A DNA stretch of 64,000 bases from Myxococcales bacterium (GTDB taxonomy: Bacteria; Myxococcota_A; Polyangia; Polyangiales; Ga0077539): assembly GCA_030652255.1 (NCBI GenBank), contig JAUSAZ010000052.1, positions 39,352 through 103,351 on the forward strand, in the 5' to 3' direction. This document shows, one piece after another, positions 1 to 64,000 of the stretch. Position numbers and translations under genes: made by a program. Within the stretch, counting starts at the first letter, position 1. Each line of letters starts with the position of its first letter. Below the pieces are notes generated by a model, which saw only the letters and a program-made list of their open reading frames with translations, had not been told where the DNA came from and searched no databases.

Positions 1-170
1 CATCGCCGCTCGGGCGCTACGGTGCGGGACCGCCGCGCGGGCCGTCAAGGCTTCGACGCGGCGCACAGCCTTTCTCTTGCGATCGCGGCGAGGCTGTCAC
101 TAAGCTCCGCCCGTTTCTGGCGGGCGAAGGGATGAAGCGTGCATCCTCGCCCAGAGGAGAACGTACGCTC

Positions 171-2114
171 GTGAATACCCCTAAGCCTCGTCGAAGTTCT
201 GCGGTGCTCGCCGCGTTGCTCGGTTCGCTGCTGCCCTCGGTCGCAGGGGCGCAGACCGCCACGGGGTGGGCGCTCGATCGCTACGAGCCCACGACCACGG
301 GCGACGTGTTCTTCATGTCCGAGCACCCCTGGTACTCGTCGACGCGAACCTTCTCGGTGGGCATCGTCGCCGACTACGCGGCCAACCCCCTGGTGCTCCG
401 GCAGGAGTTCGCGGCCGCCGACGGGTCCACCACCACCAACACCACCAACATCGTCTCCGGGCAGTTCGTCGGCCACCTCGGCGCCGCGGTGTCCTTCCTC
501 GACCGCGTGGGCATCGGCGTCTCCCTCCCGCTGTCGTTCTACCAGGGCGGCACGGCCTCCCCGCCGGGCACCTCGGCCCTCGGCCCGGCCGCGGGCGTGG
601 GCGTGGGCGACATCCGCATCGGCGCGCGCTTCCGCCTCGCGGGCCACTCCGACCGCGACCCCATCTCGCTCCACCTCGGCGCCAACCTCTGGGTGCCGAG
701 CGGGTCGCGTGACAGCAACACCGGCGACGGGCAGGTGCGCTTCGAGCCGCGCCTCACCCTCGCCGGCCGCGCCAGCATCATCCGCTGGTCGGCGGGCGCG
801 GCCTTCCAGGTGCGCGGCGACATCGACGCCGACAACCTCGCCATCGGCAACGAGCTGCGCTTCAACGCCGCCCTCGGCTTCGTCGCCCTCGACGACAACC
901 TCACCATCGGCCCGGAGGCCTACGTCTTCTCGGCCGTGCGCGACCTGCCCGCCGGCCGCGGCCAGGGGAGCGCGGCCTTCCAGACCGGCCAGTGGGGCGG
1001 CGAGGTCATGCTCGGCGCGCACTACCTCATCTCCGACACCATCCTCGTGGGCCTCGGCGGCGGCGTCGGCCTCGAGCGCGGCTACGGCATCCCCGCCGGG
1101 CGCGGCCTCCTCTCCGTCGCGTACGCCCCGGTCACCCGCGAGCAGCCCGCCGGCCCCGGCGACCGCGACCACGACGGCGTGCTCGACCCCGACGACCTCT
1201 GCCCCGACACCCCGCAGGGCCCGCACCCCGACCCCGCGCGCCGCGGCTGCCCCCTGCTCGACACCGACGGCGACGGCGTCTTCGACCCCGATGACATCTG
1301 CGTGACCGTTCCGCAGGGCGAGCACCCCGACCCCACGCGCCGCGGCTGCCCCCTGCCCGACAGCGACGGCGACGGCGTCTTCGACCCCGACGACCAGTGC
1401 GTCACCACGCCGATGGGCGACCACCCCGACCCCGACCGCCGCGGCTGCCCCGACGGCGACCGCGACCACGACACCATCCTCGACCACGACGACGTGTGCC
1501 CCGACGTGCACCGCGGGCCCTTCCCCGACCCGGCGCGCGTCGGCTGCCCGCTGGCCGACCGCGACCACGACACCGTGCCCGACGCCACCGACGCGTGCCC
1601 CGACGTGCCCGGCGCGCCGTCGGAGATCCCCGCCCGCAACGGCTGCCCGGTGGGCGGCGTCGTGATGGACGGCACGCGCATCAACATCATGAGCCCGGTG
1701 TTCTTCGACACCGACCGCGACGTGATCAAGGCGCAGAGCTTCGGGATCCTGTCGCGCGTCGCCGACGCGCTGCGGGCCTCGGGCTTCATCCGCCGCATCC
1801 GCATCGAGGGCCACACCGACGACCGCGGCGACCACGACCACAACGTCGACCTCTCCAACCGCCGCGCCATCGCCGTGATGCGCTGGCTCACCGAGCACGG
1901 CATCGACTCGACCCGCATGGAGGCGCAGGGCTTCGGCCCCGACCGCGCCATCGCGTCGAACCAGACCGTCGTGGGCCGCGCCCGCAACCGCCGCGTGGAG
2001 TTCATCATCCTCGACCCCGCGCAGCCGCAGAACACCGTGACCCAGTCCGCGGCCACCGCCGACCCGGGTGAGATCCGCGACAGCGGCAGCCGCCGCCGCC
2101 GCGCCCCGCGCTGA
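171..2114 (+). CDS. OmpA-family outer-membrane protein with thrombospondin type-3 repeats
   Basis: Likely an outer-membrane barrel protein that holds the envelope to peptidoglycan. I chose the GTG at 171 because AGAGGAGA ends ten bases before it. It gives a clean signal peptide (basic Arg-Arg, hydrophobic core, cleavage after VAGA). An ATG at 132 is in frame but lacks a site. Residues about 30-320 alternate like a transmembrane beta barrel. From about residue 330 come six Asp-rich, calcium-binding type-3 repeats of the form DxDxDGVxDPDDxC, each about 26-27 residues. The last 120 residues are an OmpA domain with the GHTDDRGD peptidoglycan-binding motif and the ending NRRVEFIIL. The tail is Arg-rich. 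Fold and location are firm; the physiological role is not. Confidence 0.9.
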   Translation: MNTPKPRRSSAVLAALLGSLLPSVAGAQTATGWALDRYEPTTTGDVFFMSEHPWYSSTRTFSVGIVADYAANPLVLRQEFAAADGSTTTNTTNIVSGQFVGHLGAAVSFLDRVGIGVSLPLSFYQGGTASPPGTSALGPAAGVGVGDIRIGARFRLAGHSDRDPISLHLGANLWVPSGSRDSNTGDGQVRFEPRLTLAGRASIIRWSAGAAFQVRGDIDADNLAIGNELRFNAALGFVALDDNLTIGPEAYVFSAVRDLPAGRGQGSAAFQTGQWGGEVMLGAHYLISDTILVGLGGGVGLERGYGIPAGRGLLSVAYAPVTREQPAGPGDRDHDGVLDPDDLCPDTPQGPHPDPARRGCPLLDTDGDGVFDPDDICVTVPQGEHPDPTRRGCPLPDSDGDGVFDPDDQCVTTPMGDHPDPDRRGCPDGDRDHDTILDHDDVCPDVHRGPFPDPARVGCPLADRDHDTVPDATDACPDVPGAPSEIPARNGCPVGGVVMDGTRINIMSPVFFDTDRDVIKAQSFGILSRVADALRASGFIRRIRIEGHTDDRGDHDHNVDLSNRRAIAVMRWLTEHGIDSTRMEAQGFGPDRAIASNQTVVGRARNRRVEFIILDPAQPQNTVTQSAATADPGEIRDSGSRRRRAPR

Positions 2115-2209
2115 GCGCGGTCCCCTCCCCTTCCCTCTCCCCGCTCCTTCCCTGATCCCCGCCGCTCCATCGACATCCCGCGCGCTCGTGCGCTAGCCTG
2201 CGAGGGCGC

Positions 2210-2395
2210 ATGGCGGCGAAGAGCGAACGTTCCCTGGGCTGGCTGCCGCTGGTGGTGATGACCGCTGGCTACGTGGTCTGCACGTACTTCCAGGACACCA
2301 TCGGCCCGCTGACCTCGGCGCCCGGCTTCTATCGCATCTCCGAGCACACGCCCCCGCCGCTGCGCGGGTGCGTCATCCCGCGCGCCAGCCCGTAG
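2210..2395 (+). CDS. Small hypothetical membrane protein (61 aa)
   Basis: I do not recognise this gene. Residues about 10-27 (LGWLPLVVMTAGYVVCTY) could form one membrane span after a short basic N-terminus. The rest is a proline-rich tail. A GAGGG stands a few bases before the ATG. It lies between the OmpA gene and the phosphoesterase, in the same direction as both. The reading frame is short and high GC makes chance frames common, so it could be spurious. Confidence 0.4.
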   Translation: MAAKSERSLGWLPLVVMTAGYVVCTYFQDTIGPLTSAPGFYRISEHTPPPLRGCVIPRASP

Positions 2396-2476
2396 TCCCC
2401 CGCCGAACCCATCGCTCCCTTCACTCTCCCCTGGACGCCCGCGCCCGGCGGCGCCACACCGTGGCGAGGAGGTCCC

Positions 2477-3289
2477 GTGAGCGTCATCGCACACCTCAGC
2501 GACGTGCACCTGCTCGAGCCCGCGACGCACCGGGGCCTCGGGCTCGGGGCCGTCGCGCGCCGGGGCTACCTCTCCCTCGGGCGGGTGGTCGACGAGGGGG
2601 CGCGGCGGCGGTCCTTCGCGGAGGCGCTGCGCCACGCGGTCGCGCTCGGCTTCGACCACCTCGTGGTGACCGGCGACCTCACCGAGGAGGGCACCCTCGC
2701 GCAGTTCGAGGTGATCGCGGAGGTGCTCGCGGAGGTGGGCATCGACCCGGCGCGGGTGACCCTGCTCCCGGGCAACCACGACGTGTACTCGTCGGCGAGC
2801 GCGTGGCTCGAAGCCATGGCGGGGCCGCTGCGCCCCTACGCGCGCACCAGCGCCCCCGGCGCGGTGGTCGAGCTCGCCGACATGGTGCTGGCGCCGGTCT
2901 CCACCACCCGGGCGCAGCGCTGGTGGCGCTCGGCGGGGGAGGTCTCCACGCCCGAGCGCCGCGCCATCGGGCTCGCCGTGCAGGCCGCCGCGCGCCGGGG
3001 CGTGGCGGCGGTGCTCGCGCAGCACCACCCGCCGACGAAGGTGCACCGCGCGGCGTGGCACTGGTTCGACGGGCTGCTCGACCACGCGGCGATGCGCCCG
3101 GTGCTGCGCGCCGTGGAGCACACCTACGTGCTGCACGGCCACCTGCACCAGCGGCGCGACGACCGCTTCGAGGGGGAAGACCGCGCGCACATCTTCGGCG
3201 CCCCGGCGGTGGTCGAGGGCTCAGGCGCCCTGCGGCGCTACCGGGTGGTCGGCCAGGCGCTGACGCCCATCGACGACCCGGCGGGCTGA
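2477..3289 (+). CDS. Calcineurin-like metallophosphoesterase
   Basis: A 270-aa cytoplasmic two-metal phosphoesterase; no signal peptide is visible. All family metal ligands can be seen in order: SDVH (Asp9, His11), TGDLTE (Asp67), LPGNHD (Asn100, His101), QHHPP, and HGHLHQ near residue 216. This is the class III cyclic-nucleotide phosphodiesterase-like arrangement (compare CpdA or UDP-2,3-diacylglucosamine hydrolase), but the substrate cannot be assigned. The GTG at 2477 (first residues MSVIAHLSD) follows GAGGAGG closely. It stands alone in transcription direction with its neighbours and shares no obvious pathway with them. Confidence 0.88.
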   Translation: MSVIAHLSDVHLLEPATHRGLGLGAVARRGYLSLGRVVDEGARRRSFAEALRHAVALGFDHLVVTGDLTEEGTLAQFEVIAEVLAEVGIDPARVTLLPGNHDVYSSASAWLEAMAGPLRPYARTSAPGAVVELADMVLAPVSTTRAQRWWRSAGEVSTPERRAIGLAVQAAARRGVAAVLAQHHPPTKVHRAAWHWFDGLLDHAAMRPVLRAVEHTYVLHGHLHQRRDDRFEGEDRAHIFGAPAVVEGSGALRRYRVVGQALTPIDDPAG

Positions 3290-3512
3290 AGGGGTCATCG
3301 GGGTCAACCGCCCTGATGCCGACGCGGGCGACGGGGTCAGGAGAGATCATGTCGAGGGGGTTTGGCTCCAGTACGGGCGATCGCTGCTCGGGAGCGGCCG
3401 GCACGAGATCGCCGACAGCGAACAGAACTCCTGGAATCCAAGCCATCTGGAGCGATGTGACGCCGGGGAGGTACTTGCCATAGGACTCATGCCTGGATGA
3501 CCCTCCCGGCCC

Positions 3513-5600
3513 ATGACGGACCTGATCGAGATGGCGGGGCAGCTTCAGGACGACTACGCACGGCAGCGCGCCGACCTCCGGGTCGAGGCTCCGTGGTTCG
3601 GGGTGTTCGACGCGGAGGTGCGCGGCAAGAAGCTGCGTTATCGCGTCGGCGAGTGCCGCAACATGGAGTACCGGATCGTGGACTGGCGCGCTCCGATCGC
3701 GCAGCCCTACTACCAGACCGCGCCCGGCGAGGAATTCGAGACCGACCCGAAGAACGGCACCGCGAGGGTGGAGGGCGTGCTCGACGCCAAGGCCGCCGTG
3801 TTCGCCGAACGCTCGGTGCTCACCCGCGTCCAGGTGGTCGATCGCGCGGGGAAGCACGCGCTCCTCGCGACCGACGGGACCTTCTCCCTGGAGACCGGCC
3901 CGAAGCCGCCGTCGAGCCTCGAGGGCCTGCCCAGCCTCGCGGCCCTGCTCACCCCCGGGCAGTACGCGCTCATCACCCGCAGCCGCGACCGACCGGTGAT
4001 CATCCAGGGGCGCGCCGGATCGGGGAAGACCTCCGTCGCGCTGCACCGCATCGCGTGGCTGACCTACGCCTCCGAAGACCCGTCCGCGCCGCCGCCGATC
4101 GCCAGGGAGCGAATCCTCGTGGTGATGTTCAACAAGGCGCTGAGCACCTTCGTGAGCTCTTCATTGAAGGAACTCGGGATGGACGGAGTGGTGATCGACA
4201 CCTTTCACGGGTGGGCGCTGCAACGGATTCGCGACGCCTACGTGGGCAAGGTCGAGCCGACGGGCGGCGGAGCCATCGAGGGCCACGAGGTCGCGGTGTC
4301 GATCAAGAAGCGCCTCGGGACGCTGCGGGCGCTGGACGCGTTCGTCGCGCAGCAGGAGAAGTCCTTCGTCACGTGGCTGCGGGGGCGGCTCGAGCCGTAT
4401 CGGGCGCTCGACCTCGTCGATCGGTGGGACGCGCTCACGGGCCCGGTGATCCGGCGACTCCAGACGCTGCGGAGGGAGGCGCGCGAGGCGATGAACACCG
4501 CCCGCGGGCGCGAGGCCGAGCGGCGTGCGGAGGTGGGCGCCGTGTTGGATCAGGCCTCCAACCGGATGAGGAAATACAAGGAGGATCTGTACAAGTTCCT
4601 TCGGAGCGAGGCGCTGCTGGCGGAGTACCTGCCGGATGTCTCGCCGGACGACCTCGCGACGCTGGCGGAGTACCAGCAGAAGCTGCAGAGCCGGGACGGC
4701 AAGGCGAAGCGACCGGGTCCCTTCGTCGCATGGGAGGACCTCGGGCTGCTGCTGCGTCTGATCGAAGTGAAGAACGGGGGCTTTCCCGAGAAGGATGACG
4801 AGGAGCGGGTCTCGCTCTACGAGCACCTCGTGGTGGACGAGGCGCAGGACTTCGGCGCGCTCGATCTCCAGGTGTTGTTCGGCGCGGTGCGCGACCGGCG
4901 GGCGATCACCATCGTCGGCGACGTGAACCAGAAGATCATGCCCGCGGCGGATTTCATGGGCTGGTCGGCGCTGGCGAAGGAGCTCGGCGTCGATGGCGGC
5001 GAGGTGGCGCGGCTGGAGGTCGCGCACCGGGCGACGCAGGCGATCATGGACGTGGCCGACTCGGTGGTGGGCGGCGATCCGACGGTGGGGGCGCGCGCCG
5101 GGCGACGCCCGCGGTACTTCCAGGAGGCGTCGGCGAGCGCCGTGTTCGACCGGGTGCTCAAGCTGATCGACGACCATGTGGCGCGGGACGAGGCGGCCCA
5201 CCTCTGCGTGGTGTGCGCCCGTCGGAAGGACGCGGAGGGCCTCGCTACGCTGCTGACGAAGGTGCTGGATGGCGTGACGGAGGTGCGGCTCGGGCACAAT
5301 CAGCAGTTCGTCTTCGGCCGCGGAGTGACGGTCACCAACTACCATCAGGTGAAGGGGCTGGAGTTCGACGCGGTGATCGTCGTCGAGCCCAGCGCCGCGC
5401 ACTACCCGAGCACCGACAACGGGCGTGGCGCGCTCTACACGATCTGCACGCGCGCGCGGGAGCGGCTCGACCTGGTGGGCAGCGCGCCGGCGACGGGGCT
5501 GCTCGACGCGGCGATCGCGTCGGGCGCGCTGGAGATGGTGGGGAAGTCGGAGATTCCGGCTGCGACGTTCTCGGAGGCGGAGCAGGAAGATCCGTTCTGA
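3513..5600 (+). CDS. UvrD/Rep superfamily 1 helicase, HelD-like
   Basis: A 695-aa SF1A ATPase. HelD proteins remove stalled RNA polymerase from DNA. The HelD signature is the VDWRAPI...YYQ segment near residues 50-70, before the ATPase core. Walker A is GRAGSGKTS near residue 167, Walker B is VVDEAQDFGALD, the next motif is ITIVGDVNQKI, and the C-terminal helicase motifs are YHQVKGLEFDAVIV and CTRARERLDLVG. It is shorter than Bacillus HelD (about 770 aa). Only about 20 residues precede the conserved region, so the long N-terminal coiled coil that enters the polymerase secondary channel seems absent. It may therefore be a HelD relative acting elsewhere. No partner is adjacent. Confidence 0.8.
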   Translation: MTDLIEMAGQLQDDYARQRADLRVEAPWFGVFDAEVRGKKLRYRVGECRNMEYRIVDWRAPIAQPYYQTAPGEEFETDPKNGTARVEGVLDAKAAVFAERSVLTRVQVVDRAGKHALLATDGTFSLETGPKPPSSLEGLPSLAALLTPGQYALITRSRDRPVIIQGRAGSGKTSVALHRIAWLTYASEDPSAPPPIARERILVVMFNKALSTFVSSSLKELGMDGVVIDTFHGWALQRIRDAYVGKVEPTGGGAIEGHEVAVSIKKRLGTLRALDAFVAQQEKSFVTWLRGRLEPYRALDLVDRWDALTGPVIRRLQTLRREAREAMNTARGREAERRAEVGAVLDQASNRMRKYKEDLYKFLRSEALLAEYLPDVSPDDLATLAEYQQKLQSRDGKAKRPGPFVAWEDLGLLLRLIEVKNGGFPEKDDEERVSLYEHLVVDEAQDFGALDLQVLFGAVRDRRAITIVGDVNQKIMPAADFMGWSALAKELGVDGGEVARLEVAHRATQAIMDVADSVVGGDPTVGARAGRRPRYFQEASASAVFDRVLKLIDDHVARDEAAHLCVVCARRKDAEGLATLLTKVLDGVTEVRLGHNQQFVFGRGVTVTNYHQVKGLEFDAVIVVEPSAAHYPSTDNGRGALYTICTRARERLDLVGSAPATGLLDAAIASGALEMVGKSEIPAATFSEAEQEDPF

Positions 5601-5769
5601 CCCGCGGGAGCACCGGGCCGACCGCCGGAGCGGCCGCGGCGTCGGAGACCCACAGGCGTTGGCCACCTCGACCCCGCCGTCGGCGCGCTCGCGCACCAGC
5701 CCGAGTTAACCCCTGCTGGTCGATCAGCTCCCTGACCCCGGGGAAGGCGTCCAGGATCACAGGAAGAGG

Positions 5770-5810
5770 AAGGCCCCGACCCTCGCGCTTTCGCGGAGAA
5801 TCAGGGCCTT
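5770..5810 (-). terminator. Hairpin after the tRNA fragment
   Basis: AAGGCCC at 5770-5776 pairs perfectly with GGGCCTT at 5804-5810. A weaker inner GC stem is present. On the minus strand the stem is followed by a pyrimidine-rich TTCCTCTTCCT. It sits right after the 3' end of the tRNA fragment, where a tRNA terminator would be expected. Confidence 0.6.
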
Positions 5811-5816
5811 CTGAAG

Positions 5817-5864
5817 TACCGGCGGTCGGAATTGAACCAACGACCTTGGGATTATGATGCCCAT
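5817..5864 (-). pseudogene. 3' fragment of a tRNA with CAT anticodon
   Basis: Read on the minus strand, this has an anticodon arm TGGGC-ATCATAA-TCCCA (anticodon CAT, one mismatch) and a variable loop. A canonical T arm follows, GTTGG-TTCAATT-CCGAC (five pairs, one G-U), then the 3' acceptor strand CGCCGGTA. The D arm is missing: no TAGCTCAG-like sequence precedes it, and no partner for the acceptor strand is found. It resembles a Met or lysidine-Ile tRNA cut in half. A 3' tRNA fragment of this kind is what site-specific integration or excision at a tRNA gene leaves behind. Confidence 0.6.
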
Positions 5865-6029
5865 GGTCGGGCGGAGCCGCGGGTGCTGTTTTCGCCGTGG
5901 AAGGGGGACGGGCGGTCGCAGAGGAAGGAGGGGATTTCCCCGGATGTTCCCCGCGGGCGGAAGCGGGGGTGAATTCGGGTGACCGGCCTGCGTGCACCTT
6001 GTGCACGCGCCCCTCAACGCTCGATGCCG

Positions 6030-8384
6030 TTACGGGCAGGTCCCAAGCTCACCGGCGCTCATTCCGATGAGGGGCTGGATCCGCCACGCGGGTAACCACG
6101 AGCGATCGAGCCACGGGGGATCGCACACCATCACCCGGTCGGTGAGATCGACGCCGCCGCGCCGCACCCGCGCCACGCCCGCCACCGACGCGCTGCGGCC
6201 CAGCCAGGAGGACCAGTCCCTCCACCGCCCAGCGCCACATTGCACCCCGAAGGCGAGCATTCCGCTGGTCACCGTCGCGGGGACATCCCACTGGAGGGCG
6301 GCCCCGGGGGCCAGCGCCCGCACTGGCCTGCCCGACGCGTCGAAGAGCACGATCGTCCAACCCCCTTCGGCACACTCCGCATTTGCCGCGTTGGTGAGCT
6401 CGATCTCCAACCGCGCCGGCGAGGCGCTCGGTCCCAGGTCGACCGAGGGCGAGCCGGCATCGACGACCTGGACGTCGGGCGCGGGCGCAGGCCTGTCCGC
6501 GACGACCTGCACGTCGGGCGCGACGACCTGCACGTCGGGCGCGACGACGCCCGCGTCGATGGGCGCTCCAGCATCCACGACGACGGTCGGACGGGGCAGG
6601 AGCGAGAAGCGCGGTGAGCAGCTCCACACGCTGCCCATCGACTCGGCGGTCGCGCACACCTCCCATCCCGCGCCGGGCGCCCAGGCGGCGAGGGTGTCGA
6701 TGCCCTGCTCGCCGCTCATCGCCCCAGTCGTCGTGACCGTGACCTGCTCGACGCCGTCACGGCGGATCACGACCCGCACGGGCGACGTGAGATTGCGCCC
6801 TTCCCAGCGGGCGACGTAGCGCTGACCGATCGTCCATGGCTCGCCTGCGGGAGCGGTCACGCGGATCGACGGCGCACCGCGTACCTCGAAGCGCGGGCTG
6901 CACGACCAGATGGCGCCGTTGTGGGCCGTCGCGCAGACCTCGTAGCCGCTCGCAGCGACCCACGTCGCGGGTACGAGGATGTCCTGCGCTCCACTCATCG
7001 CTCCGAGGGTCGTGGCCGTCGCGATCTCCACGCCGTCGCGACGGATCACCAGGCGTACGGGCGTGTCGAGGTCGCGGCCCTCCCAGCGTGCGGCGTAGGT
7101 GCGGCCCTGCGCCCAGGCCTCGCCGGCCGGAGCGGTCACCCGCAGCGATGGCGCGCGCGTCGGAGCGCAGTCGGCCGGGCAGTTGACGGCGGTCTCGCCT
7201 TCGCAGCGGCGGTCGCCGCAGTGCGAGACGAGGACGAAGCTCGCCTCGCGGTGCGACTCGCGGCTGGCCGAGCACATGGGCGCGCCGACGGAGAGGTGCA
7301 GCAGCGTGGCGCTCCGCCCGTCGGTCGTGGTGAAGGGCTCCGTGCGCACCACGTCGTCGCTCGACGCGCTGCCCGCGACGAGGAGGTCGGCGAGGTCCGA
7401 GGCCGCGGAGAGCGCCGTCGAGAGGGCCGACCGACCGTGATCGGACGAGAGCACCGCCGCGCGTTGCGAGGCGTCGAGCGAGAGGGTGGCGAGCGTCCGG
7501 GTGGATTGCACGACGCCGATGCCGCCGCGGCCGAGGATGGCGCCGTCCACCGCGAGGCGCGCCAGGAGCCGCCGGGTGGGCGACAGGCTGGAGCGGTCGA
7601 TGAGCGTGCCGAGGGTGCGCTGGAGGGTCAGCGTCGCGGCCGCCTCCAGGGTTACCAAGGCGCAAGCCGCGGAGAGCTTCGGCGCGGGCGCGAGGCCGAC
7701 GCACACGGAGACGAAGGGCGCGAGGTCGTTGGAGACGCCGCGCAGGACGCTGCGGCCGACCGCGACGACGTCGTCGAAGGTGACGCCCTGCCTGACCCCG
7801 AGGCCCACCGGCGCCGAGACGCCGTCGGGGAGACCGGTCGCGTACATGACCGTGAAGCGGCGCAGGGCGTCGCCCGGGACGAGCGACGTTCCCGTGCGGA
7901 CCGCGTTGGAGACGATGAACTCGGCGGCGTGCGTGCCCGTGCCGACGCTGCGGAGGGTGACGGTGAAGCTCTCGCCGCGTCCCGAACCCAGGTAGGCGGT
8001 GCGGGGCGCGGAGCACTGGATGCTCGAGATGGAGAGCGGATCGAGGACGCCGAGGGCGAGCGGATCGTCGGTCCGCTCGGCGGTGCAGAGCACGCTCCCG
8101 CGCACGGTGAGGGTGTCGCCCGAGCTGGCGAAGCGGCTCGTGTCGAAGCGTACGCGGCACTCGCCGGCGACGTACTCCTGTGGGTCGCCAACGATGATGG
8201 GCGCGTCGGCGGGCTCGACCGCGGCGTCGATGAGTTCGAAAGGGGTCGGGCCGCCTGCATCGGAGGATGGGAGGACGACGGGAGGGACGTCGTCGGACGC
8301 GACGGTGTCCTCGGACACGGCGGCGCAGCCGCAGGCGAGGGTGAGCGGAAGCGAGGCGAACACGAAGCGATGGGGGTGGTGCAT
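6030..8384 (-). CDS. Large secreted lipoprotein with two Kre9/KNH-like Ig domains
   Basis: A 784-aa exported protein. The start is the ATG at 8384, giving a lipoprotein signal (MHHPHRFVFASLPLTLACGC, lipobox LAC-G). A longer frame upstream has no signal. An Asp/Pro-rich linker follows. A repeat-poor helical middle part contains a GDxRCEGETAVNCPADC cysteine knot of the type common in myxobacterial surface proteins. Next come two near-identical Ig-like modules of about 90 aa starting RVTAPAGE (Ser/Thr-rich GPI-anchored family fold), then an APDVQVV-rich linker and a C-terminal domain. Function is unknown. It has the TGTCAG-type promoter and may be leaderless, since no ribosome site is seen. This is the leftmost member of the predicted regulon. 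Confidence 0.8.
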   Translation of the reverse strand: MHHPHRFVFASLPLTLACGCAAVSEDTVASDDVPPVVLPSSDAGGPTPFELIDAAVEPADAPIIVGDPQEYVAGECRVRFDTSRFASSGDTLTVRGSVLCTAERTDDPLALGVLDPLSISSIQCSAPRTAYLGSGRGESFTVTLRSVGTGTHAAEFIVSNAVRTGTSLVPGDALRRFTVMYATGLPDGVSAPVGLGVRQGVTFDDVVAVGRSVLRGVSNDLAPFVSVCVGLAPAPKLSAACALVTLEAAATLTLQRTLGTLIDRSSLSPTRRLLARLAVDGAILGRGGIGVVQSTRTLATLSLDASQRAAVLSSDHGRSALSTALSAASDLADLLVAGSASSDDVVRTEPFTTTDGRSATLLHLSVGAPMCSASRESHREASFVLVSHCGDRRCEGETAVNCPADCAPTRAPSLRVTAPAGEAWAQGRTYAARWEGRDLDTPVRLVIRRDGVEIATATTLGAMSGAQDILVPATWVAASGYEVCATAHNGAIWSCSPRFEVRGAPSIRVTAPAGEPWTIGQRYVARWEGRNLTSPVRVVIRRDGVEQVTVTTTGAMSGEQGIDTLAAWAPGAGWEVCATAESMGSVWSCSPRFSLLPRPTVVVDAGAPIDAGVVAPDVQVVAPDVQVVADRPAPAPDVQVVDAGSPSVDLGPSASPARLEIELTNAANAECAEGGWTIVLFDASGRPVRALAPGAALQWDVPATVTSGMLAFGVQCGAGRWRDWSSWLGRSASVAGVARVRRGGVDLTDRVMVCDPPWLDRSWLPAWRIQPLIGMSAGELGTCP
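6501..6542 (-). repeat. Two identical 21-bp tandem units in the lipoprotein linker
   Basis: The unit GACGACCTGCACGTCGGGCG plus C is repeated exactly at 6501-6521 and 6522-6542. It encodes part of the APDVQVV linker; a degenerate third copy lies nearby at about 6463-6480. Confidence 0.8.
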
Positions 8385-8392
8385 GCCCGGGA

Positions 8393-8419
8393 AACGCGGA
8401 CACGGGTGGTCTCCTGACA
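8393..8419 (-). promoter_or_regulatory. TGTCAG-N17-CGTT promoter, lipoprotein gene
   Basis: On the minus strand TGTCAG occupies 8419-8414 and CGTT occupies 8396-8393. Only eight bases separate the -10-like element from the ATG at 8384, so transcription would begin at about the start codon. Confidence 0.65.
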
Positions 8420-8537
8420 CCCGTCGGACGGGCGGCGGAAGCGTGAGGACATGCTTGGCGCCGAACGGACCCTGACTCGGCTGCGCGATTGCTCGCGTCA
8501 TCCTGGGCGGTATAGCCTCGCGCCCGAGGGCGCCCCA

Positions 8538-9683
8538 ATGACCACCTGGCAGTTGTTCGTCGATGAGTCGGGGGCCTTCGATGGGCCCAACCCAAGTCGG
8601 GTGGCTGGCGTACTGATCCGCGGTTATGACAACCACGCCGCTCAAGCCCGCGAGCGCCTCGAAATCGACGCCTTCCCCGGATCGCCGTACCCACCCCACG
8701 AGCGTTTGCACAACCATCTCAGCTCCCGCGCGGCCTTCGGGATGCTACCCGAGGGTGAGTTCTCACTCGCCCAACGGGCGGGCCTCCCGGCCGTGCGCGG
8801 TCGCATCGGGCGCGCGCTCGCGCGGTTCCGAAGCGCCACCGATCCGCGGCCGCAGAGGCTCAACGAGCGCGCGTCGACGGCGGCGCCGCAGTGGCATCCC
8901 GCGGACTCGGAGAACGAGCGAGCGGTGCGCGACTCCGAGGGCTGGCTGCTGGACCCTGCTCGCGCCGCGGAGAATGTCTTCGCCCGCGCGGAGCTTCAAC
9001 AGGAGCGCAGCCGCGACCTGATCGCCATGAGGCACTACGGCGCCCACGCCGTCACGCTGTTCGGCGGGAACCAGGCCTGCGTCGTCGCGATGGTACGTCC
9101 CGCCGGCGCTCGCCGGGGCGCGGGCGATCCCTACCTCGGGTGCCTGGAAGGCCTGTTCTCTCGCGTGTGGCTGCTGCTCTCGCTGTACGAAGAGTCGCAC
9201 CATGTGGTGCTCGCTCACGTCGCCCCCCGCGACATCCGAGCGCCGGGAGCGGTCGGCCCGGGCGACATGACAGTCAACAAGCTCCGCGACGCGATCAAGC
9301 GCGCCCGCGACCGTCTGGGCCCGTCCACGGCCCTCGACCGCGTCTCGCTCATTCCGAACAACCCGCGCCCGTACCTCAACGCGGTCCACCCGGGGGTCGT
9401 GCTCGCCGACTTCGCCGCCTTCCATCTCCTCGCGCCGCTCGCCTCCGGCCGCAACGGCTGGACAACCGTCGCTTCGGAGGTGCAGGCCGCCACGGGCCTG
9501 CAGCCCGAGCTGCCCATCGGCGGAGGGCGATCGCTGTCGACCATCGGCGTGATGGGACCCTCCGAAGACGCGATCCTGGACGCCGCGAGAGGACTCCTGG
9601 TCGGGCCGCTCGATCCGACCACCGCCGCCTGGGAGCGGGAGCAGGCGACCCGCTGGATCGAAACCCTGGGAGGTGCGCAGTGA
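8538..9683 (+). CDS. DUF3800-like protein (RNase H fold)
   Basis: A 381-aa protein starting MTTWQLFVDESG, the usual N-terminus of DUF3800 proteins (FxDESG). The C-terminal half has HPGVVLADFAAFHLLA, matching the family's conserved Asp on a helix. The fold is that of RNase H-like nucleases, so RNA or DNA cleavage is plausible but unproven. The ATG at 8538 is preferred to an in-frame ATG at 8451 because homology starts here. Its stop overlaps the sigma-like gene (GTGA), so the two are translationally coupled. No TGTCAG promoter was found in front; the upstream 150 bases are shared with the divergent lipoprotein gene. Confidence 0.7.
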   Translation: MTTWQLFVDESGAFDGPNPSRVAGVLIRGYDNHAAQARERLEIDAFPGSPYPPHERLHNHLSSRAAFGMLPEGEFSLAQRAGLPAVRGRIGRALARFRSATDPRPQRLNERASTAAPQWHPADSENERAVRDSEGWLLDPARAAENVFARAELQQERSRDLIAMRHYGAHAVTLFGGNQACVVAMVRPAGARRGAGDPYLGCLEGLFSRVWLLLSLYEESHHVVLAHVAPRDIRAPGAVGPGDMTVNKLRDAIKRARDRLGPSTALDRVSLIPNNPRPYLNAVHPGVVLADFAAFHLLAPLASGRNGWTTVASEVQAATGLQPELPIGGGRSLSTIGVMGPSEDAILDAARGLLVGPLDPTTAAWEREQATRWIETLGGAQ

Positions 9684-10477
9684 GCCTCTACCTCGCACTG
9701 TTGAAGATCCACGCCTTTCGCACGCTCTCGCCCGAGGCGCGCGTCCCCGACGTCCTCGTGCGCCCCGTCCTCCACTCGCTCCAACGCATGGCGCGGAGCC
9801 CGGTCAGCAACGGCCGCAGGACGGTGATGATCCCGGACGATGTGCAGGACGATTGCGCGAGCATGGTCTGCCTCAAGGTGTGCATGCAGCCCGAACTCCC
9901 GCTCCGCGCAGTGTGGTCACACGAAGAGCTCGGCGTCCTGGAGATCGCGGGAGAGGCGCTGGACGCGTCGCACCAGCCGAAGCGAGAAGCGGCCGACCGG
10001 CTCGTGTCCGCCTACCTCTCGGCCTGCCTCGCCAACCGCTGCCTCTCGATGTTCCGCAAACGCTCTCCGGACGTGGAGCACCCGCCGCCCCCCACGCCGC
10101 CGCCGCCGCTCCTGTCCGAGGCGGTGTTCCGTCGGCTCCGCGACCGGGCCGTACAGGACTTCTCGCAGCCGGAGGCCCGGCAGGACTTCCTCCAGACGGC
10201 CGACGAACTCTGGCGCTTCGCGACCGGCGAGAGCCGCGCCCGCGTCGACGACCTGCTCAGGGCGGAGGTCGACGCGACCTCAGCGTCGCTCAAGGTCCTG
10301 CGCGACCGGCTCTACCAACGACGGAGCCGGGCGCGCCGTCGGCTGGCAGCCGCACGGGTCGCCCTCCGGCTCGACCCCGACGAGGACCTCGCCGCGGCCC
10401 TGCTCCTGCTCGCCTTCCGGGGCACTGTCAGACAACGGGACATCGACGACGTCTCCCGGGAGATGAGGAAGCCATGA
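9680..10477 (+). CDS. Divergent ECF-sigma-like protein
   Basis: A 265-aa protein that I read as a distant ECF sigma factor. Residues 50-70 (VMIPDDVQDDCASMVCLKVC) look like the region 2 core that normally reads DAEDVVQETFLRV. Residues 106-128 (DRLVSAYLSACLANRCLSMF plus RKR) match the region 2.4 helix ending in a basic patch. A Pro-rich linker follows (136-143). Residues 184-223 contain a helix pair ending LRDRLYQRRSRARRRL, like region 4. Start is the GTG at 9680, after GGGAGGTG, overlapping the previous stop. The next gene begins ATGA on its stop and encodes a membrane protein, the usual sigma/anti-sigma order. It is the best candidate to read the TGTCAG promoters. Assignment is by pattern only. 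Confidence 0.5.
   Translation: MSLYLALLKIHAFRTLSPEARVPDVLVRPVLHSLQRMARSPVSNGRRTVMIPDDVQDDCASMVCLKVCMQPELPLRAVWSHEELGVLEIAGEALDASHQPKREAADRLVSAYLSACLANRCLSMFRKRSPDVEHPPPPTPPPPLLSEAVFRRLRDRAVQDFSQPEARQDFLQTADELWRFATGESRARVDDLLRAEVDATSASLKVLRDRLYQRRSRARRRLAAARVALRLDPDEDLAAALLLLAFRGTVRQRDIDDVSREMRKP
10426..10453 (+). promoter_or_regulatory. TGTCAG-N18-CGTC promoter inside the sigma-like gene
   Basis: TGTCAG at 10426-10431 and CGTC at 10450-10453, 20 bases before the ATG at 10474. It lies in the last 50 bases of the sigma-like gene and would drive the putative anti-sigma gene and those after it. Confidence 0.55.
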
Positions 10478-11613
10478 ACATTATCGACGTACTGGGCAGG
10501 CTCGGCTGCCTGGAGCAGCTCGACCTGAAACCTGACGACCGGATCGCCGAGGTCGCCTTCTCCACCGCGCCGGCCGTGGCGTCCGAGGCGGTCAGCGACG
10601 GCGCAAGGGACAAGCGGAGCCTCGCCGCCTTCATCGGCGCCGTGGTGATGGCCGCCGTCGCGTGGACGGTCGAGGCGGGCGCGACGCCAACGCCGACGCC
10701 AACGCCGACGCCGACGGTCGAGCGCCGCGCTGACGAGCGGCTCCCCGCGGCCGTCGGTGTCTTCCAGCGGAGCGGCGCCGAGCGGCGCATCGTCGTGCTC
10801 GAGTCGTCGGATGGCGCGGTTCGTCCGCTCGCCGGGACCGTCGTCTTCCTCGACCCGGACGTGCACTCCCCCCACCCGGGCGGTCGCGTGGTGATGGACG
10901 CGCGGCCCGGCCCGGTCGCGCTCCAGGTCGTCGTGGAGGGGAGCGAGTACGTGATCCTGCTGGACGCCGAAGGGGTCCTGCGGGTCGGTCGGATCGAGCG
11001 AGCCCCTGCTCGCGTCGTCGACGTGCCGCGCGTCGAGCTACCGTCGTTCGAAGGGCTGACGCCTGACTCGGTCGGGTGGTTCGCGGGGCGGGAGGCCGCG
11101 CCGTGGCTGCGCGTCACCCTCGAAGGTCACGCCCGCTCGCCCTGGGTGCTCGATCGGGTCGGGGCGGCAGGGACGGCGGCACGGTTCGACCTCCCGACCT
11201 TCGACGAGGCCGGGTCGGTGCTCCCGGGCGCCAACGGCGCGGCGCGCGCCTGGGCGCGGGCGATCCCGAAGGCGCAGGCGGACCTGCTGGAGGCGACGGC
11301 GTGCGACGCGGCCCGGGGGCTCCACCACCAGCTCGCGGGGCAGGTCGAGCTCGGCGTCGCGCGCGACCCGGGCGAGCCAGGGGCATTGCGCTCGCTCTGT
11401 CTCGCACGGGACGATCTGGAAAGCGTCGCCTTCGTGCTGGAATCCGCGGGACGCGGCTCGACCTTGCGCAGCCTGCTTCGGGCGTTCGACGAGCAGGCGC
11501 AGGAGCAGCTCGTCGACCTGGTCGTCGACGAAGCGCTGCTCGAGGACCCGCGGTTGGCGCAGGTGGCGTGGTCCGACCCTCTCGCGTGGTGGGGCGCAGT
11601 CGGCAGGGAGTGA
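10474..11613 (+). CDS. Single-pass membrane protein, putative anti-sigma factor
   Basis: A 379-aa protein with a short cytoplasmic part (1-48), one membrane span at about 50-67 (AAFIGAVVMAAVAWTVEAG), a Thr-Pro linker made of TP repeats, and about 300 residues outside the membrane. Topology and position directly after a sigma-like gene (ATGA overlap) fit an anti-sigma factor, and its own promoter lies inside that gene. No zinc anti-sigma (ZAS) motif or other recognised anti-sigma domain is seen, so the role is inferred from context. The outer part is unrecognised; it could be the sensor. The following Lon-type gene would suit control by proteolysis. Confidence 0.5.
   Translation: MNIIDVLGRLGCLEQLDLKPDDRIAEVAFSTAPAVASEAVSDGARDKRSLAAFIGAVVMAAVAWTVEAGATPTPTPTPTPTVERRADERLPAAVGVFQRSGAERRIVVLESSDGAVRPLAGTVVFLDPDVHSPHPGGRVVMDARPGPVALQVVVEGSEYVILLDAEGVLRVGRIERAPARVVDVPRVELPSFEGLTPDSVGWFAGREAAPWLRVTLEGHARSPWVLDRVGAAGTAARFDLPTFDEAGSVLPGANGAARAWARAIPKAQADLLEATACDAARGLHHQLAGQVELGVARDPGEPGALRSLCLARDDLESVAFVLESAGRGSTLRSLLRAFDEQAQEQLVDLVVDEALLEDPRLAQVAWSDPLAWWGAVGRE
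10683..10715 (+). repeat. Thr-Pro coding tandem repeat
   Basis: Alternating ACG CCA / ACG CCG codons give a (TP)5T linker just outside the membrane span of the putative anti-sigma protein. Confidence 0.8.
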
Positions 11614-11617
11614 GCGA

Positions 11618-13423
11618 ATGCTGACCGATCTGCTGAACCCGGACGCGTCGAACCGCGCCCGTCGATCCATCGCCCTGGCCACGCCGGGCCTCTGGCCGGC
11701 CTCCCCGGAGCTCGCGGCCCGGGCCCTCGCGCAGGGGTTCTCCCCGCCCGGGGCGCAGCTCCCCCGCGGCGTCGCCTGGATCGTCTCGGTCGACGAGCGG
11801 GTGCCCTCCGTGCCCGCGGCGCTGTGGTGGCTCACCACGGCGTCCGCGGCCGACGACTGGACGGCGGAGTTCGTCCACGACGCGGCGCGGTCGCTGGCGT
11901 CCGCGCGTCGCCACGCGCTCCGCGACCTGCCCGTGGTGTGCACGCTTAACGCTCCGCCCGCGCGGTCATGGCGGGCGGTGTTGAAGTGCGCCGAACCGGA
12001 CCTGGCGGTCCCGACGGTGCTGAAGGGCACCTCGTTCGGGTTGGCCATGTGCATCGCGCAGGGGGCGCTGGCACTCGACCAGGCGGTCCCGGCGGACTTG
12101 CTCGCGACCGCGGAGGTGCTGCCAGACGGGTGGCTCGAATCCGTCGGCGGCCTCGAGCAGAAGCTGCGCGTGGTGGTTCGCGGCGGACTGGGCATCACCC
12201 GCCTGTTCGTCGCCTTCGAGCAGAAGAAGGAGGCCGAGGACATTCTGGCCGGGTACGGCGCCGAGCTCTTCGGTCGGACGATCACGGTCTACGGGCCGCG
12301 GACGCTCCGGGAGGCCTTCGGCCTGCTGTTCGAGGACCTGTCGGGAATCGTCGCGGCGCGGTGGACGTCGGCCGCGGGCGGAGCGGCGGCGGCCGGCACC
12401 CTCGACGAGCTCTGGCGCGTCACGCTCGCGGGCGACCACGAGATGCTCTGCTGGAGCGGAGTCGAGCGGGCCGCGCGGCTCTTCAAGACCACGCTCGGGG
12501 CGGTCGACCCCGGCCGCGCCCGACGGGCGGACGCCATCGCCGCCATCGCCTCCCGCCACCAGGGCCGCGGGACCTTGTTGGGCATCCCCGAAGACGAGTG
12601 GCTCCTCGACCTACCGAAGCCGATTCGTCTCCGGTACATCGCGCACGCGGTGCAGTCGGCCGCGGACCACGGGGACGGGTCCGAGGACTGCTACCTCGAT
12701 CTGGCCGGGCGCTACGTCGCCAGGAGGGGTGACCGGTTCGGGGAAGACCTCCGGGTGCGGGGAGCGGTCGGGCGCGTCCTGGCGACCCTGGAGCGCTACG
12801 AGGAGGCGTCGGCAACGCTGGCCGAGGCGGTGTCGGACTGGTTCGCGATCGAGCTCGACCACGAGGCAAGCTACGCGCTCTGCGAGTGGGTGCGGGTGCT
12901 CGGCTTGAACGAGAAGGCGTCCGAGCTCGACCACGTGGCCCGGGAGCACGGCGCGCGGATCGAGCACCACCCGCAGACGTCGACGCTGTCGATCGGCTTC
13001 CAGAGGCTGGCGCTGGGCGTCGCCTGGACCCGGCTCCGACGGTGGGACAACGCGCTCGCGGAGCTGGCGAGCGACCTCGACTGGGACCACCTGGCGCCCC
13101 TCCGCGGGGCCCGCCTCCGCTGGCTCGCGCGAGCGCATGTGGAACGCGACGCCGGGCGCGCCATAGAGTTGCGACGGGAGCTGGGCGATCTGGCGCGGCG
13201 GGACGCCGGCGAGCGGACGAACCACCTGCTCGCGACCATGGACGCGGCGTTGGAGGCCGACGACGCGGGGGCGTGGACGTCGGCGTTCGCGGAGCTCGTC
13301 GGCGAGGTCGAGGACGCGGAGGCCCGGCGGGTCATGCGACGTCAGGAGATGAGGGCGCTCGGCCCCGGAGAGGTGCTCACCCGGGCGGAGGCCGAGCGCT
13401 TCCTCCGGGCGTACCGGTACTGA
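11618..13423 (+). CDS. Lon-type (S16) protease-domain protein with helical C-terminus
   Basis: A 601-aa protein without an AAA+ domain. The S16 fold is seen at residues about 105-240: GTSFGLAM corresponds to Lon's GPSAGLAM, and VGGLEQKL to its GGLKEKLL. The putative catalytic pair is Ser139 and Lys182, 43 residues apart, exactly the spacing of Ser679/Lys722 in E. coli Lon. The first Lys of Lon's GGLKEK, which is not the catalytic one, is Glu here. The last 300 residues are helical and TPR-like. It lies four bases after the putative anti-sigma gene and could process it. A distant paralogue lies at 42330-44849. The same fold occurs in RadA without protease activity, so activity is not assured. 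Confidence 0.65.
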   Translation: MLTDLLNPDASNRARRSIALATPGLWPASPELAARALAQGFSPPGAQLPRGVAWIVSVDERVPSVPAALWWLTTASAADDWTAEFVHDAARSLASARRHALRDLPVVCTLNAPPARSWRAVLKCAEPDLAVPTVLKGTSFGLAMCIAQGALALDQAVPADLLATAEVLPDGWLESVGGLEQKLRVVVRGGLGITRLFVAFEQKKEAEDILAGYGAELFGRTITVYGPRTLREAFGLLFEDLSGIVAARWTSAAGGAAAAGTLDELWRVTLAGDHEMLCWSGVERAARLFKTTLGAVDPGRARRADAIAAIASRHQGRGTLLGIPEDEWLLDLPKPIRLRYIAHAVQSAADHGDGSEDCYLDLAGRYVARRGDRFGEDLRVRGAVGRVLATLERYEEASATLAEAVSDWFAIELDHEASYALCEWVRVLGLNEKASELDHVAREHGARIEHHPQTSTLSIGFQRLALGVAWTRLRRWDNALAELASDLDWDHLAPLRGARLRWLARAHVERDAGRAIELRRELGDLARRDAGERTNHLLATMDAALEADDAGAWTSAFAELVGEVEDAEARRVMRRQEMRALGPGEVLTRAEAERFLRAYRY

Positions 13424-13434
13424 CGGCTCCGACC

Positions 13435-14361
13435 ATGCCAGCGCTACCCCATCGATCACTCCGGGTCTTCGTCGCGACGCTGCCCGAGCACGTCCCGACC
13501 GACGGCGCCCCTTTCGTCAGCATCGACGGCAGCGTCCAGAGCGCCGCCGTCACGTGGGACCACCACGTCACCGGCGAGCCCATCAACCTCGACGCCATGC
13601 CGGGTGCGATCGACGCGGCGGGCTTCCGGGGGATCGGGACGACGCTCGCGGACACCGACGCCCTGGCCAGCGTGGTGGCCGTAATGGCGGGCGGCGTGGC
13701 GCGGCTCCCGACGACCGCGCTCGCGATCCTGCGCGCGGCCTCGCACCGCTGCGACCACCTGGTGTCGCTGCCGGGCGTCGACGCCGAGGTCGATCGCCTC
13801 GGGCTCGGGCTCCACGGGTGGGTGGGCGACGCGCTGGCCGCGGCGACGGATCCGCGAGCGAGCGACACCTTCGCACGGCTGTGCGGCGCGGTGGCCGACG
13901 ACGTCGCTTCGGGCCGTGCGCTGCCCTTCGACACCTCCACCCACGACTCCATGGCGGACGCCGCGGCGCAGTTGGACGACGGCGGCCGCATCCGGCGCGG
14001 CGCGGGGGTGGCCCTCGTGGATCTCCGTGGGGTCCCGCGGATCGCGCCCGAGGCGTACTACGCGCGGTTTCCGCAGCCGGTTGCGGTGGCCGTTGACGAC
14101 CACCCGCAGGGCGGGCCTCGCTACACGGTAGGGGTGAACCCCTTTGCGCCCGAACGCCCCTCGGACCTGGGCTCCTGCCTGGCCGCGCTCGCCGGGGAGG
14201 AATTCGCACACGGTCCGCCTGCGAGGCTCGCGCGCCCGGGGCCCGGGTCGGAGAACTGGGGCGGCCGGGCGACGGTGTTCGGCTCGCCGTGGAACTACGG
14301 CTCCCGGCTCACGCCCGAGCGGGTCGCGGAGATCATCGCCGCCACGCTGCCGCCCGGATAG
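13435..14361 (+). CDS. Hypothetical protein with DHH-like motifs
   Basis: A 308-aa soluble protein beginning MPALPHRSLRVFVATLPEHV. It has WDHHVTGE near residue 40, then GTTLADTDALASV. Both resemble metal-binding motifs of DHH phosphoesterases (DHH and DxDA/DxDG), but in the reverse of the usual order. The C-terminal part has WGGRATVFGSPWNYGSRL, which could be the substrate-binding end. I do not recognise the family with certainty. It is the last gene of the sigma-like operon, twelve bases after the Lon-type gene, and it stops just before a new TGTCAG promoter. Confidence 0.45.
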   Translation: MPALPHRSLRVFVATLPEHVPTDGAPFVSIDGSVQSAAVTWDHHVTGEPINLDAMPGAIDAAGFRGIGTTLADTDALASVVAVMAGGVARLPTTALAILRAASHRCDHLVSLPGVDAEVDRLGLGLHGWVGDALAAATDPRASDTFARLCGAVADDVASGRALPFDTSTHDSMADAAAQLDDGGRIRRGAGVALVDLRGVPRIAPEAYYARFPQPVAVAVDDHPQGGPRYTVGVNPFAPERPSDLGSCLAALAGEEFAHGPPARLARPGPGSENWGGRATVFGSPWNYGSRLTPERVAEIIAATLPPG

Positions 14362-14368
14362 GCGGCGC

Positions 14369-14395
14369 TGTCAGATACGCCGCGCGCGCCACGTC
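14369..14395 (+). promoter_or_regulatory. TGTCAG-N17-CGTC promoter, PP2C gene
   Basis: TGTCAG at 14369-14374, CGTC at 14392-14395. The ATG at 14404 is eight bases further on, so the transcript should be nearly or fully leaderless. Confidence 0.65.
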
Positions 14396-14403
14396 CCCGG
14401 CGC

Positions 14404-16104
14404 ATGGACGCTCCCTCACCGCTCGCCCCTGACGCCCTCGCCTGCCGCAACCCGCGCTGCACCCACCACGGCGAACCCATCCGATCGCCGGGGCCGTGCC
14501 CCCATTGCTGGGTCGCCGTGGAGGACGCCCCGCCCGTCCCCGCGGTCGACCCCGCGCCCGCCGTGGACGCGCCGCCGCTCCGCTCCGCGTTGCGCGTCCA
14601 CCAGCCCCTGCTCAGCGTGCGCCTCTCGGCCGCGCCCGTCCGCGACGACGCCCTGCCGCCGGCCCTCCGTGACCACGCCCTGCTGACGGCGCTCCGCTTC
14701 GCCCCCGACCGCGACCACGTTCGGGCAACCTTCTGGGAACCGGACGCTCCCCTCCGTCCCTTCGACGCCCACCTCAGGGTGCTGGCGTCGGCCGACGAGC
14801 GCGTGTCGGCAGTCGGTCGCGCGCTCTCGTTCCTCGCGCGGCTCCAGGACCGCGGCGTCGCGCCGCTCACCCTCTTCCCCGACGCCCTCTGGATCCACCC
14901 CGAGGAGCCCGACGACCTCGTGCTGCTGGTCGGCCCGCCGAGCGAGGCGTCGTGGCCCTCGACCGCGGCGCAGTTCGTCTTCTCGGCCTGGGCCCACGCC
15001 GCGGGCGCCCGCTGCGACGCCTCCGGCGCCGAGGACGTGCTCCACTGGCTCCCGCTCCTGCTCGCCCTCGACCCCCCGGTGCCGCCCGACGCGGTGGGGC
15101 TCCTCCGGGACGCGCTCTGCGAGGACCGACCGCTCGACCAGCTCGCCCGCGCGTGGCGGGAGCTCACCGGCCGCACGAAGGAGGTGGAGGCGCCCGCGGC
15201 GACCCTGCCGTTTCGCTACGGCGCCGCCCAGCGCGCGGGCCGCCGCAAGGGCTCTGACGGCCTCCTCCCCGAGGAGTATCAGCAGGATCGTTGGTGCTGC
15301 CGAGGTGTTCCTCTGGGGGCTGATCGAGGAGTTCTCCTGGCCCTCGCGGACGGGGTCTCGACCGCCGATTTCGGCTCGGGCGCCGGGGCTGCAGAGCGCG
15401 CCATCGCGGTCGTGCGGAGCGCCCCACCGCCCGGCGACTGCGACCCGGCGGGCTACCTGCGCGACCTCGTCGAGCGCGCCAACGAGGGCGTGCGCGAGTA
15501 CGTCCGTGAGGTGCGCGGCGACGCCCAGGCCGAGGACGCCGCGCCCGCCACCACGCTGACGCTCTGCCTCGTGGAACCGGGCGGCCGCGCCCACCTCGCC
15601 TGGGTCGGCGACTCGCCCGCGCTCGGCTGGGACGCGCGGCGCGCGACCTTCGTCCCGCTGACCGCGCCCCACCACGGAGAGCTGGTCGCGGTCGTGGAAG
15701 GGGTCGAGGCGCGCGCGGCGCGAGGGCGCGAGGACGCCCGGCGGCTGGCCCGGTTCCTCGGGATGGACGGCTGCGTCCCCTCCCTTGCCACGTGGACGCT
15801 TCCCCGCGACGGCGGGCTGATCCTGGCGTCGGACGGCTTCTTGGAGGGCTTCGGCGGCGACTCGCGCCCGGGACGGCTCGCGCGCGCGGAGCGCAAGCTC
15901 GCTGCGCAGTTCGCCGCGCATGGGGCCCGCGCCGACCACCTCCAGGTCGCCTGCGAGACCCTGTGCACCGCATCGGACGAGGGCGACGGCCGCGACAATC
16001 TCACCGTCGTCGCGGTGTGGCGCGGCGCCCTTCCGACGCGCCCGCCGGAGCGTTTGTCGTCCGCGGAGCGGGTGTCAGACCGCAGCCGCTCGGAGCGGTC
16101 CTAG
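14404..16104 (+). CDS. PP2C-type Ser/Thr phosphatase with N-terminal zinc ribbon
   Basis: A 566-aa phosphatase that should reverse phosphorylation by the kinases of the same operon. Residues 15-36 form a zinc ribbon (CRNPRCTHHG...CPHCW). The middle region (60-280) is unrecognised. The PP2C domain starts about residue 290 and keeps its metal-binding acidic motifs: LLALADGVS, WVGDSPALGW, LILASDGFLEGF and GDGRDNLTVV. No ribosome site precedes the ATG; the promoter is so close that the message is probably leaderless. It opens the first kinase/phosphatase/vWA module. An inner promoter for the vWA gene lies in its last 30 bases. Confidence 0.85.
   Translation: MDAPSPLAPDALACRNPRCTHHGEPIRSPGPCPHCWVAVEDAPPVPAVDPAPAVDAPPLRSALRVHQPLLSVRLSAAPVRDDALPPALRDHALLTALRFAPDRDHVRATFWEPDAPLRPFDAHLRVLASADERVSAVGRALSFLARLQDRGVAPLTLFPDALWIHPEEPDDLVLLVGPPSEASWPSTAAQFVFSAWAHAAGARCDASGAEDVLHWLPLLLALDPPVPPDAVGLLRDALCEDRPLDQLARAWRELTGRTKEVEAPAATLPFRYGAAQRAGRRKGSDGLLPEEYQQDRWCCRGVPLGADRGVLLALADGVSTADFGSGAGAAERAIAVVRSAPPPGDCDPAGYLRDLVERANEGVREYVREVRGDAQAEDAAPATTLTLCLVEPGGRAHLAWVGDSPALGWDARRATFVPLTAPHHGELVAVVEGVEARAARGREDARRLARFLGMDGCVPSLATWTLPRDGGLILASDGFLEGFGGDSRPGRLARAERKLAAQFAAHGARADHLQVACETLCTASDEGDGRDNLTVVAVWRGALPTRPPERLSSAERVSDRSRSERS
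16073..16100 (+). promoter_or_regulatory. TGTCAG-N18-GGTC promoter, vWA gene
   Basis: TGTCAGACCG at 16073 and GGTC at 16097-16100, within the end of the PP2C gene and 15 bases before the ATG at 16116. The -10 departs from CGTC at its first base. Confidence 0.5.
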
Positions 16105-16115
16105 GAGCACCCACC

Positions 16116-17486
16116 ATGAGCAACCAACCCACCTTCGACGTCGTGTGCCTCGCGGGCCACCAGGGCCTCGTCCAGGGCGAGGACGCCACCGTCCTCGTTC
16201 GGGTGGACGTCCAGCTGCCCCCCGCGCTCCGGCGCGTCTCGCGGCAGCGCGCGAACCAGGCGCACCTCGGCCTCGCCCTCGACGTCAGCGGCTCCATGCT
16301 CGGGTCGCTCGCGGCTGGTCCGACGAAGCTCGACGCGCTCGTCGACGCCGCGATCCGGGTCGTCGAGCGGGGGCGCGCGGGCGACCGGATGACGACGCTG
16401 CACTTCTCGGCGACCGCGGGGACGCCGGTCACCTCCGACGCGGGGGACCGGGCCCGGATGCTCGACGCGGTCCGCGCGGCGCACACGTTTCCGCACTCGA
16501 CCACTAACATGACCGCGGGGCTGGAGACGCTCCTCGCTGCGATGGCCGACGACGACGCCCCGCCGCGCACCGCGCTGCTCTTCACCGACGGGATGCCCGA
16601 CGAGCCGGACGGGCCCCGCCACCTCGCGGCGCGCTTCGCCGAGGCGGGCATCGCGCTCTCGGTCGTGGGGTTCGGCGACGACCTGCGGCTCTCCTACGTC
16701 GAGGAGCTGGCCGCCCTCGGGAGGGGGCAGGTCTTCGCCGCCCGCGACGTGGCGACCCTCGAGCGGCAGCTCGGCGAGACGCTCGATCAGTCCCAGCAGG
16801 TCGCCGTGTCGGGTCTCCGGGCGCACCTGGAGTTCGCGCCGTGCGTGATCCCGCTGGAGGTCTACCGCGCGAAGCCGCAGAGCCAGCTCCTGCGACGCTT
16901 CGAGCCGACGATCCGGTCGTATCGGTTCGCGATCGGCAACCTCGGCGCCGAGGCGTGGCAGACGCTCTTCGTCCGCTTCCAAGTGCGCGGGGACCAACTC
17001 CCGCCGGTGGGCCGGGCTCAGGTGCTGCTGAAGCTCACGGTGACCGGCGTCGTCCCGTCGCAGCAGCGGGCGACACAGTCCGTCTCGGCCCACGTCGAGC
17101 TCCCGGTCTCGGCGAGTGCGATGCCCCACAACCACTGCGACGTCGACGACGCGTTCCAGATGGTGCAGTTGATGGAGGTCTCCAAGCAGTTCGAGGCGCG
17201 CTGCCGGGAGCGCCGCTACGACCTCGCCCGCGACCTGGCGGTGCAGCTCCGCCGCGCCTACCAGCAGATCGGCACTCCGGAGGCCCTCGCCGCCGACGCG
17301 GTCCTCGAGCGCACCCTCCAGTCGCTCGATCGCCAAGGGGCGATCTCGCTGGAGGAGCTCGAGCGCCTGCTGAACGACGGCGTCACGAGCCGGACCGCAT
17401 CGGGCGTGCAGCGGGCCCTCCAGCCGTCGCAGACGCTCGTCGGCGGCCCGGCGAGGAACTCCGGCGCGACGGGCTTCGGGCACTGA
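16116..17486 (+). CDS. von Willebrand factor A (TerY-like) protein
   Basis: A 456-aa cytoplasmic vWA protein. The MIDAS motif DVSGSM (DxSxS) lies near residue 57, followed by the second-loop Thr in STTNMTAGLETLL and the Asp in FTDGMPD. Beta-sandwich-like and helical parts follow. In vWA-PP2C-kinase triads (TerY-P) such proteins act as metal-dependent scaffolds or substrates. The AGGAG before ATG 16116 sets the start. Seven bases later comes the FHA gene. Confidence 0.85.
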   Translation: MSNQPTFDVVCLAGHQGLVQGEDATVLVRVDVQLPPALRRVSRQRANQAHLGLALDVSGSMLGSLAAGPTKLDALVDAAIRVVERGRAGDRMTTLHFSATAGTPVTSDAGDRARMLDAVRAAHTFPHSTTNMTAGLETLLAAMADDDAPPRTALLFTDGMPDEPDGPRHLAARFAEAGIALSVVGFGDDLRLSYVEELAALGRGQVFAARDVATLERQLGETLDQSQQVAVSGLRAHLEFAPCVIPLEVYRAKPQSQLLRRFEPTIRSYRFAIGNLGAEAWQTLFVRFQVRGDQLPPVGRAQVLLKLTVTGVVPSQQRATQSVSAHVELPVSASAMPHNHCDVDDAFQMVQLMEVSKQFEARCRERRYDLARDLAVQLRRAYQQIGTPEALAADAVLERTLQSLDRQGAISLEELERLLNDGVTSRTASGVQRALQPSQTLVGGPARNSGATGFGH

Positions 17487-17493
17487 GCCGCCG

Positions 17494-17925
17494 ATGATCA
17501 TCTGCAGCCGCCCCTCCTGCCGCCTCCAGTACCCGACGCCCCGCCCGCGCTGCGAGTGCGGCGCCTCGGCGCGCGAGCTCCGTCGCCTCCGCGCGGAGGT
17601 CTTCGGCGGCACGCGCCCGGGTTGCTGGCGCTACAACGACCCGGGCACCATCGTGGTCGGCCGCGCCTCCCGCACCACCGTCGGCGCGGGGCCCGACCTC
17701 GACCTCGGGTCGCTGGTCGCGCAGCCCGCGAACGTCAGCCGGCACGTCCTCACGCTGGTGTGGGACGGCGGTCAGACCGTGCGCGTCACCCGCGTCACCG
17801 AGCACGGGAGCGTCGCGCTCGGGCCCACCGTGCTGCGCCCCCGGGAGGGCGCCGACTGCGTCCTCCCGGTGACGATCGTCGTCAACGGCACCCTCGAGAT
17901 CACCCTGCAAGGCGAGAGCCCATGA
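17494..17925 (+). CDS. Small zinc-finger plus FHA-domain protein
   Basis: A 143-aa protein. The first 25 residues hold four cysteines in a zinc-finger pattern (CSRPSC...CECG). Residues about 50-140 look like an FHA domain, which binds phosphothreonine: VVGRAS for the Gly-Arg loop, then NVSRHVLTL for the Ser and His that contact the phosphopeptide. It likely recognises targets of the kinase encoded immediately after it; the two genes overlap by ATGA. Confidence 0.7.
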   Translation: MIICSRPSCRLQYPTPRPRCECGASARELRRLRAEVFGGTRPGCWRYNDPGTIVVGRASRTTVGAGPDLDLGSLVAQPANVSRHVLTLVWDGGQTVRVTRVTEHGSVALGPTVLRPREGADCVLPVTIVVNGTLEITLQGESP

Positions 17926-19079
17926 GCGCCCCCCACGACCCACGATTTGCGCCGACCAACGCCCCGTTCCAGCGCGACGAACAGTCGGTGCGCTTCCCGA
18001 CGGGGAGCCCGGTGCCCGTGCTGCGCTTCCACCGCGTCGAGGCCGGGCAGACGGTCGAGCGCTTCGTGCCGGCGGTCATCGGCGACCGCTACCACGTCGA
18101 CGGCGTGCTCTCCGACGCGGGCGGCCAGGGGACGATTTACGTCGCCCGGGACACGACCCTGATGAACCGGCGCTGCCTCGTGAAGGCCAACAAGTACACG
18201 ACCGCCGCGCTCCAGCGGGCCGCCGCGGGGTCGACCCAGGAGGTGGAGCGCCAGCGCGAGTCCCTGGTGCGCGAGTGCCGGTTCGCGGTCACCATGCAGC
18301 GGCGGGGCGAAGGGAGGGTGCCGAACGTGCTGCACCTCACGCACGACCTGCTCCCGGCGCTGCTCCAGCACACCCGACGGGCCCCGCGGGATCTGCTCGC
18401 GCGCGAGCCGTACGTAGTCATGCAGTACATCCCGGGGCTGACCCTCAAGGACGTCATCGCGGAGGTGACCGCGGGCTCGCTCCACGGTGGCCTCCGCAGC
18501 CGCCGCTGGTGGCGGGCGGCGCTCGTGTTCGTCCGCGAGCTCGCGTCGATCCTCGCGGTGATCCACGAGGCCGAGGAGGGCGACGCGGGGGGTCGGCGGT
18601 GCCAGGTCGCCCACTTCTACGGCGACCTCAAGCCCGACAACTGCCTCGTCACCGGCGGGGAGTTCCTCACGCTCATCGACCTCGGGGGGGTGCGCCGGTG
18701 CTGGAGGCCGCTCGATGCGGGGCACGACGAGGGGTGGGCCTCGGAGACGGACCCGGTGTTCACGCTCGGATACGTGGCGCCCGAGATGGTCGACCCCGGC
18801 TACGCCGGCGAGCTCGACCCGCGGGTGGACCTCTACTCCGTCGGCGCGCTCCTGTTCCACATGCTGACGGGGCAATCGCCCGCGCGGCTGGCGGGCGCGT
18901 CGCGCGCGGCGCCAGTGTTGTCGGCGAGCGACCCGACCCTGGCAGGCGAGCTCCCGGACTACGTCCGCGCCCTCCTGTCGCGGGCCCTCGAGCGCGACCG
19001 CGAACGGCGCTTCGAGAGCGCGAGCGAGCTGAAGAAGGCCACCATCGACGCGCTGCAGCGCCTCAAGCGGGGAGAGTGA
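17922..19079 (+). CDS. Ser/Thr protein kinase
   Basis: A 385-aa kinase of the eukaryote-like family. It has a Gly-rich loop DAGGQG near residue 66, a catalytic Lys88 in CLVKAN, and the catalytic loop FYGDLKPDNC (Asp235, Lys237, Asn240; the usual HRD is YGD). The metal motif is IDLGG (DLG for DFG), followed by LGYVAPEM for APE and a normal C-lobe. All catalytic residues are present. No membrane span is seen, so it is cytoplasmic. It is coupled by ATGA to the FHA gene and followed two bases later by the NYN-FHA gene. Confidence 0.88.
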   Translation: MSAPHDPRFAPTNAPFQRDEQSVRFPTGSPVPVLRFHRVEAGQTVERFVPAVIGDRYHVDGVLSDAGGQGTIYVARDTTLMNRRCLVKANKYTTAALQRAAAGSTQEVERQRESLVRECRFAVTMQRRGEGRVPNVLHLTHDLLPALLQHTRRAPRDLLAREPYVVMQYIPGLTLKDVIAEVTAGSLHGGLRSRRWWRAALVFVRELASILAVIHEAEEGDAGGRRCQVAHFYGDLKPDNCLVTGGEFLTLIDLGGVRRCWRPLDAGHDEGWASETDPVFTLGYVAPEMVDPGYAGELDPRVDLYSVGALLFHMLTGQSPARLAGASRAAPVLSASDPTLAGELPDYVRALLSRALERDRERRFESASELKKATIDALQRLKRGE

Positions 19080-19081
19080 CC

Positions 19082-19945
19082 GTGGAGACCGCGATCCTGC
19101 TCGACGTCCCGAACCTGCTGCGCGGCGCCGCCCGCCCCGCGAGCGACGACCTGCTGCGCGGGCAGCTCGCCGCGATCGACCTCTGCGCGGCGACCCTCTT
19201 CGGCGACCCTTCGCCACGGCGCGCCGCGTTCGCGCTCCGCGGCATCACCGGCCCGGGCGTCGAGGACCCGCTGCGCGCGGCGGGCTACGACCTGACCTGG
19301 TGCAGCCCCGATCGCACGGCGTCGATGGACCTGAAGCGCCTCTCGCGGCTCGACGACTACGAGCTCCAGCGCAGCGCCAAGCGGATGGCTCAGGACGGCT
19401 GCCGCGGGCTGCTCATCGCCTCCGCCGACCGGGACCCCGAGGACGTGGCGTTCGACCTCGAGGGCTCCGGGGTCCGGGTGGCCTTCGCGCAGTGGGACCC
19501 GGTGCCGCCTCGCCGCGGGGCGCGCGTCGAGAGGGTGTGCCTCCAGGACGCGAGGGCGGCGACCGCCCCCGCACGCGACCCCGCGGTGGAGGTCCGGCGC
19601 GGCGCCGTCGTGCTCGCCAGCGTCCCGCTGCGGGACGGGTTGTGGCTGGGCCGCAACAGCAACACCTTCGGCTCCCCGGACGTGGACCTCGGCGCCCGCG
19701 AGATCCTCGGCGCGGAGGGGCGGGCGTACAGCCGGCGCCTCGCCGTCGTCCGACGCCTCGGTGGGTCGTGGTGCCTGTGGCGCTTCGCCGGGACCGAGGG
19801 CCGCGTGGAGCTCGCCGACGGAGAGCCGCTGCTCCCGGGCGCCACCGCCCTGCTGGGGGTCGGGGAGTCGGTGTTCCGACTCGCCGGGACCGCCTTAGAG
19901 ATCGCGTTTCGCGTGGGGCCGAAGGACGCCCGAGGGGGAGACTGA
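19082..19945 (+). CDS. NYN-domain nuclease-like protein fused to an FHA domain
   Basis: A 287-aa protein. Residues 1-150 look like a NYN/PIN-like domain: LLDVPNLL near the start, DLKRLSRLDDYELQ in the middle, and LLIASADRDPED carrying the last acidic pair. This fold is a metal-dependent RNase. Residues 170-280 resemble an FHA domain (WLGRNSNTFGSPDVDL, then YSRRLAVVRR). The GTG at 19082 was chosen because GGGGAG sits seven bases before it; a GTG at 19076 is also in frame. A phosphopeptide-recruited RNase is an attractive reading but inferred. A second NYN protein lies at 41009-42325. Confidence 0.6.
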   Translation: METAILLDVPNLLRGAARPASDDLLRGQLAAIDLCAATLFGDPSPRRAAFALRGITGPGVEDPLRAAGYDLTWCSPDRTASMDLKRLSRLDDYELQRSAKRMAQDGCRGLLIASADRDPEDVAFDLEGSGVRVAFAQWDPVPPRRGARVERVCLQDARAATAPARDPAVEVRRGAVVLASVPLRDGLWLGRNSNTFGSPDVDLGAREILGAEGRAYSRRLAVVRRLGGSWCLWRFAGTEGRVELADGEPLLPGATALLGVGESVFRLAGTALEIAFRVGPKDARGGD

Positions 19946-21222
19946 TGCGCTATCAGAGGGATGCGAAGGTCGGGGAGTCGGGGCGCTTTCACGTGACGTC
20001 GGTGCCCCACGGGCTGCTCGCCAGGGCGGGCGCCGGGAGCAACCTCCACCGGGCCGTCGACACCCGATACGACCAGCGGCCGGTGACGCTCCGCACGACG
20101 CGGTACACCAACCTGGAGTTCGCGCGCGGCGACGCGGGCTACGCGGCCGGGCGCGCCCGCTTCCTGCGCACGGTGGCGCTACTCAACCGGGTCGACGGCC
20201 TCGTGTTCCCCGAGGTGCTCGATCGGTTCAGCGACCGCAACATCACCGAGCCCTTCTCGGACGGGTCGCTCCAGGTCACCGAGCCCGTCCTGGTCTTCCA
20301 GGAGATCGCGGGCACCGACCTCGAGGACCTCCTCGGGCGCGCGTACTTCGTGAGCGTCCGCGACGGCGAGGACGCGCTCCCACACCGCATCCACGTGAGC
20401 CGCGTCGCGCGGATGATGCGCAGGGTGACGCTCCTCGCGCAGGCGCTGCTCAACGCCGGCGTCGCGCACGTCGACCTCCGCCCCTCGCACGTCCTGCTCA
20501 TGCCGCGCGACGAGGTCCCGCGCCTGCTCGGCGTCGGGCACCTCGTCCCGCTGGACGGCGGGGCCCTCGGCGAGGACGACCCGGCGGCGCGGTTCACTTC
20601 GTTGGGGTTCGCCGCCCCGGAGTTGGTGTCGCCCTCCTCGGACTGGGGGGCCGGGGCCTCGGGGGAGGCCGTGATGCTCTACGGCATCGGGGCGACGCTG
20701 CTTGCGATCGCGGCGGGTGGGAGCGACGCCCTGGTCGATCGCTACGCGGCCGACGGCCCCGACGGGCTGCTCGCGCTGCTCGCGGAGTTGCGGGCGACGA
20801 CGAGCGCCGACCGGGCCGCCCACTCCAACCATCGGGTCCAGTACCTCGACCTCGTCGCGGAGCTGCTGCAGATCGAACCGGAGGCGCGGCTCGCGCGGCA
20901 GACCCTCGACTCGCTGGCCGTCGCGCTGGAGGTGCTCGCGGGCGATCGGCTGGCCGACGCGCTCTCCGACCTCGCCTGCGAGAAGTGCGGGAGCGCGTTC
21001 CGCGGCGACCCCGAGCGGCACGCGTTCGACTACGGCGGCCGCTCGTTCGTGATGTGTCGCGCGTGCCTCCGGACGGCGAACACCAAGGTCGTTCGAACCG
21101 CCGACCGCTGCGGGTGCAGCTACTCCGAGCGGACGGGGTGCGCGTGGGCGCGCGAGCAGCTGGGTCAGTCGCCGCGGGTCTGGTGCCGGACGCACCGGCC
21201 GGTGCGAGGAGGTGGCACTTGA
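19945..21222 (+). CDS. Predicted pseudokinase with C-terminal zinc-binding domain
   Basis: A 425-aa protein with the outline of a kinase. It has an N-lobe, a catalytic loop AHVDLRPSHVLLM (Asp kept, but Lys and Asn replaced by Arg and His), and LLGVGHLV where DFG should be. It then has GFAAPEL for APE. Loss of the metal-binding Asp and Asn suggests no or weak catalysis. The last 90 residues hold at least eight cysteines (CEKCGSAF, MCRACL, RCGCS, GCAW, WCRTH), probably two zinc sites. The start overlaps the previous stop (TGATG). It may act as a scaffold or regulator for the active kinase two genes before. Confidence 0.65.
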   Translation: MRYQRDAKVGESGRFHVTSVPHGLLARAGAGSNLHRAVDTRYDQRPVTLRTTRYTNLEFARGDAGYAAGRARFLRTVALLNRVDGLVFPEVLDRFSDRNITEPFSDGSLQVTEPVLVFQEIAGTDLEDLLGRAYFVSVRDGEDALPHRIHVSRVARMMRRVTLLAQALLNAGVAHVDLRPSHVLLMPRDEVPRLLGVGHLVPLDGGALGEDDPAARFTSLGFAAPELVSPSSDWGAGASGEAVMLYGIGATLLAIAAGGSDALVDRYAADGPDGLLALLAELRATTSADRAAHSNHRVQYLDLVAELLQIEPEARLARQTLDSLAVALEVLAGDRLADALSDLACEKCGSAFRGDPERHAFDYGGRSFVMCRACLRTANTKVVRTADRCGCSYSERTGCAWAREQLGQSPRVWCRTHRPVRGGGT

Positions 21223-22157
21223 GCTGGTTTCTGATCGAAGACCCTTCCACGGGAAAGGTCGTCTCGCCCTTCGAGCGGCTGCCCCCGGGGCCGCTACGGT
21301 TCAGCGTTCGCTCCGGCTGGGCCCTGCGGGTCGAGGACGGCGCCGAAGTGACGCCCGCCCCCGGCGGTGCGGCGACCGACGCGTGGCTCGTCGCGCCGAC
21401 GGGGCCCTTCTCGCTCGTCGTGGAACACCCTGGCGGTGCGCGGTTCCCCCTCCGATTCGATGACGTCCCCGTCGCGCCGCCGTGGTCCGCGCGAACGCCG
21501 GTGCCCCCCGCGGACGACGCGCGCCCTCCCGCCCCTGCCCCGGCGCCCGCGCCGGGTCCCGTCACCCCGTCACCGGTCGACGCAGCAGCTCCCGAGTCGT
21601 GGTGCCCCCGGACGCTGGCCGTCGAGCTGTTCACCGCTCCGGCGCGCACCTCGGCGCTGATCGATCTGGCCCGGCGCGCGGAGGACGCCGGGCGGCGCGT
21701 GCGGGAGATACGCGCGCGTTGCGACGAGCTCCCGGTCGGGGACCGGGACGAGCTCGCCCTGGTGCTCGGCCTCGTGCACGCCGCGACGTCCGAGGCCGGG
21801 GGCGTCCCCGCGTGGGTCGCCGATCCGCGCGCGGCGAGGGCGCAGCGTGAGGTCTACCGCGCGACGCTGGGCCGCGCCGGGGCGTCGGTCGGGGCGTCCG
21901 CCGCTCCGCCGGTGGGCGCCCCCCGCGGCGACGTGCTCGAGGCGCTCCTGGGTTGGCTCCCGCCGGCGACGGCGCCCTGCGACGGGGACGTCGAGGCGCG
22001 TCTGGCCGCCGTGGTCGCTGAGATGGAGCGCATCGACGCCGCCCTGGGCGCCCTCGCGGACGGTGTCAGATGCATGGCCGCCGACGGGTCTCACCGCAGA
22101 GACGTTCGCGAGGCCATGGAGGCCCGCGCGGCGATCCGGGCGCTGGGCGCCGCATAG
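21219..22157 (+). CDS. Hypothetical protein with Pro-rich linker
   Basis: I do not recognise this 312-aa protein. Residues 1-90 are beta-rich (SWFLIEDPSTGKVVSPF onward) and could be a small binding domain. Residues 95-120 are Pro/Ala-rich linker. The rest is helical. The probable start is the TTG at 21219, which overlaps the previous stop (TTGA) and follows GAGGAGGTGG at good spacing. The first residues WFLIEDP also appear in accessory proteins of other kinase clusters, but that is memory rather than a search. The promoter for the next gene lies near its 3' end. Confidence 0.6.
   Translation: MSWFLIEDPSTGKVVSPFERLPPGPLRFSVRSGWALRVEDGAEVTPAPGGAATDAWLVAPTGPFSLVVEHPGGARFPLRFDDVPVAPPWSARTPVPPADDARPPAPAPAPAPGPVTPSPVDAAAPESWCPRTLAVELFTAPARTSALIDLARRAEDAGRRVREIRARCDELPVGDRDELALVLGLVHAATSEAGGVPAWVADPRAARAQREVYRATLGRAGASVGASAAPPVGAPRGDVLEALLGWLPPATAPCDGDVEARLAAVVAEMERIDAALGALADGVRCMAADGSHRRDVREAMEARAAIRALGAA
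22064..22090 (+). promoter_or_regulatory. TGTCAG-N17-GGTC promoter-like site, coiled-coil gene
   Basis: TGTCAGATG at 22064 and GGTC at 22087-22090, about 77 bases before ATG 22168 and inside the preceding gene. The -10 departs from consensus and the leader is long, so this is the weakest site of the set. Confidence 0.35.
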
Positions 22158-22167
22158 GAGCAGAGCG

Positions 22168-23553
22168 ATGTCGACGACGGCCGAGTACTACGTCCGGAAC
22201 ATGTCCACCGCGGAGTTCGAGCGGTTCTATCACCGGCTCCAGTCCAGCGACCGCGCGGCGACCCTCGCGAGTCTGCGTTCGGAGATGGAGGGCGGCATCG
22301 AGCGGGCGTTGGCCGCCGAGCGCGGCGCGCGGCTCCGGGAGACCCGCGCCCTCCAGCAGGGCGTCGAGGGACTGCGGGCGCAGATGGAGGAGCGCGCGGC
22401 CTGCAACGCGAGGCTGACGGCCTCGCTCGGCGAGCGGATGGAGGAGTTCCGCCGGCAGGGGGCCGAGCGGCACGCGCAGGCGCAGCGGGCCATCCAGATC
22501 CTGGAGGAGGAGAGCCGGACGCTGCAGCGGCACCTGGACGAGACCCGCGACCGCGTGCGCCACGTCGAGGGCCGCGCGACCGCCCTGGAGCGTGCGCAGC
22601 GGGAGGAGCGGGTGCGCCGCGAGGCCGAGGCGCGGCGCATCGCGGGGCACGCCGGCGCCCTGGAGCAGGGGGCCCGCTCGCTGCTCGGGGGCGTGTCGGA
22701 CGAGGACGCGCGGGCGCTGGGGCTGTCCGAGCTGCGCGCGCGGGTGGAGGCCGCGCTGGAGCACGCGAGGGCGCACGAGCGCGCGGGCGCCGGCCAGGCG
22801 ACGGCTGCGACGATGGCGTCCGCGCACCGCGACGCGACGGAGCTGGTCGACCAGCGCGAGGCTCGCCGCGACGAGGAGGCGGGGGCGCTCGCCGCGATCG
22901 GGCTCTCCCTGTCGGCCGCGAAGGCGCGCCTGCGGGAGCTGGGCACGGGGGACGTCCGGCGGTTCCTCGGGGGCGAGCTGGCGCGGCACGAGGCGGAGGT
23001 GCGCGCGCTGGAGGCCGCGGCAGGGAAGCGGGGGCTTCCGTGGGCGGATCGCAAGGCGCTGCTCGACGACGCGCGGGGCCGCGCGGCGGCGCTGCAGCGG
23101 GAGACCGGCACGCTGCACGCGCGCTACGAGGAGCTGCTCCAGCAGGCCGCGACCCGCGAGGCGGTGCTGCGCGGGCTGGTCGAGGCGCTGGTGGGGACCT
23201 GGGGCGCCGAGTTCGAGATGGACGTCGACTACTCGGTGCGCGGCGACGCCCGCTCGCCGATGGTGTTCCGCACCAAGCGGGGGCCGCACGCGCCCAACGT
23301 CCAGGCCACGCTCGGGCTCGACGGGAGGATGGAGGTGCACTTCACGGGGTACCGGGGGACCGAGTGCGCGAGCGACCTCGACGCCGTGAAGCAGGTGCTG
23401 CGTCGCGGGGGTGCGTTGAAGCTCGTCGAGGGCGCGTCGCGGGTCGAGCCCGACCGCCCCAACCCCCCCGATGTCGGCCCCGCGAACCTGGCGCCGGTGA
23501 GGCTGGTCGGTCCCGACGAGGCGGCGGCGAGCGCGTCGCGGCGGCAGCGATGA
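22168..23553 (+). CDS. Long coiled-coil protein
   Basis: A 461-aa protein. Residues about 40-340 are almost entirely helical with heptad-like Leu/Ala and many Arg/Glu, a long coiled coil. Residues 350-420 form a compact beta/alpha tail (EFEMDVDYSVRGDARSPMVF, VHFTGYRGTEC). No enzyme motif is seen. It starts at ATG 22168 behind TAGGAGC and overlaps the AAA+ gene (ATGA). It is likely a structural partner or adaptor for that ATPase. Confidence 0.7.
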   Translation: MSTTAEYYVRNMSTAEFERFYHRLQSSDRAATLASLRSEMEGGIERALAAERGARLRETRALQQGVEGLRAQMEERAACNARLTASLGERMEEFRRQGAERHAQAQRAIQILEEESRTLQRHLDETRDRVRHVEGRATALERAQREERVRREAEARRIAGHAGALEQGARSLLGGVSDEDARALGLSELRARVEAALEHARAHERAGAGQATAATMASAHRDATELVDQREARRDEEAGALAAIGLSLSAAKARLRELGTGDVRRFLGGELARHEAEVRALEAAAGKRGLPWADRKALLDDARGRAAALQRETGTLHARYEELLQQAATREAVLRGLVEALVGTWGAEFEMDVDYSVRGDARSPMVFRTKRGPHAPNVQATLGLDGRMEVHFTGYRGTECASDLDAVKQVLRRGGALKLVEGASRVEPDRPNPPDVGPANLAPVRLVGPDEAAASASRRQR

Positions 23554-25268
23554 ACCCGCGCATCGAGGCCCTCTGCGGCGGGTGGGACCCCGCCCGCGCC
23601 TCCGACCCGGTGGCGCTGGTGCTGGCGACGGGGCGCACGGACGATCGGTTCTTCCTGCACGCGCCGGCGCGGTTGGAGACGCTGCGGGACGCGCTGGAGC
23701 AGACCTGCCGCGGGGCGGTCCGGCGGTTCGTGTCGTACTCGCAGACCGACGGCCTCCGGGACACCGGCCGCCGCGAGGGGACCGCGGAGGGGGCGGACGC
23801 GCCGGCGGGCGGCACCGACCCGCGAGACATCGCGCGGGCGGCGGCGCGGGCCGCGGCGGCCCGGGTCGGCGCGACCGGCAGGCTGCGGTTCGACCCGTTG
23901 GGCGCGCTGCTGGAGGTCGACGCGGCGCTGCGCGAGGGCGTCGGGGTGCTCGCGTTGATCGAGGGCGTCGGCGTCTGGGAGCCAGTGAGCGAGGACCGGC
24001 CCGACGTCCTGGCGGCGATGCAGGGATGGATCGACCTCTGCCGGTCGCGCGGCTCGCGGGTGGTGTTCGCGGGCCACCGCCCGAGCGAGCGGCTGCGACG
24101 CCTGTTCGCGGGCCGCCCCGGCGTGCGCGAGGTGACCGTCGGCGGGCCGCCCCGGGAGGAGATCACGGACTGGCTCGTCACGTCCGAGGTGAACCGCGGG
24201 CGTCCGGAGTGTCCGCCGCTGGCCCTCGGCCGGGTCGCGGACTACCTGCGCGGTGTCGGGGAACTCCCGGGCAACGGGCTCGCCACCATCGCGCGAAGCC
24301 TGGGCGGCGAGCGGGGCCCGCTCGACGCGGCGTGGCTGAAGTCGCAGGGCGCAGTGTCGGTCGACCCGGCGGACGTCGACGTGGAGGGGATGCGTGCGCA
24401 CCTCGAGAGCAACATCATCGGGCAGCGGCCGGCGCGCGCCGCGGTGCTCCGCATGGCGGAGGGCGTGCGGATGCGCGGGCTCGGGAGCGAGCGGCGTCGC
24501 CCCATCTGGCGGGCGCTGTTCGCGGGGCCGGCGGGGGTCGGGAAGACCGAACTGGCGAAGGTGTTGAGCCGCTTCTTCTACGAGAGCGAGCGGTGCTGCC
24601 TGATCGCGTGCACGGAGTTCCAGCAGGAGCACGAGGTGGCGAAGCTCCTGGGGGCGCCGCCGGGGTACGTGGGCTACGGCGACCCGGGGATGCTGCGGGA
24701 GTTCCTCGCGCGCAACCGGGCCGGGGTGCTGATCTTCGACGAGTTCGAGAAGGCGCACGAGACCTTGCACAAGGCCGTGATGGGCCTCCTGGAGGAGGGG
24801 ACGCTCACGACCGGGGACGGGTCGACGCTGCGCTTCCACGACTGCATCGTGATCGCGACGACCAACGAGGGGAGCGACGCGGCGGCGCGCCTGCGGGAGG
24901 AGCGACCCGAGGCGTCGCCGGAGGAGCAGGCGAGGGTATACGAGGAGGCGCTGCTGCGGCGGTTTCGGGACTACGGGCTGCGCCGGTTCGACGCCCGGAT
25001 CGTCTTCGAGCCGCTCGGGGAGGAGGAACTCGCGCAGGTGGCGGCCGTGCACATCGCGCGGCGGATCGAGCTCGAGCGGACGCAGCACGCCTTCGACGCG
25101 GAGGCGCATTGGGGCCCGGCGTTGGTGCGGGCGGTGCTCCGCGAGGCGGACCCGCGGCTGGGGGCCGGGGAGATCCGCAACGTGGTCGATCGGGTGGTGG
25201 GCGACCTGCTAGTCGAGCGGTACTACCGGCTGCGCCCGCGGCCGGCGAGCGCGGAGCTGGACCCATGA
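23550..25268 (+). CDS. ClpA/ClpB-type AAA+ ATPase, single active module
   Basis: A 572-aa ATPase. The C-terminal half is a Clp-family AAA+ module: linker NIIGQRPA at about 288, Walker A GPAGVGKT at 326-333, pore-loop region APPGYVGYGDPG, Walker B LIFDEFEKA, sensor 1 VIATTNEG and sensor 2 GAGEIRN. It matches the second ring of ClpB or the type found in TerY-P and type VI clusters. The N-terminal half keeps only an ATPase outline (ALIEGVGVWEP, VVFAGHRPS) without a P-loop. It probably unfolds or remodels proteins; no ClpP-binding loop was identified. Coupled by ATGA on both sides. Confidence 0.85.
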   Translation: MNPRIEALCGGWDPARASDPVALVLATGRTDDRFFLHAPARLETLRDALEQTCRGAVRRFVSYSQTDGLRDTGRREGTAEGADAPAGGTDPRDIARAAARAAAARVGATGRLRFDPLGALLEVDAALREGVGVLALIEGVGVWEPVSEDRPDVLAAMQGWIDLCRSRGSRVVFAGHRPSERLRRLFAGRPGVREVTVGGPPREEITDWLVTSEVNRGRPECPPLALGRVADYLRGVGELPGNGLATIARSLGGERGPLDAAWLKSQGAVSVDPADVDVEGMRAHLESNIIGQRPARAAVLRMAEGVRMRGLGSERRRPIWRALFAGPAGVGKTELAKVLSRFFYESERCCLIACTEFQQEHEVAKLLGAPPGYVGYGDPGMLREFLARNRAGVLIFDEFEKAHETLHKAVMGLLEEGTLTTGDGSTLRFHDCIVIATTNEGSDAAARLREERPEASPEEQARVYEEALLRRFRDYGLRRFDARIVFEPLGEEELAQVAAVHIARRIELERTQHAFDAEAHWGPALVRAVLREADPRLGAGEIRNVVDRVVGDLLVERYYRLRPRPASAELDP

Positions 25269-25903
25269 CGTTGAACCTGGCGAGGCCGATCGGGGAGTGT
25301 CCCGTATCGGAGCTGCACGGGCCCGGGCGGAGGTTCGTGTTCTGGGTGCAGGGGTGCGCGCTGCGGTGCACGAAGCGCTGCATCAACCCGGAGGCGCTGT
25401 CGCTCGCGCCGCGGCACGTGCGCGGGGCGGAGGAGGTCGCGGAGGAGGTCGTGCGGCGCTGCGAGGCCGACGGGGCGGAGGGCGTTACGGTGCTCGGCGG
25501 CGAGCCCACGGAGCAGGCCGCCGGCGTGGCGGCCGTTTTCGAGGCGGTGCGGCGGGCGGGGCGCTCGACGATGCTGTACTCGGGGCACACCTACGAGGCG
25601 CTGTGCGCGCGGGGGGACGGCGCCGTGACGAGGCTGCTGGACGCGACCGACCTGCTGGTGGACGGCCCCTTCCTGGAGGCCGAGCGCGACGAGGGGCTGC
25701 GGTGGCGGGGCTCGCGCAACCAGCGGGTGCTGCTGCTGACCGAGCGGTACAGCGAGGAGGCGATCCGCGCGGCGCCGGTGCTGCGAGGCCTCGACGCGGT
25801 GCTGGGGGCCGACGGGCGGGTGCACGTGAGCGGGATGCACGACCGCGCGGTGACGCGACGGGTGACGGCTGCGTTGACGCGGGGCGGGCGCAACGCGCGG
25901 TAG
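25265..25903 (+). CDS. Radical SAM protein with atypical CX3CX3C cluster motif
   Basis: A 212-aa protein of the NrdG-activase-like radical SAM type. Near the N-terminus is WVQGCALRCTKRCINPE. The cysteines are 31, 35 and 39, one residue more in the second gap than the standard CX3CX2C that binds the 4Fe-4S cluster. The SAM-binding GGE motif follows as VTVLGGEPTEQ, then MLYSGHTYE and LLVDGPF, as in NrdG. No ribonucleotide reductase is nearby, so it must modify something else, perhaps a protein of this operon. It ends the first long operon (ATGA overlap with the AAA+ gene). Confidence 0.8.
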   Translation: MTLNLARPIGECPVSELHGPGRRFVFWVQGCALRCTKRCINPEALSLAPRHVRGAEEVAEEVVRRCEADGAEGVTVLGGEPTEQAAGVAAVFEAVRRAGRSTMLYSGHTYEALCARGDGAVTRLLDATDLLVDGPFLEAERDEGLRWRGSRNQRVLLLTERYSEEAIRAAPVLRGLDAVLGADGRVHVSGMHDRAVTRRVTAALTRGGRNAR

Positions 25904-25912
25904 CGCGCGGGG

Positions 25913-26044
25913 TCAGCGCCCGAGGTGCTCGTCGTAGAGCCGGCAAAGCTCCCGCTGCCGGTCGAGCAGGCGCGTCTTCGGGAGCGGTAGCAGCGTCGTC
26001 TCGAAGATCGTCCCGAACGACCGATGCGCGCCGAGGCGCGACAT
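25913..26044 (-). CDS. Possible small protein (43 aa)
   Basis: A short minus-strand frame, MSRLGAHRSFGTIFETTLLP followed by a charged helix ending LYDEHLGR. The composition is protein-like, unlike the Arg/Ala/Pro strings of chance frames here. No strong ribosome site is seen. It converges on the radical SAM gene and is divergent from the zinc-ribbon gene. It may be a chance frame. Confidence 0.3.
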   Translation of the reverse strand: MSRLGAHRSFGTIFETTLLPLPKTRLLDRQRELCRLYDEHLGR

Positions 26045-26053
26045 GCCCACGGC

Positions 26054-26080
26054 TGTCAGCTCCGGCCGCGTCCTCGCGTC
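26054..26080 (+). promoter_or_regulatory. TGTCAG-N17-CGTC promoter, zinc-ribbon/HerA unit
   Basis: TGTCAG at 26054-26059, CGTC at 26077-26080, 21 bases before ATG 26102. It would drive the two-gene unit 26102-29583. The base after TGTCAG is C rather than the usual A. Confidence 0.6.
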
Positions 26081-26101
26081 TCGACCCGCGGAGACCGCCC
26101 G

Positions 26102-26824
26102 ATGAGCTTCACCTGCCCCAACTGCCACGCCGAGGCGCCCGCCGTACCCCTTCGGTGCTCCGAGTGCGGAGCATCCCCGGGCGCCCGCTCCCGCGCCCGT
26201 GTGGGCCTCCGTCCCGCGCCCCTGGCCGTCCGCGCCGCCTCGCCCTCGCCCTCACCCGCTGACGTCGACCGCCCCGATCACGTCGAGGGCGTCGTGTTCG
26301 GCGAGCGCACCGCAGCCACCCGCGCGCCCCCGCGAAACCCGTGGAAGCTCGCTGCCGGCCTCGTTCTCGTGCTGGAGCTGCTGCCGTTCTTGCTGGCGTG
26401 GTGGGCGCTGGTCCTCGCGCTCCGCATCGCCCTCCTCCCCTTCGGCTGGGGTCGCGGCGGCTCGGGCGGGGGCGGCTCCTGGTGGTGGATCGTCCCCATC
26501 TTCGTGGGCGATCGCCGGGAGCAGATCCCCGTCTATCGCTACGGGGTGCGCACGGCGCGCGGTACGCGTGCGGTCGAACAGCGCGGTGACTTCACCGCCG
26601 GGGCGCTGGTCCCGGGCCACCGCGTCACCCTCGACGGTCGCGACGCCAACGGCGTTCTCCTCGTGGAGAGCGGCTACGACCACGACGAGCGCGTCACCCT
26701 CCGTCGCCCGTGGGACCCGTGGCCCTGGGTGCTCGCCGTGCTCCTGGCCGGCGGCTACGTCGAAGTCTGCGGCCTCACCTCGCTCGCAGCGACCGCACAC
26801 GCCTCTCTGCCGGCCCATCCATGA
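26102..26824 (+). CDS. Zinc-ribbon membrane protein
   Basis: A 240-aa protein. Residues 5-23 form a zinc ribbon (CPNCHAE...CSECG), followed by a disordered linker. Two close membrane spans lie at about 78-113 (AAGLVLVLELLPFLLAWWAL), then a Gly-rich stretch and a soluble beta-rich part. A third span is at about 205-225. Function is unknown. The gene is coupled by ATGA to the HerA ATPase, so it may place that ATPase at the membrane. Confidence 0.7.
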   Translation: MSFTCPNCHAEAPAVPLRCSECGASPGARSRARVGLRPAPLAVRAASPSPSPADVDRPDHVEGVVFGERTAATRAPPRNPWKLAAGLVLVLELLPFLLAWWALVLALRIALLPFGWGRGGSGGGGSWWWIVPIFVGDRREQIPVYRYGVRTARGTRAVEQRGDFTAGALVPGHRVTLDGRDANGVLLVESGYDHDERVTLRRPWDPWPWVLAVLLAGGYVEVCGLTSLAATAHASLPAHP

Positions 26825-29583
26825 CGGTCGAGATCCCCACCGACCCCGCGGCCCTGCCCGGCCTTCCGGACCGGCTCGCGGGGCGCTTCGACGAGTCCCT
26901 GCCCGCGCCCTTCGCCGCGCCGCGCGCGTCGCTCGAGTCCCTCCGGTCCCTCTCGTTTCGTCGGCTGGGCGGTGCGGCGCGCCGGGACGGCAGGGTCGCC
27001 TCCTCGGTGCCATCAGCCCTGCTCGCGGGGCTGTCCGCGACGGGCTCGCCCTTCGCGTGGGTGGTGTCCCTGCGGCGGGGGAGGTGCGCCGTGCTGGCGG
27101 GAGCCCTGCCCGAGCGGATCCCCTGGGTCGCCGGAGCCCTCCACGCCATGATGGGAGGTCCGCTGCCGAGCGGTCCTCCGGCGGACGTCGAGCTCTCCGG
27201 CGATCGGGCCTGGGGAGCCCTCCAGGGCATTCCGAGCTCCGCCTCGGCCCTCGCGATCGCCGACACCCTGCTCGACGCCGCCCACGGCGAGGACCTCACC
27301 TACCTCGTCTACGCGGCGCCCGAGCCCGTGGCGCTGTGTCGCGAGCGCACCGGGCACCTCCGCGCGGCGGTCGACGAGGTCGAGCGCCGGTGGCTGCGGC
27401 ACGGCGCGCAGGGCGAGCTGGACCGCGCGGCGATCGCGGCGCGGGACGCGATCGACGCCTGGATCCAGCGCTCCCGCGGGGGGGAGTCCGGCTCGCTCTG
27501 GCGGGTCTCGGCGCTGGTCTCCAGCGCGCGCGTCGAGGTGACCCGCATGGCACTGGCCGTGCTGGCCGGCGCGTTCCAGGAGGGCGAGGCGCCGACGCTG
27601 GCGCCGGTGCGCGGGGCGCTCTGCGGTCCGGCGGGCGGGCGCACCCCGCACTCCAACGTGTTGACGGCGCCGGAGCTCGCTGCGCTCTGCGTGGCGCCCG
27701 CGCGCGACCGCCACGGGTACGCCGTGAGCGACGAGACCCGCTTCGACGTCGACCCCCCGGCGGGCGACGAGGGCACCGTGCTGGGGGTCATCCTCGACGG
27801 CGAGCGGGCCACCGAGGCGCGCTGGGTCGTGCCGGACGACGCCTGGACGCGCCACCTGCTGGTGGCGGGGCACACGGGCTCGGGCAAGAGCACCACCGTG
27901 CGGAGCATCCTCTCGGCGCTCGCCGCGCGAGGCGTCCCCTTCCTCGTGCTGGAGCCGGCCAAGGGGGAGTACGCCGCCCTTGCCCACGCCGTCGACGGGC
28001 TCCGGGTGCTGCGCGCGGGGCGAATCTCGGCGGAGGGCGACGGGGAGGTGCCGTTCCGGTTGAACCCGTTCGCGTTCGCGCCGGGCTTCCCCCTCCACAC
28101 GCACATCGACCTGGTGACGCGCTCGTTCGTGGCGTCCTTCGGGATGATGCCGCCGGCGCCGTTCCTGTTGGAGGAAGCCATCCGTCGTGCGTACGCCGCG
28201 CGGGGCTGGCGCATGGAGACGGGCGAGCACCCCGACGGGTGGGACGCGCTCGCCTTCCCGACCCTGTCCGACCTCCTGGAGCAGGTGGACGGCGCGGTGC
28301 GGGACGCGGGGTACGACCGCGAGGTGGAGCGCAACCTCCGGGGCGCCCTCCGGACGCGCGTCGGCAACCTCTGCCACGGGCCCAAGGGGTTCGCGCTCGA
28401 CACGTGCCTGGAGGTGCCAGCGGGGCTGCTGTTCGGCGCGCCGGCGGTGCTCGACCTGCGCCACCTCGGGTCGGACGAGGAGAAGGCCTTCGTGATGGGC
28501 GTGGTGCTGACGCGCCTCTACGAGCAGCGCGAGGTCGAGGGCGCGCGCGACGGGGCGCTCCGCCACGTGCTGGTGCTGGAGGAGGCCCACAGGCTGCTGC
28601 GGGCCGCGCCGGAGCGCTCCGCCGAGGAGGGCAACATGGGGCAGCACGCCGTGCTGTCGTTCGCCAACCTGATCGCCGAGGTGCGCGCGTACGGGCAGGC
28701 GGTGTTCATCGTCGATCAGCTCCCGACGAGGTTGGCGCCGGAGGCGAGCAAGCAGACCGGGGTGAAGCTGGTACACCGGCTCCCGCCCCGGGACGACCGC
28801 GACGTGGTCGGAGACGCCATGACGCTCTCGGACGCGCAGAAGCAGGCGCTGGCGCGGCTGCCCCGCGGCGACGCCGTGGCGTACGCCGAGGGCATGGACG
28901 GCGCGTTGCGGGTGCGGATGGCCGGCGGGACGACGCGCTCCTCGCGCCCGTGGGCGACGGGGGCGGAGCACCGGCCCGCGCTGGACGCCCTCGTTCGCAG
29001 CGCGGCGCGAGCGAGATGGGGGTCGTTGCTGGAGGCCCCCGAGGTCCGCCGGAGCGCCGAAGGGGTGCTATGGGCCGCGCTGGAAGGGTCGCCGCCGGGG
29101 CCCCCGCGGGAGGCGCTGCGTCGCGCGGCGCAGACGGCGTCCGGGGCGCGACGGGACCCTCCCTCCGCCGATGGCCTGTCGCGGGCCGCGCTGGAGTCCG
29201 CCGTCTGGCGGAGGGGGCGCGCCCACGGGTGGAGCTCGCGCGACGTGGCGGGGGTGGAGGCGGCGCTCGGCGAGCCCGGCGGGCCGGGGAGCGCGCTGCG
29301 GGTCGCGCTGGAGCGTCGGCGCCGACCCTGCGGGTGCCGCGCGGAGGGTTGCCTGCGCGGGTACGAGACGGGGCTCGTCACGCGGGACCCGGGGTTTCGC
29401 GAGGCGCTGGCCGCGGCGGCGCGCCCCGGGGCGCCGGGGGAGTGGACCTCGCTGGTGTACGCCGCGGCGCGGGCGGCGGTGCACGCGGCGGCGGGCCGGG
29501 CGATCGACGCGGAGGGCGCGTGCGCCTGCGTGATGGCCCTGGCGGACAGGCTGCTGCGCGGCGGGCCGGCTACTCGGTCTTGA
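26821..29583 (+). CDS. HerA/FtsK-type P-loop ATPase
   Basis: A 920-aa ATPase of the HerA class, which pumps DNA or powers nucleases and defence systems. The first 340 residues are a helical and beta-rich N-terminal part. Walker A is AGHTGSGKST near residue 350, followed by LVLEPAKGEY. Walker B is HVLVLEEAHRLL (Glu for the usual first Asp), and VFIVDQLPTRLAPE is the arginine-finger-like motif. A C-terminal helical extension of about 200 residues carries a small Cys pair (CGCRAEGC). Neither NurA nor SIR2 is next to it. The convergent gene beyond it is nuclease-like, with 14 bp of overlap. Confidence 0.82.
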   Translation: MTVEIPTDPAALPGLPDRLAGRFDESLPAPFAAPRASLESLRSLSFRRLGGAARRDGRVASSVPSALLAGLSATGSPFAWVVSLRRGRCAVLAGALPERIPWVAGALHAMMGGPLPSGPPADVELSGDRAWGALQGIPSSASALAIADTLLDAAHGEDLTYLVYAAPEPVALCRERTGHLRAAVDEVERRWLRHGAQGELDRAAIAARDAIDAWIQRSRGGESGSLWRVSALVSSARVEVTRMALAVLAGAFQEGEAPTLAPVRGALCGPAGGRTPHSNVLTAPELAALCVAPARDRHGYAVSDETRFDVDPPAGDEGTVLGVILDGERATEARWVVPDDAWTRHLLVAGHTGSGKSTTVRSILSALAARGVPFLVLEPAKGEYAALAHAVDGLRVLRAGRISAEGDGEVPFRLNPFAFAPGFPLHTHIDLVTRSFVASFGMMPPAPFLLEEAIRRAYAARGWRMETGEHPDGWDALAFPTLSDLLEQVDGAVRDAGYDREVERNLRGALRTRVGNLCHGPKGFALDTCLEVPAGLLFGAPAVLDLRHLGSDEEKAFVMGVVLTRLYEQREVEGARDGALRHVLVLEEAHRLLRAAPERSAEEGNMGQHAVLSFANLIAEVRAYGQAVFIVDQLPTRLAPEASKQTGVKLVHRLPPRDDRDVVGDAMTLSDAQKQALARLPRGDAVAYAEGMDGALRVRMAGGTTRSSRPWATGAEHRPALDALVRSAARARWGSLLEAPEVRRSAEGVLWAALEGSPPGPPREALRRAAQTASGARRDPPSADGLSRAALESAVWRRGRAHGWSSRDVAGVEAALGEPGGPGSALRVALERRRRPCGCRAEGCLRGYETGLVTRDPGFREALAAAARPGAPGEWTSLVYAAARAAVHAAAGRAIDAEGACACVMALADRLLRGGPATRS

Positions 29584-30142
29584 CGTGGATTCGCCGACGG
29601 GCCTCGTCGTCGAGGCTAGCGTCGAGGGCCTCGCGGAGCTCGTCGGGCACGTCGCCGCGGCTCGTGTCGAAGACGACGTCGACCTCGGCGTAGCCCTGTT
29701 CGAGGCGGTCGCGGGCCTGGTCGACGACGCGCCGCGCGGTCTCCCCGGCGCGGTCGCGGTAGTACCTCGAGCTGAAGTCGTAGGACTTCAGCTCCACCGC
29801 GCGGCCGTCGTCGAGGACGGCGTCCGCGGCCTCGCGCGCGTAGAGGTGGCCGTCGGCGGCGCGGTGGACGGTCGGGACGCTCACCTCGCGGAGCTCGTCC
29901 CCGTGACGGCACATGTACCCGAGCTGGAACTCGGCGCCCTGGGCGGCGGCGGAGTCGCCCGCGAGGTCACGCAGGACCGCGTCACGGCCCTCCACGGAGC
30001 GGGTCTGGTCGAGGGCATCGAGCAGGCGCAAGAGATGCTCGGGGACGTGCTCGTAGGCCTCGCGCAGCTCGTCGAGGGACTCCGGGTCGTAGTCCGCGGC
30101 GAGGTCCGAGAGGCGCCGGCGGAGGGTGCGTTGATCGTTCAT
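29570..30142 (-). CDS. Hypothetical protein with PD-(D/E)XK-like nuclease signature
   Basis: A 190-aa soluble protein. The N-terminal 60 residues are helical. The middle has GAEFQLGYMCRH and then ADAVLDDGRAVELKSYDF, an acid followed by ExK as in PD-(D/E)XK nucleases, and a further helix with RVVDQARDRLEQG. The end (YAEVDVVFDTSRGDVPDELR) resembles the tail of toxin-type members. No immunity gene is apparent. It is the last gene of the minus-strand operon, 49 bases after the kinase gene, and it overlaps the HerA gene tail to tail. The assignment is by pattern only. Confidence 0.45.
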   Translation of the reverse strand: MNDQRTLRRRLSDLAADYDPESLDELREAYEHVPEHLLRLLDALDQTRSVEGRDAVLRDLAGDSAAAQGAEFQLGYMCRHGDELREVSVPTVHRAADGHLYAREAADAVLDDGRAVELKSYDFSSRYYRDRAGETARRVVDQARDRLEQGYAEVDVVFDTSRGDVPDELREALDASLDDEARRRIHVKTE

Positions 30143-30191
30143 GGGAAGGGACCTCCTCGCGTCGAGGGTTGCAGCCGTTCGCGGTCAGGGC

Positions 30192-31433
30192 TCAGCTCAC
30201 CACGCGGATCTCCACGTCGGCCAGCCGGAGCACGTCGCCGGGGTGGATCAGCACCGCTTCGTCGCTCGGGAGCTCGATCCACGCGCCTGTGGCGTGGTTA
30301 CGCCGGCAGGTCGGGTTGATCCCCATCGCGGAGATCCGGTAGTCGGGGCCATGACGGCGGATTGTGGCCTGGCGGGCGCTCACGTGGCGCGACCCTCCGA
30401 GGTCGTCGCGCCCGAGGGTCCGGACGATGCCGAGATCGAGGCGGCGCCCGTCGGCCGTCTCGAGGGCGAGCGAGGGGTAGGGCTCGCCGCAGAAAAGGCA
30501 CGCGGACTTGCTGTCGTCGATCACCACCTGGGCCTCGCACCGCGCGCAGCGCCAGACCTCCCAGAGGGAGCGGGTGAGCGCGCGCTTCCACTCGTCGGCC
30601 GTGGGGCGCTGCGCCGGGTCGAGGCCCAGGCCGCGCGCGAAGAGGGCGCGCAGCGCGGGGTCGAGCATCTCGGCCGGGAGGCCGGGGTTCGCGGGGCGAT
30701 CGAGGGTGGAGTTGAACCGCCAGCGGCCGTCGGACAGGGCGCGCAGCGTCGCGTCCACGTCGCCCGCCCCGTCGGGCGCGACCGCGGGGTGGACCCACAG
30801 CAGGATCTCGTGGATCAACAGCGACAGCGCGAAGCGGTCGGCCGCGAGCGAGACCGGGGCGGCCCGGCCGGCGTCCACCGCGCGCCGCACCTCCGGCGCC
30901 ATGTAGAGCTCGGCGCCCGCGACGGGGGACGGGAACCCCGGGGCCGCGAAGCCGTCGAGGTCGATCAGCTTGATGCGGATGACGCCGTCGCGGATCTCGG
31001 CCCGCACGTTGGCGTCGTGGAGGTCGCCGTGCGCGACGTCCCGGGCGTGCACGACGTCCACCGAGTGGGCCAGCGCGACGGCGGCGCCGAGGGCGGTGAT
31101 CAGCGGCGGCGACGCACCGTCGAGCAGCTCGCGCAGTGTCGTCCCGACGGCCATGCGCGCGTAGTGCCCGCCGCCCGGGAGGGCGTCCACGAACTCCCGC
31201 GGCGGGTGCAGCGTGGGCGAGAGGGCCTCGAGGTCGAGCCCGATGAGGTAGCGGGTGCGCTCGCGTCGGAGGTCCTTGCGCGTCACGTCGCGGAAGGTCT
31301 TCAGCACGCCGAACTCTCCGGACGGGACGTGCAGGACCTCGTAGGCGTCGCCCTCGGCGCCCCCGTCGAGGCGACGGACGACGCGGAGCGGGGTGCGACG
31401 GTCCGTGAGCACCGTGGTGTCGGGCGCGAGCAT
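30192..31433 (-). CDS. Ser/Thr kinase with zinc ribbon and C-terminal FHA domain
   Basis: A 413-aa three-domain protein. The kinase domain (15-285) has Lys45 in VLKTF, a catalytic loop AHGDLHDANV (Asp137, Asn142), a metal motif IDLDGF (Asp158), and MAPEV for APE. A zinc ribbon follows at about 297-320 (CARCEA...CLFCG). The last 85 residues are an FHA domain (TLGRDDLGGSRHVSARQATI onward), which may bind its own phosphorylated sites. RBS GGAGGGAG lies in the end of the PP2C gene, three bases upstream. The kinase, PP2C and vWA genes together form the second TerY-P-like module. Confidence 0.88.
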   Translation of the reverse strand: MLAPDTTVLTDRRTPLRVVRRLDGGAEGDAYEVLHVPSGEFGVLKTFRDVTRKDLRRERTRYLIGLDLEALSPTLHPPREFVDALPGGGHYARMAVGTTLRELLDGASPPLITALGAAVALAHSVDVVHARDVAHGDLHDANVRAEIRDGVIRIKLIDLDGFAAPGFPSPVAGAELYMAPEVRRAVDAGRAAPVSLAADRFALSLLIHEILLWVHPAVAPDGAGDVDATLRALSDGRWRFNSTLDRPANPGLPAEMLDPALRALFARGLGLDPAQRPTADEWKRALTRSLWEVWRCARCEAQVVIDDSKSACLFCGEPYPSLALETADGRRLDLGIVRTLGRDDLGGSRHVSARQATIRRHGPDYRISAMGINPTCRRNHATGAWIELPSDEAVLIHPGDVLRLADVEIRVVS

Positions 31434-31436
31434 GGG

Positions 31437-32654
31437 TCATCTCCCTCCGGCGGCGGGGCCGCCATTCGACACGGGGCGCGCCCGCCCGGTGAGGAGCAGG
31501 CCGAGCGTGACGTTGTCGTCGTACACGTAGCCCGCGGCGTCGCGGTGGGCGGTGAGCAGGGCCAGCATCTCGTCGAGCGCCGGTCGGACATCCCCGCGGT
31601 CCTCGGCGTGTCGGACGAGCTCGCGGGCGAAGTCATCGTCGACGCGATCGAAGACCCCGTCGGTGCCCAGCACCAGGGCGTCGCCGGAGCGCGCGGCGAA
31701 GGACAGCAGCTGCACCTCGCCGTACGGCTCCGGCCCGACGCTCCCGGTCAGCGCCGCGCCGGCCTGCTCGCTGCGCATGGGCTCGAACAGCGGGAGGCTC
31801 CGACCCTCGACGTCGACGTGCACGACGCTCCCGTCGCCGAGGTAGCCCACGGTGAAGGTCTCGCCGCCGGCGATCGCGATCAGCAGGGTCGATCGCAGCC
31901 CCCGGGTGTCGGGGTCGCGGTAGGCCCGAGCGACCAGGCGGAGCCCCTCCGACGCCGCGGAGAAGGCCCGCCGGACGGCGTCCAGCCGCGGGAGGTGCGA
32001 GGCGGAGAGGTCGGCCGCCAGGCTCGCCACGGCGGCCGCCGTCGCGACGCGGGCGGCCTCCCGCCCTCGCGGCAGTCCTCCGCACCCGTCGGCGACGACG
32101 ATGACCTCGTGCGGGCCCACCGCGAACGCCGCGGCGGTGTCCTGGTTCTCCGCGCGGACGTACCCGCCGAGGGTGGCGACCGCGGCCCCCCAGGGGGGAG
32201 CCGGCGGACGGGCGCCGACGCGCAGGAGCACGTCCGCGGCGGCGAGCATCTGCAGGCGCACGAGCGGGTCGGGCTCCTCCTCCAGCCGCGGGACGAACGC
32301 GCCGACGGCGTCGGGCGCCTGCCGCCCCTGCGGGAAGGGCCAGCTCGCGGCGACGGGGGGCGCGAGCGCGGGGGGGACGGGGGGACGGAGCGCGAGCTCC
32401 GCGCGGCGCCGGTGACGCACGACGGCGGCGATCAGCGCGGCCAGGCCGCCCAGCCCCAGGAGCGCGCCGGGCAGGGCGCGCCAGGGCGACGGCGTCGACG
32501 GGGTCACCTTCGCGGGGGCTGCGACCTTCGCCGCCCGAGCGACGGCGGAGGCGTCGGAGCGGGACTCGACCAGGCTCTCGCGCGTGAGAAGGACGGCGAG
32601 CAGGCCGAGGACGGCGAGACGCGCGGCGGTTCTTGGCGGGTCCAACGGCTTCAC
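31437..32654 (-). CDS. Membrane-anchored PP2C-type phosphatase
   Basis: A 405-aa protein. The N-terminus carries two hydrophobic segments, about residues 11-25 and 60-80, so the catalytic domain stays in the cytoplasm with a short loop outside. PP2C motifs run from AENQDTAAAF through VVADGCGGLPRG, YLGDGSVV and VLGTDGVFDRVDDD to YDDNVTLGLLL; all metal-binding acids are present. GGAAGG precedes the ATG by six bases. It is the antagonist of the kinase encoded three bases downstream. Confidence 0.88.
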   Translation of the reverse strand: MKPLDPPRTAARLAVLGLLAVLLTRESLVESRSDASAVARAAKVAAPAKVTPSTPSPWRALPGALLGLGGLAALIAAVVRHRRRAELALRPPVPPALAPPVAASWPFPQGRQAPDAVGAFVPRLEEEPDPLVRLQMLAAADVLLRVGARPPAPPWGAAVATLGGYVRAENQDTAAAFAVGPHEVIVVADGCGGLPRGREAARVATAAAVASLAADLSASHLPRLDAVRRAFSAASEGLRLVARAYRDPDTRGLRSTLLIAIAGGETFTVGYLGDGSVVHVDVEGRSLPLFEPMRSEQAGAALTGSVGPEPYGEVQLLSFAARSGDALVLGTDGVFDRVDDDFARELVRHAEDRGDVRPALDEMLALLTAHRDAAGYVYDDNVTLGLLLTGRARPVSNGGPAAGGR

Positions 32655-32666
32655 GCGACCTTCCGA

Positions 32667-32981
32667 TCAGTGCGAGGCGACCCGGATCAGCAGGAGCAGG
32701 AGCAGGAGCACCACCACGGCGATGATCGCCGGCGTGCGACCGTCCGAAGGGCGCGCGGTCGACACGAGCGGGAACGCCTTGCGGCTCTCCGACGGCGCCG
32801 CGGGGCGGACGGACACGGGGGGCAGGACGGCCGCCGCGGGCGCGGGGGGCGGGGCGGCCGGTGCGACCGCGAGCGCACGAGCGACCGTCGGAGCGCGGAC
32901 CCGGACAGGGACCATCGCAGGTCCCTCGGTGCCGATCTCGTCGAGGTAGCCGAGCAGCGGTTCTGGGGGGTGCACACGCAT
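32667..32981 (-). CDS. Small tail-anchored membrane protein
   Basis: A 104-aa protein with a disordered Ala/Pro/Val-rich body and a single C-terminal membrane span (TPAIIAVVVLLLLLLLIRVA), an inside-facing tail-anchored topology. The ATG at 32981 is preferred over an in-frame TTG at 32990, because GGAGG stands eight bases before the ATG but only two before the TTG. It may be a membrane tether or a kinase substrate. It lies between the vWA and PP2C genes in the same operon. Confidence 0.6.
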   Translation of the reverse strand: MRVHPPEPLLGYLDEIGTEGPAMVPVRVRAPTVARALAVAPAAPPPAPAAAVLPPVSVRPAAPSESRKAFPLVSTARPSDGRTPAIIAVVVLLLLLLLIRVASH

Positions 32982-32999
32982 GACGCTCAACGCCTCCGG

Positions 33000-33803
33000 T
33001 CAGCGCGGCGGGATGGGCGGGGCGCTCATGGGGAGCGTGCCGCCGGCGGTGAGGCTGGCCATGATCGACGCGGAGACCCGCCCCGCGACCCTCTCCATGT
33101 CCGTCGGGGTCGGCGTGGCCGAGATGGTGATGAACTCCCCTTCGGCGGCCTCGCACAGGGCCCGAAGCTCCGCGACCGGCTCCGCGACGATGCAGGTGAT
33201 GATGCCGCGCCGTCGGAGGTCCTCGCCGATCGCCCTCGCAGATCGCCCGGTGCGAGCCGGCTTCGTGTCGGACGAGCAGAAGCACACGAGCGCCGCGCGC
33301 GTCTGGCGGTCCGACGCGATCGGGAGGTTCTTCAGGGCGAACTCGACGCCGTCGAGGTGGTGCTCGGGCGGGTCACCGCCCCCCTCGAAATCGATCGCCG
33401 TCACGGCGGCGACGGCCTCCGTGGAGCTGCCACCGCTGAGGTGGAGCACCGGCCTCTGGCCGTAGTCCTCGTCGCCGTGGCTGAACACCCAGGTGGTCAG
33501 CTCGCCGACCCGGGGCTCGATGGCGGCGAGGATCGCGGTGACGTTGCCGTGGATGCCGAGGCGGAACGGGGCGCTGCTCGCGGTGCGGTCGACGTCGACC
33601 GCGAGCTGCACCTTCACGGGCACCCTCGGGCGCCGGCTGCCCGCGATGACGTGGGCGAGCCGGCTGGTCTGGGCGCCGGGGACGAGGCGCGCCTCCATCG
33701 GCGGCGCGTCGACCGCGCTCGGGAGCTGCTCACCGCACCGCGGGCACGACTGCGTCGCGGCGGGTGCGAGGGGTTGGCGGCACGAGGGGCAATGACGATT
33801 CAT
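33000..33803 (-). CDS. Zinc-ribbon plus vWA-like protein
   Basis: A 267-aa protein. Residues 5-24 form a zinc ribbon (CPSCRQPL...CPRCGE). Residues 60-250 have the vWA outline: VQLAVDVDRTASS at the MIDAS position (DxDxT rather than DxSxS), TTWVFSHGDED, GGGDPPEHHLDGVEFAL for the second loop, and VCFCSSDTKPA for the third. TerY-like proteins have this arrangement. AGGGAGAG precedes the ATG. It has its own TGTCAG promoter in the gap after the E1 gene. Confidence 0.75.
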   Translation of the reverse strand: MNRHCPSCRQPLAPAATQSCPRCGEQLPSAVDAPPMEARLVPGAQTSRLAHVIAGSRRPRVPVKVQLAVDVDRTASSAPFRLGIHGNVTAILAAIEPRVGELTTWVFSHGDEDYGQRPVLHLSGGSSTEAVAAVTAIDFEGGGDPPEHHLDGVEFALKNLPIASDRQTRAALVCFCSSDTKPARTGRSARAIGEDLRRRGIITCIVAEPVAELRALCEAAEGEFITISATPTPTDMERVAGRVSASIMASLTAGGTLPMSAPPIPPR

Positions 33804-33856
33804 GGCGGGTCTCTCCCTGGCGCGGCTCGAAGCGAGCGCGTCGTTCCTGGTGCGTG

Positions 33857-33883
33857 GACGTCGGTCCCTGCGGCGGTCTGACA
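33857..33883 (-). promoter_or_regulatory. TGTCAG-N17-CGTC promoter, second vWA/PP2C/kinase unit
   Basis: On the minus strand TGTCAGACCG starts at 33883 and CGTC covers 33860-33857. The ATG at 33803 is 53 bases beyond. It lies in the 122-base gap between the E1 and vWA genes. Confidence 0.65.
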
Positions 33884-33925
33884 GCCGCCGCGATCGACCC
33901 CGCGGGTCGGCGCCCCGCCCGGCGG

Positions 33926-35209
33926 TCAGCCCCCGAAGAAGGCCGCGTCGGCGTCGGCGACGGGCGCGTGGGCGCCGCACGCCGGGCACCGCGGGTCGCG
34001 GCCCATGGCGATGCCGTACCACCGCAGGATCGACAGCCCGTCGAGGCCGTGCCCCATGGGCTGCCACCGCGCGTACTGCTCCTCGCGGCGGTTCGCCCAG
34101 AAGTAGAAGTCGGACGTCAGGTCTGCGTCTAGCGCGGCCAGGCACGACGGGGTCCCGCGGACGAGCTCCTGCAACGCGAGGCGCACGATCATCGACGCCA
34201 CCGGCTGGATGTCGTTGGAGAGGCCCGGCTCCGGCACCACCGGCCGGTCGGAGTAGCCGAGGGCCTCCGCCTGCCTCGCCTGCGAGACCTCCTCCTCGCG
34301 GTGGCGCCACACCGCGGCCAGGATGCACTCGTAGCAGGGGCCCCGGCGCGGCCGGGCCCGCAGCACGTCGCCGCCGCAGGCCCGGAGCATCAGCCGACCG
34401 TAGAGGGCGACCTTGCCGTGCCGCAGCGCGGCCTTGTTGATGGCGCGGCGGCTGGCGTTGTTGTCGGTCCCCGCGATCACGAGATCGGCGCCCGCCACGG
34501 CGCGGTCGAGCGCGTCGGGGGAGGCCAGCACGTCGACCTCGTGGGTCGCGATCGCGGCGTGGGGGTTGCGATCGAGCAGGAGGTCGCGCACCGCGCGGGT
34601 CTTGTGGCGGCCGAGGTCGGAGACGCCGCAGGCGTGCCGCGAGACGTTGTGCAGCTCGAGCCGGTCATGATCGATGAGCGTGAAGCGGCCGACGCCGCAG
34701 CGGGCGAGCTCGAGCGCGCAGGCCGAGCCGCCGCTGCCGACGCCGACGATGGCGACCGAGCGCCGCGCGAGGAGGCCGGTCTCCAGGATGCCTCGCGTGC
34801 GGTCGAACACGTGCTCGAACCCGGGAATCAGTCGGGTGTCGCGGGGCTCGAGCCCGCCCGCCGCGGCGTCGACGCGCCACGCGAACGAAGCGGACCCGGC
34901 CGCGCAGAGGACGACCAGCAAGGGCCGTCCGACGGGCGGGAGCTCGGCCAGCGCGGCGCGGACCGCGGCCTCGCGGCGGTCGGACGGCAGCGCCTCCAGC
35001 GGCGGCTCCCCGGCGCGGTGCGCGACCACGAGCAGGCCGTGCTCCGGCAGTCCCCCCATGCGCCCCGTCGGGGGCTCCAGGTGGACGTGGATCGTGTCGC
35101 CGCCGTCGAAGCTCCCCGCGACGACGCGCCGGTAGGAGAACGGCGCCCCGTCGTGCGCGGGCTCGCTCACGGCGCGATCGACCTGGTCGGCGCGAAGGTA
35201 GACGCTCAA
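33926..35209 (-). CDS. E1-like (ThiF-fold) ubiquitin-activating enzyme homologue
   Basis: A 427-aa protein. The first 145 residues are an unrecognised beta-rich domain. The ThiF/E1 adenylation domain follows: AIVGVGSGGSACALEL (nucleotide loop, about 153-168), LIDHDRLELHNVSRH (Asp180, Asp182, Asn188, Arg191) and IAGTDNNASRR. Two CxxC pairs, CYEC at 292-295 and CPAC near the C-terminus, should bind zinc. Cys278 in RACGGDV is a possible thioester cysteine. It should activate a C-terminal carboxylate with ATP and pass it to the E2 encoded just upstream. It begins with TTG at 35209, overlapping the stop of the 68-aa gene (TTGA), so the two are coupled. Confidence 0.85.
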   Translation of the reverse strand: MSVYLRADQVDRAVSEPAHDGAPFSYRRVVAGSFDGGDTIHVHLEPPTGRMGGLPEHGLLVVAHRAGEPPLEALPSDRREAAVRAALAELPPVGRPLLVVLCAAGSASFAWRVDAAAGGLEPRDTRLIPGFEHVFDRTRGILETGLLARRSVAIVGVGSGGSACALELARCGVGRFTLIDHDRLELHNVSRHACGVSDLGRHKTRAVRDLLLDRNPHAAIATHEVDVLASPDALDRAVAGADLVIAGTDNNASRRAINKAALRHGKVALYGRLMLRACGGDVLRARPRRGPCYECILAAVWRHREEEVSQARQAEALGYSDRPVVPEPGLSNDIQPVASMIVRLALQELVRGTPSCLAALDADLTSDFYFWANRREEQYARWQPMGHGLDGLSILRWYGIAMGRDPRCPACGAHAPVADADAAFFGG

Positions 35210-35412
35210 CGTGCACCCCGCGGCACCGGACCGAAGAAGCCCTCGTCGGCGATGGACGAGGCCACGACGGCGTCGGGCGAGGCGACGCGCTCGTTGGGGC
35301 GCACCACGACGATCTCGCCCGTCTCCGGGTTGAACATGAGCTGCCGCCCCGTCTCGTGGGTGCTGCGGTCGGAGAGCTCGGTCTGAACGGCCTTGGGGTC
35401 TCGGTTGGACAT
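35206..35412 (-). CDS. 68-aa protein between E2 and E1 genes
   Basis: A short charged protein beginning MSNRDPKAVQTELSD. It has a possible beta hairpin (QLMFNPETGEIVVVRP) and ends GPVPRGAR. It has no cysteine, membrane span or signal peptide. I see no ubiquitin-like beta-grasp fold with certainty and no terminal Gly-Gly. Its place between E2 and E1, its size (compare Pup, about 64 aa) and its tight coupling to E1 make it a candidate modifier or cofactor. GGAG lies about a dozen bases before ATG 35412. Confidence 0.6.
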   Translation of the reverse strand: MSNRDPKAVQTELSDRSTHETGRQLMFNPETGEIVVVRPNERVASPDAVVASSIADEGFFGPVPRGAR

Positions 35413-35432
35413 GGGATTGGCTCCGGGGATGC

Positions 35433-35876
35433 TCAGCGCATGTGCTTGAGGAACGCGTCGATGGATTGTCCGGTGCGGAGGTGGCCTTCGTAGGCTTCGA
35501 GCCAGAAGCGCACCTTCATCACGACCTTGTAGAGGGAGATGTTCGCGGCCCACCGCTCGGCGCTGTAGTGACAGATGCGGACGTTGCCCTGCCCGTCACC
35601 CTCGAGCGTGTGCATCGCGGCCGAGGTGAGGTGCAGGGAGAAGCCCGGGAGCGTCGGAAGCGGGCGCGGGCGGCAGATCAGGGCGTCGGGCTGGCTGTCG
35701 GGGAAGTCGGGCGGCAGCACCACCCTCACGCCGTAGACGTTGCCGGCGTTGGTCCGGAGGTCGCCCTCGATGGCGGTGTTGCCCGCCGGGTCGACCCACC
35801 GGAGCGCGGGGAAGTACTGCGCGAGGAAGGTGCGCTCCGCCGCGAGCCGTCGACGCTGTTCGAGACTCCAGTTCAT
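35433..35876 (-). CDS. E2-like (UBC-fold) conjugating enzyme
   Basis: A 147-aa protein with the UBC layout: an N-terminal helix (LEQRRRLAAERTFLAQYF), a beta sheet (VYGVRVVLPPDFPD; compare the YPF-P-P motif of E2), then GNVRICHYSAERW with the predicted active-site Cys102, and C-terminal helices (NISLYKVVMKVRFWLEAY). The canonical HPN is not kept, as in other bacterial E2-like enzymes. It should take the modifier from the E1. The ATG overlaps the stop of the JAMM gene (ATGA). It also has its own upstream TGTCAG site. Confidence 0.8.
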   Translation of the reverse strand: MNWSLEQRRRLAAERTFLAQYFPALRWVDPAGNTAIEGDLRTNAGNVYGVRVVLPPDFPDSQPDALICRPRPLPTLPGFSLHLTSAAMHTLEGDGQGNVRICHYSAERWAANISLYKVVMKVRFWLEAYEGHLRTGQSIDAFLKHMR

Positions 35877-36919
35877 GAATGACCCTCCACTTCGACGCCG
35901 TCCTGTCGAGAGGGACGGTCGTCGGCCCCGCGGTCTGACACCGCCGGGTCGGAACCTTCGACGCGGGCCTCCGTCGCGTTGCGGTCGACGAGCGAGGCGT
36001 GCAGTTCGCACAGCAGGGTGTCGCGGTCCCAGGACACGCCCAGTTCGGCGATCGTCCGCGTAAGGACGGCGCCCTCCTCGGCACCCGCCCAGCGGACGGT
36101 CGGCGCGGTCGTCGGGTAGTCCGTCGGCAGGAGGTAGCGCGCGGCGGCGCGGTCATCCAGCACCGCGACGTGGAGGTCGCCCGATGGGGACACGAGCGCC
36201 TTGGCGGTGAGGCCGGCGCGCTCGAACGCCGCGAGCTCGTCGCCCAGGCGGCGCTGCCCCGCGGGGGTCGTGAACCACCGCTCGCCCAGGGTCTCCAGGG
36301 CCCGGCGCTCCGGGGGTCCGCCCCTGAGGTCGTTCATCGTGCACCGACCGGTGCCGAAGCGGACGCGGGGCAGTGGCCGGGACCCGGCGGCGGCCGTCGG
36401 CCGGTCGCGCATCGGGCTGCGCTCCGGGAGCACGACCCACGGCGAGGTCAGGTAGGAATCGCGGCGCTGGGCCTCGAAGAGGTAGCCCTGCAGCGACACC
36501 TCCTCGACGGCGGCCTGGCGCGAGAGCGAGAGCGTGCAGATGACCAGGGCGAAGCGCTCGAAGCGGTAGCGGGCGAGCGCGTCGCGCACCGTCCGCGCGT
36601 CACCGCCGCTCGGATGCGGGAGGTCAAGGGTGTGGTGGGAGTGCCACTCACCGACGTGCTGCAGGCCGAAGCGGTCGTTGAGGCGCAGACCCTCCCGCTC
36701 GAGGTAGCGGGCGTCCTGGTAGAAGCTGGTGGCGTGGTGGCGGGCGCCCGCCCCGGGTCCGATCGCCAGGCAGACGACAGCCGCGCCCGACTGGGTCCAG
36801 TACCCGAAGAGGTCGCCGCCGGTCTCGAGGTGGGGCCAGTGCGAGACCTCGCGAACGATGAGATCGACCTCGGACTCGAAGATGAGAAGCGGACGGTCGG
36901 ACTGGCTGACGGATGGCAT
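35873..36919 (-). CDS. JAMM/MPN metalloprotease fused to a UBC/RWD-like domain
   Basis: A 348-aa protein. Residues 1-170 form a JAB/MPN+ domain: Glu32 in LETGGDLFGYW, then EWHSHHTLDLPHPSGGD giving His93, His95, Ser104 and Asp107, the zinc site of deubiquitinase-type JAMM proteases. The C-terminal 150 residues look like an E2 or RWD fold: GDLHVAVL, LPTDYPTTAPTVRWAG (like YP-x-PP-V) and SWDRDTLLCELHASL. A conventional active-site cysteine is not obvious there. It probably cleaves or matures the modifier. GGGAGAG precedes ATG 36919. Confidence 0.82.
   Translation of the reverse strand: MPSVSQSDRPLLIFESEVDLIVREVSHWPHLETGGDLFGYWTQSGAAVVCLAIGPGAGARHHATSFYQDARYLEREGLRLNDRFGLQHVGEWHSHHTLDLPHPSGGDARTVRDALARYRFERFALVICTLSLSRQAAVEEVSLQGYLFEAQRRDSYLTSPWVVLPERSPMRDRPTAAAGSRPLPRVRFGTGRCTMNDLRGGPPERRALETLGERWFTTPAGQRRLGDELAAFERAGLTAKALVSPSGDLHVAVLDDRAAARYLLPTDYPTTAPTVRWAGAEEGAVLTRTIAELGVSWDRDTLLCELHASLVDRNATEARVEGSDPAVSDRGADDRPSRQDGVEVEGHS
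35914..35940 (-). promoter_or_regulatory. TGTCAG-N17-CGTC promoter, E2 gene
   Basis: TGTCAGACCG starts at 35940 on the minus strand; CGTC is at 35917-35914; the E2 ATG is at 35876. The site is within the end of the JAMM gene, so E2, the 68-aa protein and E1 can be made without the protease. Confidence 0.6.
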
Positions 36920-36969
36920 GGGTCGACTCTCCCTGGGACGTGCGACGGACGGGGCAGCACCGCGTTTAG

Positions 36970-36995
36970 GACGGCCCGGCGGCGCCGATCTGACA
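36970..36995 (-). promoter_or_regulatory. TGTCAG-N16-CGTC promoter, JAMM gene
   Basis: On the minus strand TGTCAGATCG starts at 36995 and CGTCCTAAA begins at 36973. The ATG at 36919 is 50 bases beyond the -10 element. The site is in the 137-base gap behind the Rossmann-like gene. Confidence 0.65.
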
Positions 36996-37056
36996 GCGCA
37001 TCCGCGGCGCGGTCGTCGACGGTGGCGCCCCGCACGCCTCCGTCGGACCCGAACGT

Positions 37057-37950
37057 TTAATCCGTCATCACCGCCGCGCTCGTCGCCCGCTCCGGCTCGG
37101 GCGGCGAGTCCACCGTGAGCACCCCGGCCACGCTCCGCCGATCGCTCCGCGTCGCGCGCACCGTCACGAACTCGACCCGAGCCAGGGCCACGACCACCGC
37201 GACCACCAGGTAGCGCCCCTCGGCCCCCGCGTCGGACCAGCGCCCCGCGGGCACTTCGCCAGCCTCGCCCAGCGCCCGCTCGCGCACCGCGCGCCACCGC
37301 GCGCCGTCCTCCCCGGCGACTACCCGCAGCGGCTGCGGCACCTCCCCCTGCACGATCGAGAGCGGCGTGCCGTCGAGGTCCCACGGGTCGCGCTCCAGCG
37401 TCGCGAGGTGCCGCGCGGTCTGCCGCGACACCCGATCGCGCAGCGGCGCCAGGACCACCGCCGCCAGCGCGTCCTGCGCGGTGATCACCCGCGAACTCTG
37501 CGGCGGGGCCACCCGGGCCAGCGCCCCGAGCAGGGCCGCCGACGCCCACGCGCTCTCCCCGTCCCCCCGCAGAACGGTGCCCCGCAGCGCGAACACCGCC
37601 GCGCCGGCGCCACCCGGGGCGCGGCCCGCGATCTGCCACGCCGCCTGCTGCGCACTCCCCCGTTGGTCGAGCACCTCGGCCAGGCTCGACGGGGTGTCCG
37701 AGGCCAGCACCATCGTCCCGTTGGAGTCGAGCGTCGGCAGGAGCGCCGCGCCCGGCTGCTCGAACGCCCGCACCTCCGCACCGGCGGTTCGACCGCCCAG
37801 CGCCCGCGCGAGAAACTGCGCACGACCCGCGACCGGGTCGGCCACGGCCACGCGGCGCCCGAGCCCCTCCGACCCCTCCCGCGAAAGCCACCGGGCGATG
37901 TTCAGTCCCCCGCGGTGCGCGCCCACCATAAGTCCCTCGTAAGTGCCCAT
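37057..37950 (-). CDS. Hypothetical Rossmann-like protein
   Basis: A 297-aa protein beginning MGTYEGLMVGAHRGG; MVGAHRGGLNIARWL could be a nucleotide-binding turn of a Rossmann fold, followed by VAVADPVAGRA. The C-terminal half has a hydrophobic strand cluster (YLVVAVVVALARVEFVTVRA). I do not recognise the family. AAGGGAG precedes the ATG. It lies 32 bases after a four-span membrane protein gene and before the JAMM promoter, in the same direction. Confidence 0.55.
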   Translation of the reverse strand: MGTYEGLMVGAHRGGLNIARWLSREGSEGLGRRVAVADPVAGRAQFLARALGGRTAGAEVRAFEQPGAALLPTLDSNGTMVLASDTPSSLAEVLDQRGSAQQAAWQIAGRAPGGAGAAVFALRGTVLRGDGESAWASAALLGALARVAPPQSSRVITAQDALAAVVLAPLRDRVSRQTARHLATLERDPWDLDGTPLSIVQGEVPQPLRVVAGEDGARWRAVRERALGEAGEVPAGRWSDAGAEGRYLVVAVVVALARVEFVTVRATRSDRRSVAGVLTVDSPPEPERATSAAVMTD

Positions 37951-37982
37951 CGTCGTCGCTCCCTTCCGCTCCGTACGCTGCG

Positions 37983-39404
37983 TCAACGTCGCGCCGGCAG
38001 GAGGCCCACCGCCTGCCGCGACCCGCTCTCGTCGCCGTCCAGGCGCCCCCCCGTCCCCGGCTCCGCGCCCAGCAGAAGGTCGGGCCGCTTCAGCCACGCC
38101 GCGACCCACCCGAACACCACCGTGTCCTCCGCGATCGCCCCCCGCAGCGCGTTCTGCCAGGCCCCCTCTGTCGTCCGCCACGCCGCGGCCCGGGCCCGCA
38201 GCGACTCCTGCAGTGCCTCGGCCTCCGCCTCGAGCGCGCGCAGCCGCTCCTCGGCCGCCTGCGTCCCCGCCTCCAGGCGCGCGGCCTCGCGCTCCAGCGA
38301 CGCCAGCAGCGCCCCGTCGCGATCGACGCGCAGTCGCCGTTGCTCCTCGGCGGCGTTCCACCGGGCGACCTCCTCGTCGCGCGCGTCGCAGCGGTCGCCG
38401 TAGGCCCGCGCCATCTCGATCGCGCCGGCCGCGATCAGGGGGTAGGCCCAGGTGAGCACAGCCATCCCTAGCGGGCCGTGCGCCCAGCCGAGGTCGCCCG
38501 CGGCACCCCCCGTCGCCGATTGGAGCTGGTGCCGCAGCGCCGCCGCGACCGCCCCCACCGCGACGTAGATTCCGAGCATCGCGAAGATCCCGACCCCGTG
38601 CGCGACCGCGCCCCAGCCCCGCGCCTCGCCCCGGAAGCACCGGGCCCACAAGTGCCGCGCGCCCTCGAGGCAGAACAGCATCGCGCCGGTGGCACACACC
38701 GCCTGGATCCCGCAGGAGGCCACCACCATGGGTGCATCGACCCACGTCTGCGCCAGGTCCGCGGGGACGATGCCGTTGGCGTTGGCGAACACCGACAGCA
38801 GGGACGTGCCCTCGGCCACGAGGCCGACGACGGCCACCGCGGAGAGCGCCAGCAGCGGCCAGCGCGGCAGCGGCGCCGGTCGCCCCCGCTCGTCCGGCGT
38901 CCGCGCTAACGCCCCCTCCGGCACCGTCAGACCGTGACCGATCGCCTCCTGCGCCGCGAAGATCGCGTCGGAGCGCCGGTCCCTGATCTCCATGGTCTCC
39001 GCCCGCAGGCGCGAGAGGTCGGACTGCATGGCAGCGCGGTCGCGGTTGAGGCGCTCGCCCTTCGCCTGGAGCATCGCGCGCGTCGCGCGCACCTGCACGC
39101 CGAAGTTGCCCGCCTCGTCGGGCTCCCACTCGCCGGCCGGGTCGACGCGCGCGCGGTCCCAGACGTAGTCCGGGTGCGGCCCCCGCTTCTCGGCGTAGGA
39201 GCCGTCCTCGATCACCGGCGTGACCGACATGGGGATCTCCTCCACCGGCGCCTGCGCGGTGTGCCGCGCCAGTCGGAGCACCAGCCACCGGTGCAACGAC
39301 TGCCCGCCGCGCACGCCGGCCATCGCCGAGAGGGCGCACTCGACGCGGCCCCGCCTCACCCTCACAGGGCCCGTCGAACCGCGCTTGAAGAGTCGGGTGA
39401 GCAT
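37983..39404 (-). CDS. Four-span membrane protein with coiled-coil tail
   Basis: A 473-aa protein. A soluble N-terminal part includes a helical stretch (about 115-150). Four membrane spans follow between about 185 and 335 (for example LLALSAVAVVGLVAEG, WGAVAHGVGIFAMLGIYVAV), then a coiled coil of about 80 residues rich in Arg/Glu/Ala. I chose ATG 39404, preceded by TGGAGG. A longer frame starts at 39440, but that ATG lies between the -35 and -10 of the TGTCAG promoter, so a transcript from it could not include it. Function is unknown; it could be the membrane platform of the second module. Confidence 0.6.
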   Translation of the reverse strand: MLTRLFKRGSTGPVRVRRGRVECALSAMAGVRGGQSLHRWLVLRLARHTAQAPVEEIPMSVTPVIEDGSYAEKRGPHPDYVWDRARVDPAGEWEPDEAGNFGVQVRATRAMLQAKGERLNRDRAAMQSDLSRLRAETMEIRDRRSDAIFAAQEAIGHGLTVPEGALARTPDERGRPAPLPRWPLLALSAVAVVGLVAEGTSLLSVFANANGIVPADLAQTWVDAPMVVASCGIQAVCATGAMLFCLEGARHLWARCFRGEARGWGAVAHGVGIFAMLGIYVAVGAVAAALRHQLQSATGGAAGDLGWAHGPLGMAVLTWAYPLIAAGAIEMARAYGDRCDARDEEVARWNAAEEQRRLRVDRDGALLASLEREAARLEAGTQAAEERLRALEAEAEALQESLRARAAAWRTTEGAWQNALRGAIAEDTVVFGWVAAWLKRPDLLLGAEPGTGGRLDGDESGSRQAVGLLPARR

Positions 39405-39431
39405 CGTCGAAGGCCTCCAGTTGCGAGACGA

Positions 39432-39458
39432 GACGGACATCGGTCGAGGGGTCTGACA
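39432..39458 (-). promoter_or_regulatory. TGTCAG-N17-CGTC promoter, four-span protein gene
   Basis: TGTCAGACCC starts at 39458 on the minus strand, just before the previous gene's stop at 39460; CGTC is at 39435-39432. It decides the start of the downstream gene as ATG 39404. Confidence 0.65.
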
Positions 39459-39459
39459 G

Positions 39460-40230
39460 TCAGGGGCCGTGGTCCGCGGCGGCGAGCGTGGCGTCGTCGC
39501 AGGCGGCGTGGAGGTCGACGGGCCCGACGCCCATGCGCGCGAAGACGTCGCCCCAGAGCGCGCGTCGGCGTTCGTCCATGCGGGCGGACTGTGCGCGCCG
39601 CGCGGGGCCCCGGAGGGAGTGCACGCCGCAGACGAAGAGGACGCTCCCCATCGGCAGCGTGGCGCGCAGGTGTTGCTCGTCGATCCACGCCTGGAAGCTG
39701 GGCGCGCGGGGCAGCTCTCGCTCGAAGTTCCAGACGCCGCGGGTGACCTGGCGGAGGTCGGACATCACCACGAGCCGGTGTGCGCCGGGGGACTCGGCGA
39801 GGCGGCGCGCGGCCACCTGGAGCGCCTCCACCAGCGCGGAGCCGGACGCGGTGATGGTCATCGCGCCGAGGTCGCGCTCGAGGTCGCGGACGAACCCCTG
39901 GCGCGCCGCGACCGCGTTGGCGCCCCAGCCGTTCGGCACGCGCCTCTGGAAGAGCACCGCGGCGCCGTCGCGTGTGGTGCCGACGCCCATGACCGTGAAG
40001 GTCGACCCGGGCCGGCCCGCGGCCGCACGGACCCAGCGCCCCGCCACGGTCGCGAGCGAAGCGGGGGTGCACCCCTGCCCCGTCCCCGAGTCGCTCCCGT
40101 CGCAGACCGCGAGCCAGTTGACCTGGGGGCGCGCCGGGGGTTGGGAAGGCGCGCCGTTGAGGCGCCACGCGGCGCCGCCCGCGAGACCGCCCACCAGCAC
40201 TAGTGCCATCAATCGGTCCGAAGCGGTCAT
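39460..40230 (-). CDS. Membrane-anchored vWA-like protein
   Basis: A 256-aa protein with an N-terminal uncleaved signal or anchor (LMALVLVGGLAGGAAW) followed by a Pro-rich linker. The outer domain is vWA-like: NWLAVCDGSDSG with DxSxS at the MIDAS position, a second-loop Thr/Ser in TITASGSALVEAL, and LVVMSDLRQV for the third loop. It probably faces the periplasm. GAGGAG precedes the ATG by nine bases. It heads the minus-strand run that leads to the conjugation cassette and has its own TGTCAG promoter. Confidence 0.65.
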   Translation of the reverse strand: MTASDRLMALVLVGGLAGGAAWRLNGAPSQPPARPQVNWLAVCDGSDSGTGQGCTPASLATVAGRWVRAAAGRPGSTFTVMGVGTTRDGAAVLFQRRVPNGWGANAVAARQGFVRDLERDLGAMTITASGSALVEALQVAARRLAESPGAHRLVVMSDLRQVTRGVWNFERELPRAPSFQAWIDEQHLRATLPMGSVLFVCGVHSLRGPARRAQSARMDERRRALWGDVFARMGVGPVDLHAACDDATLAAADHGP

Positions 40231-40253
40231 TGGGGCGTCTCCTCGCCCGGATG

Positions 40254-40281
40254 AACGCGGAGACCCGCTACCCGTCTGACA
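40254..40281 (-). promoter_or_regulatory. TGTCAG-N18-CGTT promoter, outermost vWA gene
   Basis: TGTCAGACGG starts at 40281 on the minus strand; CGTT is at 40257-40254; the ATG is at 40230. It is the head of the minus-strand gene run 40230-29570. Confidence 0.65.
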
Positions 40282-40384
40282 ACCCGAGTCTGGGCCCCGG
40301 CTCACTTCGGCGCCGGAGCGTCGCGTCACGGCGGTGCACGACCTTGACCCGCCGGCGCCTGGCGTGGCTTATCGTCGGTTGCCG

Positions 40385-40996
40385 ATGTCGCCCCTTCCCA
40401 CCACCGCGAGTATCCGGGAGTCGCGCGAACTGAGCACGGTGCTGGCCAGACACTGGCGTAGCATCGACGACGGGAGCGCGTCGGCGGAGGGTGGGTTTGA
40501 GCGATTCGAGATGCTGGTGTTGACGATCTTCGATGAGGCGTACCGGGCGTCCACGAGCCGACCGTCGTACGCCGGGCATTGGCACGCCTGCGGATGGGCG
40601 CTCCTCACCGATCGCGCGCTCGCGCGTCGCTGTGTGGGGTATGTGTGGCGCGAAGGGACCGTCGCCGGCCGCGTCCGGCCTGCCCATGGCGCGGCCGAGG
40701 GCGAGCGTGTACCGGGGCGGGCGCTGTCGCTCGCGTCGATCGCAAGCGTCGACCGCATCGATCCCCGCGAGGTCCGCGACGCGTTCGCCGGTGTGCTCGC
40801 CGGACTCGATCCGCGCGTGCGCGCGTTCGCGTGCTCGTACTACCGGGCGCGTCGCCGCGACGCGCGCGTCGGCGAGCCCCTCCGCGCGGCGGCGCACGAC
40901 CACGCGCGGCGCCTCCGGGACGCGATCGGCGCGACGATCCTCGATCGCCACGGCGCTCGCCCGACCCGCGACACCGACTCGCGATCACGAACCTAG
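40385..40996 (+). CDS. Hypothetical helical protein, possibly sigma-like
   Basis: A 203-aa all-helical protein. The stretch LAGLDPRVRAFACSYYRARR and the following helices (HDHARRLRDAIGATI) run like region 4 of an ECF factor; the front part (FERFEMLVLTIFDEAY, HACGWALLTDRALARRC) could be a worn region 2. The likeness is weak. Position supports it: it is followed by a NYN gene and then a Lon-type gene, as the sigma-like gene at 9680 is linked to a nuclease-fold gene and a Lon-type gene. ATG 40385 was chosen; a GTG at 40334 is also possible. Confidence 0.4.
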   Translation: MSPLPTTASIRESRELSTVLARHWRSIDDGSASAEGGFERFEMLVLTIFDEAYRASTSRPSYAGHWHACGWALLTDRALARRCVGYVWREGTVAGRVRPAHGAAEGERVPGRALSLASIASVDRIDPREVRDAFAGVLAGLDPRVRAFACSYYRARRRDARVGEPLRAAAHDHARRLRDAIGATILDRHGARPTRDTDSRSRT

Positions 40997-41008
40997 CGCG
41001 GAGCATCG

Positions 41009-42325
41009 ATGCGCGCGCTCGTCCTGGTCGACATGGAGAACGGCAACATCCCCGACGGCGCGCGCGAGCCCGATTTCCTCGCGGCCCTGCTCGCAAGCGA
41101 GGGGGTGCACGGCGGCACGATCGTCCTCGCGGTGAGCGTTCACTGGCCGGGGTTGGGGGGCTGGGACCTCGCCCACGCGTTCCCGTTTCCCCGCAATTTC
41201 GCGGTCGAGCTCCACGTCGTGCCGAGCGGCCCCGAGGCCGCCGACCTAGCTCTTGAGCGGGCGCTGACGCGCGCGGCCTCGGGCGACGGCGCGGGCGGGC
41301 ACGACCGCGTCTACGTCATCTCGGGTGACGCGCACGTTCGAGACATCGTGAAAGAAGCGCCGGAACTGTCGACATGGGGGCTGACAAACTTCATTCGCCA
41401 CACCTGCGTCGTACGTGACCGTGACGGCGCGCCCGAGCTGACGAGGAGGATTCACGGCGCGGCCGCCGGCCGACCTTCCATCGGGGGGCCGTTTCCGGCG
41501 CTCCTCCAGCGACTCGGGGATGATCCATGCGCGCTCCTGGAAGTGGCGCCGTCGACCAGGGAGTCGTGGCCCCCTTCGCGGTGGCCGGGTCTCGCGAGTT
41601 CGCCGCCGGTGCCCGCCGCACCCGCCGCACCATCCCGGAGGGCGCTGCCCGGGCCCGCGACGGGTGGCGTCCTCGGACCTGGAACCATCGAGTGTTCCGG
41701 GGAGATCTTGTGGTCGCGCGTTCCGGCGGCAGTGCTGAACGGCCCGGTCCCTGCCGACGGGTGGAGCGTCGACGATCAGCAGGTCCTCAGCGGCTGCTGG
41801 ACAGACACGCAGGATACCTCGCTGACGGTCGACCCGACCGCGAAGGTGTCGATCGATCGCCCTCATCTGGCCGAACCGCGGGTGTGGTGGGTCGCGCCGT
41901 TCGGTTCGGTTCCACGCCTCCTTGGCAGAGCCTGGGTGAAATCCAAGGCGCGCTGCTCGCGCGGGCAGACGAGGGCGCGCGCCACTCTGCACGCTGGGGA
42001 GATGGTATTTCGATCCAGGGTCTACGGCCCGACCCCTCTCACCTCCTCCGGGCTCGCCGTCGCGGCCGGCGCGCAGTTTCCGCGGATCCAGCAGTGCGGT
42101 GACCACCTCGTCCTTCTCGCGACGTCGGGCGACGCGAACGCCACCGACTGGCTGCCCATCCACGACGTCGCTGACGTCAACGCGTTCCTCGTGCAGTCGG
42201 GTCTGGACCCGGATGTGTGGTCCGATCTGCTCCGGCTTCCATTGCTGGTGTCAGAGTCGTTGACCCGCAGCGTCCCTACGCCATCGGCTGCGGTGCTCGC
42301 CGCACTCCAATCAGCCGTCCAATGA
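41009..42325 (+). CDS. NYN-domain protein with C-terminal extension
   Basis: A 438-aa protein. Residues 1-150 are NYN-like: ALVLVDMENGNIPDG (first Asp), then DRVYVISGDAHVRDIV with the later acids, a RNase fold of the PIN superfamily. A Pro/Ala linker follows at about 190-215. The last 220 residues are an unrecognised beta-rich domain (WWVAPFGSVPRLLGRAW, MVFRSRVYGPTPL). It lies 12 bases after the helical gene and carries the promoter for the next gene in its end. The link with a Lon-type protein mirrors the cluster at 8.5-13.4 kb. Confidence 0.55.
   Translation: MRALVLVDMENGNIPDGAREPDFLAALLASEGVHGGTIVLAVSVHWPGLGGWDLAHAFPFPRNFAVELHVVPSGPEAADLALERALTRAASGDGAGGHDRVYVISGDAHVRDIVKEAPELSTWGLTNFIRHTCVVRDRDGAPELTRRIHGAAAGRPSIGGPFPALLQRLGDDPCALLEVAPSTRESWPPSRWPGLASSPPVPAAPAAPSRRALPGPATGGVLGPGTIECSGEILWSRVPAAVLNGPVPADGWSVDDQQVLSGCWTDTQDTSLTVDPTAKVSIDRPHLAEPRVWWVAPFGSVPRLLGRAWVKSKARCSRGQTRARATLHAGEMVFRSRVYGPTPLTSSGLAVAAGAQFPRIQQCGDHLVLLATSGDANATDWLPIHDVADVNAFLVQSGLDPDVWSDLLRLPLLVSESLTRSVPTPSAAVLAALQSAVQ
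42249..42274 (+). promoter_or_regulatory. TGTCAG-N16-CGTC promoter, second Lon-type gene
   Basis: TGTCAGAG at 42249 and CGTC at 42271-42274, 55 bases before ATG 42330, inside the end of the NYN gene. It is on the plus strand, outside the kinase operons. Confidence 0.5.
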
Positions 42326-42329
42326 GCCC

Positions 42330-44849
42330 ATGATGACTGCCGTGCTCCCCCCCAGCTCCGACGCCGACGCCGCCTTCCAGCTCGTGCTCGCGTGGGCGGT
42401 GCGCGACCTCGCCCCGGAGCTTGACGAAGCCCTCCGTCTGGCCGTCACCCACCAGCCGCCATGGCGAGCGCTCTATCGCGCGGCCCTCCGGATCGTCCTC
42501 GGCGATCGCTCGGTCTCGCCCCAGGCGGCGCCGCCGTGCCGCATCCTCCGGTCTCCCGCCGGCCTCGAGGCCTTCTCCGAGCCGGTTCGAACCGTGCGTC
42601 TGCCGCACCGCAGCGCGCTCGCTCGCCTCGTGATCACGCAGGAACCGGGGGTCATCGTCGCCCGCGCGGGCTCCACGGAAGCACGCGCGACGCTCGCGAG
42701 TGGTCGGATCGAACTCCACATCGATGACATCGCCGGCGCCGTGACGATCCCCTTCGAGGCCGTCGAAGCGGGCTTCGAGTCGCAGCTCGACGACGTCGCG
42801 AGCGCGCTCGCGGAAGGGGCGCGGGAAGTGGTCGACGTCGCCGCCACGCATTTCGTCCGCCTCGCGACGCCGCAGCTCCTCGCCGCCGATCGGACGGCCC
42901 GGGCCGCGCTGCTGCGCCTGGAAGACGCGGATAAGGAACTCGAGGACAGGGTCGCTCGACTTCTCGAAATCCGCCTCGGCCTTGAGGGCGAGGTTCTGGG
43001 CTGGAGCGACGAAGCCGCGCGCTCTCTGTGGGAGGCCGATCGCGCTCTCTGGCATTGCCGGTGGGGCGTGATGGTCCTGGACGCCAGTCGCTACTACGAT
43101 CTCCTGGGCCTCGCGGGCCCCGCGCTCCCGGAGGCCTGGTGGACGTGGCGCGCTCTCGTAGAAGCGCGCGTGGGTCCCGACCGCGTCGACGCCCTCCTGC
43201 TGGAGGATGCGCGCCAATCGCTCCTCGCGAGCGTCAGATCCTGGCTCGCGGGGCTGGCAGGCGCGTTGGAGACTCTCGTGGCGCGCGATCGACCCGTGTC
43301 GGTGGGGGTTGCACTCGCGCTCGGAGCGGCTCCGTCGCCCGCAAGCGCGGGGAGGGTCTTGATCCCCGTCGTCCTCGACGACGGGCGCGGCGCGTTGATC
43401 ACCCTCGCGATCCGCCTCCTTTCCGACGGTGACCCGACACCTCCCTGGGCCAGGACGGGTTTGCTGAAGCCCGTCGCGCTCGACGCCTGCAGGGCGGCCT
43501 ACTTCGCCGCCTGCCGCACTCTCCCGTCCCACGCGCCCCCGGCGCCCTTCGATCTACACGCGTTCGAGATCGAGGGCGACGTCGTGCCGCGAGCGCTCGA
43601 CGGCGGTTCCCTGGCGGCCGGGGCCGTCGTCGCGTTCCTGTCTCTGTGGACGGGCATGGTCGCGACAATACCTGGAGCGATCACGGGAACCGTGCAGGGC
43701 GATCGCGTGCGACTGGTCGGGGGGCTCGAACAGAAACTCGATGCGTGCGCCGGAGGCCGACTGGTGCTTCCCGAGGATCAGCTAGACGACGCGCTCGAAT
43801 CTGCGGGCGTGCGTGGGGTCGCGCTCGCCAGGGTTGCAACGATCGATCAACTGCTGCGCGCCGTCGGGCTCGATCTCCCGTCCGAGGCGAGCTGGAGACC
43901 GTGGATCGGCGGCACCGCTGATCGGATGCGGCGAATCCGATCGATGGCACTCGACGTGGAGGAACAGCGCCTCGCGGACTATCGCCGCGCGGATGAGAAC
44001 CCCTGGGTGGTGCTCGCGGACCGTCTCCATGCCGCGCTCGAGTCGTTCGGGGTCGTCGGCGCGCGGCATCGAGACGAGATCGCCGCGGCCCGCGCCTGGT
44101 GCGCGATCGCTTACCAGCACGCGGTTGAGCCGGACCTCGCGGCGGCGATGCTGCGCGGCATCGAGCTTTCTCCGTCCGCGCCGGTGGCGCTTCGTGCGCT
44201 CGCAGACGTCGCGGCGCTCGGGAGCAGGATCCAGCTCACGATCGCCGAAGGAGCGTGGGCCATCGACGCGCGGCTCGACGCGATGCGCCCCGACCTGGAG
44301 GCGACGCGGCCTTGGATACACGGCGCGGTGATGGGCACCCGGGGGCGTCTCCGTATGCACGAGCGTCGCCCGTCCGAGGCGCTCCCGCTCCTCGAGGAGG
44401 CGGTGCGCCTTCATGACATCGACGCGCCTCACGAGGCCCCGCGCTCCAGGATCTACCTGGCCATGGCGTGCCGCATGGCCGATGAGGCCGAGCGCGCGCT
44501 GACGCTGCTCGACGAGGCGAGGGCGGGAATCGCCCGCGAACTCGCACCTGAGCACGCCCCGTACGCCGCGACGACCTCGGTGTATCTGGAGTACGAACTG
44601 GCGCGCGTGCTGCTTGACCTCGACCGCGCCGACGACGCGATCATCGCGGCCCGCCACGCTGACGCGTGCGCCGAGGCCCTCGGCCTGCTCTGGCCACGAC
44701 AGGGGATCCTACGGACACTCGCGTGGTCGCTCCGGTCGGCCGGTCGCGACGAGGGCGGCGTTCTCGACGCACTGGAGCGATTCTCACAGCTGCCGGAGTT
44801 CGCGGCAGAGGCTCGGGGCCCACGGCGCGGCGACGGAATCGTCTACTGA
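42330..44849 (+). CDS. Second Lon-type (S16) domain protein with TPR-like tail
   Basis: An 839-aa protein. The S16-like core is at about residues 330-490. LDGGSLAAG places Ser427 at the nucleophile position, and RLVGGLEQKLDA gives Lys469, 42 residues later (43 in E. coli Lon and in the paralogue at 11618). The match VGGLEQKL is identical in both proteins here. The N-terminal 320 residues are unrecognised. The C-terminal 300 residues are helical, TPR-like repeats (EALPLLEEAVRLHDID, ARLDAMRPDLEATRP). No AAA+ domain is present. Starts at ATG 42330 or the adjacent ATG 42333. Confidence 0.6.
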   Translation: MMTAVLPPSSDADAAFQLVLAWAVRDLAPELDEALRLAVTHQPPWRALYRAALRIVLGDRSVSPQAAPPCRILRSPAGLEAFSEPVRTVRLPHRSALARLVITQEPGVIVARAGSTEARATLASGRIELHIDDIAGAVTIPFEAVEAGFESQLDDVASALAEGAREVVDVAATHFVRLATPQLLAADRTARAALLRLEDADKELEDRVARLLEIRLGLEGEVLGWSDEAARSLWEADRALWHCRWGVMVLDASRYYDLLGLAGPALPEAWWTWRALVEARVGPDRVDALLLEDARQSLLASVRSWLAGLAGALETLVARDRPVSVGVALALGAAPSPASAGRVLIPVVLDDGRGALITLAIRLLSDGDPTPPWARTGLLKPVALDACRAAYFAACRTLPSHAPPAPFDLHAFEIEGDVVPRALDGGSLAAGAVVAFLSLWTGMVATIPGAITGTVQGDRVRLVGGLEQKLDACAGGRLVLPEDQLDDALESAGVRGVALARVATIDQLLRAVGLDLPSEASWRPWIGGTADRMRRIRSMALDVEEQRLADYRRADENPWVVLADRLHAALESFGVVGARHRDEIAAARAWCAIAYQHAVEPDLAAAMLRGIELSPSAPVALRALADVAALGSRIQLTIAEGAWAIDARLDAMRPDLEATRPWIHGAVMGTRGRLRMHERRPSEALPLLEEAVRLHDIDAPHEAPRSRIYLAMACRMADEAERALTLLDEARAGIARELAPEHAPYAATTSVYLEYELARVLLDLDRADDAIIAARHADACAEALGLLWPRQGILRTLAWSLRSAGRDEGGVLDALERFSQLPEFAAEARGPRRGDGIVY

Positions 44850-45022
44850 AGGACCGGCTCGAATGGCGAGTGCCCCACGACGGCCCGCTCCTTCAGCCGC
44901 GTCTGTGCCCGCGCGAGGGGTCTCGCGATCAGGTCGAGGGCGACCGTCCCGGGTGCCCGGGCCGTTCAGGCTCCACCCCCCGCCCGACCCGGACGAGGGC
45001 ACACCCGACGCCGCCGCGACCT

Positions 45023-46156
45023 CTATCGCAACGCCATCTCGGCCACGCGGAGAACGTCCTCACGAGAGCCCGGTCGGAGGTGTGCCAGATCGTTTCTTAC
45101 GGAGTGAAGGAGCGAGAGCCAATCACGCAGAGCTTGCGTCCCCGGCAGCACGCCGAGGCGCTCGACGATGTGAGACAGCTCGAGCTGGTCGGGCTGATCA
45201 AGCACCTGACCGGTAGCAGTCTTGACGCTCCGCCGCTGGAGGGAGAGTGACAACTCGCCCCTCCACTCTGTCACGACACGCCCGCGCTCATCTTCAATGA
45301 ACGGGAACAATACTTCCACCTCAGCGCGCCAGATATGCCGCTCTACCTCCTTGAGTCGGACGTCATCGACGGCCAGTCGCGCAGGGTGCGTTCGCTCCCG
45401 ACCGTCAACGACGAGGAGGCTGCCGCGCTTCCACTCCGGGACCTGATCCGCGCTCCATCCGCGAACCCGGCCGAAGGCGGTGAGAGCGTCCGCGGGCGCA
45501 AGGAGGTCCCCTAGTGGACGATCGAGGAGGTGAACGGCGAGCTCGATGTCCCCGGACGAGAATTCCGAGATGAGCGCTTCGCGCAGCGCCTGACCCACCC
45601 CGAACGCGCGCGCGGCGGTGACCCGCCACGCCTCCCTGACGAGAATCTTGACATCGAGGGAGTCCACGAAACCACGCCAGTGCCTCAGCTGCAGGGCCGG
45701 TCCTCCGCTGGGCAGGAGTTCGGCGTGCCCCGAGACAACTAGGCAGAACAGACCTCGGTGCTCGGGCGGTCGATTGCGCACGACGTCAGCGTATCTGGGT
45801 ACGAACTCGAACCACCGCTCGGAGTCGTCGTTCGTCGTACAATCAACGAGCGCTACGACCCGCTGGAACCCGTCGCAGTCGGCCAGTGTGGACGCCGACG
45901 CCGGCGCCTCGGGCCGCTGCAGTCGCCACCGGCGATATACAGAATCCACCGGAGGAACGTCCCGCTCCGTCCCCACATCAAAGCGCCCGACGGTAAGGGT
46001 GGTGCTTCGCTGGAGGTACCGCTCGACCACGCCCGTGAAGCCGCGGGGATGAGCCGCCGGTAAGGCGACGATCACACACGAGCCGTCCTCGAGGTCAGCG
46101 CGTATCTCGCGAAGGAATCGCTGCGGCCCGACGAGTTCGTGCCAGCGCGCGCTCAC
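45023..46156 (-). CDS. Hypothetical protein with C-terminal HEPN-like motif
   Basis: A 377-aa protein. The first 170 residues look like a degenerate P-loop-type alpha/beta domain without a Walker A motif (CVIVALPAAHP, VALVDCTTND, LFCLVVSGHAE). The last 30 residues hold SVRNDLAHLRPG, that is Arg354-x4-His359, the catalytic signature of HEPN RNases. The helical lead-in (LELSHIVERLGVLPG, LRDWLSLLHSV) fits the HEPN bundle. The start overlaps the stop of the 2011-aa ATPase gene (ATGA), so the two proteins work together: the ATPase as sensor and this one as possible effector. That is inferred. Confidence 0.5.
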   Translation of the reverse strand: MSARWHELVGPQRFLREIRADLEDGSCVIVALPAAHPRGFTGVVERYLQRSTTLTVGRFDVGTERDVPPVDSVYRRWRLQRPEAPASASTLADCDGFQRVVALVDCTTNDDSERWFEFVPRYADVVRNRPPEHRGLFCLVVSGHAELLPSGGPALQLRHWRGFVDSLDVKILVREAWRVTAARAFGVGQALREALISEFSSGDIELAVHLLDRPLGDLLAPADALTAFGRVRGWSADQVPEWKRGSLLVVDGRERTHPARLAVDDVRLKEVERHIWRAEVEVLFPFIEDERGRVVTEWRGELSLSLQRRSVKTATGQVLDQPDQLELSHIVERLGVLPGTQALRDWLSLLHSVRNDLAHLRPGSREDVLRVAEMALR

Positions 46157-49100
46157 TCAGCACTCGGCACGACCAGCAGGCGCTCCAGGAGAGGGTCGAG
46201 CCGCCAGCCATCCTGGTCTTCGGACACGAACCGGACGAGGCTCGCCCACGACAGCACGCGATGAGCGGTGGCGGGCTCGAGGTCGTCGACCAACTTCACC
46301 AGGTCCGACGAGGTGATCGACTCCCGATACTCCGCCATCGCTCTCAATCCGTCTTCGGCCGGCCCCGGTATCGCGAAGAGCCTCAAGTAGCTGCCCGATC
46401 CGACCTCCTCTGCAAGCGCGTCGAGTTCGACCCGCCAGCGCCCCGTGTTGTGTCGCAACCTCTGTCCGAATCGATGGAGCAGGGTGCCCCACCCCCCCGT
46501 CGCCTTGATGATGTCGCGGAGGCAGGCGTCGTCGGCCACGCCGATCCCCAGGTCCAGTTGCCAACGGCGAACCGCGAGCTCACTCCACGGTCCGAGAGTC
46601 AGCACGCTGGCGGTCCCGAGGAGGTGGCCCGCGTTCTCGACCCCCATGCAGTCCCAGGCGTGCTCGGGTGAGCCCACGAACAGCACCCGCACGTAACTGT
46701 CGCGGGTCTTCAGGTTGGACAGCAACTCGCTCGCCTGCGCGACCCACGAAGGGTCCCAAGCGATCGCGTCCCGGACCACGAGCAGGAGGTCCTTCTCCCG
46801 GTTCTCCGCCCTCCGAGATCCCTTCGTCCGGGAGTCAGCGACTTTGCGCAGCCACGTCTGAAAGTCGACCGCTCCCCCGGCCTCTCGTCCCTCCGGGCCG
46901 AAGAACATCAGGGCGAGCCGCTCGCTGGGTGCCATCGCCCGGAGCCACGGGTCAAGGTCGTTGATCTCCGCCAGACGCGCTCCGAAGAGCACGACCGCGC
47001 CATGCGTGCGGTCGAGGATCTGTGACTCCTGACGCGCCGTGAGCGGGCTCCGCTTCCAGGGCTCGTTGCCAGTCCGATGGAACGCGTGCGGCTCGTACTC
47101 CGGGGTCGGGTCGCGACGGGCGGCGTCGAGGAGTCCGTCCTCCACGCTTCCCAGGAGGTTGACCACGTTCGCGCTCCGGAGAGCGTACCGCTGCGGACCA
47201 GTCAGGCGCAGAAGGCCCAAGCCCACCATCTCGTCAAGGAGGGTCTCGAATGCCTCGTTGGATGAGTCCTGACGGAACCCCCGCTCCCACCAGTAGAGCG
47301 CCTCGTCACGGATCTGCGATATCGTGAGATCGCGCTCTTCAGATTTGAGGAGCAGGGCGACGCAGAGCGCGAGGACCCGATATCGACTATCCAGGTTGAG
47401 GGTCCACGTGAAGCGCTCGAAGATCGCCTTGCGCAACGCCCCGGTCCGGTAGGCCCGCTCGACGTCCTTGGCGCGGATCCGGTAGGGCGGCGTCGCGGCC
47501 GGGCCGTCGAAGGTCGCGTCCGGTGACTGGAGGTGCGCGAGGAGTTGCTGGCAGAAAAGCTGGATCAGGCTCGGGTACCAATTGGTGTGTCCGAGAATTC
47601 GCGTCACGACGTCATTCGATTCGAAGCGATAGCCGAGCGATCGGAGGGGCTCGATCACGAGGCGCATCGCCTCCCGCGCCTCGCCGTCGTCGAGCAACGG
47701 GCCCACACAAAGGGGCGTTCCGAGGTGGGCGATCGGTGAGTTCGGGTCGCGCGCAGTTCGCTGGACGTTGTGCAGGCCGGCGAACACGACCTTGAAGCGC
47801 CGATCGGTCACCTCCATGAGTTCCTTCAACTTGACGAGGTTGGCGTAGCGATTGTGCCCGTCGCGGGAGTCGCCGCTCGCGTCCGCCGCCAGGAAGCGAT
47901 CGGCCTCGTCGAGGAGCAACACGATGCGCCGCGTCTTCTCGGCGTTGAGCCAAGCCGAGAGGCGGGTGATCAACCCGTCCCACGAAGTGATGCGATCGAG
48001 TTGGAGTTCGTCATCGCGGAGCGCTTCGACGATCACGCGCGGGAGGTCGGCGGGCGGCACAGCCTCGCCGACACCCGCGCTCTGCAGGTCGATGAACCTG
48101 ACGATCACGCCCCGTTGGGGGTTGTTGCTGGAACGCTCGACGTGCCGAAGGAGTGCGGTCTTTCCGAGCTGCCGGCCGCCGAACACCAGACACGTCCCGT
48201 GCGGCTCGAAGACCTGACGACTCGCGTCGGCGCGACCGTAGAACGTCTCGGGCGGCACGTACCCCGCCGTGGTGGTGTACGGCTCCGCAATGGTGAACGG
48301 CAGTGTGCTCGCGAACAGGACGGCAAGCCGGGTGTCCTGGAGCATCGCCCCCGCGGACGCGCTGCGCACCGTGACGAAGACGAAGAGCGCCTCGTCGAGC
48401 AGGATGAGCCGGGTTCGGCTCTCGCGGCAGGCTTCCGCAAGGCTCCGCCTCTCGGATGCCTGCATGGTGCCCAGGTACATCACGATGGTGCCGCGGGAGT
48501 GATCGAGGGCCGCAGCCGCCGTGCTAACGATCTCCGACGGGGTCGGTCGGTCCCAAAGGCAGATGATCCGGTACCGCCCGCTCACCGCGGAGCCCAACTG
48601 GTGGACGGGGCACCGGCGGCGGTCTTGAACTGGCTTCGTGTTGACGTCGAAGACCTGGAGATTCTCCTGCCCACGGCGGCCGCGCGCCCCGTCCGGAACG
48701 GCGTCGACCGAGGCTTGCTCGAAGCCGATCGCTTCGAGCACATGACCGATCCCGTCGGGACGGCTACCGACGCGCGTCGAGAGTTGGATCCAGGCACGAA
48801 GGGCGTTGCTAAGCTGCCCCGATCGGCTTCGGTCGGGGACGATTCCCCCGAACGCGATGGGGTCCCTCCCCGCCCCTACGGCCTCGATCTCGGGATTGCC
48901 GAGGGAGGTCCGCCCCGCCGCCGCGAGGTGCCCGTTCCACCGCTCAATGAAGCCGGGGAAGAACTCGGCGAAAATGTCCCGCTCGTCCACCTCGGAGAAG
49001 AGCGCCCCGTCGCGCGCGACCTGGGCGAGGTACTCCTCGGTCACGATGATGTCCTGCTGCGCCAGCGCCCGCTCGATGCGCGCCCGGTCCCCCGCGGCGA

Positions 49101-52100
49101 TCTCGCGCGGCAACAGCTCGATCTCCCGACGAATCGTGTCGATACGCGCCTGCCGTCGCTCGCTCACCGTGCGTCGGATCCTCTCGATCTCCCCGCTCAG
49201 GAGTCGTACGGAGTCCTCGTCAACCTCATCGAAGCGCAGTTTCGCCTCCCACCCCGCGCGCTCGTCGTCGTCGCACAGATCCTCGAGCACCGCCCTCTCG
49301 ATCTCTGCCAGAATGCCCTGAATCTGCCCGGCGAGTGCGATGCGCCGCGAGGTGAGTGCGTCGGCCCGTCGTCGGCGCCGCGCGACGCCGTCCTGTGACG
49401 CCTCGCCGGCGTCCTCAAGCGCGCTCAAGATCCTGCCGGTCGCCTGGTGGTCATGGCGATTCATGCACTCCTCGAAGCGGGTCACAAGGTTGGGCTTCCC
49501 CGCCACAACGTGACGGGCGATCGCATCCCGCTCAAGGGCGCCCACCGGGCCGACGGGAAGCCAGTCGTCGCCGAGGTCGAGCCCCTCGATCCCGAGCAAT
49601 GGAGCCCCGAAGAGCGAGCGGCGCGAGTGCTGCGCCGGTGGGGAGTCTCCGCCGAGCGCCACAGCGACGGCGTCGAGGGCCTGGAGCGCAGTCTTGGCGG
49701 CCGCGGTGACGTCGATCGGGCCGAGCGCCTCCGCGAGGCAGCGGCGCGCCCGCGGCAAGAGCCCTTGAAGCTTGTTCCGATACACGCGGTGGCGCTCGTC
49801 GTGCCTCTGATCGCCGCCGCGTGGTCGCCCCACCTCGGCGAGCCACTCGTCGACGAGGCCAACGACGTCCGAGACCTCCTCCTTCATGTCCTGGAGGGCC
49901 CGGCCGTGAATGGGATCGGTCTTCGCGGCGCTCGGATTGTTGCGCTGGTCCCAGTCGTGAATGCGGGCGAGGACCACCGCGTCGTCGCGCCATGCCTGTG
50001 CTTCCTGAGACAGCCGGGTGGCCTGATCGACCCGATCGACTGCGATGAGGTCCAGTAGGCCGTCCAGAAACCCACCGCGCTGCATCCAGCGCTGCCAGAT
50101 CCAGGTGGCGCGCTGAAATCTGAAGCGTTTGCTGCGCTTGGTCTCCTGCACGGCCCGAGCTCGCCCCGCGATCACCCGGAGCCGGGCGCCGGAGTCGGTC
50201 GCCACTAGGGTCGCGACGACGCTGGACGTCAGCGTGAGGCCCGCGCCGCCAAATTGGACGATCACCTCGCGAACGTGGTCGACCTCGGTGTAGGGCTCGG
50301 CGATTCGGAGTTGTCGGAGGCTCTCGGCGGCGATCGAGTCGGGCAGGAGCAGCGCGGGACGGACGCATGCGGCAAACGCGAGAAGCGCGGCGGCGCGGTG
50401 ATTCGCCCCCGGGTGCGAGGAGAGACCGTCGATCCGCTCGCGAAGGCTCGATGCGGTGAATTCGATTTCCCCGATGATCCCGTCGTCGAGGCTGGTCCCG
50501 AGAACCTGCGAGAGACCGAGCCACTGAACCAGCAGCGCAGGAAGCGCGTCGAGGTGCTGACTCGAGAGCCCCTGTGAGGCCACCGCGACCTGCCGGGCCA
50601 GTCCGAGATCACCATCGCGCAGGAGCGACCAGGCGAGGGCGAGCGGTGCGTCGACGGGGCCCGCCGGGTCGAGGACCAACCGCGCCGTGTCGGCCGAGGA
50701 CGACGTCGCCGACCAATACGATGAGGGAGAGACTTCCTCGTCAGGCGTCGAAGGCTCGGCGGGGAGGGCCTCGACCCGGGTCGGCTCGGCCGTGTGCTCG
50801 GCGGGAGCGACCTCGACCCGGATCGACTCGGCCGCGGGTGCATTAGGTATATCGTCGGCGGATGAATGGGGTGGCTCGGACACCTCCGGGGAGCACGGGG
50901 ACCACAACTCCAAGGGGGGTGGCTCTTCCCCCTCCGCCACCGGACCCAACGAGTCCGCGCACTCGTCCTCGCAGTCGTCCTCGTCGATCGCGACAGGCGT
51001 CCCTGCCGGAAAGGTGACCTCGGCAGGCGAATCGACAGGCGGGGCCGGCGCGCGGGCCCTGAAGGTTTCGAGCTCGTTCTTGTATGAGGTGAGCTCCGCC
51101 CCGAGCGCTACCAGCCGACTCACGGGCATCATCGGCTCGCGTCGCCGGGACTCAAGGATGTCGGAGATGCGATCGACGAGATCCGACGCACGGCGACAGT
51201 CCTCTCTCAGAGGGGAAAAAGACCAATCAAGGATGCCTTCCGCTTCAAACGAGGACAGTATTTCGCGTTGTTCGGACAGTCGCCGGAGACGCTCCGCGAG
51301 GCCCCGCCGCTCCGTGTCGCGCTCCTCCAGTTTCTGTCCGGCGAGGTGATCGACCGCGTCGGCGAGCTGCTGGACGGCGTCCCACTCGGGCGCCTCGGCT
51401 GGAATCCTCGAAATCAACTCGATGACTTCCCGCCAGGGCGTTGCGTCGCTGGGAAGAGCGACCGGAACCTCCGGGCTCGAGGTCGGCGAGGGCGCATCGG
51501 GACGTGAGAGGGGAGGCGGTTGAGACGCAACCGCTGCTGGCATGTCTGGAGACGGCCGTTGGGACGGGGCAACCGGTTCGGAGGACGCCACGGGCCGATC
51601 TGCTCCACGCAGGACCGCCAGATAGTCGTCCCAAGCGGCGTCAGCCTTTCGCAGGCGCGCCTTCAGTATTGCGGCGAGCAACACGTCCTTTGGGTTCTGG
51701 GGGTCCGCTGGCGCCCGTGCGATCGCTTCCAACACGGCCGCCGACATCTCAGCGTTCTTGAGACTTCGCGACAGCCGTTTTCCTACAGGGAAGCCCCGGG
51801 TCTGCGCGCCGAAAGGGGCTGCCACGAGGTTTGGCAGCATGGTATCAGCCCAGCAGAAAAAGAGGCGGACTGCGGGTATCGTGCCCTGACTAGAAGGCCA
51901 GAGCTTCTGCAATGACAATCGTAATCCGGCCAGGTGCGTCTCATCCAGGGTGCCGCGGGAGATCTTCGCGCCCAGGGAACGATCGTGCTCTTTGAGCATC
52001 ACGCGCGCGGGCCCTTCAACCCCCTGGAGAACCTCACGGAGCAGGTCGGACGGCATGGCCTCCAGCAATTCGGCAAAGCGTAGAGCGATCGTCTCCAACT

Positions 52101-52188
52101 CGGCTCCCAGAACAGAAGACGCGAGCCCCGAAGTGGTCGCCAAACCAGAATGATATGAACGGCCGGGTGGGGAACGATCTGCATCCAT
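46153..52188 (-). CDS. Giant STAND-like ATPase (2011 aa)
   Basis: One of the largest genes in the window. The N-terminal 1300 residues are mostly helical with a Pro/Ser-rich stretch (about 205-250) and several coiled-coil segments (near 950-1050). The ATPase core lies around 1340-1600: GGRQLGKTALLRHVE (Walker A), VLLLDEADRFLA (Walker B), KVVFAGLHNVQR (sensor) and the LGHTNWYPSLIQLFCQQLL helix typical of STAND and Orc-like ATPases. A winged-helix-like part and a second alpha/beta domain (VLFGARLAEIND, LVVRDAIAWDPSW) follow. STAND ATPases often sense infection or stress and switch on an effector. It is the first gene of its unit and has a TGTCAG promoter. Confidence 0.75.
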   Translation of the reverse strand: MDADRSPPGRSYHSGLATTSGLASSVLGAELETIALRFAELLEAMPSDLLREVLQGVEGPARVMLKEHDRSLGAKISRGTLDETHLAGLRLSLQKLWPSSQGTIPAVRLFFCWADTMLPNLVAAPFGAQTRGFPVGKRLSRSLKNAEMSAAVLEAIARAPADPQNPKDVLLAAILKARLRKADAAWDDYLAVLRGADRPVASSEPVAPSQRPSPDMPAAVASQPPPLSRPDAPSPTSSPEVPVALPSDATPWREVIELISRIPAEAPEWDAVQQLADAVDHLAGQKLEERDTERRGLAERLRRLSEQREILSSFEAEGILDWSFSPLREDCRRASDLVDRISDILESRRREPMMPVSRLVALGAELTSYKNELETFRARAPAPPVDSPAEVTFPAGTPVAIDEDDCEDECADSLGPVAEGEEPPPLELWSPCSPEVSEPPHSSADDIPNAPAAESIRVEVAPAEHTAEPTRVEALPAEPSTPDEEVSPSSYWSATSSSADTARLVLDPAGPVDAPLALAWSLLRDGDLGLARQVAVASQGLSSQHLDALPALLVQWLGLSQVLGTSLDDGIIGEIEFTASSLRERIDGLSSHPGANHRAAALLAFAACVRPALLLPDSIAAESLRQLRIAEPYTEVDHVREVIVQFGGAGLTLTSSVVATLVATDSGARLRVIAGRARAVQETKRSKRFRFQRATWIWQRWMQRGGFLDGLLDLIAVDRVDQATRLSQEAQAWRDDAVVLARIHDWDQRNNPSAAKTDPIHGRALQDMKEEVSDVVGLVDEWLAEVGRPRGGDQRHDERHRVYRNKLQGLLPRARRCLAEALGPIDVTAAAKTALQALDAVAVALGGDSPPAQHSRRSLFGAPLLGIEGLDLGDDWLPVGPVGALERDAIARHVVAGKPNLVTRFEECMNRHDHQATGRILSALEDAGEASQDGVARRRRRADALTSRRIALAGQIQGILAEIERAVLEDLCDDDERAGWEAKLRFDEVDEDSVRLLSGEIERIRRTVSERRQARIDTIRREIELLPREIAAGDRARIERALAQQDIIVTEEYLAQVARDGALFSEVDERDIFAEFFPGFIERWNGHLAAAGRTSLGNPEIEAVGAGRDPIAFGGIVPDRSRSGQLSNALRAWIQLSTRVGSRPDGIGHVLEAIGFEQASVDAVPDGARGRRGQENLQVFDVNTKPVQDRRRCPVHQLGSAVSGRYRIICLWDRPTPSEIVSTAAAALDHSRGTIVMYLGTMQASERRSLAEACRESRTRLILLDEALFVFVTVRSASAGAMLQDTRLAVLFASTLPFTIAEPYTTTAGYVPPETFYGRADASRQVFEPHGTCLVFGGRQLGKTALLRHVERSSNNPQRGVIVRFIDLQSAGVGEAVPPADLPRVIVEALRDDELQLDRITSWDGLITRLSAWLNAEKTRRIVLLLDEADRFLAADASGDSRDGHNRYANLVKLKELMEVTDRRFKVVFAGLHNVQRTARDPNSPIAHLGTPLCVGPLLDDGEAREAMRLVIEPLRSLGYRFESNDVVTRILGHTNWYPSLIQLFCQQLLAHLQSPDATFDGPAATPPYRIRAKDVERAYRTGALRKAIFERFTWTLNLDSRYRVLALCVALLLKSEERDLTISQIRDEALYWWERGFRQDSSNEAFETLLDEMVGLGLLRLTGPQRYALRSANVVNLLGSVEDGLLDAARRDPTPEYEPHAFHRTGNEPWKRSPLTARQESQILDRTHGAVVLFGARLAEINDLDPWLRAMAPSERLALMFFGPEGREAGGAVDFQTWLRKVADSRTKGSRRAENREKDLLLVVRDAIAWDPSWVAQASELLSNLKTRDSYVRVLFVGSPEHAWDCMGVENAGHLLGTASVLTLGPWSELAVRRWQLDLGIGVADDACLRDIIKATGGWGTLLHRFGQRLRHNTGRWRVELDALAEEVGSGSYLRLFAIPGPAEDGLRAMAEYRESITSSDLVKLVDDLEPATAHRVLSWASLVRFVSEDQDGWRLDPLLERLLVVPSAE

Positions 52189-52204
52189 GGACTACCTCGT
52201 GTTG

Positions 52205-52231
52205 AACGCGCGTGTGCCCGCCGGTCTGACA
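52205..52231 (-). promoter_or_regulatory. TGTCAG-N17-CGTT promoter, STAND/HEPN unit
   Basis: TGTCAGACCG starts at 52231 on the minus strand; CGTT is at 52208-52205; the ATG at 52188 is 16 bases further. This is the rightmost site of the set. Confidence 0.65.
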
Positions 52232-52489
52232 CCTCCATCCCCTCAGCCTCCGTGGCGTTGGGGCGGCGCCACGATGGTACACTAGAAGCCATCGCTCGTT
52301 CGTGCCTTCTTCCTCCGCGACCCCAACGGGCGCGATCTCCACCAAAGACCCGCAGGACCCTGCGAGGCCCCTCCCCGCCCAAGCTCGTCCCCCCTCCACC
52401 GGGTCCAAGACCACCCGCTTCACGTCCGTCATCCCAACCGTCATCGTCATGAGCCGCGCGCCAGCGGGACCCTACGCAGAGGGCTGGGT

Positions 52490-52516
52490 CCTCCAACCCC
52501 TCCAACCCCTCCAACC
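52490..52516 (+). repeat. Three tandem copies of CCTCCAACC
   Basis: Perfect 9-bp tandem repeat, three copies, in the intergenic region. No coding or regulatory role is apparent. Confidence 0.8.
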
Positions 52517-52791
52517 AGCTTCACCCTGACGCGAGATTGTCCTCTCATGAGGGTGCGGCCTCTGTCCTGATCCGATTCCCGGGTCGACCGAGTTGCCTGC
52601 GTCAGGGTGCACTCGCTCCTCGCACCGCGCCCGGGCGTCGCGCCCACGTCGCGCAGGCCCCCCGCGCACCGCCGCGCCTCGACGGGGCCCGGTGCTCCGG
52701 CCCAGGCGTTGACACCCGTCGAGCTCCTGCGCGATCGTGTGACCGTCGGGGATGGATTCGCACGGCCCCGAATGCCGCCCGAGGTCTCGCG

Positions 52792-53565
52792 ATGCGCCTC
52801 CCTCTCCCACTCGCTCTTGCAGTCGCGACGTCTCTGCTCACCGCGGTGAGCGGGAGCGCCTGCGCGCAGACGCCCGACCTCGAGGCGCGGTACCTGGCGG
52901 GCAGGGACCTGCGCCGACGCAACGACGACGCGGGCGCTCTCGCGGTGTTCGAGTCGATCTGGAACCAGACCCACGCGATACGCGCCCGCGCCCAGATGGG
53001 AGTCGCGGAGGCGGGCGCTGGGCGCTGGGCCGTCGCCGAGTCGTACCTCCTGGAGGCGCTCGCCGTAGCCGACGACCCATGGATGCGCGAGGTCCAGGAC
53101 GGGAGGGAGAATCGGGCGTGGGTCGAGGAGACCCTGACGAGGGTTCGGCTGCGCCTCGGGAGCCTCGACATCGTCTGCCCGACGCCTGGTGCGGCGGTGT
53201 TCATCGAGGGTCGTCAGGTGGCTGCCCTGCCCCTTTCGCGCCCGCTGCGTGTGCTCGCCGACAACGACATCGTCCTGGAGGTGCGGGCGCCAGGCCGGGT
53301 GGCGGCCTCTCGGCACACCCTCGTGCACCCCAGCGCCCACGTCCGCGTGGACATCAACGACCTGGCGCCCTCCGACGGCCCCGACCGTGCGCGGCCGGGT
53401 TGGACGAGCGTATCCTCCGGCGGCGTCGTGCGGTCGCCGTGGTTCTGGACCGCGATCGGCGCGGTGGTCGTCGGCGGCGTCGTGGCGGGCGTCGTATTCG
53501 GGACCCAGAGCACCGACGACCCCTACTCGGGCAACCTGTCACCGGGGACGGTCGTCGTACGGTGA
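52792..53565 (+). CDS. Exported TPR/PEGA-domain protein
   Basis: A 257-aa protein with a signal peptide (MRLPLPLALAVATSLL, cleavage near SACAQ), a tetratricopeptide-like region (ARYLAGRDLRRRNDDAGALA) and a PEGA domain (LDIVCPTPGAAVFIEGRQV onward). A C-terminal membrane span (PWFWTAIGAVVVGGVVAGVV) completes it. This domain order is common in myxobacterial envelope proteins of unknown function. It is coupled by GTGA to the first of three tandem lipoproteins. Confidence 0.8.
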   Translation: MRLPLPLALAVATSLLTAVSGSACAQTPDLEARYLAGRDLRRRNDDAGALAVFESIWNQTHAIRARAQMGVAEAGAGRWAVAESYLLEALAVADDPWMREVQDGRENRAWVEETLTRVRLRLGSLDIVCPTPGAAVFIEGRQVAALPLSRPLRVLADNDIVLEVRAPGRVAASRHTLVHPSAHVRVDINDLAPSDGPDRARPGWTSVSSGGVVRSPWFWTAIGAVVVGGVVAGVVFGTQSTDDPYSGNLSPGTVVVR

Positions 53566-55925
53566 CCCCGGGCGGGGCGCGAGGCGCGTGGTGGGCGCTG
53601 CTGTTCGCCCTGGGATGCTCGCCGGCCGCGACCGAGCTGGTGATCGTCGTCGACACGGACCTCCAGGTCCCGGGCGAACTCGACCGCGTCGAGGTATCGG
53701 TCGTCGGGCCGAGCGGCCGCGTCGTCCTCGCCGGCGCGTCGGTGGTCTCGACCGGTACGCTCCCCATGACGCTCGGCGCCGTCCCCGCCGAGGGCGCTGC
53801 GCTCGGCCCGGTCACCGTGAACGTCACCGGGCGGGTGATGGGCCGCGCCGTCGTCGACCGCACGGTGCGCACGGCCTTCGTCGCGGGCGAGCGGCGCGTC
53901 CTTCCGATCCTGCTCCTCGGGGCCTGCCGCGGCGTGCAGTGCCCGGCGGACCAATCGTGCGGCCCCGATCGTTGCGCGCCCGTGGCCGTCCCGGGGGCGT
54001 CGCTCCCGGCGTTCACGGGCGCGGTGTCCCGAATCGACGGGGGCCGGGGCGACGCTCGAGACGCCGCCGCCCCGGGCGACGCCATCGACGCCGCCGCTCT
54101 GGCGGACGCCGCGGCCGACGCCGGGCCCCAGCGCGACGGAGCCGGCTTCGACCTGGCCCCCGAGGTGTCGACCCGGGACGCCCCGACCGCGGACCGTCCC
54201 GACGCTCCGGCCGCGGATCACCCGACCGCCGACGCGACGGCGGACACGGGCGCGGGTTGTTCGTCCGGGGCGCCCTGTCCAGGCGGCCTCCAGTGCTGCG
54301 ACGGCGCGTGCGTCGCGACGTCGTCGTCGGTTGAGCACTGCGGGGCGTGCGGCGGTCGGTGCGTCCTCCCGGGTGCGACGGCGGAGTGCGTCGACGGGAG
54401 GTGCGCGGTCGCCGCGTGCGACATGGGCTTCGGTGACTGCGACCGCGTCGGCGGCAACGGCTGTGAAGCGGGGCTCAACTCCGTCGCCCGGTGCGGGGCG
54501 TGCGGGACGAGCTGTCCGTCGCGCCCGCACGCGGCGCCCGTGTGCCGCTCGACGGGGTGCGGCCTGAGCTGCGAGGTCGGCTTCGGCGACTGCAACCGGG
54601 ACCCGCTCGACGGGTGCGAGGTGAACCTGCAGACCGATGCCTCCCACTGCGGCGCCTGCGGGTTCGCCTGCGAGACGCTCGCCTACGCCCCCGGGTCGTG
54701 TTCCGTCGGGACGTGCCGGACGATCTGCACGCCCGGCCGCGGGGACTGCGACGGGAACCCCTCCAACGGCTGTGAGACCGACCTCGCGACCGCGATCGTG
54801 CACTGCGGGCGCTGCGGCAACCGCTGTCCGACCGGCGCGTGCGTGGCAGGGTTGTGCGAGGGCGAGGTCGACGTCGGTGCCGGGGGAATCAACGCGTGCG
54901 CGCGCCGCCCGTCGGGCGACGTCCTGTGCTGGGGATCGAACGTCAGTGGTCAGGTGGGAAACGGCCGGACCTCCACGTCGCAGACGACCCCGGCCAGCGT
55001 GGTGGGGCTGACCGACGCGGTCGAGGTCGGGTGCGGCCTGCGGTTCTGTTGCGCGCGTCGGGCCTCGGGCCGCGTCTCGTGCTGGGGGGAGAACACGCGC
55101 TCGCAACTCGGCGTGGGCGGGATGGCGAGGGAGCAGACGACGCCCGTCGACGTCACCGGGCTCACCGACGCGCTCTCGATCTCGATGGGGGACTCGTTCG
55201 CGTGCGCCCGGCGCGTCGGCGCGACCGTGGTGTGCTGGGGCGACAACGGCGGCGGCCGCCTCGGCGACGGAACGACCACCCGGCGAGAGGCGCCCGTGCC
55301 CGTGGTCGGGCTGCCGGGAGGCGTCGTCCAGGTCTCCGCCGGGTCCCTCCACGCCTGCGCGCGGACGGGCTCGGGCCGGGTGTGGTGCTGGGGCACCAAC
55401 ACGAACGGCCAGGTCGGGGACGGGACGATGACGGACCGGTGGGGCGCCGTCGCGGTCGAGGGGCTCAGCGACGCGGTCTCGGTCGTGGCGGGATACGCGG
55501 GCACGTGCGCCGTTCGCATCGGCGGCGGGGTGTCGTGCTGGGGCGAGAACTCGACCGGGAGCGTGGGCGACGGCACGCGCGAGCGTCGCCTCGTTCCGGC
55601 GGCGGTCGCGGGCCTCGTGGACGCACGCGGCGTCACGGTCAACGGGGCGTACGCGTGCGCCCTCCGCGCGGGCGGCACCGTGGTGTGCTGGGGCAACAAC
55701 GGGAACACTCTGGGCCTCGGCTTCGGGGGGCCGAGCGTCCTCGCGCCCGGCGACCCGGTAGTCGGGCTCACCGACGCCGTCGCGATCACTGGCGGGCTGA
55801 GCTTCGCCTGCGCACGGAGACGCACCGGGGCGCTGGTCTGCTGGGGTCGCGGCCCGTCGGGCGAGATCGGAAACGGCAGCAACTGGGACGCTTCGATCCC
55901 CGCGACGGTGGTGGGGCTGCCATGA
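53562..55925 (+). CDS. Cys-rich lipoprotein with RCC1-type propeller, copy 1
   Basis: A 787-aa surface lipoprotein. The GTG at 53562 gives a signal with lipobox LFALGCSPA. The N-terminal domain (ELVIVVDTDLQVPGELDRVE onward) is shared by all three tandem copies. An Asp/Ala-rich low-complexity linker follows, then cysteine-rich repeats (HCGACG..C, then GFGDC.....GCE). The C-terminal half holds seven RCC1-like blades, each with CWGxNxxGQxGDG, predicting a seven-bladed propeller. Function is probably binding or adhesion; no enzyme motif is present. Confidence 0.82.
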   Translation: MTPGGARGAWWALLFALGCSPAATELVIVVDTDLQVPGELDRVEVSVVGPSGRVVLAGASVVSTGTLPMTLGAVPAEGAALGPVTVNVTGRVMGRAVVDRTVRTAFVAGERRVLPILLLGACRGVQCPADQSCGPDRCAPVAVPGASLPAFTGAVSRIDGGRGDARDAAAPGDAIDAAALADAAADAGPQRDGAGFDLAPEVSTRDAPTADRPDAPAADHPTADATADTGAGCSSGAPCPGGLQCCDGACVATSSSVEHCGACGGRCVLPGATAECVDGRCAVAACDMGFGDCDRVGGNGCEAGLNSVARCGACGTSCPSRPHAAPVCRSTGCGLSCEVGFGDCNRDPLDGCEVNLQTDASHCGACGFACETLAYAPGSCSVGTCRTICTPGRGDCDGNPSNGCETDLATAIVHCGRCGNRCPTGACVAGLCEGEVDVGAGGINACARRPSGDVLCWGSNVSGQVGNGRTSTSQTTPASVVGLTDAVEVGCGLRFCCARRASGRVSCWGENTRSQLGVGGMAREQTTPVDVTGLTDALSISMGDSFACARRVGATVVCWGDNGGGRLGDGTTTRREAPVPVVGLPGGVVQVSAGSLHACARTGSGRVWCWGTNTNGQVGDGTMTDRWGAVAVEGLSDAVSVVAGYAGTCAVRIGGGVSCWGENSTGSVGDGTRERRLVPAAVAGLVDARGVTVNGAYACALRAGGTVVCWGNNGNTLGLGFGGPSVLAPGDPVVGLTDAVAITGGLSFACARRRTGALVCWGRGPSGEIGNGSNWDASIPATVVGLP

Positions 55926-58357
55926 GGGTTGGCGCCGGGGGTGGGTTCGGAGTCTCGCTGGCGCTGGCCCTGGTGGCGTGCACCCCGTCCACGACGGAGC
56001 TCGTGGTGGTCGTCGACACCGACCTCGAGGTTCCTGCCGAGGTCGACCGCATCGAGGTGACGATCGCGGGTCCGAGTGGCCGCTCGACGGTGTCGGCCTC
56101 GGACCTCGGTCCCGGCGCGTCGCTCCCTTCGAGCGTCGGTCTCGTGCCGGAGCGCGGGGCGGCGCTCTCTCCCGTCGTGATCACGGTCGTGGCGCTCCAT
56201 CAGGGACGCACGAGGGTGAGCCGGGTCGTCGAGACGGGATTCGTCGCCGGGGCGAGGCGGCTCGTGCCGTTGTTCCTCCAGCGCGCGTGCGAAGGGCACC
56301 CCTGTCCGACCGGTGAGACCTGCATCGCCGGGGTGTGCGCGACGCGCCTCGTTCGCCCCGAAGAACTCCCGGCCTTCGACGGCCTCGTGACGCGCCTCGA
56401 CGGCGGCGGATCGTTTGACGGAGCAGTCGACGCTCCCACGAGCGTCGACGACGCGACGGGCGTCGACCAGCCCCGCGACGCGATCGACGCCGGCGACGCC
56501 GGCGACGTCGGCGACGCCCCCGCACGCGCGGACCTCAGCCCCGACGCGCCCTCCGACGCGCCCTCCGACGCCCCTCGCCCGACCGACCTTGGCTCCGTGC
56601 GCGACGACGGTCGGCCGGACTCGACCCTTGTGACCGACACGGCCGACGCGGGGACCGCCGACGCCGGCGGGTGCGACGGCGATCGTCCGTGCCCGTCGAA
56701 CCTCACGTGCTGCGGCGGTTCCTGCGTCGACCTGCGGCGCGACCTGGCTCACTGCTCCGCGTGCGGCCGTGCGTGCGGCGTGGCCCCAGGCTCGATTCCC
56801 CGGTGCGTCGACGGTCGCTGCGACTACTCCTGCACCCCAGGTCACGGCGATTGCGACGGGGCCGCGACCAACGGCTGCGAGGCGCGGCTCGACACCCTCG
56901 ACCACTGCGGCGCGTGCGGACGGAGCTGCGCCCTGACGCACGCGACGTCGGCGTGCAGCGCCGGCGCCTGCGCGATCGCGCGGTGCGCGGAGGGCTACGG
57001 AGACTGCGACGGCGACCCGACCAACGGCTGCGAGGCGCCCCTCGACACGACCCGCGACTGCGGCGCCTGCGGCCGGGCCTGTCCGGCCGGCGCCCACGCG
57101 ACCTCGTCCTGCGCGGCGACGTGCGTCGTCCGCTGCGAGGCCGGGTTCGGCGACTGCGACGGCGACGCCGCCGACGGCTGCGAGACCGACCTCCGGACGG
57201 GGACCGCCCACTGCGGCCGGTGCGGCGCGGCCTGCGCGCCCGGCGCGTCGTGCAGCGCGGGAATCTGCTCGGACGTCGCGGTGACGCAGCTCACCGCGGG
57301 TCGCACGCACGCGTGCGCGCTGCGGAGCGACCGCACGGTGGTCTGCTGGGGATCCAACGGCGGCGGCGCCCTCGGGGACGGGACGACCGACGCGCGGGCG
57401 AACCCGGTGCGCGTCGCGGGGCTCGCCGACGTCGTCGAGGTCGACGCAGGGAGCGAGCACACGTGCGCGCGCCGCGCCGATGGGAGCGTCTGGTGCTGGG
57501 GCATCGGCGACCAGGGCGCGCTCGGCAACGGGCGGTTCACCCCGATCCAGCCGGCACCGGTGCGGGTGGGCGATCTCGCGGACGCCCAGGGGATCTCGTG
57601 CGGCGGGGGGTTCTCGTGCGCTCGCTCGACCTCACGCGGCGCTGTGTGTTGGGGAGCGAACACCAACGGCGAGCTGGGGGATGGGACGCTGCTGAACCGT
57701 GGCGTCCCCGTGGTCGTGGCGGCCCCGGTCGGCGCGACCGCGCTCGGCCTCCCCTCCGCGGGGCAGGGCGGTCACGCCTGCGCGTCACGCCCCGGCACGC
57801 GCGAGGTCTACTGCTGGGGGAAGAACCTCTACGGTCAACTCGGCAACAACCTGACGTCGGCGCCGATGCCGACCCCCGCGACGACCGAGCCCTACGACGC
57901 CCTCGACCAGGTGACGACCGGCGGCTTCCACACCTGCAGCCGCGTGGCGAGTCATCAGATCTTCTGCTGGGGCGCCAACGGCGCGGGGCAGCTCGGGGGC
58001 GCCGGCACGCTCGACCGCTACCCTTCGCCCCGGGTCGTCCTGCTGGGAACCGACGACGTCGAGCAGATCGCCCTCGGGGGCGCGTTCTCGTGCGTGCTGC
58101 GCACGGGCGGGCGCGTGACGTGCTGGGGCACCAACGGCCGCGGCCAGCTCGGCGACGGCACCACGACGCGACGACAGGTCCCCCGCGACGTCGGCGGGCT
58201 GCTCGACGCGGTGGAGGCCGTCGCCGGCGAAGACTTCGCGTGCGCGCGCCGCGCGACAGGCGCCGTGGTCTGCTGGGGCGCCAACGGCGACGGGCAGCTC
58301 GGCGACGGTACGACCACCGACCGCACCCGCCTCGTCTACTCGCTGGGGTTGCCATGA
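55922..58357 (+). CDS. Cys-rich lipoprotein with RCC1-type propeller, copy 2
   Basis: An 811-aa paralogue of the previous gene, overlapping it by ATGA. Lipobox ALVACTPS. It has the same order: N-terminal domain (ELVVVVDTDLEVPAEVDRIE), Asp-rich linker, Cys-rich repeats (GDCDGDPTNGCEAPL), and seven RCC1-like blades. It ends LVYSLGLP, an ending shared with copy 3 (FVYSLGLP) but not copy 1, which suggests copies 2 and 3 split most recently. Copies and coupling point to serial duplication. Confidence 0.82.
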   Translation: MRVGAGGGFGVSLALALVACTPSTTELVVVVDTDLEVPAEVDRIEVTIAGPSGRSTVSASDLGPGASLPSSVGLVPERGAALSPVVITVVALHQGRTRVSRVVETGFVAGARRLVPLFLQRACEGHPCPTGETCIAGVCATRLVRPEELPAFDGLVTRLDGGGSFDGAVDAPTSVDDATGVDQPRDAIDAGDAGDVGDAPARADLSPDAPSDAPSDAPRPTDLGSVRDDGRPDSTLVTDTADAGTADAGGCDGDRPCPSNLTCCGGSCVDLRRDLAHCSACGRACGVAPGSIPRCVDGRCDYSCTPGHGDCDGAATNGCEARLDTLDHCGACGRSCALTHATSACSAGACAIARCAEGYGDCDGDPTNGCEAPLDTTRDCGACGRACPAGAHATSSCAATCVVRCEAGFGDCDGDAADGCETDLRTGTAHCGRCGAACAPGASCSAGICSDVAVTQLTAGRTHACALRSDRTVVCWGSNGGGALGDGTTDARANPVRVAGLADVVEVDAGSEHTCARRADGSVWCWGIGDQGALGNGRFTPIQPAPVRVGDLADAQGISCGGGFSCARSTSRGAVCWGANTNGELGDGTLLNRGVPVVVAAPVGATALGLPSAGQGGHACASRPGTREVYCWGKNLYGQLGNNLTSAPMPTPATTEPYDALDQVTTGGFHTCSRVASHQIFCWGANGAGQLGGAGTLDRYPSPRVVLLGTDDVEQIALGGAFSCVLRTGGRVTCWGTNGRGQLGDGTTTRRQVPRDVGGLLDAVEAVAGEDFACARRATGAVVCWGANGDGQLGDGTTTDRTRLVYSLGLP

Positions 58358-60768
58358 CGAGCGCGGTCCGGGCCCGCACTGCCCTGCTCGTCCTCGCGAC
58401 GGCGCTCGCCGCCTGCGCGAGCCCGCGCACCGAGCTGGTGATCGTCGTGGACACGGACCTTCAGGTGCCCACCGAGGTCGACCGCATCGAGGTCACCGTG
58501 GGCGGGCCGTCGGGCCGGTCGGTCACGTCCGTCGCGACGCTTGGCCCTGGAGCCTCGCTCCCCCTGACCCTGGGCGCCGTCCCCGGGGACGGGGTCGCTC
58601 TCTCCCCGGTCACCATCACCGCGGTGGCGCTGCTGCAGTCGCGGACGATCGTCGACCGCGTGATCCGAACCGGCTTCGTGGCGGGTGAGCGCCGGCTCGT
58701 CCCGATCCACCTCGTGCGGACTTGCATCGGAATGCGGTGCCCCGACGGACAGGTCTGCGCGCCGGAGGGGTGCGTACCGGCGGAGGTCCCCGCGAATCGC
58801 TGGCCGCCGTTCTCGGGGGCGATCTCGCGCCTCGACGCGGGCGCGCCTCCCAACGCCCCGGACGTCGGCCCCGCGTCATTCGATGCGTCCGACGGCGGCG
58901 AAGCGCCGGTCGACGGCGCCGCGGGAGATGCGCCGTCTACCGATGCCCCCTCGGTGACGATCGACGTCGCCCAAGGCGCCGACGCACCCGTCTTGGATCG
59001 ACCGACCGCGTTCGACGCGGGCGCGACGGACGCGCCGCGTGACGTCCCGGGCGGAGTCGACGCGGTCGACGTCGTCGACGCCGGGTGCGACGAGGCGCAG
59101 GTCTGCCCCGCGGCTCTCGCGTGCTGCGCGGGGGCCTGCGTCGACCTGCAGCGCACGATCGGGAGCTGCGGCGCCTGCGGCGCGGCGTGCCCGTCGCGTC
59201 CCAACGCGGCGTCGCGGTGCGCGGCCGGCCGCTGCGACTTCGCCTGCGGGGCCGGCTTCGGCGACTGCGACGGCGCGGCGGACAACGGCTGCGAGACGGC
59301 GCTCGACACCGAGGCCGACTGCGGCGGATGCGGGCAGTCGTGTCGGCCCACCCACGCCGCGGGCGTCTGCCGGGCGGGCGCGTGCGGCATCGTCCGCTGC
59401 GAGGCCGGGTTCGGGGATTGCGACACGGACGCCTCCAACGGCTGCGAGGCGGCGCTCGACACGGCAGCTCACTGCGGTGCGTGCGAGACCGCGTGCGTCG
59501 CGGCGGCGCACTCAACGGTGACCTGCGCGCCCGCGGGCTGCGTGAGCGCGTGCGACGTGGGATGGGGCGACTGCAACGGGGCGCCTTCGGACGGGTGCGA
59601 GACCGACCTGCGGACCAGCGCCACGCACTGCGGAGTCTGCCGCAACGCCTGCCGGACCGGCGACGTCTGCGGAGCCGGCATCTGCGCGGACGTCGCGGTC
59701 ACCCAGATCGCCGCGGGCTACGGGCACGCTTGCGCGGTGCGGCGCTCGGGGGTCGTGACCTGCTGGGGGTTCAACGGCGCCGGGGCGCTCGGGGACGGCA
59801 CCGACGCGGAGCGGGGTTCCCCGGTCCTCGTCACCGGCGTCGTCGACGCCGTCGAGGTCGACGCCGGTCCCAACCTGACCTGCGTCCGCCGCCGCTCGGG
59901 CGGGGTGCTGTGCTGGGGGCTCGGCGAGTTCGGCTCGCTGGGCAACGGGACCAACACCCCGGTGCAGTTCGCCCCCGTCCCGGTCTCCGGGATCACGGAC
60001 GCCGAGTCGCTCTCGGTCGGGGAGGCGTTCGCGTGCGTCCGCTCGGCGTCGCGTGGCGTGCTCTGCTGGGGCTTCAACGCCGACGGTCAGCTCGGCGACG
60101 GGACGACGACCAACCGCAACGAGCCGGTCGCGGTCGCGATGCCCGGCGGCGCGACGCTCCTCGGGCGGCCGTCCGCCGGTACGTTCGGAACCGCGTGCGC
60201 CAAGAGCGCGAGCACCATCGAGGTGTACTGCTGGGGGCACAACCTCGGGGGCGCGATCGGCGACGGGACGACGACCAACCGGTCGATCCCGACGCGCACC
60301 ACGGTGTTCGACGCGGCCGACGTGACCTCCGGGGGCGGCACGGTCTGCTCCCGCGACCGGGGCAATGGCGTCTACTGCTGGGGCTCCAATTACACCGGCG
60401 CCGTCGGCAACGGGAGCAGCCTCGACCGCTTCCTGACACCCCAGGTCGCGCTGCTCGGCACCTCCGACGCCGCGCAGCTCTCGATGGGAAACGGGCACGT
60501 CTGCGTCCGACGGACGACCGGGGCGGTGGTGTGCTGGGGCAGCAACAACTACGGCGAGCTCGGCGACGGCACCACCACGTGGCGGCGCACCCCGGTGAGC
60601 GTGCTCGGGCTGGCCGACGCGGTGGAGGTAACCGCAGGCTCGTCCTTCACCTGCGCGCGTCGCGCGACCGGCGCGGTGGTCTGCTGGGGTCAGAACAGCG
60701 GTGGCCAGCTCAACGACGGTACCCGCACCCCGCGCCAGCGCTTCGTCTACTCGCTCGGGCTGCCGTAG
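58354..60768 (+). CDS. Cys-rich lipoprotein with RCC1-type propeller, copy 3
   Basis: An 804-aa paralogue, overlapping copy 2 by ATGA. Lipobox ALAACASP. The domain order repeats: VVDTDLQVPTEVDRIEVTV, an Asp-rich linker, Cys-rich repeats (GFGDCDTDASNGCEAAL), and seven blades ending CWGQNSGGQLNDGT. It ends 18 bases before the convergent kinase gene, and no terminator hairpin was seen between them. Confidence 0.82.
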   Translation: MTSAVRARTALLVLATALAACASPRTELVIVVDTDLQVPTEVDRIEVTVGGPSGRSVTSVATLGPGASLPLTLGAVPGDGVALSPVTITAVALLQSRTIVDRVIRTGFVAGERRLVPIHLVRTCIGMRCPDGQVCAPEGCVPAEVPANRWPPFSGAISRLDAGAPPNAPDVGPASFDASDGGEAPVDGAAGDAPSTDAPSVTIDVAQGADAPVLDRPTAFDAGATDAPRDVPGGVDAVDVVDAGCDEAQVCPAALACCAGACVDLQRTIGSCGACGAACPSRPNAASRCAAGRCDFACGAGFGDCDGAADNGCETALDTEADCGGCGQSCRPTHAAGVCRAGACGIVRCEAGFGDCDTDASNGCEAALDTAAHCGACETACVAAAHSTVTCAPAGCVSACDVGWGDCNGAPSDGCETDLRTSATHCGVCRNACRTGDVCGAGICADVAVTQIAAGYGHACAVRRSGVVTCWGFNGAGALGDGTDAERGSPVLVTGVVDAVEVDAGPNLTCVRRRSGGVLCWGLGEFGSLGNGTNTPVQFAPVPVSGITDAESLSVGEAFACVRSASRGVLCWGFNADGQLGDGTTTNRNEPVAVAMPGGATLLGRPSAGTFGTACAKSASTIEVYCWGHNLGGAIGDGTTTNRSIPTRTTVFDAADVTSGGGTVCSRDRGNGVYCWGSNYTGAVGNGSSLDRFLTPQVALLGTSDAAQLSMGNGHVCVRRTTGAVVCWGSNNYGELGDGTTTWRRTPVSVLGLADAVEVTAGSSFTCARRATGAVVCWGQNSGGQLNDGTRTPRQRFVYSLGLP

Positions 60769-60786
60769 ACCTCACGGGAGCCGTCG

Positions 60787-63072
60787 CTAGAAGATCGGGA
60801 TGCCGTTGGTCCCGTCGACCACCCGCGGTCCGTGCGGGGTCTCGCCGCTCCCCGTCGCCGCCGCGTTCGCCGTCGGCGCCACGTTCGCCGGCGCCGCGTT
60901 CGCAGTCGGCGCCGCGTTCGCCGTCGGCGCCGCGTTCGCCGTCGGCGCTGCGTTCGCCGTCGGCGTGGGCCGACCGGGGCGGCGATGTTGCGCCCGGTGG
61001 TCCGCCGCCGACGGGGCTTCGATCTCGGAGGCGAGGGCGTCGTGCATCGGGCGCGATGGGGGGGCGGGGGCAACGGGGGCGGGGGCAACGGGGGCGGGGG
61101 CGACGAGAACGGCGGGCGACGAAGGCAGCGGGGCAACGACCGGCTCGACCGGCGGGCGCGGCGGGGCGGCCGTTCGGAGCGGGCGCTCCACCGCCGGGGG
61201 AACGCCGTGGGATGCCGCGAGCGCCAGGGCGCCGAGGGCGGTCACCACGACGATCAACCCTACGAGGGCGAATCGACGCCTGCCGTTGCCGGACGGCAAC
61301 AACGCCCTGACCGTCCGAGCGCCGGACGTCGACGCGTTGTTCGTCCGAACGGATGGGGCGAGCCGGGGTGACCCGCCGCCTCGCTCCTCCGCGGCGACGA
61401 GCTCCGCCGCAAGCGCTTGCGCGTCCTGGAAGCGGGAGCTCGGATCGTGGTGGGTGGCGCGGCGCAACACCGGAACCAGCCACGCCGGGAGCGCGGCGTC
61501 GGAGAAGTCGTCGGGGGCGAGGGCGTGCGAGGCCAGGCCGCAGTACAGCGTGCGGATGAGAAGACCGAGCGCGTAGACGTCCGTTGCCGGCGAGAGGCCG
61601 CCGCCCCGAAGCTGCTCCGGGGCCATGATGCCGGGCGTCCCCGACGGACCGCGGGTCGAGTAGGTGAACGAGGCGTCGAGGCGTCGGGAGATGCCCATGT
61701 CGATCACCTTGAGAGTGGACGTGGTCCGATCGAACAGCACGTTCGCCGCCTTCAGGTCGCGATGCACCCACTGCTTCGCGTGGATCGCGCCGACGGCGTC
61801 GAGCAGGCGGCGGGTGATGACGCGCCTCTCGTCGTCGCCGAAGGCGCCGTCATTGAGGTGCTCCTCGAGGCTCGGGTGGTCGAAGAACTCTTCGACGATG
61901 CACTGGCCGAGGCCGGACACGAACAGCGATTGATAGACCCGGATGATTCCCTCGTGGTGAAGCGCGGCGAGCATCCGGTACTCCTCTTCGATGTGCTTGC
62001 GAAGGGAGCGGTCATTCGGGTCCGCCTGTACCTTCAGCACCCGCTCGACCCGCGCGAGCTGGTCGGTGCCCACGTAGATCTCGGACATGCCCCCGACGCG
62101 GAACGGCCGAAGACCGCTCAAGGGTAGATCGCCGGCGCCGCTCCGCGAATTGCGGACGATGCGCTTGTCGTCCAGCTGATCGCGACCGTCCCCGGCCGAG
62201 AACTGCACGCGCAGTCTGCGGCGATCACGCGATTTCAGCCACGCCCACGGCGCGAGGGGTCGGTCGTGGCCGTCCCGCGGCAGCGGCTCGCCGTGGAGGT
62301 CGTCGGGGCGGGCGGTGCGATAGTATCGCAGCGCGTCGCCCTCCTTCCGCGTGAGGGTGAGGACGTCGTCCTCGGACCCGTGTTCGGTCATCAGGAAGAA
62401 CGGACGGAGGATCCACCCCTTGCGGACCGTCGGGTCCACGAGCAGGACATCGCGGGCCATGACGGACCCTTCGACCAGGAGGGAGACGTCCCTGCTCGGG
62501 AGGGCGCGCCCCCGGAGTTGCAGCGCGTGGACCCGCACGCCGTCGCGCAGGGGCGTCGGCGCGCCGCACACGGCCAGGAGGTGCCAGTCTCCGAGAAATG
62601 CGACGCTCTCGATCAGCGCGTCGAAGTCCGGGCGCAGCTCGCCGAGCAGCGCTCGCGCCACGCCTGGGTCCATCGGGCGGGCGGGATGGACGAGCGCGTT
62701 GCGCTCCACCGTCAGGCGGGCGATGCGGTCGAGAAATGCCTCGTCGCGAACGAGACGTTCGAGGTCCGGCATCGGAAGGTCCGACACCCTGGGCGCCAGG
62801 TCCGAAAGGACGGACTGCCAGAGTCCGAGGGAGAGCTGTCGCTCCTGTCCCAGCCGTCGAAGCGCGGCGTGGATCTCCGGCTCGTCCGCCCGCTCGAACG
62901 CCTCTATCAGCACCACGCTGCCGAGGAGCTGGAGGAGGCTCTCGAGGGCGTAGAGCACGTGCATGACCTTGCGGTCCGGGGCGCTCTCGGCCACGGCATC
63001 GATCGCGCAGATGGCCCGCGCTACCGGGTAGGGCAGCGTATGCGCGCGCAGGCGCGTACGGCTGCTCGTCAT
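60787..63072 (-). CDS. Ser/Thr kinase with HEPN-like N-terminal region and one membrane span
   Basis: A 761-aa protein. The N-terminal 180 residues are helical, with RLTVERNALVHPA containing Arg124-x4-His129, a HEPN-like signature. A beta-rich region follows. The kinase (about 335-610) has VERVLKVQ, the catalytic loop HRDLKAANVLF, the metal motif IDMGIS (DMG) and GTPGIMAPEQ; all key residues are present. A membrane span (FALVGLIVVVTALGALALA) lies near 645, followed by a Pro/Ala outer part with TANAAP repeats. No TGTCAG promoter is seen, so it is probably outside the regulon. Confidence 0.85.
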   Translation of the reverse strand: MTSSRTRLRAHTLPYPVARAICAIDAVAESAPDRKVMHVLYALESLLQLLGSVVLIEAFERADEPEIHAALRRLGQERQLSLGLWQSVLSDLAPRVSDLPMPDLERLVRDEAFLDRIARLTVERNALVHPARPMDPGVARALLGELRPDFDALIESVAFLGDWHLLAVCGAPTPLRDGVRVHALQLRGRALPSRDVSLLVEGSVMARDVLLVDPTVRKGWILRPFFLMTEHGSEDDVLTLTRKEGDALRYYRTARPDDLHGEPLPRDGHDRPLAPWAWLKSRDRRRLRVQFSAGDGRDQLDDKRIVRNSRSGAGDLPLSGLRPFRVGGMSEIYVGTDQLARVERVLKVQADPNDRSLRKHIEEEYRMLAALHHEGIIRVYQSLFVSGLGQCIVEEFFDHPSLEEHLNDGAFGDDERRVITRRLLDAVGAIHAKQWVHRDLKAANVLFDRTTSTLKVIDMGISRRLDASFTYSTRGPSGTPGIMAPEQLRGGGLSPATDVYALGLLIRTLYCGLASHALAPDDFSDAALPAWLVPVLRRATHHDPSSRFQDAQALAAELVAAEERGGGSPRLAPSVRTNNASTSGARTVRALLPSGNGRRRFALVGLIVVVTALGALALAASHGVPPAVERPLRTAAPPRPPVEPVVAPLPSSPAVLVAPAPVAPAPVAPAPPSRPMHDALASEIEAPSAADHRAQHRRPGRPTPTANAAPTANAAPTANAAPTANAAPANVAPTANAAATGSGETPHGPRVVDGTNGIPIF
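60858..60966 (-). repeat. 18-bp tandem repeat coding TANAAP
   Basis: Five to six imperfect 18-bp units (GCCGTCGGCGCCGCGTTC-like on the plus strand) encode a TANAAP repeat in the outer tail of the kinase. Confidence 0.85.
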
Positions 63073-63212
63073 AACGGAGGGTTCCTTCGCCGGCGCATCG
63101 GGGAGCCGTAGGATGCCATGGCCGCCGCGAAATCCGGAGGTGCGTACTCGCCGAGGCGCGCGTCGCGCTCGCCGCCGTCGCGACGTAGCCTCCGGCTCCC
63201 ATCCCCTCCCCG

Positions 63213-64000
63213 ATGCTCCCCTCCCTCACCCAGGCCCAGCGCGACGCCATCGCTCACCGCGACGGCCACCTTCAGCTCATCGCCTGCGCGGGCTCTGGCA
63301 AGACCGAGGTCGTCGCCCGCCGCGTCGCCCAGCTCCTCGGCCCCTCCCCCGACGGCTCCGCCCGCCTCGAACCACGCAACCTCATCGCCTTCACCTTCAC
63401 CGACAAGGCCGGCGCCGAGCTCAAGGAGCGCATCGCCGCCCGCGTCGCCGACGCCCACGGCGAGCTCCCCGGCCTCGCCGAGATGTTCGTCGGCACCATC
63501 CACGGCTTCTGCCTCGACCTGCTCCAGCGCGAGTCGCCCGAGTTCCTGAAGTACGCCGTGCTCGACGACGTGCGGCAGAAGCTGCTCGTCGAGCGCCACC
63601 CGCAGCGCAGCGGCATGGCCCTCACCACCCGCCACCCCGACGGCGCTCCGCTCAACGCCTGGGAGGACACCAGCGCGTACCTCTCCGCCCTCGACGTGCT
63701 GCGCCAGGCCGACCTCATCCCCGAGCGCCTCGAAGGCGTCTCCGCGCTCCAGGGTCTGGCCGCCTGGCGCGAGCTGCTCGAGTCGCAGCGCTACCTCGAC
63801 TACACCGCCATCATGGAGCACGCCGTGCGTGCGCTCCGGGAGCGCGACGACCTGCGGGCCCGCCTCCGGGCGCGGGTGCGACACGTCATCGTCGATGAGT
63901 ACCAGGACGTGAACCCCATCCAGGAGCGCGTGGTCGCCGCGCTCGCGGGCCTCGGCGCCTGGCTCTGCGTCGTCGGCGACGACGACCAGACCATCTACCA
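63213..64000 (+). CDS. UvrD/Rep-type DNA helicase, N-terminal part (runs off the window)
   Basis: Only the first 262 residues are within the window. Motifs: Q-motif LTQAQRDAIAHRD, Walker A ACAGSGKTE near residue 34, AFTFTDKAGAELKERI (motif Ia), GTIHGFCLDLL, DYTAIMEHAV, VIVDEYQDVNP (Walker B) and VVGDDDQTIY (motif III). It is a typical superfamily 1A 3'-5' DNA helicase acting in repair. The C-terminal half and its neighbours are not visible. It is divergent from the kinase, with 140 bases between. Confidence 0.88.
   Translation, partial: MLPSLTQAQRDAIAHRDGHLQLIACAGSGKTEVVARRVAQLLGPSPDGSARLEPRNLIAFTFTDKAGAELKERIAARVADAHGELPGLAEMFVGTIHGFCLDLLQRESPEFLKYAVLDDVRQKLLVERHPQRSGMALTTRHPDGAPLNAWEDTSAYLSALDVLRQADLIPERLEGVSALQGLAAWRELLESQRYLDYTAIMEHAVRALRERDDLRARLRARVRHVIVDEYQDVNPIQERVVAALAGLGAWLCVVGDDDQTIY

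Follow-up and report, generated by a model that had tools for sequence, protein, structure and literature searches.

A two-box, ECF-type promoter-like element heads the units of a putative conflict island and recurs before defense operons of related bacteria

Thirteen copies of a two-part element, TGTCAG-N16-18-SGTY, stand upstream of genes across 44 kb of the genome of a Myxococcales bacterium. By our own gene calls, with one 43-aa ORF left out and unit borders inferred from strand and spacing, 31 of the 35 genes between 6030 and 52188 belong to units headed by these sites, the exceptions being those at 8538, 9680, 40385 and 41009. The window, i.e., the whole stretch of DNA that was analyzed, comprises 64,000 nt of contig JAUSAZ010000052.1, and its source genome (G000) is 94% complete. 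We consider it quite probable that the thirteen sites are the -35 and -10 elements of promoters read by one alternative ECF-type sigma factor, which likely switches on both this putative defense or conflict island and a type I restriction operon far from it. The candidate promoter sites, their genes and two further ORFs are the following:

8393..8419 (-): TGTCAG-17-CGTT, 8 nt before ATG 8384; lipoprotein-like gene 6030-8384
10426..10453 (+): TGTCAG-18-CGTC, before 10474; unit 10474-14361, the second gene matching Lon_C, though under the family cut-off
14369..14395 (+): TGTCAG-17-CGTC, 8 nt before ATG 14404; PP2C 14404-16104
16073..16100 (+): TGTCAG-18-GGTC, before 16116; unit 16116-22157 with vWA, kinase 17922-19079 and weakly kinase-like 19945-21222
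17770..17796 (+): GGTCAG-17-CGTC, weak, possible fourteenth site, 125 nt before kinase gene 17922; matrix score 16.5
22064..22090 (+): TGTCAG-17-GGTC, before 22168; unit 22168-25903 including AAA_2-type ATPase 23550-25268
26054..26080 (+): TGTCAG-17-CGTC, before 26102; unit 26102-29583 including HerA/FtsK-type ATPase 26821-29583
33857..33883 (-): TGTCAG-17-CGTC, before 33803; unit 29570-33803 with weak zinc-ribbon and vWA matches in 33000-33803, PP2C 31437-32654 and kinase 30192-31433
35914..35940 (-): TGTCAG-17-CGTC, before 35876, within the JAB gene at its 3' end; followed by weakly E2-like 35433-35876, small ORF 35206-35412 and E1/ThiF 33926-35209
36970..36995 (-): TGTCAG-16-CGTC, before 36919; JAB 35873-36919
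39432..39458 (-): TGTCAG-17-CGTC, before 39404; unit 37057-39404
40254..40281 (-): TGTCAG-18-CGTT, before 40230 (gene 39460-40230); divergent from ORF 40385
40385..40996 (+): orphan ORF, 203 aa, without a site of its own; occupies the slot of the sigma factor in G014 and G030
41009..42325 (+): ORF with low similarity (30% over 125 aa) to the gene after the sigma gene in G014
42249..42274 (+): TGTCAG-16-CGTC, before 42330 (gene 42330-44849)
52205..52231 (-): TGTCAG-17-CGTT, before 52188; AAA_22-containing 2011-aa protein 46153-52188, then 45023-46156

The island encodes E1 and JAB proteins, a weak E2-like match (E 0.007, gene 35433-35876), PP2C, kinase and vWA genes, and HerA and AAA+ ATPases, a content that suggests a role in defense. 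The adjacent E1/ThiF, weakly E2-like and JAB genes liken it to the bacterial ubiquitin-like defense modules (PADLOC E1-E2 and JAB families), of which CBASS and Bil are examples; it differs from them in its vWA/PP2C/kinase/HerA setting and in that no cyclic-nucleotide synthase match was found among the genes scanned. We take gene 42330 to be TPR-like (its Pfam TPR_2 match is below the cut-off), and the labels GHKL, TerY-P triad and SbcCD pair are likewise our own assumption, made without a library match.

All thirteen pairs that an earlier note on this DNA had placed, in correct orientation, upstream of starts are present where it put them, and they take up 13 of the 15 TGTCAG copies in the window. 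Its tallies hold as well: the spacer after TGTCAG is 17 nt in eight sites, 16 in two and 18 in three (15-17 nt when counted after TGTCAGA), the second box is CGTC in eight, CGTT in three and GGTC in two, and the base after the hexamer is A in 11 of the 13. For the remaining TGTCAG copies it gave the right number, two, but their positions are 41386 and 60438, on the minus strand, instead of 41391 and 60435; as it had said, no start is seen for them to serve. The non-randomness that it saw in position and paired second box is borne out, in that 60 order-3 simulations of the window gave a mean of 0.57 and a maximum of 2 TGTCAG-N16-18-SGTY pairs as against the 13 present. Further, 13 of the 15 hexamers fall within upstream zones (up to 115 nt 5' of a same-strand start, by our own gene calls) that cover 4.1% of window positions, for which P is about 1e-16. 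A matrix built from the thirteen sites themselves, and so circular, though informative, scores them at 19.7-26.1 across the whole window, with the next place at 16.5 and the remainder at or below 13.2.

Each of the thirteen sites faces its gene, 8-77 nt from the ATG, and together they display the ECF-type arrangement of two boxes 16-18 nt apart at a fixed place before genes. In two units (ATG 8384 and ATG 14404) the second box is only 8 nt from the ATG, which leaves no space for a ribosome site, whereas 10 of the 11 longer leaders contain, by a loose pattern, a purine-rich word that resembles a ribosome site; this layout is promoter-like. TGTCAGAY would be the -35 element and (C/G)GTYY the -10 element, and RNA synthesis would begin some 8 nt past the second box, giving a leaderless message wherever the ATG stands at about that distance.

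Genome-wide, the lax form TGTCAG-N16-18-CGTY has 38 matches in G000, as against 12 for a reversed control, with 11 of the 38 in the window. Among the 27 outside it, 19 were fetched (two of these loci overlap): six precede a called gene and fall outside genes, seven are inside genes and six are in neither position. One of the six upstream matches heads hsdM, and the other five precede unidentified genes. The strict form TGTCAGAY-N14-16-SGTY has 14 matches, as against one for the reversed control, and 10 of the 14 are inside the island, a clustering with P about 5e-21; only the hsdM match among the four outside clearly heads a gene. The regulon across 44 kb proposed in the earlier note is supported, but the motif reaches past this stretch: it also heads a type I restriction operon at another locus of the same genome, and it occurs in other families.

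At the fetched loci of other genomes, the motif favors gene starts over gene interiors, as the earlier note had anticipated: of the 73 distinct strict matches there, 32 precede a called gene while falling outside genes and 21 are intragenic, the corresponding figures for a permuted -35 being 2 and 16 of 29 (Fisher 3e-4 for upstream placement; the motif set covers 31 genomes and the control 18). Another 22 genomes have 62 listed matches, and among the 46 of these that were examined 24 are upstream and outside genes; an in-frame ATG stands 7-10 nt after the second box in 12 of 56 upstream matches in other genomes. Counting against the motif, 41 of the 73 strict matches do not combine an upstream position with a place outside genes, and its total number in ten large genomes is close to that of the permuted -35 (28 vs 20). 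The signal resides in position, clustering and operon identity rather than in total counts. The sites of relatives cluster in defense-gene stretches (five in 41 kb in G059, three in 9 kb in G062), and 665 kb of flanking and other stretches hold only two above a score of 19. Sites also recur at homologous genes. The island homologue of G017, located via its E1 protein and not via the motif, has two sites, one of them at the equivalent place inside the JAB gene (cf. 35914..35940); homologues of gene 10474 have sites in G018 (two copies) and G073, and those of gene 42330 in G030 and G014.

Several operons headed by the motif are identifiable as defense systems, and they occur in several families. 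They include hsdM of type I restriction (G000, G001 and G014), a Druantia III operon, bpMoxR-vWA systems (G018 and G001), a MkoA-like helicase gene, type I-E cas genes with an array of 61-nt period and an operon containing Cas10/Cmr2; the accompanying genes we take to be Cse2, Cas5e, Cas6e, Cas2 and Cmr3-6 are so labeled from our own reading, without a library match. At a PADLOC threshold of 1e-12, about 9 of 31 motif-downstream proteins (for the best 25 of 69 families, the figure of nine being assembled with separate matches) were matched, namely three HsdM, two other methylases, two helicases, DruH and MkoA; among control genes the figure is at least 3 of 70, a lower bound from the best 25 of 35 families, and these matches are of kinase type by family name. 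Many other motif-downstream genes, such as those for secreted proteins, a sulfotransferase and a response regulator, are unrecognizable as defense genes. Nor does the motif head most operons of a given type: a site precedes the HsdM gene in one of 30 loci fetched from 115 genomes (a set outside which the positive loci on G000 C85 and G001 C5 fall), which places the majority of the examined type I restriction loci outside the regulon. The same element before unrelated defense operons in other families of the order, which we take to be Polyangiales, has the look of a lineage-wide immune promoter class.

Some of the motif-headed operons (G018 and G001, by Pfam bpMoxR) resemble the MoxR-vWA ternary conflict systems of Kaur et al. 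2020 (PMC7159879), who also report an association with ubiquitin-like systems and in whose main text, so far as available, neither "sigma factor" nor "promoter" was encountered; the window differs in that no bpMoxR match was found among its genes scanned. The earlier note had recognized the layout of ECF sigma promoters while holding TGTCAG not to be a usual -35. The layout is supported by position, orientation, the 16-18-nt spacer, the 8-nt units and the sites at homologues. As to the -35, TGTCAGA is close to a known one, being one base from that of the ECF41 promoter consensus TGTCACA-n16-CGTC in the available text of Wecke et al. 2012 (PMC3426412). By that text, our sites share with ECF41 promoters the CGTC -10, the 16 +/- 1 spacing after the 7-mer, and the TGTCA and final A of the -35, and differ from them in having G instead of C at -35 position 6 in 13 of 13 cases; the ECF41 target is one neighboring COE gene, whereas the motif here serves many operons with defense genes. 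No carboxymuconolactone decarboxylase, oxidoreductase or epimerase Pfam match was found among the window's motif-headed genes. ECF41 itself was set aside as the regulator for want of a full-length match (TIGR02957) in G000, where the best reaches 70.9 bits over positions 4-157 of 281 (cut-off 323.25), an absence that is not certain at 94% completeness. With ECF sigma regulons generally (group 4 sigma factors) the motif shares the two-box promoter, the flexible 16-18 spacer and the CGT-type -10, and it departs from them in a membership spread across unrelated immune systems. The full-text literature, a scope beyond which many subscription papers fall, yielded neither this -35 with an ECF sigma nor an ECF sigma regulon of anti-phage defense genes.

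As to the regulator, a divergent sigma gene adjoins motif sites in G014 and G030, and weakly in G032, in the order sigma, partner gene, motif and TPR-like gene, less clearly so in G032. Its family matches an ECF profile (probability 97%, E 2e-11, 158 columns), and three of its four database members contain Pfam sigma-70 region 2. These features point weakly to it as a candidate regulator. The partner gene is presumably NYN-like, a label from our own reading; a PDB search gave no match below E 0.6. A search of other motif-rich stretches did not turn up the candidate sigma, and no member of its family was recognized in G000. From gene order, ORF 40385..40996 could possibly be the regulator; as a sigma factor it was discarded, since none of 4021 candidates proved homologous, no profile matched it and its model is unusable (pLDDT 40). 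The 43 sigma-70 region 2 loci of G000 contain no site scoring 15 or above, by which its own ECF genes were rejected as the cognate sigma; the highest score there, 14.7, belongs to a place roughly 1.1 kb upstream of the sigma gene L054. We considered L049 because its recognition helix, as we read it, resembles that of ECF41, and dropped it, since close orthologues (93-98%) are confined to three congeners, with 58% identity in a single distant genome and at most 43% in the rest of 54 genomes. Also dismissed were an ECF-like HMM match at L391, a frame artefact where the gene weakly resembles Lon, and the divergent ECF neighbors of sites in G010 and G012, which are different ECFs in the wrong orientation. 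An ordinary ECF gene is found on G068 C90, about 23 kb from a motif site.

These data bear on several other explanations. That the sites are chance matches in GC-rich DNA is refuted, and we give the idea virtually no credence: the hexamer by itself occurs roughly as often as chance predicts, a point taken from the earlier note, but the simulated pair counts, the upstream placement and the genome-wide clustering all stand against it. It is very improbable that the promoter belongs to a single mobile island and gained its copies through duplication along with it, with sites elsewhere being coincidence. The island is indeed rare, its E1 homologue being present in only one of 56 relatives besides the source genome, though public data contain homologues at 40-55% identity; yet the spacers and leaders of the thirteen sites look unrelated by eye, and in other families the motif stands before operons that are not homologous, the type I-E cas genes among them, which largely refutes this account.

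The two boxes might instead be an operator through which a conventional activator or repressor acts on a housekeeping promoter. The sigma factor being only a candidate leaves room for this, and a dimer or a pair of protomers could recognize boxes spaced 22-24 nt apart; we nonetheless judge it improbable, since the boxes form no inverted repeat and face their gene in 13 of 13 cases, the spacer varies over 16-18 nt as in promoters, and the units whose ATG follows the second box by about 8 nt have no space for another downstream -10. Somewhat less unlikely is a broad stress regulon (e.g., for envelope stress) of the order, read by an ECF sigma, with defense genes as only some of its members. Lipoproteins and secreted proteins are indeed among the motif-downstream products, about two thirds of such proteins outside the window have no assignable PADLOC match at 1e-12, and five of the six genes preceded by fetched lax matches outside the window are unidentified; against this, the strict matches outside the island clearly head only hsdM, and the sites of relatives cluster in defense-gene stretches.

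Returning to an ECF-type sigma factor dedicated to defense, we propose that it would control a regulon uniting the putative conflict island with the distant type I restriction operon, and that one such factor probably activates many unrelated immune systems jointly, with incoming defense systems acquiring the promoter of the lineage-wide class. More tentatively, at somewhat short of even chances, an immune ECF sigma encoded beside the partner and TPR-like genes would read TGTCAGA-N16-CGTC, such that CRISPR-Cas, restriction, Druantia, MoxR-vWA and ubiquitin-like systems become one coordinated response, which new systems join by gaining the promoter. To our knowledge, how bacteria coordinate many unrelated defense systems is largely an open question. 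A promoter common to CRISPR-Cas, restriction and conflict systems would give a handle on the timing of immunity, and so short a sequence tag would help find undescribed defense genes beside the motif. If this proposal is true, the immune sigma would play in bacteria the part of a master immune transcription factor.

All thirteen TGTCAG sites that the earlier note had counted in the window were recovered, with its spacers of 16–18 nt and its second boxes CGTC, CGTT or GGTC, and each faces a start codon at a distance of 8–77 nt; the two extra TGTCAG copies that it had mentioned also exist, at places slightly different from those it gave. That such sites are not a product of chance is borne out by simulation, by their position and by their clustering across the genome. 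A strict form of the motif, TGTCAGAY-N14-16-SGTY, matches 14 times in the 9.37-Mb genome of this bacterium, with 10 of these matches in the island, the ~44-kb region whose units the sites head. One of the four others heads hsdM on contig C85, two lie inside genes, one of which under an alternative start call is placed 3 nt before the start, and one lacks a called gene downstream. The laxer form, TGTCAG-N16-18-CGTY, has 27 matches in the same genome outside the window; six of the 19 that were fetched, including that at hsdM, precede called genes. Lax matches at loci L003, L019, L025 and L030, each before a gene, could represent further regulon members.

The motif extends to other genomes of the order. 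Using a simple codon-model gene finder on fetched DNA, we classified 73 distinct strict matches outside the window (31 genomes), of which 32 lie in intergenic DNA ahead of a called gene and 21 inside genes; for a control with a permuted -35 box (18 genomes), the corresponding figures were two and 16 of 29. In these loci the motif is thus not equally common inside genes, in line with its proposed promoter role. A scan of 22 more genomes turned up clusters of sites; across flanking and other stretches from contigs of the cluster type, 665 kb in all, two sites scored >19.

Site clusters in other genomes (G, genome; C, contig)
G059, C8: five sites in 41 kb
G062, C51 and C59: site clusters
G073, C445: site cluster
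G030, C128: site cluster

Taken together, the motif is genuine and strongly non-random, and defines a predicted promoter class of the sigma type. Two window units have their ATG exactly 8 nt past the second box, leaving no room for a ribosome site, and among the 11 whose leaders are longer 10 carry a ribosome-site-like word under a loose pattern; an in-frame ATG lies 7–10 nt away at 12 of 56 upstream sites of other genomes. The simplest reading is a predicted -35/-10 pair whose start point would fall near the close-set ATG. From the ECF41 promoter sequence (PMC3426412) the motif consensus differs by one -35 base, and the genome of this bacterium has no full-length ECF41 match.

We scanned the island genes with Pfam, PADLOC and NCBIfam (the latter two on ten proteins each). 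They encode two PP2C proteins, one clear and one weak vWA protein, two clear and one weak Ser/Thr kinases, AAA_2-type and HerA/FtsK-type ATPases, an AAA_22-containing protein of 2011 aa and a ubiquitin-like set of E1/ThiF, weak E2 and JAB proteins; several genes had no family match in these scans. From this content we infer a composite conflict (defence) island. A homologue of its E1 occurs in one other genome among the 57 searched (its own included), and hence the island is rare among relatives; more distant homologues are present in public data. An ORF at 25297–25903 reads like a radical-SAM activating enzyme, with no matches in the three databases, and a tandem run of three large lipoprotein-like genes, similar to one another, lies just beyond the island (53562–60768).

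Sites also recur at homologues of island genes. The G017 contig C1017, retrieved via the E1 protein and thus independently of the motif, has the window's gene order of JAB, E2, small ORF and E1, at 42–48% identity (36% over 44 aa for the small ORF). Of its two sites, one is placed as in the window, within the JAB gene's 3' end and ahead of the E2 gene. Homologues of gene 10474 bear sites in G018 (two copies, with a CGTCAG variant) and G073, and those of gene 42330 in G030 and G014; the G073 homologue of 42330 has no site directly before it, and the G001 and G004 homologues are fragments cut off at the start. Since it was the motif that led to the G073 and G030 loci, the independent part there is the homology.

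Elsewhere, the motif precedes a range of recognizable defence operons.

Genes and operons behind the motif in relatives
G001: hsdM
G014: hsdMSR (HsdS by reading)
G014: DruH-DruE of Druantia III
G018: bpMoxR-vWA with helicases
G001: bpMoxR, then a gene reading like its vWA partner (site slightly weaker)
G009: MkoA-like helicase
G032: ARPP-1 protein
G029, probably also G052: DNA methylase
G062, L402 (C166), 1–12001: type I-E CRISPR-Cas locus, cse1 motif-headed

A second G018 contig repeats the helicases and sites, and in G059 (C8:120277) an HsdM match lies 1.9 kb downstream of a site, with two small genes intervening. At the G062 locus, cse1 begins 20 nt downstream of the site and cas3 lies just upstream of it on the same strand; cas7e and cas1 are confirmed, further downstream cas genes are assigned by reading, and the fetched stretch includes a CRISPR array with 39 register copies at 61-nt spacing. 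Another site directly precedes an operon with a Cas10/Cmr2 match in its second gene. About two thirds of the motif-downstream proteins outside the window have no assignable defence family, and the motif is absent at 29 of the 30 HsdM loci scanned. In genomes of two different bacterial families, gene pairs reading as SbcD-SbcC-like (L096, 11252–12525, in G014; L393, 7327–12471, in G062) each have a motif-like site ahead of the pair and a second one within its first gene. In three species, a small secreted-looking protein of this genus carries a motif-like site close to its start, with spacers that differ.

Small secreted-looking protein with a motif-like site
L106 (G001)
L121 (G004)
L123 (G003)

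As to the regulator, G030 has a divergent sigma gene between two sites; within the fetched DNA this gene has a single strong homologue, on the G014 contig that also carries Druantia and further sites.

ECF-like sigma genes
L096 (G014:C143), 18760–19410
L395 (G030:C128), 7082–7747

Both genomes share the order site-headed divergent gene, sigma, partner gene, site and TPR-like gene, and G032 has a weakly matching sigma, the partner gene, a site and a TPR-like fragment. The protein search gave four family members, three with Pfam sigma-70 region 2, and profile comparison places them with the ECF sigmas. Members of this rare, divergent family share an invariant KARNRADQHL helix and, by reading, carry an insertion in region 4. 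Gene order in the window is similar, with the divergent site 40281 and site 42249 both present, and the partner gene there is weakly similar to that of G014; the sigma slot is occupied by an orphan ORF (40385–40996) with no detectable similarity, no homologue in the protein search and an unusable structure model. Because of this orphan, we rate the family as a lead only for the regulator that reads the motif. A search of further motif-rich stretches did not detect the family. On one contig, an ordinary ECF sigma gene lies ~23 kb from a motif site (L439, G068:C90, 13595–14224).

Given the shared sequence, one regulator may serve all the motif-headed operons. The promoter class is best explained as a putative defence regulon of this bacterial order, with both its -35 and its targets being new as far as literature searches show. 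If this order-wide reading holds, unrelated immune operons would have a common promoter class in this order.
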